64,000 nt of DNA from Antedon mediterranea (Eukaryota > Echinodermata > Crinoidea > Comatulida > Antedonidae). Both the position numbers and the translations under genes were made by a program. The DNA is taken from NCBI RefSeq assembly GCF_964355755.1, contig NC_092677.1, positions 5,275,001-5,339,000 of the forward strand, in the 5' to 3' direction. Positions 1 to 64,000 of the stretch are shown one piece after another; positions within the stretch are counted from its first letter, which is position 1; each line of letters opens with the position of its first letter. Under the pieces are notes generated by a model. It saw only the letters and a list, made by a program, of their open reading frames with translations. It searched no databases and had not been told where the DNA came from.

Positions 1-124
1 TTATTACTTGAATTTCTCCAAGGCTCAATTTTTACACCTTTCAAGAAATGTACTAAGGTATGCAAGTGACATACTTATATGTGTATTGTGAACTGTAATT
101 TCATCAAATTTATTCATATTTCAG

Positions 125-3100
125 ATATGAAACTGAATGATTGTCATGTGATACACAAAGATAAAGCTGTTTTAACTTGCAAGTATGAAATTAAGAATGT
201 AGTGAAAGCTGTCCATTGGTATAAGAAGACTGCTGATGGAATGCCAATAGAAAAAATGCCAGAAAGATGTAAAGCAACTTGTAAGCCTAATGAAGCAAGC
301 TTAGAGTTTGAAAAAGTGGAATTTACTGATGCAGGAGAGTACATGTGTGAACTAAAAACAAAGAGAGATAACCTCAAAGGAAAACTTAAAGAAACAATGG
401 AATTTTTTTTATTTTCAGGATATAAATCACAAGCACACTTGAGTGTACAATGTAAGTAAATGTACATCTATTAGGAAAAACAGTATTGACAAAAGTTAAA
501 TGGGTTCAGCTTGTAACTAAAAACTATCAAATTTTGTAAATTGTGTAAACATGTGGTACAGAGTATAATTAAACAGTTTACACTGAAATAGTCATACAGT
601 CTAGGTTATCATTCTTTGAACACCCGATTAAAGTTAATTATTTTGTGTATTTTGCATCTTTAACAAAATTCCAATTTTTTATCACATACATAATAGGGTA
701 TCAATTTTTCAAATTTTGTTATAGTTGATGTGTTTACTCAAACTAGTGATAATGAAAAATGCAGCTACAGGTATTCTTTTGTTTTTATTACCAGAATGTT
801 TTTCAAAATCTATATACAGTATAGCCAATTCTTTGTAATGTATAATTTCATTTCATTATTTGAGTATATACATAACAAATAAAACTGAAATTGGGGAGAC
901 CAGGGTCAACCTAAGTGAACTTAATCACTGTAGCTGAGCCGGTTTACCCAACCCCAAAGTCAGTTTACACATAAAAGACAAAGACAAAATACAGTTACAG
1001 CGAATCAAAATGAATGTGAACTTTTTTAATGAAGGCTGATGGGCTTTCTAGGACTGCAGCATCTGTCAACGGTCTGGGAACCTGGTCCTGGTCCATCATT
1101 GTGATGGGTATTTATTAAAATACAGTCATGATTGCTGCAGTCCAGAACCTTAAAACAAAATATAATAAGAAATTTATGTCTTCTAACGGACAAAGATGAA
1201 ACCAGTTTAACCAGTTATATGCACATTCTGTAGTACAGTGCAATGTATCACATGTGATGTCTGTTATAAGCCATTGAGAAACACATTCACCACATGTGAT
1301 ACTTGTGAAACTAACATATAGAATTTGTTTATGATACTGGCCATATGAAGAGACACAGTACAGATTATCTGGTATGGTGTAAATCCTTTTGTGTAGGAAT
1401 GGTTTTATTTATGTGGTTTTGTTGTGCCTGTTTTTGCCATACAACTATTTTTTTTAAATAGATGCAAGGTTTGTCTTAGAAATAAATAATTTGAGATATA
1501 GTATATATTTAAAGCTATTTCAAGCATTAAATCTTTTTATACTGTAAGTTGTGTTAGAATGTGCAATTATTGTGTATAGATACTTTATAACTTTTTAAGT
1601 TTCACTCTGTGTAATCAAATCATATATTTTTATTTCATAGACATCCTGCAGTGATCTTCATAAATTCTCATTTTATCATATTTTGTGAGAAAAACAACTC
1701 AGATGTGATAATGAGAAGAGGAAAATTGAATGGAAAGAGTATGATTGAATGGGAAGAACCAAGAATGATTTTGCAAGAAAAGGATACAAGGTATGAATTA
1801 AAGATATAGCAATAGTAATCTAATCTGACCTCGATTATTAATCTGCAATGACGTCCACTAGTTTTACTATCAAAAAAATAAGAAAATGGGTAAACTAGAA
1901 TTAAATTGTCACTTTCACGAGTTTAGATTAATCTCGCAAATGCAATGTGCACATACGTTGAAATATGAACACAAAAAGTAAATGTTTACAATGATGAATG
2001 TGTGTCTATTTTGTATCCTAGAGTATACATTATAAAATAGTATTTTATGTCTAAAGGGTTTAGTCGATTTTTAAGTTTGTTAATGTAAAAAATTCAGATT
2101 AAAAATTCAATTCAATACAATGTTTTAAAAAATGTATTTGTTTTCAAAGTGGAAAACATTTACAAATCTCACATAATAATAATAATTATTTTAAAACAAT
2201 AATCATTATAATAATTACCATGACGGTTTTTGCACGTTTCTGTTTGCTTCTGTACAGCTATCATAATATAGTACCAATTGTAACAAATAATGGAAAGGTG
2301 ATTCTAATGTGTGTTAAGCAAAACAACAAAACCAGTGAAAGGAAGATAATAAGGATGAAAACTTATGACAATGGAGACAATTGGATTGGACCATTTGACA
2401 TACAACTTGATTTGACAGACTTTCAAATGGATAGTCTAAGTAAGTTAGTATAATCTGAATCTGACTGACTATTCATATTCCAATGTTACCTTCTGCGATT
2501 AACGTAACAATCAAACCATTACACAGGTATTTTTATTGAGTTGTAAATTTTTCTTTATCAGAGGGGGGAAATGGCAAAATCACTGTGGTCATGTTACAAA
2601 GATATCGAAATGATATAGACTATCTTAACCAAATAAAACTCTTAGAAAGTAGGAATCCTTTTAATTTGCCATTCTTCCCCTGACTGTTATCAAACTGAGT
2701 GTTGATTATTTTTTGTGCAACTTACAAAAATCAAAATTAATAATCTTATCTCTAAAATGCTATTTTAATATTCTTGCCCCTTTTTTTTTATTATAATAAA
2801 AAAAATAAATAAATTGTATTATTATTATTTGTAATTTTTAGTTTATAATATATTGTACTGCTGTAAATTTGTAACAATACAGTACCTTTTAAATACTAAA
2901 ACATTACAATGTGTGCTTCCCAGGCATTGGTGATGGAAAATGCTTAAAAACAAAAAAATTGGTTGTTGCAGGAGTTTGCAAAATGGACAGTAATGCAAGT
3001 AAGAAAGTACCTTATAAACTTTCCTGTAATTAAGGTGCTCAAACAAAAGTACCGTAGTTACTTGCATTGAACTAATATTTGCATCACTTTGAACTTAATA

Positions 3101-3967
3101 TGATAACTGTTTGTCATTGTACTTTTTGTCTGTTATCTTGTAATTATTTTTTTATTAGTCGCAATAATTATTTAAATGATCAATGGTGTTATTTTGCAGA
3201 AAAACTAATTGTAATTATAAGTGACAATGAAGACATTTGGAATATTTTACCCCCTGTTACACCACCAGATGCTACTTTAGGAGAGCATACACAAGTAAGA
3301 TTTACTAGTGTTTACTTTTTAAGTACCTATTTTTATTTATAGTTTCTATGCTGTAAATGTCACTTTGTCATTATGGTAATTGTTTTAGATTATTGAATAT
3401 GCAAATGACCAAGTTTACATCAGCTGTTCATTGGAGGGCTGTCATCAAGTTTACGTTTCCTGCAGCAATGATAGATGTGAAACATTTGATGGCTGGGTTC
3501 AGGACGCATTTTTAGAGACAAGCCCAGAATGCCAGGTACCCTAAAACATGCCTGTTTTTAGGATTGTTTCATTCATTCATTACCATTTAAAGGGTAGATA
3601 ATATTTATATAATTTATTGTCATTTGCATTTTGTTCCATCTAGGGTGGTATTGTACGCTTACCAACAAAGTCAGGTAACTTCTACCAAATAGCAATGGCA
3701 AGTCATGGAAATGAAACAAACAAGGATCTTACACTTCACTTAAGCAAAGATGGTTGTAAAACTTGGTGTCAGTTTTACACACTAGGTGCAGTGAATGCAG
3801 AAGAATCTGACCTAGCTTACTACAGTGTAAAAGAAGGGAAAGAAGAAGCAGAGGGAATAGTGTGTGTTTACTGTTATAATTCCGAAACAGAGGGTTATAA
3901 TATTGGAATGCAGTTGATTTCTACCAAAGAAATTAACTCAAATTATAAGTGGCATTACTACATATAG
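125..3967 (+). CDS. G0: 3' part of an Ig + sialidase-like gene (5' end outside window)
   Basis: Spliced model, exons 125-451, 725-770, 1641-1790, 2258-2439, 2924-2998, 3200-3294, 3389-3535, 3644-3967, all with AG/GT borders and compatible phases. The first exon is one Ig domain (HWYKKT tryptophan strand, DAGEYMC F-strand). The rest is a sialidase-like propeller: an SYRHPAVIF segment matching the family's YRIP arginine motif, an RRG segment, Asp-box-like YDNGDNW and SKDGCKTW, an ECQ-GGIVRL segment, then a stop. It is the paralogue of the 3' halves of G1 and G2. Exon 3200-3294 replaces two exons of G1/G2 and lacks about 24 residues including one clear Asp-box. In the Ig exon the segment before LSVQ is longer than in G1/G2 and contains a polypyrimidine-AG string (about 403-419) that looks like exonised intron. 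Catalytic residues look degenerate. Earlier exons lie left of the window. Confidence 0.82.
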
Positions 3968-6900
3968 CAACATCAATGACAAATTTACTTTTTGTTATAG
4001 AATTGTTTAGTTATATTGTAGGAATAGGAACCTACTAAAATGTAGTTATAGTTTCTTTTATCATAGCTATGCTGTTGATTGGATTCAATCGCAGTCAGCG
4101 GATTTTGTGATTTCTATGTTGATATAAAGAGCTGTTAGTAATTGTCTTGTTGGTTTTTTTTTTTCATTTGCTTTAATACTACATTATCTATTGCATTGCT
4201 CAGTATTCATTATTTATATAAATGTCTTGACAGGTTATGTACAATAAAAAAAAATCAATAGATTTGTTACAGTTGGGAATTACATTGCCACAATAATACA
4301 TGTCCTTCTATGATCTGGTGTATTATGCTGCCACTATACAGAATGTCATTCATTAGTACTGTAAAATAATTAAAATAATGTCTGTATACGTGAAATCAAA
4401 AGTAAATCTGAAATTCTTTGTATGTTTGAAACAATATTATATTTGCAGTACTTCTTATGTAATATTTTATAAATGTAAACACAGGTCTGTTCAGTAAACT
4501 CTACCTGGTTTGGGTCTGATGAACAATTTAAAATTGAATTGAATAACTAAAGAATTGATGTTTAGAAATGTCGCATGTTAAACGTTATAAATTGTCCAGT
4601 CTGTTTGAACATTCAAACTATTTACAACCGCAAGGCTTTCGTCGAACACTTTGCATCAGAAATCCATGTCTCTAGTAGTCGTTAAGTGAATTGTGTACTA
4701 CTAGATGGCACGCTCGCTTCGCTCGCGTACCATCTAGGTCGTGCCCACAGATGGTTCTCGAATACACAGTATTTCCAGCGAGAAAAAAATGGAGATTTCA
4801 AATGTACGTACCGCAGGACTATAATACATTGTCGTTTACAGAAACGAGTAAATATACACAATGATTTATGTAGTCAACCAAAATTAGCACCCTGAGAATT
4901 ACTTCCGAGAGAGAAACAAAATGAGTCAAATTTTTTTATTTGGACTCATTTAAACAAACCCAATTTGTGTTTTGTATGTAACATTAAGGGTTGAGGGATG
5001 GGGGAAGAAGATAGGTACAAAGAGGAAACATTTTAAAATATATTCTTATCCACTCAGTAACGAAATATTGTTTTTAATGTGTTATAGGCCTATAAATAAT
5101 ATACCCCTAAATACAGTAAAACATTAAAACATTCACTGTCATAGTCGATTGAAATAGTAAAGTACATGTAACGATACACCACTACGACGTTTATATATTT
5201 TTAAATTATTAATTAATACAAACGTTGAGAAGCAACTGTCAGTAATAACGTTTATTTATTTGTATATTATATGTTTATAATCTAACAGTAGGGCCTACCC
5301 ACACTCACAGTAATAAAGTTTATTTGTATATATTTTTATATTACATCTAACAGTACCAACACTCACAGTAAGAAATTTGCGATTCAAATTGCGATCAAAA
5401 GTGGTTAATACCTTAACAGTATTGTACAGCATTGCAATACTATTTATGTTTATTCTCCAAGGGGGCCCATAAATCTAAATCTATACCTCTATGGTTAAAC
5501 CAAATAATTTGGAATGTTCCATTCATCACAAATCAATACATTTGTAAAAACGTATATTACATGTATCAAAATAGCATTTTTTAAAGAAAATCGGCCTGTC
5601 TTCAACATCATGATGCTGTACTCGAACTGTTCAACCGGTTTTCAGCTATTAAAAACAATTATCGTAGGAGGAGATAGGAAAATGCGAAGCGTCCTCGTAT
5701 TATTGTGTGCGGGTATTTTTCAAATTGACATCCATTAGACAGTGTATACCACGATCGGAAAACACCCCTATTTGGGGCAAATCTTTGAACCTAAATTCGT
5801 TTTAATCGTCAATAACTAATTATCGAACTCAATTTAATTAGTAAACAGGGTTACATCAGGTGGTTAAAATTAGTACCGAAAGTAAGAACCAACTTTATAT
5901 ACCATCGCGTAAAAATTCTAGAAATAACGCACGATTTACCGATTTTTGCCCTTACGTAAATTTATATATAGATTATACTATACTGTATTTGTTTTCATTT
6001 TGCATTAATAAATTATACTACACAGTCATTGTCTTGTTATTGTATTAGTTTATTTATCTGAAAGAATGTTTTACGTTGGTTTGTATGCCACAGTACTGTA
6101 CACTAATGTAAAAAATGCTGCAGTTTAAAGTAATGCATTGCTTATAAAATTGAACAAGAAATATGAATAATTAACGACGAAATTGGATGTTCATTGAAGT
6201 TTTTTTTCCCATTTTTATATCAATATTTTTTTAATTGCGGATTGTTTTGTCAGATTTTTTCCGGGGCTCATTTTTGGTTAGCCTTTGACATTTTGTTTAC
6301 ACATATGATTCAGAAACAAAGAGTATAATAATGGAAAGCTATTGATTTCTAAAAAAAATTGATATACTAATAAAATTCCTGAAAAATACGGTACTTTTTA
6401 TTACATTTAAACAACTCACCCTTTTTTGCCATTTGTTGCCTGTACAACAACACATACTTTTTCATACAGTTTATATTAAGAAAACAAGTATAGTTTTGTT
6501 TGCATAGTCGATCGTTTTCGGTGTGACTTTTCGTCGTTTGTTTCGTTTATTTGACCAGTATCAACATAATGCAATACCGTACAATATAACATAAAAAGGC
6601 CGGACACGAGCAGCTTTTCAAATTAGCCAGATGGGCCTATAAGTAGGTTAATCAATCAGTAACATTTTATTAAATTGCAATAATAGTTTCATGTGTCTAC
6701 ACATTTTATTAACAAAGTAAAATTAAGCATGTAAGATGCGAGAGAAAGTTTAAAGTTACTATCTACTCTACTTTCTATTATTTTACACTTTTCTAATCTT
6801 CCTCAACTTGTTTTATGTTGCAGCAGTAACGTAATTGCTATCAAAGCACCGTATTTGTCACAGAATGTTAAACCGCGCTGAAACCTTGGTAACTTGCAAG

Positions 6901-7424
6901 CAGCGTTCATCACTGTTTTACAGTATTTCAAATGTTATTGGTTGTTATATGTATTAACAACGAACTTTTAAATGAGTCGTCTGTACGACACAGAGTAGAC
7001 CTCGTATCTTGTATCATCATTAAGGTACGATAAACAAAACAATGATTGTTTTCATTTGCATAAGATGTTTTCAGTGTGACTTTCTATACTGTTTGCAGTA
7101 TACTTTCTATTTCTACTTTCTATTGTTTTACATTTACATAAGTTGTTTTAAACTTTATCAATTAACAGATCTTAATTTGAAAATTTGTTCTCATTAATTA
7201 ACTACTTGTAAAAATAATGCAGTAATTATCGATAATAATCAGTCTGTTCGAAATAAACATAGGCCTAACAGATAAGATGGTATCGCTCACCTCTTCCAAA
7301 TTACAAATTACAAATTATTTCTATGTGTACCAACCATACTTAATCATGGTTATCTTATCTTATCTTAGGCCCTAATTTTACTATTCATTACTTTATAACT
7401 TAAACACTAATTCGGGATGAACGT
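3968..7424. other. Tail-to-tail intergenic region G0/M1
   Basis: About 3.4 kb between the G0 stop and the M1 stop, including the G0 3' UTR. Only short ORFs without domain character (for example 4686-4895, 5514-5738, 5860-6048). A short GC-rich palindromic stretch with the word CGCTCGCTTCGCTCGCG lies near 4711-4727. The equivalent gaps G1/M2 and G2/M3 are only about 1.2 kb, so this gap carries roughly 2 kb of extra sequence that I cannot assign. Confidence 0.6.
4243..4248 (+). terminator. Candidate poly(A) signal of G0
   Basis: AATAAA about 276 bases after the G0 stop codon, followed by an A-rich run. It is the only canonical hexamer I noted soon after the stop. Confidence 0.4.
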
Positions 7425-10400
7425 TTAGTCGTATAACTGTTCACAATAATGTGGTTCTGCAACCTTTTCTTTCTGTGACGTAATACAATCACGAGGCTCT
7501 TCATAAATGACCTCTTGACTTGAAGAAATAGGACTTTCAGGAGTTTGACATTCGATTTCAATCTCTTTTCTTTCCTAAAAAAACAAACAATAGCAATAAT
7601 AATTGATTGTTTCTATTGAATATATTTTAACAAAATATTATTGTTAATGATGTGTTAAAATGTTATCAATGTATGTGCCATGTCGTAGAAAAGATGGTTT
7701 ATTAGTCATTAACAAATTCATGGTACTTAAAAACAAGTTTCGATTGCTTATGATATAAATAAATATACTGGGTATATTTATTAATGTCAACACAATCTTT
7801 CCTACACTGAACGTTATTTTTTGTTAAGCTTAATTCCCTCTTGCATGCAACGTGTTGTTTTTTCCCGCTGTTCACTCCGTCAAATCGAAAAAAACTTCGG
7901 TGTAAGAGTACAACCATAGAGGAATTTATACAATAGAATATTGGAAAATTATGATTTCAGTCTCCCATTGATTCTGTTTTGTTGGAATACTTCAACAGCG
8001 TCAAACCACAGAGTTGTCAGAATTAATTGTAAATCTGTTCAGTATTAATTAATGTATTTAGGTTTTTTTACCTGTGTTCTTGTTCTGAATTGCCCTCTGT
8101 TGATTTTGCTGTAAACGTCAACATTGGATTGAGTTTTCACTTGGCCTTGACGATTTTGATATTTTGAATGGACTTCTCTTAATCGTCTTTGCTAAAGAAA
8201 CAATTTCAATAAAAAGTATTAGTTTGTTCGTTGGGTGCTTAAAGGAATGTTTATTCATCACCTTGACTTAAAACTGTAAACAAAAAGTACTTACATCAAT
8301 ACAACGTGTAAGAACAGAACCAAGAATGAATGCAATGATGATAGCCACAGTTAGTAGGCCTACCGTACCCATTTGAAACGAATCATCTAAAACTGTAGAA
8401 AAGAATTAACCGTTAGTTAAGTTTGGTTGTGAAATTATTGCAAATATTTATTTTCAATACTGGTCTAAAGTGGTGAATGATTAACAAGTTGAAATGTAAT
8501 CATTCAGACACTAACACATATTGGTAAATACAGTATGGTGACATACCTTTCAAATTTTCTGTAGGCCCATCTGTAGACATATCTGCTTTGGGCCTACAGT
8601 TCTCAAGTGATGTGGAGGCATTAAATTTTTCATTCTCTGCATAACATGTAAGATTTGATGAACATATCTCATCATTGATTTCTATAGTTGCTGTATTTTC
8701 TCCTTTCTTAACCACTTCTCCATCTTGTAATATCAATACTGATGATGGCTTGGGATGGCCCTCTGCTGTACAGGTTGCAAAACAATCTTCATGATTGAAT
8801 GTTGCGATCATATCTAATGAGGGAAGATAAAGCTTAAAGCTTAAGAAAATGAATATTCATTTGGAATCGATATAGGCCTAACAGCAAGAAAATTAAGCTT
8901 GTTATTACAGATTCAGTTCATCACACCTTTATTTAGTTATGAATATATCTGGGCCCTTACAGAAGAGGACCCACCACAGGACTCTAAATGAAAGAAAAAG
9001 AAACGAAAGAAAGAAAACTTTTAATAAACAAAGCAAATTCAAAAAGTTATTTTTAATTATGGGACCCTTTCTAAAGTACAGTACAATATATGGTAAATGA
9101 TGAACAAGAAAACTATTAATAAACAAAGCAAATTCTAAAAGTAAATGAAACATTCAGTAGGGTGGGGAGTAGGGGCAGAAAAAATAATAAGGATATTCAA
9201 AATTTAAGTATTCAGAATATAGATATAGAAAGTTTATTTTTACAAGAAAACAAAACAAAGGAAAACCAAATAGTGATATTTTTTCTAATTCAACTTATCG
9301 AAACTTCAGATTACTACAGTATATTACATAAAAACTATATTTTTGATCGGCTCATATCTTTAATAGTAGGCTATCATTAGATACAAACAAATGTACCACA
9401 ACATTGTCTACGTACAAAATATTTCAAACTGTTTTCCGGCACTAATTTTAGCATCAAGTCCCTTAAAAGGATCACTTTCTGCTTTACATGTGTATATACC
9501 ACTGTCTTCCATAGTGGCTGCTTCAATCTTAAGGGCATTGCCGTTGGTATTTATCTTCTGTCCATCTTTATACCAAGTAATGTAAGGAATAGGATCACCA
9601 TCAGGTTTACTACAAGTAAATGTGACTGTTTCACCTTCATAGACAGTGCTTGCTGAGGCATTAAGACGTGGTTGATCCATGTCTGAGAAAAACAATACAA
9701 AAAAACAACGAAAATAATGGTATACAAATAAAACAATTTACAAATTAAAGAATGAAAGACATTTATAGAGTAGACATAGTATTAATGAGGCATTAAGACG
9801 TGGCTGATCCAAGTCTGAGAAAAAGTATAAAACAAATTAGACAGCAGACAAATAAAGATGTAGTCAACACAAATTACAACAAAAAGAAGTGTATATAGTA
9901 TTATGCCTATTATTGATACTCAAGAAAATGTAGGCCTAACTCTAATTCCGGAGTTATACTATTGGCGTGACGTGGGAACATTTACAATTATAGGCCTACT
10001 ATTTAGTAAACAAATATTAAGGATGTCGGTTTATGATGTGTTTATTTTTCAGGCTACATCATGATTATCTGTTATACTCACAATATACAGTTAGCATAGA
10101 TGGACTTAATAATTTAACCAATCCATCTGCGGTTTGTATCTGGCATCTAAATATTCTCTGAGAATCGTTTCTTAAAGGATGTAAGATCACCAGGCTAGCT
10201 TCACCAGGAGCAGTGTGTAATCGGAAACGTCCATTTTCCATCTTTTTATCATTCACAATTCCTGGGTTGATGACTACTTCATCTTCATTTAGTTCATCCC
10301 ATTGTAGTGAAGTAGGAGTAGAAGTAAATTGTGAATAATCACAAGTTATCACCACTTCTGCATCGCCTTCTTTAGCTGTCTGGTTAAAGGTCGTTTGACC

Positions 10401-10722
10401 ATGTGCTTTAAAATATCAAGCATATCCTATTGTTTATATTTAACCAATGATAATTCAAAATTTAACTGTCTCAACCTAAAAATATATATATTCTACGAAG
10501 TCATGCAAACAAGTAAAAGAATAAAACTGCTCTCAATCAGCATCAGCTGTTTTTAGTTTTACGCGTTCGTAATCTGGTTATTGAAAAATAGTTCAATATT
10601 AACTGACTGACTAAAAAGTGTATGGTCGTTTAGTTGTTGATTATCATATTTAATTATATTTTAATTATCTTACCGACTAAGGATTGTATATATACAATAA
10701 ATAAAATTCGCTTCAAACCCAT
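7425..10722 (-). CDS. M1: Ig-domain transmembrane receptor, short-tail form
   Basis: Seven-exon model read right to left: 10674-10722 (signal peptide MGLKRILFIVYIQSLV), 10082-10405 (Ig1), 9416-9682 (Ig2), 8547-8813 (Ig3 and linker), 8295-8392 (membrane segment, TVGLLTVAIIIAFILGSV), 8072-8191 (tail), 7425-7574 (last tail exon and stop). All borders are GT/AG and phases agree (1-1 between Ig exons, 0-0 in the tail). Ig1 has ITCDYSQF and IFRCQI cysteine strands; Ig2 has TFTCSKPDGDPIP and SGIYTCKAE; Ig3 has FATCTAEGHPKP and LTCYAEN. Tail tyrosines include DVYSKI, VIYEEP and PHYCEQLYD. Compared with M2/M3 it lacks Ig4, the first tyrosine of the ITAM pair and every YVKP exon. It is head-to-head with G1. 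Probably a surface receptor; the ligand is unknown. Confidence 0.82.
9787..9821 (-). pseudogene. Relic of a duplicated Ig2 exon start in M1
   Basis: On the minus strand a splice-acceptor-like CTCAG is followed by about ten codons nearly identical to the start of the Ig2 exon (DLDQPRLNAS), then similarity stops. The intact Ig2 exon begins about 100 bases downstream on the minus strand. The same relic is found in M2 at 38157-38191. Confidence 0.6.
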
Positions 10723-10906
10723 CTGAAAAAAAAAATAGAGAAAAAAACTTTTTATTAATATTGGTTTACAGCATGGAGGAAATCTATGTTATTTCGTCCA
10801 TGAATATATAAAGTTTATATTATCTATAATGAAATCCTCATCGTAAATAATCGTTAACAACTAACAAACTAGAACAGAAGGATAGTATATTTCAAAAGAA
10901 TAAAAG

Positions 10907-11044
10907 CTATTTACATTCACGCTGGTTTCGTTTCACGGAACCGGAGACGGTGCCGTTCAATTCTGTATACATTTTCCATTGTTTTAATAACAATACGGCG
11001 CCGTGTTCCTTTCCCTGAAACGGAACAAGTGTGAATTTAGCTTT
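10907..11044. mobile_element. Small MITE-like palindromic element in M1/G1 spacer
   Basis: Long imperfect terminal inverted repeats of about 40-50 bases (left arm with ATTCACGCTGGTTTCGTTTC, right arm reverse complement ATTCACACTTGTTCCGTTTC) flank an A/T-rich centre. The paralogous copy is at about 39280-39415, so insertion preceded the duplication. Confidence 0.5.
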
Positions 11045-12692
11045 TTCATTGCCCAGCATAAAGTTATATATCTCTTACAAGATTCTTCTTCGATATCTGT
11101 AATCAGTCTATTATGAGTTTTGTTTTTGTCGCTGTCGGCCAGTTTCATTTAGTTATCTTTATTATCATAATAGTCATCTTCACAATCAATGAAAAAATTA
11201 TATAATATTTGTTCAATCTTTCCTTCGTCTTCTTTTATATTTATAAGTAGTTATGGTTAAGCTACTTACCTTTGTCTTCTCTGTCAAGAATTTAACACTG
11301 TCAATTATTTGTATTCATTATTATTTTAATAAAATTGTACTTTTTTGTTTCATTTTCGATCGCATTCAAGGACGTAATCAACCATGACATTGATATTTAA
11401 ACTGATGATTGGTTGATTTTTGATATAATACGCCTTTATTTATAGATTAATCAATTACATGTTCTGTTAATAATACCACCGGTATTACATGCCGCTGGTC
11501 ACTACAGCGATCTTGTGTCAACTCATGTATTCAATTTAGGCTTACATTTGTCATCACTCTCGGCTTATTCTTTATTAAACTCAATTAATTATATTATTGC
11601 TATAGTAGGTTATAGATATAGATTACGTCGGCATAAACTGCAGGCCTAATTCCCGTTAAATGTTATAATACAAAATATCATCTTCTAGAAAATAGTGTAC
11701 ATCTTCATAGCGAACACCGTTAAAGATGTATTGTCTCCTTTTTTTTGTTGACTATGCCATTTTAATTTTAATGTTCCATAATACTTATTCACTTTGACCA
11801 AAAATTTGATCGGAAAAAAAAATTATTTACCTGCAGAGCTTGTTATTTAAAGCAAGAAAGTAGTGAATTTGGCTACCAGACAATAATAGGTTTTGAGTTG
11901 AATTTAACCGCGTTATGTCGTCTTTATATAATATAAGTGAAAACATTATTTGTTTCGTTTTTTTCATGCGGGTGACTAATTTATCAAAACTACAAAATGG
12001 CCTATTCAAAATTTGATTTTATTAATCTTAATTTGTCATGTTTTTTGGGGGACTATACATCTTATTATTACGGTGTATCCATTATTAATGATAAGAACAA
12101 TCTACACTGTATATGCTAACAAATATATAAAAAACAAGAGTCACGTAATTACCCTTTTTGGCACTTCAGGCGTTCCATAACATTTTATTTTTGCAGTTCA
12201 GAGATGTTTAAAAAAAGTGGGCGTATCCGATTTCCCACATGAAGCTCCAGTTTATTTTAGCAGAAGGAATTGAACATGTTTGGAAGAGGAGGTAACTATA
12301 GCCCCATTCTACTTAATTTTAAGGAGATTAGATTTTGCCTTTACAACCAGCAGCTAACGAAATGGGGGCCAGTAGTGCTTTTTTGGCCTAGTTTTTAGTG
12401 GGTTTTATTTAGTTAGAGAGTTAGGCTACTGTAGCTAAGGCTAAGCGTCTACCACCCACGCTAATTTTGTCGGGGGAAAACCCAGAAACAGTGATTTTCA
12501 TTTGTGTGGGGTTTATTATTGATTTGTCCAAAATTATTTTGTTTTGCAAATTGTGTTTAGCCAGACAGGGATTTCCCATAATTTTATTCTCAACTTGAAA
12601 AAATTAAATATCGGGAGGTTTAAAAAACTATAGAGGGCGCTAAAATAATATAGCAAACCATAGAGGGTGCTATGGAAAACCTAAAAATATTT

Positions 12693-12910
12693 GTCGTATT
12701 CGAGTGAACCGTTGAGTAGTTTTTCCATTGAGTACTTATTTAACGGAGATTTTGAGCGTTGAGATTGTTCTTAACGAAAAAGCTTTCGTTGTCAACGTTT
12801 TCTATTCCAATGACTTTCTGTTGAGCACAAATTTACAATTCGAATACTAAAAGTACTCAACGAATCTTTACGTTAACAACGAAAGTTCCCAATCGAATAC
12901 GACAATTGTC
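12693..12910. mobile_element. Second MITE-like inverted-repeat element in M1/G1 spacer
   Basis: The ends are TTGTCGTATTCGAGTG and the reverse complement of CAATCGAATACGACAA, with repeated partial inverted motifs inside. The same element lies at about 41037-41253 in the M2/G2 spacer. No ORF. Confidence 0.45.
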
Positions 12911-14118
12911 ATGTGCAATTGTTAATGTGTGTATTTCAGGCTTCTAGAAGGCGGAAAATAGGGTGCCAGCTCATTATTTCAATTCATATATATAAACTCA
13001 TGAATGGATTAGGCTATATAAATATCTTATATCGAATGATAGTGATTAGTATCTTTTATATTCTTTTATCAATATCTAAAGTAATATAAATCATTGCTAC
13101 ATACATATCGGGAGAATTTTTTGGTTTATCCAAAATTTGAGAAAGACTACGAATTGCATTTTAACAGGAGACTTGAAATATATCGTGAGACTCCCATCAT
13201 CCCTATTGGGAAAGTTGAGAGGTCATGCTAGTACTGTATAAATTATGTATATTTTTATATGATTGATACCGAATATATATTTATATCTTTAATTTCTGTA
13301 GTAATTAAGAATGTTTCATAGTACAAAACACTCTCATGTGCAATGTACACATTGTTTTTTTTTTTGGTAAAAAATATGCTACAATTATATACTGTAAAAT
13401 GAAAAACAACTAGCAACTACACTGATTGCTTTTGAAATGTAAATCAAATTTCATTGCATTTTCACATGACTGAACACCAGTAGGCCTAACTAACTGTTCA
13501 AACAACAATCGTAGGAAGGCCTCTGTAGTTTGGAAGCTTAATAGTCAATTTACACAGACATGGGGTAATAGTAGGGAGTTGTTAATCGCTGGTAACAGTA
13601 AGCTGAAAACCATGTAGGTTGTCTCACGTAGAATCTTACTGAATCTATCCTGAAAACCGCCTGTTTGCTCTGTGTTGTGTGTAAGTGGTCATAAGTAATG
13701 ACATAGATTCTATATTTGTATTACCGTTACCGCTCTTCTGTGTAAATTGGCCTGTAGTACTACAGTAGTGTGTTTACTATTGTGGAATTTAGTTTCGCTT
13801 TTCATTGACATTTTCATTCCAAAGAATAGAACAATACAGAGCAAAACTGGGAAAATGGAATGGGATACAATTAAAGCTTTGTTTGTCAATCAGAAAACCG
13901 TTTTTGTCAGTACAGTAAATGGGCCATTTCTAATCTCAAAGACAAAATATATTTTTAAGATCAGTTTTTCTTGCCAGCAGAAACATACTGTGAACCCTAA
14001 CGAATAAATAACAGTTATAAAATCACAAGAATTTTGCCAATGTCAGAATACCCAGGGTACATAAATATGTATCTCTTGACATGATTAAATCAATTTTTTA
14101 TATTATTTTAATACAGAG

Positions 14119-17100
14119 ATGCATTTACTAGTAGGTGTAGTCATATTCCTGGTTTTTACTAATGGTAAGTACCTTGTATTTCATTTCAATACAGTTTTAT
14201 ACTTCATGCTTATTATGCGATTGAAAGTATCATTTTCTGTGATAGTTTCTAAGCAATATTCAAAATCCTGAAGGATGAAAGCCACACAAAAAGACAAATA
14301 AAAAAGCATAAATATATTTTCTTTACTTTAGACCTAATAATATATTCTTTCATTTCTAGAGGCCCATTGCCAGTTGGTGACAACATCTGACCAGGAAGCC
14401 AATGAAGGTGATGCTGAAGTGGGGATAACTTGTGATTATTCACAATTTACTTCAACTGCACCTTATGCAATACAATGGGATGAACTAAATGATGGTGGAG
14501 TAATTATCAACCCAGGAATTGTGAATACTAATAAGGTGCAAAGTGAACGTTTCAGGTTAGAAACTTCTCCTGGTAAAGCTAATCTGGTGATGTCACAACC
14601 GCTGAGAAAAGATTCTCAAAGAATATTTCAATGTCAGATAAAAACACTAAGTGGAGATATTCAGTTATCAAATCCATCTATTCTAACTGTATATTGTGAG
14701 TAAAGTAGATTTAATATTCTGTTGTTATACCACTATTTCTGATGTAATACAATATTGCACCTCTGTAGAAGTTAACCTTTTTAGTAGATAGAGTCCTGGA
14801 GCATCAGTTTGGTAGTAGGGGTGTGAGAGACTGAGGTGAACACATTTTAGACAATAGACCTTTAGCTGCACCTAGAAATTTCATTTAAACTTGGAATTTA
14901 TTGACTTTATTTATTATTATTTTTCTGTTCTATCAATGTTTTATCTGAAAAATATAGAACACTAACAATGAAAGTGCTAAAAGTATAATGAATAAAAATA
15001 TCCAATCTGCAGACAGTACTATTTTGATCTTAGATCTTGTCAGTGCAGCTCAGGTTTCACAATTATTATATAGCTTAAGCTAGTTATGTTGGACATGGTA
15101 CACTGATTATGAACACAAAGAGTGCAGAAACTCAAGGAGCGAGCGTGCAATGAAAAATTCTATTAAATAATAAATTATTCTAACAAAAATGCATGGTGTG
15201 GATTTGAAGAGTGCTAGTCTAGAAAACAACATGCTTTTGTATAAAGCAGAATATAGAGAAGTGTAATATCTTATCTGCATAAAGAATAAATATAAATAAA
15301 AAAAATTATTTAACAACATTAATGATCTTTACTCTAGAAAATGTATTCTTAAAAAATACATTTATATTTTCTTTCTTTTGATAATCAGACTTAAATCAAC
15401 CACTTCTTGATGCCTCAGCAAGTACTGTCTATGAAGGTCAATCAGTGACCTTTACCTGTAGTAAACCTGATGGTGATCCTATTCCTGACATTATTTGGTA
15501 TAGAGATGGACAGACAGTCAACACCGACAACCCTTCTAGATATGAGATTGCAAATAGCAGTACAGAGTTAGTTCTTAAAATTAGATCAGCTACTGATGAA
15601 GATGGTGGGAGATATACATGTAAAGCAGAAAGTGATCAGTTTAAAGGAGATGATGCTAAGACAAGTGTTGAAAAACGGTTGATTGTAATTGGATATTGTA
15701 TGTACACATTACTTTTAACATTACTATTAATAATTGTCTTGTTAAAAGTATGATTTATGTGATTTAAATTTGATTTTAGTTTTAGTTTAAATCTAGAGAT
15801 AGACAGCATTAACATGAGCTAAATTTGTCTTTTTAGATATTTCCATTAATTTTACATCTGATGGTAGTTTTGCAACCTGTTCAGCAGATGGCTATCCCAG
15901 ACCATTATCAGTATTGATATTACAAGATGGAGAAGTGGTTAAGAAAAGAGAAAATACAGCAACTATAGAAATTAATGATGAGATATGTCAATCAAGTCTT
16001 ACCTGTGATGCAGAAAATGGAAAACTTAATCAAACAGCAGCATTAGAGAACTGTGGTCCAGGTCATACAGTATTCAGTAAATACAATTATTACAAAGCTA
16101 TACATACAAGTTTTAAAACAATATTTTAAGAAATTTAAAAATGTTGTTATAAAATAGGTCTTCCTGGTTGATAGTATATACCATTCACCAGAAAGAATAA
16201 TACATTGCTTGAATGTTAGACCTACAGATAAAATTAATTTACATTGACATCTGAGCTGATCTTGTACCCCTTTTTCAGATATCACTGTTGAGTTTACATC
16301 TGAAGATGGTTTTGCAACATGTACAGCGGAGGGCCATCCCAAGCCATCATCAGTATTGATATTAAAAGATGGAGAAGTGGTTGAGAAAGGAGAAAATACA
16401 GCAACTATAAAAATAGATGACGAGATATGTCAATCAAGTCTTACATGTTATGCAGAGAATGGAAACCTTAATGACACAGCCACACTGGAGAACTGTAGGC
16501 CCAAAGCAGGCAGGCCTACAGATGGGCCTACAGGCAATTTGAAAGGTATGTCACCATACTGTATTTACCAAGTTAGGTTAGTGACTGAGCAATACATGTT
16601 GGTGGTATTTAGTTTAATGTAAAATGCAACCAACCATTGTTAAAAGATGATTTAATCATCGTAGTGATGTCTCAAAAGAGAAAGAAAGTTAAGAGAAAAA
16701 ACAAAATGATTAAACAAATGTGTCAATATGAGTTAACAAATTAGAAAATAGTATAAAACAATGTTAATGTGTAGAAGAAAATGAATGTTAAAAGAAAATT
16801 TTTTTTGATTTTATTTATTACGTGCAATGTATTTCAATATTTTAAAAGATGATAAAATAAAAGTGGGATATACCAAGTAGATCACCAAAATACATTGCTC
16901 TTTAAACACTCCTTTTTGTTAAAACACAATTTGAAACAATGCAACTGTCAGACATTAATAACATGATGATTAACATCGCATATTTGTATTGCTTTATTTC
17001 ATGTTCATCAAGACAACAACTACTAAAGTAACTACCATATCACAACATATTCTGCCTTTTCCATCTTCCCCATGAAACATCCAACCTTCCTCATTAGCAG

Positions 17101-18685
17101 TTAACACAATATCGCAAAACAGAACACCAATAAGACTGGAAATTGGCACAGCCATTCTTCTTAACCAGAAATAGAAAACATTTTTATAAAATTGTGGTCA
17201 GTTGAAGAATTCACTAATTGCATTTTTAAAAATCACAGTAAATACTGCTGCAGGATATTTAACTGTAATGTATATTCATTTAAAACATTGATAGAGGTTT
17301 TTCAACGATAAGATGTATTTCCATTGAAATAACTTTGTTTTGATAATTGTTTATAATTGATAATAAATTTGTTGTTAACAGTTATTTCAGAAGATTCAGG
17401 ATCATCATATGCCATAATTCTGATTATTTTGTTTGTTGGTTTATTGACATGGTTTCTTCTTCTTGTTTGTAAGTATCATGTACTGTATTACTTAATGTCA
17501 CTTTGGAATATCATAAGCCCTTTTTATTTCAGTGAATTTTAATAACAGTATTCACAAATTTGAAACCCTCAACTATGTTAGGGTTACATGGAGTACTATT
17601 AGAATGTTTTTATTTAGAATTTTTTATTTAGAATTTTTTATTTTTGGGATTTTGATTATTAATTGTAGTTTGATGAGTAATGAAACGAAATAAATACTGC
17701 ATGGACATAGATTACATAATATTTCATAATGATATTGATACAAAGATTGCTTTTACAGTATATTGGTAGACCAATAGGATTTATTTTAATTTAAAAAAAT
17801 TTATTTTGTTTTAGATTTTATTTTTTACAAGAACATTGAGTGGAGCAATCAAGATAATGATATAGTGAGAGTTGAAGGTGGTAATCCAGTTGTGATGAGT
17901 TTTAAATACCGTCCAAGTATTGCAAGGTTCAAGACTTTTGAAATAAAGAAAGACAACAAGGTGCTTGGTTCAAATCAAAAGCAATTCATTAGTTGTAAAA
18001 CAGTCTGTCAGTTTGTCTGTTATTGCTGTCTTTACTTTTTTGGATTTTTTTGTATTGAATACTGCATAAATAAAGGTAAGTTACATATTTTAATTTTGTT
18101 AGTAGGTCATTGTTTCTCAAGTCATCATTTCTGACAGTTCTAAAAGTTAGTAGTCTGATGTTGTTATTATTGATATATAAAAGTTTTTAAATACAGCACT
18201 TTTTTAGTTTATTCTGCTGGGAGAATGATACATTGTTTGTATATCATTTCTGTTCATTATACCTGTACATTAGATGAATATTTTCTTATTTTTATTTAAT
18301 AGTTAAATACAACAATAAAGATAAAAAGAAACATGGAAGGAGGTGAGTTGAGTTTGTAACATTGGTGGGATTTATTTTGATTATTATATTTTAGCTAATT
18401 ACAAATTTTATTGAAAGGTTATGGTTAATAAAAGAGAATGTCCTGGTGATGCATAGGTCTTCTTTGTAGTTTAATATTATTATCTTGTATTGTGTTCCTT
18501 ATAGCAGTGGCAATAGAGGTGGTGAAGAGTATCAGATGATGGTCAATGAAAGACAAGGTCCTGATGGTGCAGAGTTACCTGCTGTTGTAATACAATTACC
18601 TAACAAGGATACAACAACTGACGAAACTGCTGTACAACAACCAACAGCAGCCACTGAATCTGAACAAAGTTCAGAGGTATTGTGA
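14119..18685 (+). CDS. G1 5' module: four-Ig transmembrane receptor with YxxM tail
   Basis: Exons 14119-14164 (signal peptide MHLLVGVVIFLVFTNG), 14360-14695 (Ig1), 15389-15697 (Ig2), 15837-16061 (Ig3), 16279-16545 (Ig4 and linker), 17382-17468 (TM1), 17815-18075 (half Ig-like segment plus Cys-rich hydrophobic segment TM2), 18303-18342 (basic stop-transfer-like KYNNKDKKKHGRR), 18505-18685 (tail with EEYQMMV, stop after SSEVL). Extracellular exon junctions are phase 1. Ig1-Ig4 match the Ig domains of the M genes in order (DYSQFTST, CSKPDGDPIP, ATCTAEGHPKP). YQMM fits the YxxM docking motif for PI3-kinase p85. The last exon can instead splice at GAG|GTATTG (after 18676) into 19060, continuing toward the Ig-sialidase module. 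AATAAA at 18755 and 18847 could end a short transcript. Confidence 0.8.
17382..18075 (+). other. Two membrane-segment exons in G1 (TM1 17382-17468; Ig-half + TM2 17815-18075)
   Basis: TM1 encodes a run like AIILIILFVGLLTWFLLLV. The next exon encodes EGGNPVVMSFKYRPS, resembling the front half of a V-type Ig domain but without the B-strand Cys or C-strand Trp, then a segment with several cysteines (VCYCCLYFFGFFCIEYC). Both exons are phase 1 at each end, so each can be skipped without a frameshift. TM1 spliced directly to 18303 would give a textbook TM, basic stop-transfer and YxxM tail. Both exons are conserved in G2 (47847-47936, 48312-48572). Confidence 0.65.
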
Positions 18686-18754
18686 AAATACTAAATCCTT
18701 CATTCCTTGAATTGAAAGTACAAAGATACAAAAAGAAAAAAGACATGTTTGTTT

Positions 18755-18852
18755 AATAAAGTATTGTGTGTTTTGTGGTGTTTCAAAAAGGAAATTTTGA
18801 CTCCTCCAATTTGATTCCTCTTTGGTACTTAAATTCTGTTTTTTACAATAAA
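18755..18852 (+). terminator. Candidate poly(A) signals after the short G1 reading frame
   Basis: Two AATAAA hexamers (18755-18760 and 18847-18852) lie 70-170 bases after the TGA at 18683-18685. Comparable hexamers follow the G2 stop at 49194. They support a transcript ending here but do not prove it. Confidence 0.4.
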
Positions 18853-19059
18853 ATGTTATCCTTTTTTTTCTAATTAGAGTAAAACCTATTCTTTGGGACA
18901 CCTCTATTCAAGGGCCACCCCAATTAAGGGGATACTTATCTGTGAAATGAATGAGACGCAATTTATTATATTGTAGCACTATGGCCAACCTTATTGTGAG
19001 CCAAATGTGACCCTTATGGGTTTTACTATATTAACAAAATATAATTGTTTTTTTCAAAG

Positions 19060-20617
19060 ACAAATCCTGATGACGAAGATACTGAACTTTTAGCACAACA
19101 TCAAGCAACATCTGATGTTAATACTGAAATTTCTGAAGAGGAAGGTAAACTTTTTTATTATTTTCTAGAATACTTTTTTAGTATTTGGTAGGGGAAATGT
19201 TAACATTTGTTGTCACTATAATGTATTCTCAAAGCTGAGGTTTCCATTTTGAAAAAGTAAATTCGATATTACCTGATACTTTTATTGTCAATATGAACAG
19301 ATTGACTTTAGAATTCTTTTTCAGATGTAATAAAAACATGATGACATTAAAATGTTAAACACATGAGCAAATCAAAAGATATATAATCCTATTTGCACTA
19401 TATATTGTGTACCGGTATATTGAATTATGGGTAGCATTTTAACAAACCTGACCACCTCCAACCTACAATACAAAATATATTAATTAGCTGTAGATGGCAA
19501 GATTTATTGAATATGAGTTCATGATGTGGGATGCGAAATGTTTCTGATATTAAAATTCAATTCTTTCTCTCTGCTCTATTTTTACAAGTCTGAAATCAAA
19601 ATCATTATAATTATATTTTTTTAATCAATTTTGTTTACGTTTTGCTTGATAAATCTCAAACTCAATACTACTGATCAGTAAAGTACTTTTTATGTTTTTT
19701 GTTTAAAAGGATGACATTTCGGCAACAATCATACAGTAAGAATTTATTAACATAAAAGCTTTAGAATGAGGCCTCCTCATTTTTTAAAATAATTTCTCAC
19801 TTCCAATTCTAATCCTATAAATCCTAACAATGCATAGGATATTATTTGATAATGTTTCTTGGGTTTTTAAATTCATTGGCTTTTAACAATCATCAAAAAA
19901 TTAACACGTGAAAGATAATTACAGGCTCTTTTTAATTTATAGACAAACCCTTTTTGCAAATAGAATATTCTCTAGGTTTGCTCAAACAAACATAGAGCAG
20001 AGGGTATGCATGTAGCAGCATCTCAAAACAAGATTTTGTTTATTTGTTTTTAAAAAGTGGTATTCCAATTCAGTGGTTCTTTGTTATATACAGTTTATTT
20101 CTGGCTAAATATTTTAATGAAATGTTAGTTTCTAGGTTTATATATATATATTCAGGTTGAAATTTTCAGACCGTTTGGATAGCTGAGTGCTCAATACTGT
20201 ACCAAGGTAGAGCATAAAACAAATTACTCAATTAAATGGAAAATTATAAAGAAATGCAAACCTTACTCAAATATTAACAAAAGATGTAATTTATGTATAT
20301 ATGAAAAGTATGTTATTATATGTCAACCAGAGCTATGCTCACTGAACCGTAAGAACGAGTTAGTCTCTACTTGTAGACATAGGAAAAAATTCTTACTAAA
20401 TTGCAGATCCAAACAGTTTATCTAAAACAATAGGCTATTGTATACGACTTCCTGATGACTCACTTTTATTAAGCACTATGAGACAACTGTGTCACTTATG
20501 TTTTATATTTCACCTGAAGAGTGCGGCCAGCTACATGCTGGTCGTACGAAACAAATTTGTAGTGATTAAAACAATGAAGTAACCAAGTTTTCTGCTGTTA
20601 TTTTATTTATATATATA

Positions 20618-20652
<35 letters not shown>

Positions 20653-21758
20653 CCTCTTACATTCTATAACATTTGCAACCATTAATTAAGTACTCTAACA
20701 CTGCCTTTGATTTTTAAGATCTACCTTATTTTTTCCTTTGTTTCTTTGTACTTTTTCATGTAAAAGTTGGGGATACTCATTTCCATTGTATTACAATATT
20801 GTCTACTGTGTAACCTTTACTTATGAAAAAGTAGAATTAAAAATTACCGAACCTGACTAAAGCTGAAACCACAAGAAAAAAAGGCTAGAGGACATCTACA
20901 TGCAATTTATATTAAGATTTTATTTATGTACAGTATTTGTTGCTACTACTCAATTGGATTTTATTTTTAAAAAGCATGTTTCTTAAATATTTTTGCCCTT
21001 CAACAGATTATGTATACTTTTTCTAAGACTAAGTTGTATTGTTGTTGTTTTTATTTTGTTTTAGCAAAAGACTCAAATGAAAGGTAACGGTTTGTGGTAC
21101 TATAGCAATAAAAGCTTATTTAATGTTTTGCTTTAATTGCTTAGATTATTTATGTTGACAATTTAAAACACCAGAATATTATCTATCATCTTATTTACCT
21201 AATCATTTTCTACTTTTATTCTTCTGTTTGTTAGTTACTGTGTAGTACAGCTGTATCTGCCAATATTTGTTTGTTAACTGAAATCTAAATAAAATACACT
21301 ATGTACATCAAGCACCTTTAAACCACAAGCTTCTATTTTGTGTGCTACATCTACAAACACCAACAATGTATTTTGGTTTATAAACATAACTGATTTTGAT
21401 TTGAATTCTGATTCTTAACTTTTTTTTCCCTGCTCTAAAGTTACAATCTTCGTCGCATACTTTGTGATCTTCAATATGCTTAATTTAGTGAATCTTCACT
21501 ATGTGTTTGTTGGAATATTTGCTGCGCTTATTTGTAAATCTTTGGTGAACTTACTTTTCGTAGTATATTGCTTTTTTTATACCACTGTATTTTATACTCC
21601 CACTTTGTGTGGTATAAGATGAATAAATTCCCTTACAATAACCTTTAAATTTTACATTCAATGGTTTAGTATTACCATGTGTTATTGTTTGTTTTAAATT
21701 CTAATTCTTTCTTCATTCTTTCTTTTTTTTTAGATCTGATAAGTACTCAAGTAAGTAA
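19060..21758 (+). CDS. G1 linker mini-exons (acidic tail), possible alternative C-terminus
   Basis: Three short exons with exact counterparts in G2: 19060-19144 (NPDDEDTELLAQHQATS), 21065-21083 (KDSNE) and 21734-21750 (SDKYS). Lengths 85, 19 and 17 bases are identical in G2 (50199-50283, 52203-52221, 52879-52895) and phases join exon 18505-18676 to the Ig exon at 22026. If the last mini-exon is not spliced the frame stops at 21756-21758 (SDKYSSK). They are therefore either an alternative cytoplasmic C-terminus of the receptor or a linker to the 3' module. Confidence 0.55.
20183..20600 (+). mobile_element. 5'-truncated Penelope-like retroelement in G1 intron
   Basis: In frame from about 20183 to the stop at 20423 the translation has the signature of the GIY-YIG-end C-terminus of Penelope-like elements: YSIKWKIIKK, CNLCIYEKYVI, LNRKNELVSTCRH and KKFLLN. 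A hammerhead ribozyme follows, then TA-rich DNA. The insertion sits in a (TA)n tract. G2 lacks this element at the paralogous site but has a different insertion in the same TA tract (51336-51769). Confidence 0.7.
20510..20565 (+). ncRNA. Type I hammerhead ribozyme motif (Penelope-associated)
   Basis: Core CUGAAGA at 20514-20520 (fits CUGANGA), stem II 20521-20547 (11 pairs, GUGCGGCCAGC with GCUGGUCGUAC, two wobbles, UACAU loop), GAAA at 20548-20551, minimal stem III with AAUU loop (20552-20559), cleavage triplet GUA ending at 20561, and stem I UCAC (20510-20513) with GUGA (20562-20565). Very short stem III is typical of hammerheads reported in Penelope-like elements. Predicted cleavage is after 20561. 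Confidence 0.72.
20607..20651. repeat. (TA)n microsatellite
   Basis: Near-pure AT dinucleotide run directly after the Penelope-like insertion. The corresponding TA runs in G2 are at 51303-51336 and 51770-51788. Confidence 0.9.
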
Positions 21759-21982
21759 CAACCATGATATTTTCTTTTAATATGACATTTACAAAGTGAC
21801 ATTACATTTATTTAAAGCTGATTCCTTCATAAAAATATGAAGTTTGTTTTAAGTAGAATAGAAACTTTCGTGTATATCAACATACCAGTATTTTATTCAT
21901 TGATCTATATACTCCATGGAAATTCACAAAAGCCCATTTTTTTATTGAATGGTGGATATCAAATTAATATTTTACTTTCAAC

Positions 21983-24900
21983 TTGAAGGTAAATCATCTG
22001 CAATTAATATATATTTACTTTTCAGTGTTTACAAATGGAAGAGGAAAAATCAGCCTAACGGTTTCAAATCTCGTGATATCTGATTCAGGAGAGTACAACT
22101 GCAACATAGAGGGCAATAGACAGCAAGATCAAGGTGTCAAAAATGTAACTGTTTATTGTGAGTTTTATAAATGATTCATTTTATTATTTTATTTTTTTTT
22201 AATCACTTCACTCTACCATGTCAGATAAGATTACAATTAAATAATGTATTAAATAATTGTTTAAGTTAAATCAGTTCCATCTTACTTGAATCTTCGGGCT
22301 CTTGATTAAGGCAAATGCCTTTTAAACGCCCTCCATTTCTTCTGTATTTATCTAGAATTGGTAGCAAAATTTATCTCCCATTGCTCTGTCTTTGTTTAGT
22401 TGATCCTTGAATGCATTTATGTTTTCTGCTTGTACTGTAGTGTGGTATAGATTGTTCCATGTGTTGACGATTCTACATGAAAAGGAGTGGCTTCTGATTT
22501 TCAGTCGGGCTCTTGGCTTTCTTAATTTGAATTGATGGCCCCTTGTTCTACTGTCCTCTCTAAAGTCAAAAAAGGTTTCGGCTTCAATATCATCCAAGCC
22601 CTTGATAATTTTAAACACTTGTATAATGTCCGCTCTCCTTCTTCTGTAATTCAGTGTAGGTAATCCAAGCTCTTTTAATCTCTGATCGTAAGATTTATCT
22701 CTTAACTTTTTGACAATTTTAGTGGCCCTACGCTGCACTCTTTCAAGCTTATCCAAATCACCTTTTAGGAGAGGGTACCATATACAGCTTGCGTATTCCA
22801 GATGAGGTCGAATTATACTTTTATAAAGGGGCAGGAACATATCCTTATCCATGTAAGCAAAAGATCGCCTTACCAATCCAATGAGTCTATTTGCTTTATT
22901 TACAGCTTCATTCGTATGTAGTGAAAATTTTAAAGACTGATCAAAAGTAACTCCAAGGTCCTTTTCAGTATTGGCATTTGGCAGATCCTCGTCACCTTCC
23001 TCTGTTGGCATAGTGAATTGCATTTGTGGATTTGAATTTCCATAATGTATTACTTTACATTTATTAATGTTAAATTTCAGCTGCCATCTTTTAGACCAAT
23101 CGGATAATGCCTTGAGATCATTTTGAACAGTATCATTTCTGTTTTCATACACAACATTAAACATCTTAGTGTCATCTGCAAACATCCATACTTTAGATTT
23201 AACTGCATCAGGTAGGTCGTTTATGAAAATGATAAATAATAAAGGGCCTAACACGCTGCCTTGAGGGACTCCGCTTTTAACCGTAGACCATTCAGAAAAT
23301 GCTGCGGCCACTCTAACTCTTTGTCTCCTCGCTGTCAAAAATTGATGTATCCATCTCAGTAGGTTTCCTTTTATTCCGTACGCTTCCAATTTTGTTATTA
23401 ATCTCTGGTGGGGGATAGAATCGAATGCCTTACTAAAATCCAAATATACAGCATCAAAGTTTTCTCCCGCATCCAGCAATTTCGTCCATTCTTCCATCAC
23501 CTCCAGCAATTGTGTGACGCAAGATCTACCTTTCCGAAACCCATGCTGTGCTTTTATAATAAGGTTTCTATCATTTAGAAACTGTATAATTTTGTCTCTC
23601 ACAATTGATTCCAAAAGTTTGCATACGACAGATGTCAAACTTACTGGCCTGTAGTTTCCAACCTCCGTCTTGTCCCCTTTCTTAAAAATTGGTACTACAT
23701 TTGCACATTTCCAGCACTCCGGTAACTTTCCAGTCGATAGTGATTTGTTGTATATTGACGTCAATGGAGTTGCAACAATTTCTTTAAGTTCCTTCAGTAC
23801 TCTTGGATGCACGTCATCTGGTCCAGCTGATTTATTTGAGTTCATCTGCTGAAGGCATGTAAGCACTTCCTCCTTTGTCACTTCAATTGACTCCAAATGG
23901 TCATCCACGTCAACTCTTGGTGTAACTTCTGGCAATGACTCGAGGTCTTCATTCGTGAATACACTTGTGAAAAATGCGTTGAAAATTTCCGCTTTATGCT
24001 GATTGTCATCAGCCATATTACCCTTTCCATCCTTCACCAATCCAATAGATTGAGTTGTTTTGGTTTTCTCTCTTACATATTTCCAGAAACTTTTAGGATT
24101 TGTTTTTACTTCATTGCAAATTTTCCGCTCCAGTGCAATCTTTGCTGCCCTTTTTTCACCTGTTACTATATTTCTTGCCTTTTTGTAACTGTCATAATCC
24201 TTCTGTTGTCGAGACCTTGTAAACTTTTTCCATGCATTTTGTTTCATTTTAATTTTCCTCTGAACGTCACCAGTCATCCAGATAGGTTTATTTTCTTTTT
24301 TTATGTTTGACTTGGGAATACAGATCTGAACAGCATTTCTTATTGATTTATTTAAAGCTTCACAGGCCTCTTCAACATTTGTATTTTCAAATTGGTAGTC
24401 CACCTCAGTAATCAGTTCTTTCATTTTAATATAGTCACCCTTGTTGAAATTTAGCTTGTATTCCATTTTCTCTTGTATTTTAGTTACACAGTCATATGAA
24501 AACAAGATTGTTACGTGGTCGCTTTTTCCTAATGGTGGACCTATCTCAATTTCACTTATTTTGGTTTCATCCATGGTGATTACTAAGTCGAGTATGTTAG
24601 GTGTTTGACCATCTCGAAATCGTGTTGGTTGCTGTATACACTGGCATAGAAAATTATCTCTAAGGCATTCTATAAACCGATTACTTTTATGTGTTTCATT
24701 TTTATTTGTACTCCAAGAAATCCAATCAATTTCAGGAAAATTGAAATCTCCTAACATGATGAAATCAGAAATACCATTTAGTTCACTTGCTTTGTTGATA
24801 GCAGATAGTAACGCTTGATTTTTTTCGTCAATACTGTTAGGACTTCTGTAAATACATCCGCATAATAGTTGTTGCCTTTTATTTATTTCAATTTTGATCC

Positions 24901-27900
24901 ATAGTGCTTCCACAAAATTTAAATTCAGTAATTCGTTACAGATACTGGCATTCAGCTCTTCCTTCGCAAAAATAACCACACCTCTACCACTTCTGCCAGA
25001 ATCAAATTTTGTGTATCCCTTGATGCTTAACTCAACTTCCAATATGTCTGTACAAGTTTTGTTATTTACTTCAGTTATTGCAACCACATCAGGTTTCCTT
25101 TGATTTATAATATCACGTAACTCACCTATTTTATTTCTCAGGGCATCTGCGTTTGTGTAAAGAAATTTCAACGACTTCTCATGAAAATCAACAATATCAT
25201 CGTTTCTTAAACTAGATTTCTTCTGCTTTAATCCTTCTATAAAAGTTTTAAATTTTTTCTTGTCCTCTGAACATTTTTTTTTTCTTATAAATTTTTGTTT
25301 CACTTTTCTTTCTAAGTTAAAATAATTTTCTTCAAAACAAAAAGATTCTATATTTGAAAATTCTTTATGATGATGAACTAGGGCCTCGAAAACGATCAAA
25401 CGCCGGTTCGCTATCCCGCTTCATAATTTTACCTCTTCTTATAACAAGATCAATCTCGCCGTTATCTTTCCTTGATCTTAGTTCCTGTCTTAACTCATAG
25501 TTCATTTGCCTCTCTTTTTTTGATCTATCAGGATTAATATATATGTTCTTTAGAAATGCGTGATCCGTGCTTCTAAGTTTTTTTGCATTTACCATCACTT
25601 CCCTTTTACTTTTCAGGCTATCCAGAGAAACTCTTGCCATTCTACACCCGTCTTCCGTGTATTTCCCAAGCCTGATCACTTCTGTTATTTTAACTCCCTC
25701 TATCTCTAGACACTCATTGAATAATTTCTCAATAGCAACCCTGTCTTCCTTCAGTCTCTGCTGAGAACTTTGGTTATCAGATTCAGGTAGATTTTCGATC
25801 ACAATATTTAATTTACGAGATTCTCTATCTCTATATTCTTCAATGCCTTCCTGAACACTCTCTTTAATTTTCCCATCCATTAGATCGTAGCTCTCTTTTA
25901 ATTCTATCAAATTATTTCTTGTGTCGACCTGGATTTTTTCAATGACTTCAATGTTTTTATTGTTTAGTGATGCTCTAAGCGCCTGATCTTTTTGCGTTTT
26001 TTCCACAATATTTAATCTCGCATTCATATTTTCCATGTGTTACGTTCATAATTTTTATCTATCTAGTGGATAAGTAGTGGCCACCATTCCTTCATCTATG
26101 TAAAATGAATTATAACAATGTAACTTAGCTCTGTTTACACTATCAAACTAGTTTGAAAAAAAAGTGTGATGTTCCAAAATATGGTAGTGATGCTCAAATA
26201 CGGTAGTGATATGACATCATCATGTCCATATATGGGCACATCACATTGTTTTGTAAAGTTTGATAGTGTAGACAAAGCTTAAGAGCAAATTTCATCAGCT
26301 TATATATTTTTTTAAAGGGATTGAGAGGAAAAATCATGAGTACTCAACAGAAGAAGGTATCAATAATTTTGAAATGAAGTGCAGATATGGACCAGCAGAT
26401 ATGCCATTAACAGGTTACAAGTGGAAGAAGATTAGGGAAGATGGCACAACAGAGATTGAGGATTGTTCTAAAGATTCTAGATTTGAAGTAACAAGTTACC
26501 AAAATAGCATTCTGTCTTTGAAGATAAAGAATGTTGTACTTGGTGATGCTGGGATGTATCAATGTGAAGTGAAGCCAGTTGATGGAGAACAAATACTGAA
26601 AGATACTACACATCTGACAGTGAAGGAAGGTAATTTTATAGAATTAAATGAGAACCTGTTTATTTTTTTTGTATGGTTTAGAAAATGTGTGTGATAGTAA
26701 AGTATATGGTACAGTTGAGAAAATGTTGATGTTTATAATGCCTGATAAAGTGAAGAGATTGCCTACTGTAGTATTTCCAGAAGTTTTTTCTTTAAAGGCC
26801 TATACATGGAATGTTTGTTTATCCTGTGTAATAATATACATATTGATAATCTATTATTTACTAGCAAAATATAATGTAAATTTTGTATTAAGCTGATGAA
26901 TATATTTTTGTTTAAAAACATTTTTTCCTGGAAATGTCTTTTATAGATGTTATCAAAATGGAGATTTCTGATGTTACTATCTATGAGGGTATCAATAGTG
27001 CTACATTGTTGTTAAACATAAAATATGTTGATGATTCTGTTAACATATCAAAAATCACATGGTATAACCTTGTTGAAGGTGAAGAAATTATGTTGCTGAC
27101 ATCAGCTGATTCACGCTATGAATGTGAATATTTGGATTCAAAGAACAGTGTATGTTTTAATATCAACAATGTTGAACCTGAAGATGAAGGAGAGTACATA
27201 TGTGAAGTAGAAGTTAAAGGAAGACAGAAAATATACAGATGTTCTGGAAGGCTAACGGTTAAAGGTAATGTATATGCTGCCAAATTAAAATACCTGGAAT
27301 ACCGGAGGTTGCAAATTCTTGAAATTTAATTGTGAATCCAAATCAAACATACTGTAAATTTGAAGATGTAAACAAAATTTTTCCACACACTTGCTTATAG
27401 CAATACTCATCAACAAATGCATTTCTTAGGTAGTTTTTTTGTTTGAATTCAAATATTTGGTTCAACAGAAATTTATAATTCCCAGCAATGTTTTAACTGT
27501 ATATATGAACTGTTTTATAAGTTGTTTTGTGACTGTGTAATTTGGTAGTAGTCACTCTCATACTGTAGGCCTACATTTAAAAGTAACACATCCAAATGCC
27601 AACTTTAAGTCAATGGCTACCAGATGTCTCTGTGAGACGGTTATCTGAACCAGTACCAGTATTCTGTCATTAATATCTACTGTTTTGAAACTGTGTTCAT
27701 ATTATGGTATCATTACATGAGTTGATTCTTTTTTTATATATAGAAACATTAGGGGCCTATACTCCCAAAAAAAGTAAGCAACTCTTACAAGTTTCAGTTA
27801 CTGTATAATAACAAAAATGTTTGTTTTTAATTAAATTTTGTTTGGACCATTTGTATTTGTAGGTCCTATAAAAATGGATATTCCTGATGTTATAACCAAT

Positions 27901-30900
27901 AAAGGTGTGGAATGTGATAAGTTGTTGTTGAAACTTACATATTTTGATAAGTCTGCTGAAATATCTAATATCACATGGTATAAGCAGGTTGAAGGTGAAG
28001 CAAAAGAGCTGACATCATGGCAGTCACCTAATCCAACGTCTGCACAGTCACCTGATCCAAGATCCGCACAGTTACCTGATCCAAGTTCCATACAATCACC
28101 TGATCCAACATCAGTACAGTCACCTGATCCAACATCATCACAGTCACCTTATTTAACATCACACTATGAAATGGGATTTGTGGGTCAGAGCAATGTATAT
28201 CTCAACATCAGGAATGTTGAATTTGAAGATGCAGGAAAGTACACATGTGAAGTGAAAATTGCAGGAAGACGGAAAACATACAGTTGTTCTGGAACTTTAA
28301 CAGTTCAAGGTATATCTAAAAACATTTCTTGGCTGAAATTAAATACTACACTACTAATACAACCTTGGAAGTAATATGTTTAGAAATGGCAAATATGGTG
28401 TTTTCTACAAAAGATTAACAATAATAGTGAAAACTAATTGTATATTCCTACTTTCAGATATGACACTAAATGACTGTCTTGTGACAGTTGAAGATAAAGC
28501 TGTTTTAACTTGCAGGTATCAAATTAAGAATCCAGTAAAAGCTATCAATTGGTATAAGAAGACTTTTGGTGAATACAAGATGATATATACTTCTGATGCA
28601 TTCAATCAAAAGATAGCAAATGTACCAGAAAGATATAAATCAACTTTTAAGGATAATGAAACAAGCTTAGAGTTTGAGCAAGTGTCGGTAACTGATGCTG
28701 GAGAGTACATGTGTAAACTTGAGACTGAGCACTGTACACCCATGACCAAATTAGCAAACTTATCTGTACAATGTAAGTAGATTTTGAAATATTTAATTTT
28801 CCATAAAAACTGATATATTAATGTTGACTGTATTGAGGGGCATTATAGGCTATTTTATACCTATAGACTGGCTATTATAATCAATCAAATAGTATGTAAA
28901 CCATGTGATTTAAATGTATTTATAGTACTTGTTAATAATAAATTTCTCTTGTGCCATTTGGCCATTTATTCACAATATTATACAATCAGTTCAATACATA
29001 AAATTAAGAAGATAGATATTTTTCAAAATGTTTGCTCCATTTACGTTTAATTGCTTCTTTTTGTAATATAATTGAAATGTTATTAATAATGTTGATTTCA
29101 AATATACCCAATTAAAATGACAAATCAGTTTGAAATTTAATGGCTTGACTTGTTATTTTAAAGTAAGTAAGTCAAGTTTGCTGACACCTATACATTAATA
29201 TGTTTTGTTTTGTAGTTGATGTGTTTACTGGAGTTGATGAACTAGGTAACACATACAGGTAATTGCCTTAATATTTATTACCATCATGATTCGAAAAATC
29301 AAGACATTTAAAACTGCATGATTGGTTTGTTGATATCCATTCAATTGTTAGGTTTTTTTTTGTTATACTTCACAAGACTTTTTATTTCCCATTTTCAATC
29401 TTTTTTTTCCCTTGTTTTATAGACACCCTGCGGTAGTCTTTTTGAATTCCCATTTACTTGTCTTTTGTGTGAAAAACAACTCGGATGTAATAATGAGAAG
29501 AGGAAAGATGAACAAGAAGAGTTTGATTGAATGGGAAGAATCAAGAGTTATTTTACGTGAAAAAGATACTAGGTATTAGATAATGAAAATATTAATCTAA
29601 TTTTGTATTGCATAAAAAGATTATTAAAGTTTATTTTAAAAATTCACATTAAAAATTGATTCTAACTCTTGAGTACAATGCTTTAATGAAATGTATCTGC
29701 TTAAAAAAAGGGGATACAATTACAAATCTCAGTATTATTTTAAAGCACTAATTAATTATAAAATTACCATGACTATTTTTGCACTGTTGCATTGTTTAAT
29801 ATTTACTGTACAGCTATCATAATCTAGTACCAATTGTAACAAATAATGGAAAGGTGATTCTAATGTGTGGTAAAAAAGATAATAACAACACAAAAGAGAG
29901 GAAGATGATAAGGCTGAAATCTGATGATAATGGAGAGAATTGGATTGAAGCATGTAATGTAGAAAACTCTCCAGGCGATATTCTAAGTAAGTTATTTTTA
30001 AATATTAAAGCTGAGATTAATGCACTTTTCAGGGTTGGATCCATGATTTATTTTGTTTTATATATGGTTTTATGTGTCTTTTATCGGTTTTTATGTGAAA
30101 TCTTTTGCCAACAACTTTTTATTTTTCAGGCCTAGGTCATGGTGTATGTTTAGATTCAGGGAAATTAGTTATTGCAGGAGTTGAAAATCTGGACAATAAC
30201 GAGAGTAAGAAAAGTAACACAATTAATAAACTTTTGTAAAATTATGGATGTGCTTAATATTAATATTCAAACAATAATAAAAAAATGATTTATCTTTTGT
30301 AAGTTCAACATACTGTAATTTAACATAACATCACTAATTGTATTGTGTATCATTAAAAATAAATATAACAGTGACATTGTTTTTTTTTGTGGAATTTGAA
30401 GAATTGTGTTTGTGTTGTTTTTGCAGGAAAACTATTTGTAATGACCAGTACTGATGATGGTGACACTTGGAGTATTGTATATGCTGAAGAGAACACTGGT
30501 ATGCATCTCATAAGTCTATATTTAAAGAAACATTGATTTTTCTTCCTTTCTAAACACCTTACAGATTTTATCTGACAAATGTTATTTTTAGAAAATTGTA
30601 AGAAAAGTATGAATTGTGCAAATAATTCAGCAAATCTTTTGTTTGTGTAGAAAATCTTTGGAGTACTGATAACCTTAACAGTTGGGAACTTCTAAATACT
30701 GTTAAACCACATGATGCTACCTTAGGAGAACACATACAAGTAAGATTAAAGAAGCTTTTCATAAAGAGACACTCTAGTAGTTTAATAGTATCTCTATGGT
30801 TTAGTTTGAGAATGGATTATTTTTGTCAAACACGAACTTTAGTTTACTGCTTTAAGTGCCATTTTGGCATAATATCTCATTTGTTCATTAGGTTGTTGAA

Positions 30901-31534
30901 TATGCAAATGACCAAGTTTACATCAGCTGTTCTTTGGAGAACAGTAATCAACGTTTGACTGCATACAGCAATGATGGATGTGAAACATTTGAAATTGATA
31001 ATGAATTATTGGAGGCAAATCCAGAATGTCAGGTAATCTACATGCAAGTCTTGTATATCTAATGTATTGTCAACTGTCTAGTCTCATCTATTGTGGTACT
31101 GAGTGTTGTCGTTGCTATGGTGTGAGAACGTATAATTGTTGTGTCCAATCAAATGACAAAGATCTACGTAACTGTAAAAAACTGCTTTGTCTCATATTAA
31201 TATAATTAAAATGTTATTTAAATTGTATTATATCAAGGGTGGTATTGTACGTTTACCAACCAAGACAGATGAGTATTACCAAATAGCAATGGCAAGTCAT
31301 GGAAATGAAACAAAGAAGGATCTTACACTTTACTTAAGTGAAGATGGTTGTAAAACCTGGTGTCAGTTTAACACACTAGGTGCAGTGAATGCAAGAGAAT
31401 CTGACCTAGCTTACTACAGTGTAAAAGAAGGGAAAAAAGAAGCAGAAGGAATAGTGTGTGTTTACAGTTATGGTTCAGATACAGAGGGGTATAAGATTGG
31501 AATGCAGTTAAATTCTAACAAAGAAATTATGTAA
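21983..31534 (+). CDS. G1 3' module: Ig domains fused to a sialidase-like propeller
   Basis: Exons 22026-22157 (back half of an Ig domain, DSGEYNC), 26318-26629 (Ig5), 26947-27264 (Ig6), optional 27744-27773, 27863-28309 (Ig7 with QSPDPTS repeats), 28458-28772 (Ig8), then propeller exons 29216-29258, 29423-29572, 29814-29986, 30130-30204, 30427-30498, 30651-30739, 30892-31032, 31238-31534. Phases agree throughout. The propeller shows TYRHPAVVF, IMRRG, YHNLVPIV, SDDNGENW, GHGVCLDSGKLV, STDDGDTW, TLGEHIQVVEY, SNDGCETF, ECQGGIVRL and SEDGCKTW, the order seen in vertebrate-type cytosolic/lysosomal sialidases. Compared with human NEU2, R21 and E218 positions look kept, while R237, R304 (to Lys) and Y334 (to Glu) look replaced, so catalysis is unlikely. 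An ATG at 21983 (MKVNHLQLIYIYFSVFTNG) could serve as a signal peptide if this is a separate gene. Confidence 0.82.
22352..25399 (-). CDS. LINE ORF2: APE-type endonuclease and reverse transcriptase
   Basis: 1015 codons with no internal stop. N-terminal endonuclease (about residues 85-300) shows FLYTNADALRNK, VVAITEV, CGCIYRSPNS, MLGDFNFPEIDW and SDHVTILFSY. The reverse transcriptase (about 480-800) shows NYRPVSLTSV, AQHGFRKGRS, YLDFSKAFDSIPH, GVPQGSVLGPLLF and the catalytic FADD. The C-terminal region (RVQRRATKIVKKLRDKSYD, LGLPTLNYRRRRAD) is typical of CR1/Jockey-superfamily elements. It overlaps the 3' end of ORF1 by 35 bases in a different frame. Its job is nicking and target-primed reverse transcription of the element's RNA. 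The reading frame looks intact, so the protein could be functional although this copy lacks its 5' end. Confidence 0.92.
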   Translation of the reverse strand: MIVFEALVHHHKEFSNIESFCFEENYFNLERKVKQKFIRKKKCSEDKKKFKTFIEGLKQKKSSLRNDDIVDFHEKSLKFLYTNADALRNKIGELRDIINQRKPDVVAITEVNNKTCTDILEVELSIKGYTKFDSGRSGRGVVIFAKEELNASICNELLNLNFVEALWIKIEINKRQQLLCGCIYRSPNSIDEKNQALLSAINKASELNGISDFIMLGDFNFPEIDWISWSTNKNETHKSNRFIECLRDNFLCQCIQQPTRFRDGQTPNILDLVITMDETKISEIEIGPPLGKSDHVTILFSYDCVTKIQEKMEYKLNFNKGDYIKMKELITEVDYQFENTNVEEACEALNKSIRNAVQICIPKSNIKKENKPIWMTGDVQRKIKMKQNAWKKFTRSRQQKDYDSYKKARNIVTGEKRAAKIALERKICNEVKTNPKSFWKYVREKTKTTQSIGLVKDGKGNMADDNQHKAEIFNAFFTSVFTNEDLESLPEVTPRVDVDDHLESIEVTKEEVLTCLQQMNSNKSAGPDDVHPRVLKELKEIVATPLTSIYNKSLSTGKLPECWKCANVVPIFKKGDKTEVGNYRPVSLTSVVCKLLESIVRDKIIQFLNDRNLIIKAQHGFRKGRSCVTQLLEVMEEWTKLLDAGENFDAVYLDFSKAFDSIPHQRLITKLEAYGIKGNLLRWIHQFLTARRQRVRVAAAFSEWSTVKSGVPQGSVLGPLLFIIFINDLPDAVKSKVWMFADDTKMFNVVYENRNDTVQNDLKALSDWSKRWQLKFNINKCKVIHYGNSNPQMQFTMPTEEGDEDLPNANTEKDLGVTFDQSLKFSLHTNEAVNKANRLIGLVRRSFAYMDKDMFLPLYKSIIRPHLEYASCIWYPLLKGDLDKLERVQRRATKIVKKLRDKSYDQRLKELGLPTLNYRRRRADIIQVFKIIKGLDDIEAETFFDFREDSRTRGHQFKLRKPRARLKIRSHSFSCRIVNTWNNLYHTTVQAENINAFKDQLNKDRAMGDKFCYQF
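25365..26036 (-). CDS. LINE ORF1: coiled-coil RNA-binding protein (5'-truncated)
   Basis: 223 residues ending just inside ORF2. The first about 90 residues are charged and heptad-like (coiled coil); then RKLNIVIENLPES begins an RRM-like segment, with VIRLGKY and ARVSLDSLKSKREVM and a basic C-terminal region (SKKERQMNYELRQELRSR), the usual plan of type II ORF1 proteins that bind LINE RNA. The apparent ATG-GAA start is the reverse complement of the TTCCAT target duplication, so the true start is missing. Confidence 0.8.
   Translation of the reverse strand: MENMNARLNIVEKTQKDQALRASLNNKNIEVIEKIQVDTRNNLIELKESYDLMDGKIKESVQEGIEEYRDRESRKLNIVIENLPESDNQSSQQRLKEDRVAIEKLFNECLEIEGVKITEVIRLGKYTEDGCRMARVSLDSLKSKREVMVNAKKLRSTDHAFLKNIYINPDRSKKERQMNYELRQELRSRKDNGEIDLVIRRGKIMKRDSEPAFDRFRGPSSSS
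26127..26279. mobile_element. MITE with ~20-bp inverted ends before Ig5 of G1
   Basis: Left end AGCTCTGTTTACACTATCAA and right end AAGTTTGATAGTGTAGACAA form imperfect terminal inverted repeats around about 110 bases. In G2 only the right end survives next to the Ig5 exon (about 53484-53548), so one copy is deleted internally. Confidence 0.55.
28021..28164 (+). repeat. 24-bp coding minisatellite in Ig7 of G1 (6 units, QSPDPTSV-type)
   Basis: Six tandem 24-base units (QSPNPTSA, QSPDPRSA, QLPDPSSI, QSPDPTSV, QSPDPTSS, QSPYLTSH) sit between the C' strand (VEGEAKELTSW) and the E-F region (NVYLNIRNV) of Ig7, lengthening a loop. G2 has nine units at the same site, which accounts exactly for its 72-base-longer exon. 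Confidence 0.93.
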
Positions 31535-32736
31535 AAAAAAAGAAAATGTCTTTATGCAGTAAATATCATCTACACTATTTATTGTCTTTTTTTTAGATTT
31601 AACAATGTTGTCTTATTTATACAGATAATAATGGATTTGATTGTTTTTGTAGGAAATCTGTATTAATGCTGTATAACAATATAATAGGTTTTAGTGTGAA
31701 ATGGTAATTTGTTTTATGAGTATAAGTCGTTGTTATCTTTTATGTATTTCCACCTAGCTTAATGGCATAACCAAACGTTGCTACCTACTTTAAAATAGTA
31801 TTAAAGATTGACATTTTTTTAAATAGTTAGATTTCAGAATATATAGTATGTAATTTGCATGGTAATGCCAGCAACAGCGGTAAAATTAAAATTAAATTAG
31901 GCCTGTTTAACTTTATTAATAACACGTTCAAGCTAATTTCTATCATTATTGTTATCATCTAGCATTTGTAATTGTGAATACAGTACTAAAATGTAAATAC
32001 TCAATAATTAAGTTTTTAATATTACAATAACAAGAACAATGACGTGATTATTACATGATTGTGTATCTTTTCAATAGAGTATCGTACGATAAAATTTAAC
32101 ACATTTTCGGTGTAAACGTCTGCAATAATAAAGTATTTTCCTTTTTAAAACGTTAATTAAGCATTATAGAATGTGGTTATCGGTGATTTTTTGTTGTTGA
32201 AAATACTGCAATCGCCAAATGAAATGGTTAGTATACTGCTGTTGACCTAAAAATACCGTGAAGTTGTCCTTACTGATGTGTGGTGGTCGTAATACTCAAT
32301 CCACCAATTTAATCTATTAACTGTACATATTTTTGTGAACTTTTGCATTGATTGATTGATATGATACCACAATCGTGTGCTATCGTTTACAATATAAAGC
32401 TCTATAGGTACCGATATTACTGACTTTAATACTACCATGTAGGCGCTAATGGCTGATCTAATCTAAACTTCCTCTCCAGTTGGCGCGCAATTTCAACTGC
32501 CCCTAACATCCCGTGAAATATAATATCTAATGTACAGAGTAGGCTGTTTCTACCGCAAAACTATTAAAAAGGTTTTTGTTTAATATTTTTTTTTTTAAAC
32601 GAGCAATCAGCACCGCTTACTTTGAGTAACAAGCAAATGTTAAAATGTAAAAATACCATGGGAAAGTATTTCATTTTTAAATTCTCTAGAACTCATGCTA
32701 CTTAATTTACTTTAAACTTGGTGATCATGAATATAG
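31535..32736. other. Tail-to-tail spacer G1/M2
   Basis: About 1.2 kb holding the G1 and M2 3' UTRs. No coding exon seen. It is nearly identical to the G2/M3 spacer at 58699-59898. Confidence 0.6.
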
Positions 32737-35700
32737 TTAGTCATAAAACTGTTTACAGTAATAAGGTTCTTCAACCTTTCCTTTTTGTGACGTACTACTA
32801 ATTACAGCATCATTAGGTTCTGCATAAACTTCCAAATAACTTGCAGAAATAAGACCTTCGTACTCGGGATTTCGGCGTTCCATTTTAATTTCTCCTCTTT
32901 CCTAAAGAAGCAAAACAAATATTGGTATTAACCTCATTGAGTGTGAGCGAATATTTATTACTGTATTTAAGTTAGATTAAAAATCAATTATTGTTTGTCT
33001 TGGATGACGGTCCCATAAATGGTGTCACAGTGTGTAAATTTTAAATAGTTTTACCTCTACTTTGTCAATGCATTCTGTTTTCGACATAGGCTTGACATAT
33101 CCCTCGTCATCTAGGCATTCTGTTTTCGACATAGGCTTGACATATCCCTCGTCATCTAGGCATTCTGTTTTCGACATAGGCTTGACATATCCCTCGTCAT
33201 CTAGGCATTCTGTTTTCGACGTAGGCTTGACATATCCCTCGTCATCTAGGCATTCCGTTTTCGACATAGGCTTGACATATCCCTCGTCATCTAGGCATTC
33301 TGTTTTCGACATAGGCTTGACATATCCCTCGTCATCTAGGCATTCCGTTTTCGACATAGGCTTGACATATCCCTCGTCATCTAGGCATTCTGTTTTTGAC
33401 ATAGGCTTGACATATCCCTCGTCATCTAGGCATTCTGTTTCCGACATAGGCTTGACATATCCTTCGTCATCTAAGCATTCTCTTTTCGACATAGGCTTGA
33501 CATATCCCTCGCCATCTATGTTTACATCTAAGCTTGTCGAAATTTGCAAACATTGATTCTTAGGATTTTTATGTTCCATTTCTGTTACTTCTCTCTGTAA
33601 AACAGCCAATATATAATTTAGGTTGTGAGTTTTCATCATACAATTTTGATGTTAAATCTTGTCACTTATTGACACATTTTCGGTATGCTCTTCTGGAAAT
33701 AGATTGTAGCTAAACTAAATTTAAACATGACTGATCATTTTTAAAGTCAGACATAGTTAATGAATCAGAACTTAAATATAAAACTATTATCTTTAACTTG
33801 TTATGTCACAGTTTTGTATCTACAGAAATGTTTGTTTTATTACCGACTGGTAACCAATTGTTACTTTAGTAGGTGACGTAGGCTTGACATATCCCTCGTT
33901 ATCTGTGTCGACATCAGAGGTTGCTGACACTTGGTTCTTAAGATTTTGATACTCCAATTGTATTACTTCTCTCTGTAAAACATACAATAGATTATTTTGG
34001 GAAGTTTTCGTGATAAGTTCAAAAAACATTTATTTATTCAACAATGGCATTATACAGTATAATATAATTATAGGTGTGTACATAAATGAAAACATAGTAA
34101 TAAGCCATCATTTGGGGTCTTCTCTAGAAGAAAACAAGTGTCTTGTCTCGAGAAAGACCCCAGAAACAATACACATACATTTAATGTATCACTTATCTAT
34201 CTGTTTAAAAATCTTGAGGTACCGGTACGCTCTGCTGGAAATATAACTAAAAGGTAGGATTTGAGTATTAAACTATGAATTGGTAAGACACAGTCTCTAA
34301 ACTACAGAAGTGTTTTCTACTACCAAAACTTATAAACAATTGTTACTTTATTAGAAGTTGGCTTGACATATCCTTCGTCATCATAGCTAGTCGAAATTTG
34401 CAGACTACTAATTACAGCATCATTAGGTTCGTCATAAACTTCCAAATAACTTGCAGAAATAAGACCTTCGTACTCGGGACTTCGGCGTTCCATTTTAATT
34501 TCTCCTCTTTCCTAAAAGAGCAATACAAATATATTTATTATCATCATTGAGTGTGAGAAAATAATTTGTAAATTTTTCTGTTGAGTGAAAGTCTGTGGCT
34601 TTTTAGAAAATGTAATATATAATATTTCGTACGCCGGTGGCAAATAGCTGAGAGTGGAATGTACCCCAGATGTTCTTTTCGCTAAACCACAGGTACTAAC
34701 AGTAAAAAAATTTAAAGAGCCATTAAAATTACACCTCTTTTCTGAGGCATATGAAATTAATGAATAAAAGAAATCGGATTCTCAATCAGCTACAGTATGT
34801 GGTTGCTAGGAGCACTTGTAGTGGATATGTGCGCTATATAAATTATTATTGTTATCGTTATTATTACAGTCGATCGAATCAACTTCGCCATACTTTTTCT
34901 ATGTCTGATTTTTATGGTATAAAGTAGCAATTACAATGTAAAGTAAGAGGTACTTTAATTGTCAAATATGTACCGCACTGATACTTCCAACACGCTTGGT
35001 GGTCCTCGCGCTTCGTTGCTATGTTTTTGTCTGTCATCACTAGTCCTTTGTACTTAAAATGTTGCAATTCTATTTCTATTACTTCTCGACTTCCGATGGT
35101 GAACTGGTGTCGCAATGTAAAATGTATATTTTAAATTACCTCAACTTTTGCGATACATTCTGCTTCAGACATAGGCTTGGCATATCCCTCGTCATCTATA
35201 TTTACATCAGAGTTTGTCGAAATTTGCAGACATTGGTTCTGGGGAATTGGAAGTGCCATTCGTGTTACTTCTCTCTGTAAAACATGCAATAAATCATTAA
35301 TTATGTTTTGTATATTTTGTGTTGAATTTTGACAGCCAACTGGTAACTTGTCAATGAATAATAATTATGTTAAACTCCATTCTGTATCATTTTGAATCAG
35401 TTCGCATTTGTCGTAATGGGAAAATAACTGCTTTTGAGTGTCAAGTCCGACCATAAAGTTGAAATTTAGTTGAGTTTTAGTATTAAACAATATTTACCTG
35501 TATTCTTGTTCTAGGCCTTGCTTTATTTGTCGTCCTGGTATCACCGGCGTCCACGGTATGCTCTTTGTTTATCTCTTTGTAATCTCCAACATTTGAAGGA
35601 AATTTCAATGTTTGATATTGAGGATTTTGATAATCAAAATGGATTTCTTTTATTTGTCTTACCTTAAAGAAACAATACTGATAACAGTAGATATAATATC

Positions 35701-38700
35701 TATTAAAATTACATTTTAGGCCTACCTTTCTTTTTTAGTTAACCACTTTCGTTTTATATTGTATTAATATATTAATAAGTTTTAGTAAAAGTCAATATTT
35801 TATATTGATTTAAAAGTACTTACAAAAATATAACGGGTTATTAGAAACGTCGGGACGGAGCAAATAATTGAAGTTAGAGCTACAGTTATGACCACAGTTA
35901 TCAAAGCATAACCTAAAAATGCAATGTAAATGTTGAACAGAACATAGGCCTAGTACTTAGTATAATTAATTATGGTTATAATATATTGGAAATCTCACTT
36001 TAGTAACAGAGGCACACTTTGTTGATAAAGGTGCGTTCAAATGATAAGTTAAATGAATGAAAATAAATGCAAACATGTGTATAATACAGCAGGCATACAA
36101 AAATAAAATTAATAACTTAAAATGAATAAAATGAATCAAAAAATGAAACTGTAATAACCTAATCCAAAATGTATACAAAAAAACCAATAAAGAACATTGA
36201 ATGCAGATAATTTGAAATATTTTTTCTTTTTAGTCAACTTTACCTGTATTGCAGTTCTCTAGTGATGTTGTTTCATTAAATATTTCGTTCTGTACATAAC
36301 ATGTACAATTTGATTGATATATCTCATCATTGATTTCTATAGTTTCTGAATAGTTTTCTTTCTTAGTCACTTCTCCATTTTGCAATATCAATAGGCCTAC
36401 TGATGATGTTTTTGGGTATCCCTCTACTGTAAATGTTGCAAGTCCATCTTCAGTTTTTAATGTTACAATGATATCTAAACAAAACAGAAGCTAAAAACGT
36501 AACTATTAAACTACTATTAAAACACTGCTTGGTTTAAACTAAAACACTCACTAACTGGTTTAATACTCTTTAACAATGTTGAATCAATGTAGGTATAACA
36601 CATAATGTAGGCCTAGCATAATAATCAATTACGCAACAGCAGTTGAACATATTTTGAACTTTCTGTCATTTTTTCTAAAAAAAATAATTATTAACTGAAA
36701 AACTTTTAAAACATGTTTACATTTTTTCTACCTTAACTTGTTCTACTGTTAAGTTTTTTGTTTTACATTTTGTTACGTCGATTAAGCTTTTTTTTAGCGG
36801 TTGATTGTTACGTTTACATACAATAATATGCTCAACTGTATTTATTTTCAATACTGGTCTAAAGTGGTGAATGATTAACAAGTTGAAATGTAATCATTCA
36901 GACACTAACACATATTACTTGGTAAATACAGTATGGTGACATACCTTTCAAATTTTCTGTAGGCCCATCTGTAGGCATATCTGCTTTGGGCCTACAGTTC
37001 TCAAGTGATGTAGAGGCATTCAGTTTTTCATTCTCTGCATAACATGTAAGATTTGATGAACATATCTCATCATTAATTTCTATAGTTGCTGTATTTTCTC
37101 CTTTCTTAACCACTTCTCCATCTTGTAATATCAATACTGATGATGGCTTGGGATGGCCCTCTGCTGTACAGGTTGCAAAACAATCTTCATGATTGAATGT
37201 TGCGATCATATCTAATGAGGGAAGATAAAGCTTAAAGCTTAAGAAAATGAATATTCTTTTGGAATCGATATAGGCCTAACAGCAAGAAAATTAAGCTTGT
37301 TATTACAGATTCAGTTCATCACACCTTTATTTAGTTATGAATATATCTGGGCCCTTACAGAAAAGGACCCACCACAGGACTCTAAATGAAAGAAAAAGAA
37401 ACGAAAGAAAGAAAACTTTTAATAAACAAAGCAAATTCAAAAAGTTATTTTTAATTATGGGACCCTTTCTAGAAGTACAGTACAATATATGGTAAATGAT
37501 GAACAAGAAAACTATTTATAAACAAAGCAAATTCTAAAGGTAAATGAAACATTCAGTAGGTGGGGGAGTAGGGGCAGAAAAAATAATAAGGATATTCAAA
37601 ATTTAAGTATTCAGAATATATATAGAAAGTTTATTTTTACAAGAAAACAAAACAAAGGAAAACAAAACAGTGATATTTTTTCTAATTCAACTTATCAAAA
37701 TTACTACCGTATATTACATAAAAACTATATTTTTGATCGGCTCATATCATTAATAGTAGGCTATCATTAGATACAAACAAATGTACCACAACATATATTT
37801 TCTACGTACAAAATATTTCCAAATGTTTTCCGGCACTAATTTTAGCATCAAGTCCCTTAAAAGGATCACTTTCTGCTTTACATGTGTATATACCACTGTC
37901 TTCCATAGTGGCTGCTTCAATCTTAAGGGCATTGCCGTTGGTATTCATCTTCTGTCCATCTTTATACCAAGTAATGTAAGGAATAGGATCACCATCAGGT
38001 TTACTACAAGTAAATGTGACTGTTTCACCTTCATAAGCAGTGCTTGCTGAGGCATTAAGACGTGGTTGATCCAAGTCTGAGAAAAACAACGAAAATAATG
38101 GTATAAAAATTTACAAATGTAAGAATGAAAGACATTTATAGAGTAGACCTAGTATTAATGAGGCATTAAGACGTGGCTGATCCAAGTCTGAGAAAAAGTA
38201 TAAAACAAATTAGACAGCAGACAAATAAAGATGTAGTCAACACAAATTACAACAAAAAGAAGTGTATATAGTACTATGCCTATTGATACTCAAGAAAATG
38301 TAACTCTAATTCCGGAGTTATACTATTGGCGTGACGTGGGAACATTTACAATTATAGGCCTACTATTTAGTAAAAAAATTATTAAGGATGTCGGTTTATG
38401 ATAGCTTTTTTTTCAGGCTACATCATGATTATCTGGTATACTCACAATTTACAGTTAGCATAGATGGACTTAATAATGTAATCATTCCAGTTGCTGTTTG
38501 TATCTGGCATCTAAATATTCTTTGAGAATCATATCTCAAGGGCTGTAAGATCACCAGACTAGCTTCACCAGGAGCAGTGTGTAACAACCGGAAACGTCCA
38601 TTTTCCATCTTTTTATCATTCACAATTCCTGGGTAGATCGTTACTTCATCTTCATTTAGTTCATCCCATTGTAGTGAAGTAGGAGTAGAAGTAAATTGTG

Positions 38701-39089
38701 AATAATCACAAGTTATCACCACTTCAGCATCTCCTTCTTTGGCTGTCTGGTTAAAGGTCGTTTGACCATGTGCTTTAAAATATCAAGCATATCCTATTGT
38801 TTATATTTAACCAATGATAATTCAAAATTTAACTGTCTCAACCTAAAAATATATATATTCTACGAAGTCATGCAAACAAGTAAAAGAATAAAACTGCTCT
38901 CAATCAGCATCAGCTGTTTTTAGTTTTACGCGTTCGTAATCTGGTTATTGAAAAATAGTTTAATATTAACTGACTGACTAAAAAGTGTATGGTCGTTTAG
39001 TTGTTGATTATCATATTTAATTATATTTTAATTATCTTACCGACTAAAGATTGTATATATACAATAAATAAAATTCGCTTCAAACCCAT
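32737..39089 (-). CDS. M2: four-Ig receptor with ITAM and 10-copy YVKP tail
   Basis: Right to left: 39041-39089 (signal peptide), 38446-38772 (Ig1), 37810-38076 (Ig2), 36945-37211 (Ig3 and linker), 36244-36474 (Ig4; first canonical Cys replaced by Phe), 35824-35912 (membrane segment ALITVVITVALTSIICSV), 35498-35662 (ITAM-like exon), 35140-35274 (EGYAKP exon), 34320-34511 (chimeric exon with stop), 33844-33972 (EGYVKP exon), 33055-33594 (repeat exon), 32737-32901 (last exon, stop after QFYD). Tail exons are phase 0 at both ends, so any subset keeps frame. The repeated GYVKP fits the YxxP docking class bound by CRK-type SH2 domains, and VYDEP in the chimeric exon fits the NCK class. The ectodomain matches M1 and the first Ig domains of G. 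Likely a signalling surface receptor; ligand unknown. Confidence 0.82.
33055..33594 (-). other. M2 repeat exon: 10 tandem phosphotyrosine-motif units
   Basis: 180 codons, phase 0 at both ends. After REVTEMEHKNPKNQCLQIST the exon consists of ten 15-residue units of the form DDEGYVKPMSKTECL and ends with DKVE. Tyrosine, the acidic run before it and proline at +3 are kept in every unit. Confidence 0.9.
33071..33520 (-). repeat. 45-bp coding minisatellite, 10 units (M2)
   Basis: Ten head-to-tail 45-base units with only scattered substitutions (for example M to T in one unit, K to E in another). The M3 paralogue at 60232-60501 has six units. Confidence 0.97.
34116..34163. repeat. Short imperfect hairpin in M2 intron
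   Basis: GGGGTCTTCTC and GAGAAAGACCCC, with inner ACAAG/CTTGT, form a roughly 20-bp stem with bulges. The same hairpin is kept in M3 at about 61092-61139. Confidence 0.4.
34320..34511 (-). other. Chimeric, stop-containing tail exon of M2
   Basis: The first half (ERGEIKMERRSPEYEGL..SYLEVYDEPNDAVISS) is a near copy of the start of the last M exon (32737-32901). The second half (LQISTS then DDEGYVKPTS) matches the repeat-type tail exons. The frame ends at TAG 34320-34322 after VYKFW. If used it would be an alternative terminal exon that removes the YVKP array. M3 has the same exon at 61292-61483, same length. Confidence 0.6.
34621..34866 (+). mobile_element. Decayed LINE 3' end in M2 intron
   Basis: 34693-34767 translates as VKKFKEPLKLHLFSEAYE, the C-terminal signature of L2/Rex/CR1-type ORF2 proteins, followed by a stop, a TGCGCTATATAAATT segment and an ATT-rich tail. 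The same relic is in M3 (about 61593-61850), so it predates that duplication. Confidence 0.65.
35498..35662 (-). other. ITAM-like tail exon of M2
   Basis: 55 codons encoding FDYQNPQYQTL, eight residues, then DYKEI: YxxL-x8-YxxI matches ITAM spacing. YQN also fits the GRB2-type YxN motif. M3 has the same exon (62694-62858). The M1 exon (8072-8191) keeps the second tyrosine (VYSKI) but has QGQVK in place of the first YxxL. Confidence 0.7.
38157..38191 (-). pseudogene. Relic of a duplicated Ig2 exon start in M2
   Basis: Same truncated exon copy as in M1 (9787-9821): acceptor plus about ten codons of DLDQPRLNAS, then unrelated sequence. Confidence 0.6.
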
Positions 39090-42000
39090 CTGAAAAAAAA
39101 AAATAGAGAAAAAAACTTTTTATTAATATTGGTTTACAGCATGGAGGAAATCTATGTTATTTCGTCCATGAATATATAAAGTTTATATTATCTATAATGA
39201 AATCCTCATCGTAAATAATCGTTAACAACTAACAAACTAGAACAGAAGGATAGTATATTTCAAAAGAATAAAAGCTATTATACATTCACGCTTGTTTCGT
39301 TTCACGGAACCGGAGACGGTGCCGTTCAATTCTGTATATGATTTTCCATTGTTTTAATAACAATACGGCGCCGTGTTCCTTTCCCTGAAACGGAACAAGT
39401 GTGAATTTAGCTTTTTCAATGCCCAGCATAAATACAAGTTATATATCTCTTACAAGATTCTTCTTCGATATCTCAGTAAGTTTTTTTTTATCGTCGCTGT
39501 CGGCTCGTTTCGTTTAGTTATCTTTATTATCATAATAGTCATCTTCACAATCAATGAAAACATTACTAATTTGTTCAATCTCTCATTCATCTTCTTTTTT
39601 TAATTTATAATTAGTTATGGTTAAGCTACTTACCTTTGTCTTCTCTGTCAAGAAATTAACACTGTGTCGATTATTAGTATTCGTTATTATTTTAATAAAA
39701 TTGTACTTTTTTGTTTCATTTTCGATCGCATTCAAGGACGTAATCCACCATGACATTGATATTTAAACTGATGATTGGTTGATTTTTGATATAATGCAGT
39801 GCCATTATTTACAGATAATCAATTATATGTTCTGTTAATAATAGGGAAGAGTTAAATTGTTAACTCTTCCCTGCTACAACGATCTTGTGTCAACTCATGT
39901 ATTCAAATTCAATTTAGGCTTAAATATGTTGTATTCTTATAGGCACCCATCACTCTCGGCTTATTCTTTATTGTTGCTACTATAGTAGGTTATAGAGGAT
40001 TACGTCGGCATAAATAAACTATAGGCCTAATTCCCGTTAAATTTTATATACAAATATCATCTTCCAGAAAATAGTGTACATCTTCATAGCGAATACCGTT
40101 AAAGATGTATTGTCTCCCTTTTTTGTTGACTATGCCATTTTAATTTTAATGTTCCATAATACTTATTCACTTTGACCAAAAATTTGATCGGAAAAAACAA
40201 TTATTTACCTGCAGAACCTGTTACCTGCTACAAGAAAGTAGTGACATTGGCTGCCAGACAATAATGGGTTTTGGGTTTAATTTAACCGCGTTATGTCGTC
40301 TTTATAAGTGAAAACATTATTTGTTTTAGTGTTTTTCATGCGGGTGACTTTATTAAACTAAAAAATGGCCTATTCAAAATCTGATTTTATTAATCTTAAT
40401 TTTAAATGTTTTTTGGTGACTATACATCTTATTATTACGGTGTATCCATTATTAATGATAAGAACAATCTACACTGTATATGCTAACAAATATGAAAAAC
40501 AAGATTCACGTAATTACCCTTTTTGGCACTTCAGGCGTTCCATAACATTTTATTTTTGCAGTTCAGGGATGTTTAAAAAAAGTGGGCGTATCCGATTTCC
40601 CACAAGTCGCGTACAAATTAAAAGAATTGAACATGCTCAGAAGAGGAGAGGTAACTATAGCCCCATTCTACTTAATTTTAAGGAGATTAGATTTAGCCTT
40701 TACAACCAGCAACTAACGAAATGGGGGCCAGTAGTGCTTAGGCCTAGTTAGTGGGTTTTATTTAGTTAGAGAGTTAGGCTACCTAAAGCGTCTACCACCC
40801 ACGCTAATTTTGTCGGGGGAAAACCCAGAAACAGTGATTTTCATTTGTGTGGGGTTTATTATTGATTTGTCCAAAATTATTTTGTTTTGCAAATTGTGTT
40901 TAGCCAGACAGGGATTTCCCATAATTTTATTCTCAACTTGAAAAAATGAAATATCGGGAGGTTTAAAAAACTATAGAGGGCGCTAAAATAATATATCAAA
41001 CCATAGAGGGTGCTATATGCACAACCTAAAAATATTTGTCGTATTCAAGTGGACCGTTCAGTAGTTTTTCCTTTGAGTACTTATTTAACGGAGTATTTTG
41101 AGCGTTGAGATTGTTCTTAACGAAAAAGCTTTCGTTGTCAACGTTTTCTATTCGAATGACTTTCTGTTGAGCACAAATTTACAATTCGAATACTAAAAGT
41201 ACTCAACGAATCTTTACGTTACAACGAAAGTTCCCGATCGAATACGACAATTGTTAATGTGTGTATTTCAGGCGTCCAGAAGGCGGAAAATAGGGTGCCA
41301 GCTCATTATTTCAATTCAGAATCATATATATAAACTCATGAATGGATTAGGCTATATATCTTATATCGCGTGATAGTGATTAGTATCTTTTATATTCTCT
41401 TATCAATATCTAAAGTAATATAAATCATTGCTACATACATATCAGGAGAATTTTTTGGTTTATCCAAAATTTGAGAAAGACTAGAAATTGCATTTTAGCA
41501 GGAGACTTGAAGTATCGTGAGACTCCCATCATCCCTATTGGGAAAGTTGACAGGTCATGCTAGTACTGTATATATTTATGTATATTTTTATATGATTGAT
41601 ACCGAATATATATTTATATTTCCGTATATCTTTAATTTCTGTAGTAATTAAGAATGTTTCATAGTACAAAACACTCATGTGCAATGTACACATTGTTTTT
41701 TTTTTTGGTAAAAAATATGCTACAATTATATACTGTAAAATGAAAAACAACTAGCAACCACTGATTGCTTTTGAAATGTAAATCAAATTTCATTGCATTT
41801 TCACATGACTGAACACCAGTAGGCCTAACTAACTGTTCAAACAACAATCGTAGGTACTGTAATGGAAGCTTTATAGTCAATTTACACAGACATGGGGTAA
41901 CAGTAAGTCGAAAACCATGTAGGTTGTCTCACATAGAATCTTGCATCTATCCTGAAAACCGCCTGTCTGCTCTGTGTTGTATGTAAATTGTCATAAGGAA

Positions 42001-42336
42001 TAACATAGATTCTATATTTGTATTACCGTTACCGCTCGTCTGTGTAAATTGGCCTGTAGTACTACAGTAGTGTGTTTACTATTGTGGAATTTAGTTTCGC
42101 TTTTCATTGACATTTTCATTCCAAAGAATAGAACAATACAGAGCAAAATTGGGAAAATGGAATGGGATACAATTACTGTAAAGCTTTGTTTGTCAATCGG
42201 AAAACCGTTTTTGTCAGTAAATGCCATTTCTAATCTCAAAGACAAAATATATTTTTAAGATCAGTTTTTCTTGCCAGCAGAAACATACTGTGAACCCTAA
42301 CGAATAAATAAAAGTTATAAACAAATTATATATCTT
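39090..42336. promoter_or_regulatory. Head-to-head intergenic region M2/G2
   Basis: Counterpart of 10723-14118, with the same two palindromic MITE-like elements (about 39280-39415 and 41037-41253). A perfect 13-bp inverted repeat AGGGAAGAGTTAA/TTAACTCTTCCCT at 39843-39872 is present only here. No convincing exon is seen; a 128-codon ORF at 40365-40751 is disrupted in the other copy. Confidence 0.5.
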
Positions 42337-45300
42337 ATGCATTTACTAGTAGGTGTAGTCATATTCCTGGTTTTTACTAATGGTAAGTACTTTGTATTTC
42401 ATGTCAATACAGTTTTATACTTCATGCTTATTATGTGATTGAAAGTATCATTTTCTGTGATAGTTGGTGTATCCAGGGAGATTTATTTTACATCTCCCTG
42501 GTGTATCTAAGAAATATTCAAAATCATCACTAACATGAAGGATGAAAATAAGTAAGCCACATAAAAAGACAAATAAAAAAGCATAAAAATATTTTTTTTA
42601 ACTTTAGACCTAATATATTCTTTCATTTCTAGAGGCCAATTGCCAGTTGGTGACATCATCTGACCAGGAAGCAAATGAAGGCAATGCTAAAGTATTGATA
42701 ACTTGTGATTATTCACAATTTACTTCAACTACACCTTATGCAATACAATGGGATGAACTAAATGCTGGTGACGTAAATATTAACCCAGGAATTGTAAATA
42801 CTAATAGGGTACAAAATGGACGTTTCAGGTTAGACACTGCTGCTGGTAAAGCTAGTCTGGTGATGTCACAACCGCTGAGAAACGATTCTCAAAGACCATT
42901 TCAATGTCAGATAAAAACACTAAGTGGAGATATTCAGTTATCAAATCCATCTATTGTAAACTGTATATTGTGAGTAAAGTAGATTTAATATTCTGTTATA
43001 ATACCACTATTGCTGATGTAATACAATATTGCACCTCAGTAGAAGTTAACCTTTTACTAGATAGAGTCCTGGGGCATCAATTTGGTAGTAGGGGTGTGAG
43101 AGACTGAGGTGAACACATTTTAGACAATGGACCTTTAGCTGCACCTAGAAATTTCATTTAAACTTGGAATTTACTGACTTTATTTATTATTATTTTTCTG
43201 TTCTATCAATTTTTTATCTGAAAAATATAGTACACTAATAATGAAAGTGCTAAAAGTATAAAGAATAAAAATATCCAATCTGCAGACAGTAGTATTTCGA
43301 TCTTAGATCTTGTCAGTGCAGCTCAGGTTTCACAATTATTATATAGCTTAAGCTAGTTATGTTGGACATGGTACAATGATTATGAACACAAAGAGTGCAC
43401 AAACTCAACGAGCGTGAAATGAAAAATTCTATTAAATAATTAATTATTCTAACAAAAATGCATGGTTTCGATTGGAAGAGTGCTAGTCTACAAAACAACA
43501 TGCTTTTTTATATAGCAGAATGTAGAGAAGCGTAATATCTTATCTGCATAACGAACAAATATATAAACAAAATTATTTAACAACACTGATGATCTTTAAT
43601 CTTTAAATGTATTCTTAAAATACAATTTATATTTTCTTTCTATTGATAATCAGACTTAAATCAACCACTTCTTGATGCCTCAGCAAGTACTGTCTACGAA
43701 GGTCAATCATTGACCTTTACCTGTAGTAAACCTGATGGTGATCCTATTCCTGACATTATTTGGTATAGAGATGGACAGACAGTCAACACCGACAACCCTT
43801 CTAGATATGAGATTGCAAATAGCAGTACAGAGTCAGTTCTTAAGATTAAATCAGCTACTGAAGAAGATGGTGGGGGATATACATGTAAAGCAGAAAGTGA
43901 TCAGTTTAAAGGAGATGATGCTAAAACAAGTGAAGGAAAACAGTTGACTGTAATTGGATATTGTATGTACACATTACTTTTAACATTACTAATAATAATT
44001 GTCTTGGTAAAAGTACGATTTATGTGATTTAGTTCAGATCTATAGACAGCATTAACATGAGCTAAATTTGTCTTTTTAGATATTGCTGTTACTTTTAAAC
44101 CTGAAGCTGGTTTAGCAACATGTACAGCAGAGGGCCATCCCAAGCCATCATCAGTATTGATATTACAAGATGGAGAAGAGGTTAAGAAAGGAGAAAATAC
44201 ATCAAGTATAGAAATAGAAGATGATGAGATATGTCAATTAAATCTTACATGTTATGCAGAGAATGGAAAGCTTAATAAAACAGCAGCATTAGAGAACTGT
44301 AGTTCAGGTAATCATACAGTATTCAGTAAATACAATTATTACAACAAGTTTAAAAACAATACAACTTATTTAAAAAAATTTTGTTAGAAAAATAATCTTC
44401 CAGGTTTATAAATATACCATTCACCAGAAAGAATAATACATTGCTTGAATGTTAGACCTACAGATAAAATTAATTTACATTGACATCTGAGCTGATCTTG
44501 TACCCCTTTTCAGATATCACGGTTAAGTTTACATCTGAAGATGGTTTAGCGACATGTACAGCAGAGGGCCATCCCAAACCATCATCTGTATTGATATTAA
44601 TAGATGAAGAAGTGGTTGAGAAAGGAGAAAATACAGCAACTATAAAAATAGATGACGAGATATGTCAATCAAGTCTTACATGTTATGCAGAGAATGGAAA
44701 CCTTAATGACACAGCCGCACTAGAGAACTGTAGGCCCAAAGCAGGTAGACCTACAGATGGGCCTACAGGCAATTTGAAAGGTATGTCACCATACTGTATT
44801 TACCAAGTTAGGTTAGTGACTGAGTGATACATGTTGGTGGGATTTAGTTTAATGTAAAATGCAACCAACCATTGTTAAAAGATGATTTATAATCGTGGTG
44901 ATGTCTCAAAAGAGAAAGAAAGTTAAGAGAAAAAAACAAAATGATTAAAGACCCCTTCCCTGCAATTTTGGACGTTTTTTGGAAAATAATACATATATAT
45001 CACTTTAAAAACATGTCATTCCTTGTCTTAAATGTACGTTTTATGGTAAATTATGATAAAAAGTGAGAAACAATGCACTACCTAAGTAGCTCGCGGCGAT
45101 CGACCTCTCGTGGATGGTCTTAGGCCTAGCCTAGCTAGGCTTTATTTTGTAGGCCTAGCTGGTAAACATCGGTAACGTACGAACATCGTACACTAGCTAT
45201 ATACCTAGCCTGACGTTGTATAGTTGCTGCATTAATTGTCTTTCTATTTTTGCCAGACTCCGTTGATACAAAATTGGGGAAAACCCGGTATTTTCACTGA

Positions 45301-48300
45301 AAAGTTAGGAGTCTTCCATTTGTTTTGGCCTCACGATCGATCGAAAAGTGGGCGAATTACAGGTGAAAAACAAAAATATCAATCCGCGCGCAATGCATTT
45401 TGGGATTTATAGCGGGCCGCTATAATTATTAGAATCGACTTATTTTTCACATTTTTAACCGTTTGAAGACGAAAAAAGTTATCGCAATAAGACCATATAG
45501 TATTATTTTTACATTAAATATAGTTTGTGATCTTAAATTCGATCTAAAAAACGTAGGGAAGGGGGCTTTAAGAAAATGTGTCAATATGAGTTAACAAATT
45601 AGAAAATAGTATAAAAAAACAATGTTAATGTGTAGAAGAAAAAAAAATGGGTTGAAAAATAATGTTAGTTCTATTGTATAGCACTATAAAATATTTTATA
45701 GATATTTATATTTATTGATTTTATTTTTTACGTGCAATGTATTTTAATATTTTAAAAGAACATGAAAAAAAAGTGGGACAAACCCACATAAGACAAAAAA
45801 ATCTAGCAAGTAGATCACCTACTGTATCACCAAAATACATTGCTCTTTGGGTCATTCTTCAGTAAGTGTCTAAAATCGTGTCCCGATACTTTGGTGGGAT
45901 AGAGACTGAAAATTCATCATTAAAATATAAAAATTCTTGACTTAAATCATAATCAACATTATTGTAAATATAATTAATTACATAAAATAAAGATAATTAC
46001 ATTGATATTGTTAATTTTTATAAAAATGTTTCAGGCAACCCCCTAAAATCCTATGTCCCGATCGTACATCTTCAATTTTATGATCGCCGTATATATTTGA
46101 TAACAGGACCTTTGTTATCGAAAATATTGTAAAAAGTTAGTTAATCATGATTTCATGCGATTATATTCTTCGAAATACATCTCTACATACATTAAATCTC
46201 AAACTTTAAAGTTTTTGTTTGGAAAAAGCTTGTCCCGCAGTTTTGTGTCATTTCCGTCTACAGTTTAATGAACGGCGGTGAAAAAAATTGACTGTGCGTT
46301 GTAAACATACGAAGATATTGAAATTAAACTAGCCACACATCATTTTCAATAAAAGAGGAAAAAAGCTAAAAAAACGAGGTTTTAGAAAAATTACAGCTGC
46401 GTACCTTTATTGAATGTCATATCCGAACGGTATAGAACTCATTAAATAATTATAATTTCTGGTTTTTTTCAACTGGAAGTACAAGTTATTCACGGTATCT
46501 AGAAGTATGCAATCCGTCTCCGCTGTCAGACATGCCTACGATGTGATCCTAGGCTGTCCAATGCTAAATACATCATCTCCGTCACGGTCAGCTCCGTCAC
46601 ATTTCCCAATGTTTCGTTGTGACGGAGATGACGGCCCGTGACGGATATGACTTTTTGTTATTGCCAGGGCCTTTTTTTGTTGTACATTTTGTTTTGTATA
46701 TCTTTATTATGTTATTACATTGTATATCTATGTGACTCTGGTCAATAAACATAATCAAATCATATCTTAAAGTCATCTCCGTCACATGATTTTTTAGGTT
46801 CGTCATATCCTTCACGGTTTCATCTCCGTCACATGGATATTTTATCCTTTTAAATCCTAAAATATTTAAATAATGAACGCAATATATATTGAAATATAAA
46901 CAATATTCTTCTACTATGTCAATGGATAGTAATATTAGTTCAACAGAATTTTGTAAAACATCAGTGACAGTCATACTATTTTCTGAAAATTATTATTTTT
47001 TGGAATAGTAAATGGTTTTGAACGTATAACATCATACTTATAAATGTTAAAACAATCATTTTTTGATTAATAGAGACAAAAATAATATATAGTATCAAAG
47101 AATTAATAATGGAAATAATTTTATAATTCCTGAACCGTTATTTTTTCTATCTTTGTATATCCCATAAATGTGACGGAAATGACAGTAACATAGAACCATG
47201 TATTTATAAATACGAATAAAACATGAAATATATAATAAAGATTGCGCCAAACATACGCTTGCCATGTAATACATGTTCATTTATCTGAATAAACTTTTAA
47301 AATTTAAAAAATGCAAATTTTAAAATTGATTTTTTATAAACCTGAAATTAGACACTTACTGAAGAATGACCCCTTTACACACTCCTTTTTTGTTGACACA
47401 ATTGGAATCAATGCAACTGTCAGACATTAATAACATGATTTACATCTCAAAGTATTGCTTTATTTCACGTTCATCCAGACAAAAACTTTTAATTACCGTC
47501 CATCACAACAGGCTTCTGCCATTTCCATCTTTCGTATGGAACGCACAACCTTCCTACAGTTAACACAACATCGCAAAACAGAGCACCAATAAGACTGGAA
47601 ATTGGTACAGCCATTCTTCTTAACCAGAAATAGAAAACATTTCTATAAAATTGTGGTCTGTTGAAGAATCCACTAATTGCATTTTTAAAAATCACAGTAA
47701 ATGCTGCTGCAGGATATTTAACTGTAATGTGTATTCATTAAAACATTGATAGAGGTTTTTAAATAATAAACAATAAGATGTATTTCCATTGAAATGACTT
47801 TGTTTTGATAATCGTTTATGATTGAAAATAAATTTGTTGTTAACAGTTATTTCAGAAGATTCAGGATCATCATACGCCATCATTCTGATTATTGTGGTTA
47901 TTTTTGGTTTGTTGGCGTGGTTTCTTCTTCTTGTTTGTAAGTATCATGTACTGTATTACTTAATGCCTCTTTTGGCATAAGCCCTTTTTATTTCAGTGAA
48001 TTTTAATAACAGTATTCACAAATTAGAAACCCTCAACTATTTTAGGGTTATTTACATTGAGTACTTCTAATATTTTATACAAATTATTATAAATGATATA
48101 CTATATTTATTAGAATGTTTTTATTTAGAATTTTTAATTTTTGGGATTTTGATTATTAATTGTAGTTTAATGAGTAATGAAACGAAATAAATACTGCATG
48201 GACATAGATTGCATAATATTTCATAATTATATTGATACAAAGATTGCTTTTACAGTATATTGGTAGACCAATAGAATTTATTTTAATTTTTAAAAATTTA

Positions 48301-49194
48301 TTTTGTTTTAGATTTTATTTTTTACAAGAACATTGAGTGGAGCAATCAAGATAATGATATAGTAACAGTAGAAGGTGGTGAATCAATTATGATGAGTTTT
48401 AAATACCGTCCAAGTATTGCAAGGATCAAGACACTTGAAATAAAGAAAGAACACAAGGTGCTTGGTTCAAATCAACAGCAATTCACTAGTTGTAAAACAG
48501 TCTGTCAGTTTCTCTGTTATTGCTGTGCTTACTTTTGTGGATTTTTTTGTATTGAATACTGCATAAATAAAGGTAAGTTACATATTTTAATTTTGTTAGT
48601 AGGTCATTGTTTCTCAAGTCATCATTTCTGACAGTTCTAAAAGTTAGGAGTCTGATGATGTTGTTGTTATTGATATATAAAAGTTTTTAAATACAGCACT
48701 TTTTTACTTTATTCTGCTGGGAGAATGATACATTGTTTGTATATCATTGTTAATGGCTTACTGTCGATTTCTGTTCATTATACCTGTACATTAGATGAAT
48801 ATTTTCTTATTTTTATTTAATAGTTAAATACAACAATAAAGATAAAAAGAAACATGGAAGGAGGTGAGTTGAGTTTTTAACATTGGTGGGATTTATTTTG
48901 ATTATTATATTTTAGCTAATTACAAATTTTATTGAAAGGTTATGGTTAATAAAAGAGAATGTCCTGGTGATGCATAGGTCTTCTTTGTAGTTTAATATTA
49001 TTATCTTGTATTGTGTTCCTTATAGCAGTGGCAATAGAGGTGGTGAAGAGTATCAGATGATGGTCAATGATGGTGCAGAGGTACCTGCTGTTGTAATACA
49101 ATCACCTAACAAGGATACAACAATTGACGAAACTGCTGTACAACAACCAACAGCAGCCTCTGTTGAATCTGAACAAAATTCAGAGGTATTGTGA
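42337..49194 (+). CDS. G2 5' module: four-Ig transmembrane receptor with YxxM tail
   Basis: Exons 42337-42382 (signal peptide), 42633-42962 or 42633-42969 (Ig1), 43654-43962 (Ig2), 44080-44307 (Ig3), 44514-44780 (Ig4), 47847-47936 (TM1), 48312-48572 (Ig-half plus TM2), 48824-48863, 49026-49194 (EEYQMMV tail, stop after EVL; alternative donor after 49185). Same plan as G1. Ig1 carries one extra base near its 3' end: the standard GTGAGT donor would shift the frame, but an upstream GTATAT donor at 42963 restores phase 1. Ig1 differs from G1 at about 17 of 105 residues, more than other domains. The tail lacks the ERQGP-type insert of G1. The gene is inflated by two TTAA MITEs and a 1.5-kb TIR element in its introns. 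Confidence 0.78.
42473..42501. repeat. G2-specific short palindrome in intron 1
   Basis: CCAGGGAGAT (42473-42482) and ATCTCCCTGG (42492-42501) are inverted repeats, flanked by direct repeats GGTGTATC. The insertion is absent from G1 intron 1. Confidence 0.5.
44949..45567. mobile_element. TTAA-target MITE, copy 1 (G2 intron)
   Basis: 619 bases between TTAA duplications (44945-44948, 45568-45571). The ends are inverted: AGACCCCTTCCCT and the reverse complement of AGGGAAGGGGGCT. The G1 paralogue keeps the empty site GATTAAACAAATG near 16707. No ORF, so non-autonomous; the TTAA target is typical of the piggyBac superfamily. Confidence 0.8.
45849..47372. mobile_element. 1.5-kb TIR DNA transposon in G2 intron
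   Basis: Perfect 25-base terminal inverted repeats, 45849-45873 (begins GGGTCATTCTTCAGTAAGTG) and 47348-47372, flanked by a CTTT duplication (45845-45848, 47373-47376). G1 shows the empty site (CTCTTTAAACACTCC, about 16899). No transposase is evident; the longest ORF inside (46597-46974, minus) has no recognisable domain. The interior holds many copies of a TGACGGAxATGA-like motif in both orientations, with a cluster at 46570-46840. Confidence 0.8.
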
Positions 49195-49543
49195 AAATAC
49201 TAAATCCTTCATTCCTTGAATTGAAAGTACAAAGATACAAAAATAAAAAAGAAAAAAGACATGTTTGTTAAAGTATTGTGTGTTTTGTGGTGTTTCGAAA
49301 AGGAAATTTTGATTGACAATTTGATTCATCTTTGGTACTTAAATTCTGTTTTTTACAATAAAATGTTATCCTTTTTTTCTAATTAGAGTAAAACCTATTC
49401 TTTGGGACACCTCTATTCAAGGGCCACCCCAATTAAGGGGATACTTATCTGTGAAATGAATGAGACGCAATTTATTATATTGTAGCACTATGGCCAACCT
49501 TATTGTGAGCCAAATGTGACCCTTATGGGTTTTACTATATTAA

Positions 49544-50169
49544 AGACCCCTTCCCTGCAATTTTGGACGTTTTTTGGAAAATAATACATATATATCACTT
49601 TAAAAACATTAAACCATGTCATTCCTTGTCTTAAATGTACGTTTTATGGTAAATTATGATAAAAAGTGAGAAACAATGCACTACCTAAGTAGCTCGCGGC
49701 GATCGACCTCTCGTGGACGGTCTTAGGCCTAGCCTAGCTAGGCTTAGTTTTGTAGGCCTAGCTGGTAAACATCGGTAACGTACGAACATCGTACGCGAGC
49801 TATATACCTAGCCTGACGTTGTATAGTTGCTGCATTAATTGTCTTTCTAATTTTGCCAGACTCCGTTGATACAAATTGGGGAAAACCCGGTATTTTTGCT
49901 GAAAAGTTAAGAGTCTTCCATTTGTTTTGGCCTCTCGATCGATCGAAAAGTGGGCGAATTACAGGTGAAAAACAAAAATATCAATCCGCGCGCAATGCAT
50001 TTTGGGATTTATAGCGGGCCGCTATAATTATTAGAATCGACTTATTTTTCACATTTTTAGCCGTTTAAAGACGAAAAAAGTTATCGCAATAGGACCATAT
50101 AGTATTATTTTTACATTAAATATAGTTTGTGATCTTAAATTAGATCTAAAAAACGTAGGGAATGGGGCT
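49544..50169. mobile_element. TTAA-target MITE, copy 2 (G2 intron)
   Basis: 626 bases, nearly identical to 44949-45567, between TTAA copies at 49540-49543 and 50170-50173. The G1 sequence at about 19028-19042 (ACTATATTAACAAAAT) is the exact empty site. It ends only about 30 bases before exon 50199, so it sits close to that exon's acceptor. Confidence 0.85.
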
Positions 50170-50198
50170 TTAACAAAATATAATTGTTTTTTTCAAAG

Positions 50199-51298
50199 AC
50201 AAATCCTGATGATGAAGATACTGAACTTTTAGCACAACATCAAGCAACATCTGGTGGAAATTCTGAAATTTCTGAAGAGAAAGGTAAACTTTTTTATTAT
50301 TTTCTAGAATACTTTTTTAGTATTTGGTAGGGGAAATGTTACACATTTGTTGTTACTATAATGTATTCTCAAAGCTGAGGTTTCCATTTTGATAAAGTAA
50401 ATTCGATATTACCTGATACTTTTATTGTCAATATGAACAGATTGACTTTAGAATTCTTTTTCAGATGTAATAAAAACATGATGACATATTAAAATGTTAA
50501 ACACATAAGCAAATCAAAAGATATATAATCCTATTTGCACTATATATTGTGTATATTGAATTATGGGTAGAATTTTAACAAACTTGACCACCTTCAACCG
50601 ACAATACAAAATAGATTAATTAGCTGTAGATGGCAAGATTTATTGAATATGAGTTCATGATGTGGGATGGTAAATGTTTCTGATATTAAAATTCAATTCT
50701 TTCTCTCTGCTCTATTTTTAAAAGTCTGAAATCAAAATCCTATATCTGTAATTATATTTTATTAATCAATTAATCAATTTTGTTTACGTTTTGCTTGATA
50801 AATCTCCAACTCAATACTACTGATCAGTAAAGTATTTGTTATGTTCTTTGTTTAGAAGGATGACATTTCGGCAACAATCATACAGTAAGAATTTATTAAC
50901 ATAAAAGCTTTAGAATGAGGCCTCAATTTTGAAAATCATTTCTCACTACTTCCAATTCTAATCCTATAAATCCTAACGATGCATAGGATATTATTTGATA
51001 ATGTTTCTTGGGTTTTTAAATTCATTGGCTTTTAACAATCATCAAAAAATTAACACGTGAAAGATAAGTACAGGCTCTTTTTAATTTATAGACAAACCCT
51101 TTTTGCAAATAGAATATTCTCTAGGTTTGCTCAATTGAATAAACAAACAAACATAGAGCAGAGGGTATGCATGTAGCAGCATCTCTCAACAAGATTTTGT
51201 TTGTTATTTGTTTTTAAAAACTGGTATTCCAATTCAGTGGTTCTTTGTTATATACAGTTTATTTCTGGCTAAATATTTTAATGAAATGTTAGTTTCTA

Positions 51299-51340
<42 letters not shown>

Positions 51341-52900
51341 GCCTTTGGATATATATCCATATCCAAAGGCAAATTACTGAAAAAAATGACAATGCTGTGG
51401 GTATCAGTGGCTGGATCTCAATGGAGATACAAAAATAAAAAGCGAAAAGCTAAATCAAAACGATAAAGTAAACAGCCAGAAAAGTTAGCAGAGCTTTCGG
51501 GCAACACTAGCCCTTCATCAGTGCAAGTGAAGGAATTTGGATAAGGTCATAGTATAAAGCTGGCAAGTGCTGCCTGGGTGGACAGGAATAAAAGAAATAT
51601 AACAAAGGGAGCCAGGGTGGAGTCTGAATAAGAGTAGAAAACAAAGAAGGTAGCTTGGTAGAGATATAAACAATTTTGGAATGAGACTAAAAAACAGCTA
51701 AAATGGTGGTTAATATTGAAACTTAAATTTTGGTAGTCAATGGAATAATTTTACCGATCTGGGAGTATGTTATATATATATATATATTACCTCTTACATT
51801 CTATAACATTTGCAACCATTAATTAAGTACTCTAACACTGCCTTTGATTTTTAAGATCTACCTTATTTTTTTCCTTTGTTTCTTTGTACTTTTTCATGTA
51901 AAAGTTGGGGATACTCATTTCCATTGTATTACAATATTGTCTACTGTGTAACCTTTACTTATGAAAAAGTAGAAATAAAGATTACCGAACCTGACTAAAG
52001 CTGAAACCACAAGAAAAAAAGGCTAGAGGACATCTACATGCAATTTATATTAAGATTTTATTTATGTACAGTATTTGTTGCTACTACTCAATTGGATTTT
52101 ATTTTTAAAAAGCATGTTTCTTAAATATTTTTGCCCTTCAACAGATTCTTTATAATTTTTCTAAGACTAAGTTGTATTGTTGTTGTTTTTATGTTGTTTT
52201 AGCAAAAGACTCAAATGAAAGGTAACGGTTTGTGGTACTATAGCAATAAAAGCTTATTTAATTTTTTGCTTTAATTGCTTAGATTATTTATGTTGACAAT
52301 TTAAAACATCAGATTATTATCTATCATCTTATTTACCTAATCATTTTCTACTTTTATTGTTCTGTTTGTTAGTTACTGTGTAGTACAGCTGTATCTGCCA
52401 ATATTTGTTGTTAACTGAAATCTAAATAAAATACACTATGTACATCAAGCACCTTTAAACCACAAGCTTCTATTTTGTGTGCTACATCTACAAACACCAA
52501 CAATGTATTTTGGTTTATAAACATAACTGATTTTGATCTGAATTCGGATTCTTAACTTTTTTTTTCCCTGTTCTAAAGTTACAATCTTCGTCGCATACTT
52601 TGTGATCTTCAATATGCTTAATTTAGTGAATATCACTACCTGTATGTGTTTGTTGGAATCTTTGCTGCGCTTATTTGTAAATCTTTGGTGAACTTACTTT
52701 TCGTGGTATATTGCTTTTTTTATACCACTGTATTTTATACTCCCACTTTGTGTGGGATAAGATGAATAAATTCCCTTACAATAACCTTTAAATTTTACAT
52801 TCAATGGTTTAGTAAATTACCTTGTGTTATTGTTTGTTTTAAATTCTAATTCTTTCTTCATTCTTTCTTTTTTTTTAGATCTGATAAGTACTCAAGTAAG
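50199..52900 (+). CDS. G2 linker mini-exons
   Basis: Exons 50199-50283, 52203-52221 and 52879-52895 (an in-frame TAA follows at 52901-52903 if unspliced). Sizes and phases match the G1 mini-exons 19060-19144, 21065-21083 and 21734-21750. The protein is acidic (NPDDEDTELLAQHQATS, then KDSNE and SDKYS). The role, linker to the Ig-sialidase module or alternative C-terminus, is unresolved. Confidence 0.55.
51303..51788 (-). mobile_element. Unclassified retroelement-like insertion in the TA tract of G2
   Basis: About 430 bases between TA runs (51303-51336 and 51770-51788) replace the Penelope remnant found at the same place in G1. It starts with a 17-bp perfect inverted repeat AATTTGCCTTTGGATAT (51336-51352 and 51359-51375). 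The minus strand near 51488-51525 has CUGAUGA, a GGGC/GCCC hairpin and GAAA, a hammerhead-like core, but with one extra A and no matching stem I. Confidence 0.45.
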
Positions 52901-53127
52901 TAACAACCATGATATTTTCTTTTAATATGACATTTACAAAGTGACATTACATTTATTTAAAGCTGATTCCTTCATAAAAAGATGAAGTTTGTTTTAAGTA
53001 GAATAGGAACTTTCGTGTATATCAACATACCAGTATTTTATTCATTGATCTATATACTCCATGGAAATTCACAAAAGCCCATTTTATTATTGAATGGTGG
53101 ATATCAAATTAATATCTTACTTTCAAC

Positions 53128-56100
53128 TTGAAGGTAAATCATCTGCAATTAATATATATTTACTTTTCAGTGTTTACAAATGGAAGAGGAAAAATCAGCC
53201 TAACGGTTTCAAATCTTGTGATATCTGATTCAGGAGAGTACAACTGCAACATAGAGGGCAATAGACAGCAAGGTCAAAGTGTCAACAATGTAACTGTTTA
53301 TTGTGAGTTTTATAAATGATTTATTTTATTATTTTTTTAATCACCATGTCAGATAAGATTACAATTAAATAATGTATTAAATAATTGTTTAAATCAGTTC
53401 CATGTGTTAAGTTCATAATTTTTATCTATCTAGTGGATAAGTAGTGGCCACCATTCCTTCATCTATGTAAAATGAATTATAACATCATGTCCATATATGG
53501 GCACATCACATTATTTTGTAAAGTTTGATAGTGTAGACAAAAATTAAGAGCAAATTTCATCAGCTTATATATTTTTTGAAGGGATTGAGAGGAAAAATCA
53601 CAAGTACTCATCAGAAGAAGGTATCAATAATTTTGAAATGAAGTGCAGATATGGACCAGCAGATATGCCATTAACAGGTTACAAGTGGAAGAAGATTAGG
53701 GAAGATGGCACAACAGAGATTGAGGATTGTTCTAAAGATTCTAGATTTGAAGTAACAAGTTACCAAAATAGCATTCTGTCTTTGAAGATAAAGAATGTTA
53801 TACTTGGTGATGCTGGGATGTATCAATGTGAAGTGAAGCCAGTTGATGGAGAACAAATACTGAAAGATACTACACATCTGACAGTGAAGGAAGGTAATTT
53901 TATAGAATTAAATGAGAACCTGTTTATTTTTTTTGTATGGTTTAGAAAATGTGTGTGATAGTAAAGTATATGGTACAGTTGAGAAAATGTTGATGTTTAT
54001 AATGCCTGATAAAGTGAAGAGATTGCCTACTGTAGTATTTCCAGAAGTTTTTTCTTTAAAAGGCCTATAACATGGAATGTTTGTTTATCCTGTGTAATAA
54101 TATACATATTGATAATCTATTATTTACTAGCAAAGTATAATGTAAATTTTGTATTAAGCTGATGAATATATTTTTGTTTAAAAACATTTTTTCCTGGAAA
54201 TGTCTTTTATAGATGTTATCAAAATGGAGATTTCTGATGTTACTATCTATGAGGGTTTCAAGAGTGCTACATTGTTGTTAAACATAAAATATGTTGATGA
54301 TTCTGCTAACATATCAAAAATCACATGGTATAAGCTTGTTGAAGGTGAAGAAATTATGTTGCTGACATCAGCTGATTCACGCTATGAATGTGAATATTTG
54401 GATTCAAAGAACAGTGTATGTTTTAATATCAACAATGTTGAACCTGAAGATGAAGGAGAGTACATATGTGAAGTAGAAGTTAAAGGAAGACAGAAAATAT
54501 ACAGATGTTCTGGAAGGCTAACGGTTAAAGGTAATGTATATGCTGCCAAATTAAAATACCTGGAATACCCGAGGTTGCAAATTCTTGAAATTTAATTGTG
54601 AATCCAAATCAAACATACTGTAAATTTGAAGATGTAAACAACATTTTCCCACACACTTGCTTATAGCAATACTCATCAACAAAAGCATTTCTTAGGTAGT
54701 TTTTTTGTTGTTTGAATTCCAATATTTGGTTCATTCTGTCATTAATATCTACTGTTTTGAAACTGTGTTCATATTATGGTATCATTACATGAGTTGATTC
54801 TTTTTTTATATATAGAAACATTAGGGGCCTACTCCCAAAAAAAGTAAGCAACTCTTACAAGTTGCAGTTACTGTATAATGGTGACAAAAATGTTTGTTTT
54901 TAATTAAATTTTGTTTGAACCATTTGTATTTGTAGGTCCTATAAAAATGGATATTCCTGATGTTATAACCAATAAAGGTGTGGAATGTGATAAGTTGTTG
55001 TTGAAACTTACATATTTTGATAAGTCTGCTGAAATATCTAATATCACATGGTATAAGCAGGTTGAAGGTGAAGCAAAAGAGCTGACATCATGGCAGTCAC
55101 CTAATCCAACATCCGTACAGTCACCTGATCCAACATCCATACAGTCACCTGATCCAACATCTGTACAGTCACCTGATCCAACATCCGTACAGTCACCTGA
55201 TCCAACATCCGTACAGTCAGCTGATCCAACATCCGTACAGTCACCTGATCCAACATCCGTACAGTCACCTGATCCAACATCATCACAGTCACCTGAGCCA
55301 ACATCACGCTATGAAATGGGATTTGTGGGTCAGAGCAATGTATATCTCAACATCAGCAATGTTGAATTTGAAGATGCAGGAGAGTACATATGTGAAGTGA
55401 AAATTGCAGGAAGACAGAAAACATACAGTTGTTCTGGAACTTTAACAGTTCAAGGTAATATATCTAAAAACATTTCTTTGCTGGAATTAAATACTACACT
55501 ACTAATACAACCTTGGAAGTAATATGTTTAGAAATGGCAAATGTGGTGATTTCTACAAGATTAACAATAATAGTGAAAAATAATTGTATATTCCTACTTT
55601 CAGATATGACACTAAATGACTGTCTTGTGACAGTTGAAGATAAAGCTGTTTTAACTTGCAGGTATCAAATTAAGAATCCAGTAAAAGCTATCAATTGGTA
55701 TAAGAAGACTTTTGGTGAATACAAGATGATATTTACTTCTGATACATTCAATCAGAAGATAGCAAATGTACCAGAAAGATATAAAGCAACTTTTAAGGAT
55801 AATGAAACAAGCTTAGAGTTTGAGCAAGTGTCGGTAACTGATGCTGGAGAGTACATGTGTAAACTTGAGATTGAGCGCTGTACACCAATGACCAAATTAG
55901 CAAACTTGTCTGTACAATGTAAGTAGATTTTAAAATATTTAATTTTCCATAAAAACTGATATTAATGTTGACTGTATTGATTGTATTATTTTATACCTAT
56001 AGACTGGCTATTATAATCAATCAAATAGTATGTAAACCATGTGATTTAAATGTATTTATAGTACTTGTTAATAATAAATTTCTCTTGTGCCATTTGGCCA

Positions 56101-58698
56101 TTTATTCACAATATTATACAATCAGTTCAATACATAAAATTAAGAGGATACATATTTTTCAAAATGTTTGCTCCATTTACGTTTAGTTGCTTCTTTTTGT
56201 AATATAATTGAATTATTATTAATAACGTTTATTTCAAATATACCCAATTAAAAGGATAAATCAGTTTGAAATTTAATGGTTTGACTTGTTATTTTAAAGT
56301 AAGTAAGTAAGTAAAGTTTGGTGACACCTATACATTAATATGTTTTGTTTTTGTAGTTGATGTGTTTACTGGAGTTGATGAACTAGGTAACACATACAGG
56401 TAATTGCCTTAATATCTATTACCACCATGGTTCTAAAAATCAAAACATTTAAAACTGCATGACTGGTTTGTTGATATTCATTCATAATTGTAAATTGTTT
56501 TTTTTCTCGTTATACTTTACAAGACTTTTTTTATTTCCCATTTTCAATCTTTTTTTTTTTCTTGGTTTATACTTTATAGACACCCTGCGGTAGTCTTTCT
56601 GAATTCCAATTTACTTGTCTTTTGTGTGAAAAACAACTCGGATGTAATAATTAGAAGAGGAAAGATGAACAAGAAGAGTTTGATTGAATGGGAAGAATCA
56701 AGAGTTATTTTACATAAAAAAGATACTAGGTATTAGATAATGAAAATATTAATCTAATTTTGTATTGCATAAAAAGATTATTAAAGTTTATTTTAAAAAT
56801 TCACATTAAAAATTGATTCTAACTCTTGAGTACAATGCTTTAATGAAATGTATCTGCTTAAAAAAAGGGGATACAATTACAAATCTCAGTATTATTTTAA
56901 AGCACTAATTAATTATAAAATTACCATGACCATTACCTATCTTTGCACTGCTGCATTGTTTAATATTTACTGTACAGCTATCATAATCTAGTACCAATTG
57001 TAACAAATAATGGAAAGGTGATTCTAATGTGTGGTAAAAAAGATAATAACAACACAAAAGAGAGGAAGATGATAAGGCTGAAATCTGATGATAATGGAGA
57101 GAATTGGATTGAAGCATGTAATGTAGAAAACTCTCCAGGCGATATTCTAAGTAAGTTATTTTCAAATATTAAAGCTGAGATTAATGCACTTTTCAGGGTT
57201 GGATCCATGATTTATTTTGTTTTATATATGGTTTTATGTGTCTTTTATCGGTTTTTATGTGAAATCTTTTGCCAACAACTTTTTATTTTTCAGGCCTAGG
57301 TCATGGTGTATGTTTAGATTCAGGGAAATTAGTTATTGCAGGAGTTGAAAATCTGGACAATAACGAGAGTAAGAAAAGTAACACAATTAATAAACTTTTG
57401 TAAAATTATGGATGTGCTTAATATTAATATTCAAACAATAATAAAAAAATGATTTATCTTTTGTAAGTTCAACATACTGTAATTTAACATAACATCACTA
57501 ATTGTATTGTGTATCATTAAAAATAAATATAACAGTGACATTGTTTTTTTTGTGGAATTTGAAGAATTGTGTTTGTGTTGTTTTTGCAGGAAAACTATTT
57601 GTAATGACCAGTACTGATGATGGTGACACTTGGAGTATTGTATATGCTGAAGAGAACACTGGTATGCATCTCATAAGTCTATATTTAAAGAAACATTGAT
57701 TTTTCTTCCTTTCTAAACACCTTACAGATTTTATCTGACAAATGTTATTTTTAGAAAATTGTAAGAAAAGTATGAATTCTGCAAATAATTCAGCAAATCT
57801 TTTGTTTGTGTAGAAAATCTTTGGAGTACTGATAACCTTAACAGTTGGGAACTTCTAAATACTGTTAAACCACAAGATGCTACCTTAGGAGAACACATAC
57901 AAGTAAGATTAAAGAAGCTTTTCATTAAGAGACACTCTAGTAGTTTAATAGTATCTCTATGGTTTAGTTTGAGAATGGATTATTTTTGTCAAACACGAAC
58001 TTTAGTTTACTGCTTTAAGTGCCATTTTGGCATAATATCTCATTTGTTCATTAGGTTGTTGAATATGCAAATGACCAAGTTTACATCAGCTGTTCTTTGG
58101 AGAACAGTAATCAACGTTTGACTGCATACAGCAATGATGGATGTGAAACATTTGAAATTGATAATGAATTATTGGAGGCAAATCCAGAATGTCAGGTAAT
58201 CTACATGCAAGTCTTGTATATCTAATGTATTGTCAACTGTCTAGTCTCATCTATTGTGGTACTGAGTGTTGTCGTTGCTATGGTGTGAGAACTTATAATT
58301 GTTGTGTCCAATCAAATGACAAAGATCTACGTAACTGTAAAAAACTGCTTTGTCTCATATTAATATAATTAAAATGTTATATAAATTGTATTATTACCTA
58401 GGGTGGTATTGTACGTTTACCAATCAAGACAGATGAGTTCTACCAAATAGCAATGGCAAGTCATGGAAATGAAACAGATAAGGATCTTACACTTTACTTA
58501 AGTGAAGATGGTTGTAAAACCTGGTCTCAGTTTAATACACTAGGTGCAGCGAATGCAGAAGAATCTGACCTAGCTTATTACAGTGTAAAAGAAGGGAAAG
58601 AAGAAGCAAAAGGAATAGTGTGTGTTTACAGTTATGGTTCAGAAACAAAGGGTTATAAGATTGGAATTCAGTTAAATTCTAACAAAGAAATTATGTAA
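53128..58698 (+). CDS. G2 3' module: Ig domains fused to a sialidase-like propeller
   Basis: Exons 53171-53302 (half Ig), 53582-53893 (Ig5), 54213-54530 (Ig6), 54936-55454 (Ig7 with nine QSPDPTS-type units), 55604-55918 (Ig8), then 56357-56399, 56580-56729, 56978-57150, 57294-57368, 57590-57661, 57814-57902, 58055-58195, 58402-58698. Architecture and exon sizes match G1 except the Ig7 repeat. The propeller retains RHPAVVF, DDNGENW, STDDGDTW, TLGEHIQVVEY, ECQ-GGIVRL and SEDGCKTW. As in G1 the residue corresponding to the NEU2 nucleophile tyrosine is Glu (AEESDLAYY) and the third-arginine site is Lys. Propeller exons 56978-58195 are almost identical to G1, but the last exon differs at about 17 bases. 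The small exon seen in G1 at 27744 has a 2-bp deletion here (54816-54843), so it must be skipped. Confidence 0.82.
55094..55309 (+). repeat. 24-bp coding minisatellite in Ig7 of G2 (9 units)
   Basis: Nine tandem 24-base units, mostly QSPDPTSV, in the same Ig7 loop as the six-unit array of G1. The internal units are more homogeneous than in G1, as expected of recent unequal exchange or slippage. Confidence 0.95.
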
Positions 58699-59898
58699 AA
58701 AAGAGAAAAATTTTTTATGCATTAAATATCATCTACACTATTTATTGTCTTTTTTTTAGATTTAACAATGTTGTCTTATTTATACAGATAATTGTTTGTT
58801 TTGTAGGTAGGAAATCTGTATTAATGCTTTATAACAATATAATAGGTTGTAGTATGAAATGGTAATTTGTTTTATTAGTATAAGTCGTTATTATCTTTTA
58901 TGTATTTCTACCTAGCTTAATGGCATAACCAAACGTTGCTACCTACTTTAAAATAGTATTAAAGATTGACATTTTTTTAAATAGTTAGATTTCAGAATAT
59001 ATAGTATGTAATTTGCATGGTAATGCCAGCAACAGCGGTAAAATTAAAATTAAATTAGGCCTGTTTAACTTTATTAATAACACGTTCAAGCTAATTTCTA
59101 TCATTATTGTAATCATCTAGCATTTGTAATTGTGAATACAGTACTAAAAATAATGTAAATACTCAATAATTAAGTTTTTAATATTACAATAACAAGAACA
59201 ACGACGTGATTATTACATGATTGTGTATCTTTTCAATAGAGTATCGTACGATAAAATTTAACACATTTTCGGTGTAAACGTCTGCAATAATAAAGTATTT
59301 TCCTTTTTAAAACGTTAATTTAGTGTTATAGAATGTGGTTATCGGTGAATTTTTGTTGTTGAAAATACTACAATCGCCAAATGAAATGGTTAGTATACTG
59401 CTGTTGACCTACAAATACCGTAAAGTTGTCCTTACTGATGTGTGGTGGTCGTAATACTCAATCCACCCATTTAATCTATTAACTGTACATATTTTTGTGA
59501 ACTTTTGCATTGATTGATTGATATGATACCACAATCGTGTGCTATCGTTCACAATAAAGTTCTATCAGTATCGAAATTACTGACTTTAATACTACCATGT
59601 AGGCGCTTATGGCTGATCTAATCTAAACTTCCTCTCCAGTTGGCGCGCAATTTCAACTGCCCCTAACATCCCGTGAAATATAATATGTAATGTACATAGT
59701 AGGCTGTTTCTAGCGCAAAACTATTAAAAAGGTTTTTGTTTAATAATTAGTTTTTTTTAAACGAGCAATCAGCACCGCTTACTTTGAGTAACAAGCACAT
59801 GTTAAAATGTAAAAATACCATGGCAAAGTATTTCATTTTTAAATTCTCTAAAACTCATGCTACTTAATTTACTTTAATCTTGGTGATCATGAATATTG
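58699..59898. other. Tail-to-tail spacer G2/M3
   Basis: About 1.2 kb of 3' UTR and spacer closely matching 31535-32736. No exon is seen. Confidence 0.6.
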
Positions 59899-62800
59899 TT
59901 AGTCATAAAACTGTTTACAGTAATAAGGTTCTTCAACCTTTCCTTTTTGTGACGTACTACTAATTACAGCATCATTAGGTTCTGCATAAACTTCCAAATA
60001 ACTTGCAGAAATAAGACCTTCGTACTCGGGACTTCGGCGTTCCATTTTAATTTCTCCTCTTTCCTAAAGGAGCAATACAAATATCGGTATTAACCTCATT
60101 GAGTGTGAGCGAATATTTTTAGATTATTTAAGTTAGATTAAAAATCAATTACTGTTTGTCTTGGATGACGGTTCAATAAATGGTGTCACAATGTGTAAAT
60201 TTTAAATAGTTTTACCTCTACTTTGTCAATGCATTCCGTTTTCGACATAGGCTTGACATATCCCTCGTCATCTAGGCATTCTGTTTTCGACATAGGCTTG
60301 ACATATCCCTCGTCATCTAGGCATTCCGTTTTCGACATAGGCTTGACATATCCCTCGTCATCTAGGCATTCTGTTTTCGACATAGGCTTGACATATCCCT
60401 CGTCATCTAGGCATTCTGTTTTCGACATAGGCTTGACATATCCTTCGTCATCTAAGCATTCTCTTTTCGACATAGGCTTGATATATCCCTCGTCATCTTT
60501 GTTTACATCTAAGCTTGTCGAAATTTGCAAACATTGATTCTTAGGATTTTCATGTTCCATTTCTGTTACTTCTCTCTGTAAAACAGCCAATATATAATTT
60601 AGTTTGTGAGTTTTCATGATACAATTTTGATGTTAAATCTTGTCACTTATTGACACATTTCGGTATGCTCTTCTGGAAATAGATTGTACCTAAACTAAAT
60701 TTAAACATTACTGATCATTTTTAAAGTCAGACATAGTTAATAAATCAGAACTTAAATATAAAACTATTATCTTTAACTTGTTATGTCACAGTTTTCTAAC
60801 TACAGAAATGTTTGTTTTACTACCGACTGGTAACCAATTGTTACTTTAGTAGGTGACGTAGGCTTGACATATCCCTCGTTATCTATGTCGACATCAGATG
60901 TTGCTGACACTTGGTTCTTAAGATTTCTATACTCCAATTGTATTACTTCTCTCTGTAAAACATACAATAGATATTTTGGGAAGTTTTCGTGATAAGTTCA
61001 AAAAACATTTATTTATTCAACAATGGCATTATACAGTATAATATAATTATAGGTGTGTACATAAATGAAAACATAGTAATAAGCCATCATTTGGGGTCTT
61101 CTCTAGAAGAAAACAAGTTTCTTGTCTCGAGAAAGACCCCAGAAACAATACACATACATTTAATGTATCACTTATCTATTTAAAAATCTTGAGGTACCGG
61201 TACGCTCTGCTGGAAATATAACTAAAAGGTAGGATTTGAGTATTAAACTATGAATTGGTAAGACACAGTCTCTAAACTACAGTGTTTTCTACTACCAAAA
61301 CTTATAAACAATTGTTACTTTATTAGAAGTTGGCTTGACATATCCTTCGTCATCATAGCTAGTCGAAATGTGCAGACTACTAATTACAGCATCATTAAAT
61401 TCTTCATAAACTTCTAAATAACTTGCAGAAATCGGACCTTCGTACTCGGGACTTCGGCGTTCCATTTTAATTTCTCCTCTTTCCTAAAAGAGCAATACAA
61501 ATATATTTATTATCATCATTGAGTGTGAGAAAATAATTTGTTAATTTTTCTGTTGAGTGAAAGTCTGTGACTTTTTAGAAAATGTAATATATAATATTTC
61601 GTACGCCAGTGGCAAATAGCTGAGAGTGGAATGTACCCCAGATGTTCTTTTCGCTAAACCACAGGTACTAACAGTAAAAAAATTTAAAGAGCCATTAAAA
61701 TCACACCTCTTTTCTGAGGAATATAAAATTAATGGATAAATAAAATGAATCGGATTCTAAATCAGCTACAGTATGTGGTTGTTAGCACCTTGAGCACTTT
61801 TAGTGGATATGTGCGCTATAAAAATTATTATTGTTATCGTTATTATTACAGTCGATCGAATAAACTCCGCCATACTTTTTCTCTGTTTGGTAAATTAAGA
61901 AGTACTACTGTAGTCTTTTGTACTTAAAATGTTGAAATTCTATTTCTATTATTATTATATCAATATTTATAAAGCGTCAATTCAAAGACCGAGGTACAAA
62001 ATCAAAGGCGCTGGGCATGTTAGTGGTCGAAAAAATGAGTTTTGAGCAATTTTTTATATAAGGCAACAGAAGAGCAGTGTTTAATTTGGGGGGGGGGGGG
62101 AGTGAATTCCAGAGTGTGGGTGCTGCAAAAGAAAACGATCTATGACCAAAGGTTTTAGTGGCTATGCGTGGAACAGAGAGTAAAAAATCATCAGATGATC
62201 TAAGAGTCCGTCCAGGAACATAAAAGGTAATTAATTGACGGATGTAAGCAGGTTGGTTGCAAAGAAGTGCTTTGATACTTCTCGACTTCCGATGGTGAAC
62301 TGGTATCGCAATGTCAAATGTATATTTTAAATTACCTCAACTTTTGCGATACATTCTGCTTCAGACATAGGCTTGGCATATCCCTCGTCATCTATATTTA
62401 CATCAGAGTTTGTCGAAATTTGCAGACATTGGTTCTGGGGAATTGGAAGTGCCATTCGTGTTACTTCTCTCTGCAAAACATGCAATAAATCATTAATTAT
62501 GTTTTGTATATTTTGTGTTGAATTTTGACAGCCAACTGGTAACTTGTCAATGAATAATAATTATTTTAAACTCCATTCTGTATCATTTTGAATCAGTTCG
62601 CATTTGTCGTAATGGGAAAATAACTGCTTTTGAGTGTCAAGTCCGACCATAAAGTTGAAATTTAGTTGAGTTTTAGTATTAAACAATATTTACCTGTATT
62701 CTTGTTCTAGGCCTTTCTTTATTTGTCGTCCTGGTATCACCGGCGTCCACGGTATGCTCTTTGTTTATCTCTTTGTAATCTCCAACATTTGAAGGAAATT

Positions 62801-64000
62801 TCAATGTTTGATATTGAGGATTTTGATAATCAAAATGGATTTCTTTTATTTTTCTTACCTTAAAGAAACAATACGGATAACAGTAGATATAATATCGATT
62901 AAAATTGCATTTTAGGCCTAATTTTCTTTTGTAGTTAACTAACTGTCGTTCTATATTGTATTAATATATTAATAAGTTTTATTGATTTAAAATTACTTAC
63001 AAAAATATAACGGGTTATTAGAAACGTCGGGACGGAGCAAAGAATTGCAGTTAGGGCTACAGTTATCACCACAGTTATCATCGTGCCTATTGTATATAAA
63101 GCATAACCTAAAAAATGCAATGTGAATGTTGAAATTGGCCTATACACAATTGAACAGAACGTACAATATGTTAATTAATTATTATTATAATATATTGGAA
63201 ATCTCACTCTAGTAACAGTGGTACACTTTGTTGATAAAGTTGCGTCCAAATGATAAGTTAAATGAATGAAAATAAATGAAAAAATGTGTAAAATACAGCA
63301 TAGGCATACAAAAATAAGATTAATAACTTAAAATGAATAAAAATGATTCAAAGTAAATATGTTATTAAAAAAATGAACTGTAATAACATAATCTAACACA
63401 ATTTATACAAAAAAACAATAAAGAATACTGTGAATGCAGGTAATTTATTTATTTTTTTAAAATTTATTTATTCGACTTCTCACTAACTCAGTTAGTGAAG
63501 GATCTGGACCAACAGGTGGTAAACACCTCTAAAACGGTCCAGTCCCAATTTGCACAGTGGCTGTGAGTGACAGTGGCTGTGTTTGTGTGGACTAGTACAC
63601 CGGGGTAACCCCCTACTCGTCTCGAAAGATGTACTAGGTTCTTTAAAGTGCGCATGAGCTATGTGTACACTGGACCTACGGTTTATAGTCCTTATCCGAG
63701 AAGACTCGTTCTACCACCAGAACCATGGAGCGAGTGAGCCTCGAACCCTTGCCGATGTTATGGCTACTTAATTACGGTTCCACTGTCTTAACCGCTCGGC
63801 CACTCACTCACTCAATTTGAAATATTTTCCTTTTTAGTCAACTTTACCTGTATTGCAGTTCTCTAGTAATGTTGTTTCATTAAATATTTCGTTCTCTACA
63901 TAACATGTACAATTTGATTGATATATCTCATCATTGATTTCTATAGTTTCTGAATAGTTTTCTTTCTTAGTCACTTCTCCATTTTGCAATATCAATAGGC
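59899..64000 (-). CDS. M3: Ig receptor with ITAM and 6-copy YVKP tail (5' end outside window)
   Basis: Right to left: 63848 to beyond 64000 (Ig4, cut by the window edge), 63001-63107 (membrane segment, six residues longer than M2), 62694-62858 (ITAM-like exon, QYQTL and DYKEI), 62336-62470 (EGYAKP exon), 61292-61483 (chimeric exon with stop), 60824-60952 (EGYVKP exon), 60216-60575 (repeat exon, six units), 59899-60063 (last exon, stop after YD). Exon lengths equal those of M2 except the repeat exon (180 bases shorter, four units) and the membrane exon (18 longer). Introns contain a SINE and a 326-base insertion absent from M2. The signal peptide and Ig1-Ig3 should lie to the right of the window. 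Confidence 0.82.
60232..60501 (-). repeat. 45-bp coding minisatellite, 6 units (M3)
   Basis: Six units of the DDEGYVKPMSKTECL type; one unit reads EGYIKP. Tyrosine and proline at +3 are kept in all six. Confidence 0.97.
61593..61850 (+). mobile_element. Decayed LINE 3' end in M3 intron
   Basis: Orthologous to 34621-34866: VKKFKEPLKSHLFSEEY followed by a stop and an ATT-rich tail. Confidence 0.6.
61951..62276. mobile_element. 326-base insertion in M3 intron
   Basis: M2 has the uninterrupted site (TATTTCTATT joined to ACTTCTCGAC, about 35071-35090). The insert begins ATTATTATATCAATATTTAT and includes a run of 12 or more G at about 62089-62100. No ORF; family not recognised. It lies within about 60 bases of the 62336-62470 exon. 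Confidence 0.6.
63447..63813 (-). mobile_element. tRNA-derived SINE in M3 intron
   Basis: A minus-strand element flanked by AATTT duplications (63442-63446, 63814-63818); M2 has the empty site GATAATTTGAAATAT. The 5' end shows tRNA promoter boxes: A-box-like TGGCCGAGCGGTTAAG (63787-63802) and B-box-like GGTTCGAGGCTC (about 63735-63746), resembling a Leu/Ser-type tRNA. The 3' end is an AATAAATAAATT tail. Confidence 0.8.

Follow-up and report, generated by a model that had tools for sequence, protein, structure and literature searches.

What kind of locus is the 64,000-nt stretch of Antedon mediterranea DNA analysed here (the window; C8:5275001–5339000, NC_092677.1), and could its genes serve self/non-self recognition? 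The original prediction was that divergent gene pairs with a common ectodomain, each an Ig-phosphotyrosine gene (M) beside an Ig-pseudosialidase gene (G), form a tandem array. The window belongs to a 354-Mb assembly, and this single assembly was used throughout. The reading that we favour, at a probability of roughly 0.55, is that the germline encodes a fast-duplicating cluster of receptor pairs for non-self or self recognition, each consisting of an ITAM-bearing M and a G partner with a membrane or a long form.

Gene models were built from open reading frames, splice sites and phases. For comparison we used the other G copy of the window, one at 5.06 Mb and a remote one on C3. Every modelled junction is GT-AG and in phase (Table 1). 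The window contains complete M1 and M2 and the 3' part of M3, all on the minus strand, as well as full-length G2 (14.1–31.5 kb) and G3 (42.3–58.7 kb) and the 3' part of G1, all on the plus strand. The predicted alternation of three minus-strand M genes with three plus-strand G genes is correct in order and strand, with M3 and G1 represented by their 3' parts only. M3 probably has its Ig1 in an exon immediately beyond the right edge of the window (C8:5339825–5340133).

Table 1 Features of the window (positions of the window; minus-strand exons are given in the direction of the gene).
Feature	Positions	Strand	Exons	Basis
G1, 3' part	102–3937	+	last Ig; sialidase-like exons 1639–1788, 2256–2405, 2926–2994, 3220–3297, 3392–3535, 3644–3937	
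M1	7425–10722	−	signal (ATG 10722), Ig1 10405–10082, Ig2 9682–9416, Ig3 8813–8547, TM 8392–8295, juxtamembrane 8191–8072, tail 7574–7425 (stop)	open spliced frame, GT-AG sites
G2, ectodomain common with M	14119–16545	+	signal 14119–14164, Ig1 14360–14695, Ig2 15389–15697, Ig3 15837–16061, Ig4 16279–16545; Ig phases 1-1	splice sites, phase; Pfam Ig domains
G2, TM exon (SYAIILIILFVGLLTWFLLLV)	17382–17468	+		hydrophobic segment; present in 10/10 related G loci examined
G2, X259 exon	17815–18075	+		Ig-like N-half, then Cys-rich hydrophobic segment
G2, tail cassette	18303–19144	+	basic juxtamembrane 18303–18342, EEYQMM exon 18505–18676, acidic 19060–19144	
G2, microexons and Ig5 second half	21065–22157	+	21065–21083 (19 nt), 21734–21750 (17 nt), Ig5 second half 22026–22157	splice sites and frame conserved in C3 copy; V-set second half
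G2, Ig6–Ig9	26318–28772	+	Ig6 26318–26629, Ig7 26947–27264, Ig8 27863–28309, Ig9 28458–28772	
G2, sialidase-like domain	29216–31534	+	linker 29216–29258, 29423–29572, 29814–29986, 30130–30204, 30427–30498, 30651–30739, 30892–31032, 31238–31534 (stop)	BNR_2 (PF13088), E=6.4e-21; in-phase GT-AG chain
M2	32737–39089	−	signal (ATG 39089), Ig1 38772–38446, Ig2 38076–37810, Ig3 37211–36945, Ig4 36474–36244, TM 35912–35824, juxtamembrane with ITAM 35662–35498, tail 35274–35140, 34511–34347, 33972–33865, 33594–33055 (ten EGYVKP repeats), 32901–32737 (stop)	open spliced frame; 11 exons after signal exon, open to stop
G3	42337–58697	+	from the signal exon (42337) through the final sialidase exon	copies G2 exon for exon
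M3, 3' part	60186–64000	−	Ig4, TM, ITAM exon 62861–62685, tail with six EGYVKP repeats	

The array reaches far beyond the window, which is enclosed in a ~1.1-Mb cluster on C8 with about twenty two-gene units of one M and one G. A search of the assembly with Ig1 gives ~49–50 matches, nearly all within C8:4.70–5.80 Mb and a few outside it, on C3 and C4. The last sialidase exon has 20 matches in the assembly, the M juxtamembrane exon has 15, and the X259 exon of G has 19 copies, roughly 14–15 of which have a sialidase exon downstream in the same orientation. Between 4.75 and 5.50 Mb, each of the 15 G Ig1 exons has an M Ig1 directly before it, head-to-head on the other strand. One more such pair, at 5.73 Mb, where the cluster has types and strands reversed, brings the number of head-to-head pairs to 16, the M and G labels of the Ig1 exons being taken from the strand and the neighbouring type-specific exons rather than from a full gene model for each. 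The alternation of minus-strand M and plus-strand G is strict over most of the cluster (2.4e-7 under independent gene orders), and duplication of whole pairs is its likely cause. The predicted recent duplication is borne out as well: in a self-comparison of the window, the duplicated unit is ~27–28 kb long and mostly 90–98% identical. Near-identical stretches may stem from recent conversion or duplication. One M/G pair, at C8:4749640–4756370, is nearly identical to the pair at 5213880–5221750, 0.46 Mb away, which we read as a recent segmental duplication or conversion.

M is composed of a signal peptide, a V-type Ig, two or three further Ig domains, a TM segment and a tyrosine-rich tail. In M2, the four Ig exons are of phase 1-1 and the five tail exons of phase 0-0; the 45-bp repeat unit of the tail occurs ten times in M2 and six times in M3, and the M2 tail carries 16 YxxP motifs, the highest count among the M genes. 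The juxtamembrane exon of M2 encodes an ITAM, YQTLx8YKEI. A canonical ITAM after the TM segment (YxxL-x7-8-YxxL/I) is present in 9 of 14 M copies, always in the same exon, compared with 0.15–0.3% of shuffles, and it is kept in copies whose juxtamembrane exon has diverged to ~43–50% identity. It is lost in the other five, including M1 and the M gene on C3. M1 has three Ig exons, without Ig4, and lacks most of the tail and a full ITAM; it is the exception both to the predicted tyrosine-motif tail and to the predicted Ig1–Ig4 series, of which Ig1, Ig2 and the membrane-proximal Ig are common to M and G in the same order. A conserved ITIM was not found in M1, M2 or three G tails, the sole ITIM-like match being LEYQNL in the M2 tail. 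No sushi domain is among the Pfam hits of M2 or G2. The minus-strand open reading frame 61977–62336, without a Pfam match, looks by eye like the C terminus of a LINE reverse transcriptase.

G has the same Ig1–4 as M, then TM and tail exons; the frame continues through another five Ig domains into a sialidase-like propeller. G2 comprises 25 exons with introns that are all GT-AG, and the concatenated frame is open from the ATG to the stop of the last sialidase exon, in the order Ig1–4, TM, X259, basic juxtamembrane exon, YQMM exon, acidic exon, two microexons, second half of Ig5, Ig6–9, linker and sialidase-like exons. In G3, a one-base insertion near the end of the Ig1 exon (42633–42969) causes a +1 frameshift and may mark G3 as a damaged copy; its other internal exons differ from those of G2 solely by multiples of 3 nt. 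Within the Ig domain of the Ig8 exon lies a 24-bp repeat (SPDPTSVQ) that can expand, with about 6 copies in G2 and 9 in G3 (54936–55454). The intron of G2 between Ig5b, the second half of Ig5, and Ig6 holds a young-looking minus-strand LINE (22352–26039) with an open endonuclease/reverse transcriptase frame of 1022 aa and an upstream frame of 224 aa; it is absent from the G3 copy. The tail of G is poorly conserved. The predicted YxxM is present in G2 and G3; of ten related G loci, only some have it, as YQMM or YWMM, the Tyr being lost in others, and the three G tails checked have neither ITAM nor ITIM. With no conserved ITIM and a patchy YxxM in G, the predicted opposite outputs of M (ITAM and YxxP) and G are unsupported.

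X259 is the most conserved G exon. Its Cys-rich, hydrophobic, TM-like stretch is conserved in 10/10 copies aligned, and its dS relative to the C3 copy is 0.18–0.32, compared with 0.3–0.7 for Ig1–Ig4; splice-control sequence or gene conversion may account for the low dS. Pfam recognises only the second half of Ig5, and we read the Ig-like half of X259 as a candidate to join Ig5b and complete the domain. The TM-like segment falls mid-way through the Ig5 thus expected, complicating the splice routes of G. An internal X259 donor that would yield a clean Ig5 was sought by eye, and the best candidate GT is not conserved. The structure model of X259 shows four strands and then a helix, but with a pLDDT of 43 it is not good enough for interpretation. 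The TM exon, X259 and the three-exon tail cassette (297 nt in total) are each frame-neutral when skipped, so that a membrane form and a long form of G may both be possible.

The sialidase-like region was assigned to G by the BNR_2 match listed in Table 1. Above the curated cut-offs, Pfam reports Ig-type families and BNR_2, plus one short chance hit in a repeat; PDB searches with the G sialidase domain gave weak bacterial sialidase hits only, and an NCBIfam profile search gave nothing relevant. As a reference for residue loss, G was aligned with two sialidase genes on C5 of the same genome, which keep YRIP, RK-S/D, NVRN/NARN, RENITL/RVNMTL and AYS/EYS with LYE/AFE; the catalytic identity of these motif residues is established for GH33/NEU sialidases. 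G is like those enzymes in its BNR_2 propeller with Asp boxes, its YR-P motif, its first Arg and the Glu preceding the second Arg (base Glu). Unlike them, it has the acid/base Asp region deleted, Arg2 changed from NVRN to SCSL, Arg3 changed to K/N/E and the final Glu (LYE) replaced, and the set of Arg triad plus acid/base Asp of an active GH33 enzyme is incomplete. A replacement of the catalytic Tyr by Glu was considered and withdrawn, since retention of the nucleophile Tyr is alignment-dependent. Judged from these residues, the G propeller most plausibly binds without catalysing, and the prediction of an Ig-plus-pseudosialidase gene stands. The G2 sialidase exons s4 and s5 (30427–30739) resemble a duplicated Asp-box exon; G1 and the C3 copy have a single exon there, so s4 and s5 may be alternatives.

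Ig1 is predicted with high confidence (pLDDT 92) to adopt a V-type Ig fold, and the two core cysteines of the V-set, C21 and C87, are invariant. The best structural matches of the model are V domains of TCR V-alpha and antibody VL (Z ~14); antibodies and TCRs make up most of the VIA-align and Foldseek lists, and the absence of other families there was given no weight. Variation in Ig1 peaks in the FG (CDR3-like) loop (dN 0.38, dS 0.21). For close pairs, the pooled dN/dS is 1.14 in the CDR-like loops vs ~0.64 elsewhere in Ig1. Random blocks reached the loop dN in 130/5000 permutations and the loop ratio in 385/5000, indicating that the loop signal is moderate, and modest by ratio.

The V domains do not sort by gene type. 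In the window, M and G are ~80% identical in DNA in Ig1, ~71% in Ig2 and ~88% in the membrane-proximal Ig. The phylogeny of M and G ectodomains that had been proposed as a check was run on Ig1: M and G are intermixed, with at least 10 type changes and no two clades, and monophyly of M is rejected (p-AU 1e-120), indicating that V domains have been exchanged. The M and G Ig1 on C3 are sisters (support 100/99; 84% identity). Adjacent M and G Ig1 resemble each other slightly more than shuffled partners do (65.3% vs 63.2 ± 0.86%; 40/5000). The mixed tree and the similarity of neighbours fit gene conversion or V-domain exchange between M and G.

These features suggest how a pair could work. M would be a type I receptor with the V-type Ig1 and two or three Ig domains outside and the membrane-adjacent ITAM and a modular YxxP tail inside, and may signal via Src/Syk-type kinases and Crk-type adaptors. 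G would be its partner with the same V-type front end, produced by alternative splicing either as a membrane form (Ig1–4, TM and short tail) or as a long form running through Ig5–Ig9 to the dead sialidase propeller. The V domain would read a variable ligand through its CDR-like loops, and M and G would go on recognising the same or each other's ligand because their V domains are exchanged. G may then act as a co-receptor, soluble decoy or ligand for an activating M, and we infer a role in immunity or allorecognition.

The G locus might instead be two genes per unit, a TM receptor (Ig1–4, TM and tail) followed in the same orientation by a separate, secreted Ig-sialidase. The distance from the tail to Ig5 (2 kb in G2, 11 kb on C3) and a stop with AATAAA shortly after the EEYQMM exon are in favour of such a division; however, Ig5 would lack its first half unless spliced to an upstream exon, the tail exons, microexons and Ig5b are in phase, with microexon lengths on C3 changed by threes, and no signal peptide exon of a second gene was recognised. 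We consider two genes possible and somewhat doubtful; the question concerns the structure of G only and is compatible with a recognition role. It is very improbable that much of the array consists of decaying duplicates or an assembly artefact. Such an origin would account for the G3 frameshift and for a stretch near 5.05–5.07 Mb with nearly the same sequence as part of the window, but not for dN/dS <1 in most exons relative to the C3 copy, for the open frames of nearly all Ig1 and 19/19 X259 copies, or for Ig1 copies that have diverged to ~55–95% identity.

Multi-Ig ectodomains with adaptor-type YxxP tails occur in adhesion receptors too, and the genome holds many other Ig genes, so the array could be an expansion of cell-adhesion or neural-recognition Ig genes that have tyrosine tails, rather than of immune or self-recognition genes. 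We find this unlikely, as a V-set Ig1 with loop-biased change, an ITAM, recent duplication on a megabase scale and V exchange are unusual for adhesion genes. Classic paired receptors, with activating and inhibitory members for one common ligand, would share M and G's common, exchanged and clustered ectodomains; the lack of a conserved ITIM and of any conserved motif in the G tails makes them a poor fit, and we give them little credence. Of the predicted hallmarks of paired receptors, the closely related ectodomains in one cluster are there and the opposed ITAM and ITIM partners are not. The preferred reading remains a receptor-pair cluster for recognition.

Vertebrate paired Ig receptors of the KIR, PIR and SIRP types have homologous ectodomains homogenised within a cluster and ITAM signalling, as in M and G; unlike M and G, they have opposite ITAM/ITIM outputs. 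For Hydractinia Alr, we know of no description of head-to-head pairs or of a sialidase-like partner. Compared by description, Alr receptors are, like the genes here, clustered and have ITAM/ITIM-type tails (PMC12065747). The fester and FcoR genes of Botryllus are encoded and expressed as pairs whose gene content varies pairwise; FcoR has V-type Ig and ITIM/hemITAM tails, and festers have no known signalling domains (PMC12065747). Haplotype variation of V-type receptor gene pairs was described there, its authors being aware of no earlier case (PMC12065747). Like them, the M/G locus has clustered adjacent pairs with V-type and further Ig domains, one partner with an ITAM-like tyrosine tail and the other without a known signalling motif. 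The Botryllus genes differ in belonging to a tunicate, in having sushi domains and HECT E3 ligase neighbours, in the lack of a full ITAM in FcoR and in that no sialidase-like domain is described. By analogy, the M/G locus would work most like fester/FcoR, which together with Hydractinia Alr is its closest analogue. Snail FREPs are Ig plus fibrinogen (PMC7588048); snail FREP/VIgL resemble G as invertebrate Ig proteins with a C-terminal carbohydrate-related domain (PMC7588048), which is fibrinogen or lectin in snails and a sialidase-like propeller, with no fibrinogen by Pfam, in the M/G locus.

In the open-access literature, we found no description of Ig plus sialidase receptors and no paired ITAM receptors in molluscs; as far as that literature shows, an Ig fused to a dead sialidase is undescribed. 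New here are the ITAM of M, a V-type Ig1 with CDR3-like variability, the exchange of V domains between M and G and the lost catalytic residues of the sialidase. We suggest tentatively that this may be a self/non-self recognition locus: about twenty head-to-head pairs of an ITAM receptor and a partner that switches between membrane and secreted pseudo-sialidase forms, with TCR-like V domains traded between them. The array resembles the self/non-self recognition clusters of sea squirts and hydroids. A comparable array with ITAM and V exchange in this animal would suggest a repeated origin of paired recognition loci that signal through an ITAM, and would supply candidate recognition genes for a large animal group.

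Elsewhere in the assembly, an rDNA-like unit on C2 (L022 1480–2800) has a tandem expansion of AGCCGTACT at the expected middle of 18S, followed by another 18S start, and may be an rDNA pseudogene array.

Follow-up and report, generated by a model that had tools for sequence, protein, structure and literature searches.

Several proteins with many YxxP motifs have been described in enough detail to serve as points of comparison for the locus reported here. According to one account, the cytoplasmic tails of DCBLD1 and DCBLD2, likewise transmembrane receptors with a multi-YxxP tail, hold 8 and 7 YxxP motifs that are highly conserved across vertebrates and are needed for binding of the CRKL SH2 domain, which is driven by Fyn and Abl phosphorylation; the Abl SH2 domain also binds DCBLD2 through YxxP (PMC6029619). 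The substrate domain of p130Cas (BCAR1) is described as a disordered region with 15 YxxP motifs that are substrates of Src-family kinases and serve effectors such as Crk and Nck, and YxxP spacing is reported there as absolutely conserved among the 11 placental mammals in the alignment (PMC3983058), whereas the motif number in the crinoid Antedon mediterranea differs by exact, near-identical units. A further paper terms pYXXP a canonical CRK-SH2 motif and also gives a narrower CRK form, pYXDP/L (PMC4841779). For the EPIYA-C segment of Helicobacter CagA, a bacterial example, there is a description of how the copy number of a phosphosite can matter (PMC4623810).

The locus studied here lies in a 64,000-nucleotide stretch of the A. 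mediterranea genome (the window), and it departs from each of these systems in some respect. DCBLD1 and DCBLD2 have a discoidin/CUB/LCCL ectodomain whereas that of the Antedon receptor is of the Ig type, and to our knowledge their YxxP motifs do not form a near-identical tandem array. p130Cas is a scaffold that has an SH3 domain and is not known to have a transmembrane segment, whereas the receptor encoded by M2, the gene with nine modelled exons, has a transmembrane exon and no SH3 match in Pfam at E ≤ 1. CagA likewise shows tandem copy-number variation of a phosphotyrosine site, but it is a bacterial effector with another motif and another reader, and its variation is between strains rather than between paralogues; no homology is claimed. 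The phosphotyrosine repeats of Chlamydia TARP also vary in number. The literature searched, with subscription papers mostly outside its reach, contained nothing on point about variable tandem phosphotyrosine repeats in animal receptors. At E ≤ 0.001 the M2 protein matched only Ig families in Pfam, with no CUB, LCCL, or discoidin ectodomain. The Antedon receptor looks as if it is built like a multi-YxxP docking receptor, and it belongs to neither the DCBLD nor the Cas family.

Gene models of the receptor family

The three genes, M1, M2, and M3, are tandem paralogues of a single-pass Ig-superfamily receptor of A. mediterranea, all on the minus strand. M2 comprises nine modelled exons running from 38772 to 32737 and joined in one frame with AG/GT sites: four Ig-type exons (Ig1, 38446 to 38772; Ig2, 37810 to 38076; an Ig3-type exon, 36945 to 37211; and a fourth, placed by homology to Ig3, 36244 to 36474), a transmembrane exon (35824 to 35912) followed by basic residues, a juxtamembrane exon (35498 to 35662) in which DYQNPQYQTL provides one YxxP and one NPxY-like site, and then exons A (35140 to 35274), D (33055 to 33594), and E (32737 to 32901), the last with YEGL, YLEV, YAEP, and the stop. 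Pfam returned Ig_3 at an E value of 3.1e-18 (two stretches), Ig_2, and others, with the best Ig_3/I-set stretch on the second Ig exon. For the signal-peptide exon, a candidate ATG lies at 38910, upstream of Ig1, with no clean splice into Ig1 worked out.

The tail of M3 repeats that of M2 27.2 kb away, and sequence comparison places its juxtamembrane exon at 62694 to 62858 and its last exon E at 59899 to 60063; exon A (62336 to 62470) matches M2 exon A at all 135 bp. Only the start of the Ig part of M3 lies within the window. M1 follows the same plan with a tail made of juxtamembrane and E exons only: a transmembrane exon (8295 to 8392), a juxtamembrane exon (8072 to 8191), and a last exon (7428 to 7574) that carries IYEEP and has no unit exon before it. 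This part of M1 equals a database protein of A. mediterranea, P0013 (133 amino acids, uncharacterized, without an array), which matches the spliced M1 model exactly through three splice junctions, so that the modelled junctions are independently supported; the match also agrees with A. mediterranea, or a species with the same sequence at this place, as the source of the window. P0013 begins inside the Ig3 exon, which indicates that annotation here is incomplete and makes absence from it weak evidence.

The 45-bp array and the tail

Tandem Repeats Finder placed 45-bp arrays at 33070 to 33518 in M2 (10.0 copies, 96% matches, score 835) and at 60231 to 60498 in M3 (6.0 copies, 96% matches). Read along the minus strand, both encode in-frame DDEGYVKPMSKTECL units, this being the consensus unit of the M2 array. 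Exon D, which bears the array, is stop-free in both genes and measures 540 bases (180 codons) in M2 and 360 bases in M3 (60216 to 60575); both of its ends are in phase 0, its acceptor ends in ttttacag (...tgttttacag in M2), and its donor is gtaaaa. Since 45 is a multiple of 3, long open frames are expected on both strands of the array and as such are no evidence; what supports the minus strand is the surrounding gene.

The array that the sequence-only reading had pointed to is therefore real and correctly placed, with 10 units in M2 and 6 in M3, and a tblastn search of exons A, B, C, and D against the window recovered no unit exon in M1, whose tail is shorter and intact; that reading was nonetheless partly misargued. 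M1 lacks the units but retains one YxxP (YEEP) in its last exon. The acidic residues before the tyrosine, said to be invariant, are not, given that unit 1 of M2 reads DGEGY (D to G at -3) and that the residue at -1 is Gly. Tyr and Pro(+3) are indeed the same in 16 of 16 units, but they are not singled out, as 9 of the 15 positions are invariant in amino acid. YxxP totals are 1 in M1, 2 in the paralogue P0014, 9 in M3, and 13 in M2, rising to 16 in M2 and 12 in M3 with exons C and B spliced in. The gene model, the Pfam Ig families, the transmembrane exon, and these counts support the receptor tail with many YxxP motifs that the sequence-only reading described, on a receptor of the single-pass Ig type.

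The cytoplasmic tail is tyrosine-rich and probably disordered, as far as predictions go. A structural model of P0014, built from a 9-sequence alignment, has a mean pLDDT of 53, mostly strands in residues 11 to 130 (74 to 93 per 10-residue block), a helix at 216 to 245 in the place of the transmembrane exon, and a tail (246 to 380) below 50. The third Ig region is also mostly below 50 and most other rows of the alignment have unrelated tails, so the low tail values merely hint at disorder. On a charge-hydropathy basis the array and the whole tail fall on the disordered side and exon A on the ordered side.

Relatives in protein databases

A full-length search against 7583 candidates returned 12 proteins, of which the top eight come from crinoids (A. 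mediterranea and Anneissia japonica). The tail region within the full-length query (residues 358 to 720) matched 0 of 4434 candidates at E ≤ 1, and a search with a tail-only alignment of M2, M3, and M1 had two matches at E ≤ 10 among 519 candidates, each from A. mediterranea. No array-bearing protein was found in the full-length, tail-region, or tail-only searches, for which the best 8 of the 12 full-length matches were examined; the other four, P0009 to P0012 (other animals or unnamed), cover 6 to 14% of the query and were left out. P0013 and P0014 (380 amino acids) fall under the length limit of the full-length-query searches, so absence from these is partly a length effect. P0014, also from A. 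mediterranea and uncharacterized, has the tail plan in common with the receptors: its only unit-like exon (DGDDGYVKPT...CIAKVE) leads into an E-like exon that carries FYEEP, and it has no array. Among the best 60 of 175 matches of P0014 to solved structures, the proteins are generic Ig-domain proteins.

A proposed multisite docking strip

Starting from directly established features (the gene anatomy, the array, the kinship of the exons, the sufficiency of one four-unit event, and the recurrence of the motif in diverged exons), we tentatively favor the reading that the YxxP tail is a multisite pYxxP docking strip of the CRK type that works like the tails of DCBLD1 and DCBLD2, to which we would give slightly less than an even chance. 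A Src- or Abl-type kinase would phosphorylate the tyrosines of the YxxP motifs, to which an SH2 adaptor of the CRK/CRKL type or a different reader of pYxxP, for instance Abl, would bind; CRK, Src, and Abl all occur in echinoderms. The sites would have multiplied first by duplication of the small symmetric phase-0 exons (A, B, C, and D) and later, within D alone, through the tandem growth of a 45-bp minisatellite inside the exon, yielding the 13 YxxP motifs of M2 (16 with C and B) and the 9 of M3 (12 with C and B) against the 1 of M1, and the number of sites would change signal strength. A flexible membrane tail with spaced YxxP motifs fits such a strip. The sequence-only reading had named CRK-type adaptors as the partners, which agrees with pYXXP as a canonical CRK-SH2 motif, but YVKP does not fit the narrower pYXDP/L given in the same paper, having no D at +2 (PMC4841779). 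For NCK, which that reading also listed for a pull-down, there is nothing specific in support.

That the receptor family tunes its intracellular signaling by gaining and losing exact YxxP units, with valency varying among paralogues and probably among individuals as a host-side counterpart of CagA EPIYA-C repeat variation, is a claim that we consider unlikely, if worth stating. Should site number change output, the locus would offer a natural series of 1, 2, 9, and 13 YxxP motifs on one receptor framework, in which the mapping from valency to signaling is testable with existing gene copies and valency can be tuned by a minisatellite. Should the array be neutral, it would be a clean case of a linear-motif array expanding without selection. 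The locus would be of use chiefly as a ready-made dose series, provided that exon D is borne out by transcripts.

Origin of the array and evidence for selection

A serious rival of the docking reading holds that a disordered tail tolerates the array as a coding minisatellite whose expansion is a mutational by-product, that one or two YxxP motifs elsewhere carry any function, and that 6 versus 10 units is a matter of indifference; this we judge possible, though clearly short of probable. Exon A corresponds to exon D with one unit (DDEGYAKPMSEAEC), the two having 69% amino acid identity and, with D collapsed, a pN of 0.157 and a pS of 0.333. The sister exon A and P0014 have one unit each, and it follows that the array grew inside exon D; a symmetric phase-0 exon would thus have been duplicated first, with the array then expanding within one copy. 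In both M2 and M3, units 1 to 6 carry the same marker changes (R in unit 1, GAA in unit 2, and ACG in units 4 and 6), and once a single 180-bp stretch is cut out of M2 exon D, the remaining 360 bases align to M3 with 6 mismatches. Judging from this alignment, a single four-unit gain or loss suffices for 10 versus 6, and the sequence gives no direction. The observation that copy number differs by exact units between paralogues accordingly stands, but one event accounts for it, as the rival would have it.

A neighboring plus-strand Ig gene contains a 24-bp coding array (QSPDPTSV), with 5.9 copies at 28021 to 28161 and 8.8 at 55094 to 55305, inside an Ig-like exon (Pfam V-set, first copy scanned). 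These arrays are without YxxP, yet their copy number differs between the same two duplicated blocks. Coding minisatellites are simply active in this duplicated block, and because a linked YxxP-free minisatellite varies too, copy-number change alone needs no signaling explanation. Signaling valency that evolves by slippage, as the sequence-only reading envisaged, is possible, but the 24-bp array weighs against reading it from copy number and favors the neutral alternative.

Across the 16 units there are five amino acid changes (D to G, V to I, M to T, K to E, and T to R), with a sixth, L/I, at the 3' edge of the array. The chance that five (six) such changes miss two given codons, Tyr and Pro, is 0.49 (0.42), and with units that are 96% alike, their invariance is weak evidence of selection. 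The argument from invariance to selection on Tyr and Pro is weak, and both the recent homogenization of the units and the placing of the changes at other codons are what a neutral array would display.

Substitutions between the tails of M2 and M3 point the same way. Without the units, their exons have a pN of 0.0192 and a pS of 0.0194 (13.5 and 3.5 changes), and units 1 to 6 have 4 nonsynonymous and 2 synonymous changes. Divergence is 21/1164 in exons and 20/944 in the four alignable introns (P = 0.64), a count in which D is aligned by one 180-bp event (6 mismatches) and the intron between A and C is dropped. The substitutions in the M2/M3 tail show no visible recent purifying selection, with pN about equal to pS and exons diverging as introns do. 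An exon-versus-intron constraint with a P value of 7.6e-10 was rejected, as it drew on the A-C intron, part of which cannot be aligned, and on an alignment of exon D whose gap was in the wrong place (15 mismatches). Apart from the array, M2 and M3 differ by 0 indels in 1164 aligned exon bases and by 5 in 944 bases of the four introns (Poisson P = 0.002), and the frame retained in the exon copies of both genes counts against a neutral array.

M1 and M2 have a pN of 0.027 and a pS of 0.082 over Ig1 to Ig3, 0.024 and 0.018 for Ig2 alone, and 0.252 and 0.431 for the last exon. By these rates, the ectodomain is constrained overall.

Motif recurrence outside the array also argues against neutrality. 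In a hand alignment of five diverged exons (A, B, C, D, and that of P0014), all five agree at G, Y, K, and P of GYxKP, and a YxxP at one place is kept in 5 of 6 aligned copies of the E-like exons, M3 exon C (YEEF) having lost it. This recurrence in diverged sister exons and P0014 favors the motif with somewhat better support than unit invariance does, and it is the older signal. In a column test over the five sister exons (hand alignment, with B and C truncated at their donor sites and only columns of at least 4 residues used), the GYxKP core was invariant in 4 of 8 columns and the rest in 7 of 29, a difference that was not significant (P = 0.16). When the array is counted as a single unit, 4 YxxP motifs are present in the M2 tail against 0.60 expected in shuffles (P = 0.0014), an excess that also tells against the neutral array, although the count includes two related exons and does not represent four independent events; without exon D it has 3 against 0.58 expected (P = 0.013). 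YxxP number was not above chance in the same kind of shuffles for the M2 juxtamembrane and E exons together (2; P = 0.075), for M1 (1; P = 0.20), or for P0014 (2; P = 0.064).

Exons B and C and the use of exon D

Between A and D in M2 lie exon C (34323 to 34511; YEGL, YLEV, YDEP, and YVKP) and exon B (33823 to 33972; one unit-like DNEGYVKPTS), and sequence comparison places their M3 counterparts at 61295 to 61483 and 60803 to 60952, with M3 exon C having lost one YxxP (YEEF) and gained one (YEGP) relative to M2. Each reaches an in-frame stop before D, and in M2 and M3 alike the stop is preceded by an in-frame phase-0 donor, AAA|gtaaca. C and B may therefore serve either as alternative last exons or as internal ones, with alternative C termini or a 16-YxxP M2 tail as possible outcomes.

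It is improbable that exon D is unused, with M2 and M3 ending at C or B or lacking expression. The stops of C and B would allow it, and the searches found no array protein whereas the M1 tail is in the database as P0013; against this, the acceptor and donor of D resemble those of its neighbors, its frame is intact in both copies, B and C hold in-frame donors before their stops, and the incomplete annotation makes the absence weak. Quite improbable as a separate account is that the tail is phosphorylated but its pY-V-K-P is read by a non-CRK protein (Abl or, among other possible readers of pYxxP, RasGAP, PLC-gamma, Vav, or a phosphatase), or that the tail is inhibitory. A non-CRK reader would agree with the Abl-SH2 binding of DCBLD2 through YxxP (PMC6029619), with the missing D at +2 of YVKP, and with the YEGL, YLEV, and NPxY-like sites of the tail, and is opposed by the naming of pYXXP as a canonical CRK motif (PMC4841779). 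These last two alternatives overlap with the docking and neutral readings.

Exons B and C together differ between M2 and M3 at 12 of 339 positions and the intron between them at 1 of 342 (P = 0.0016; 33823 to 34511 and 60803 to 61483). This excess in exons over the intron could reflect patchy gene conversion or diversifying change in the exons.

Neighboring sequences

Plus-strand stretches at 3389 to 3934, 31253 to 31528, and 58417 to 58692 match the C-terminal part of P0006 at 56%, 87%, and 87%, respectively. P0006 is listed with PF13088, which we take to be sialidase-type, and a Pfam scan of 31253 to 31531 gave no match. These matches suggest that Ig and sialidase-like genes are interleaved with the receptors. 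The A-C intron of M3 contains a stretch (61977 to 62336) that is not alignable with M2 and holds most of a 119-amino-acid open frame that matched nothing in Pfam at E ≤ 0.01; the stretch is possibly a mobile-element remnant. A LINE-like element occupies 22352 to 26039 on the minus strand, with an endonuclease and reverse transcriptase open reading frame (Pfam RVT_1, 1.1e-36) and an adjoining open reading frame of 224 amino acids.
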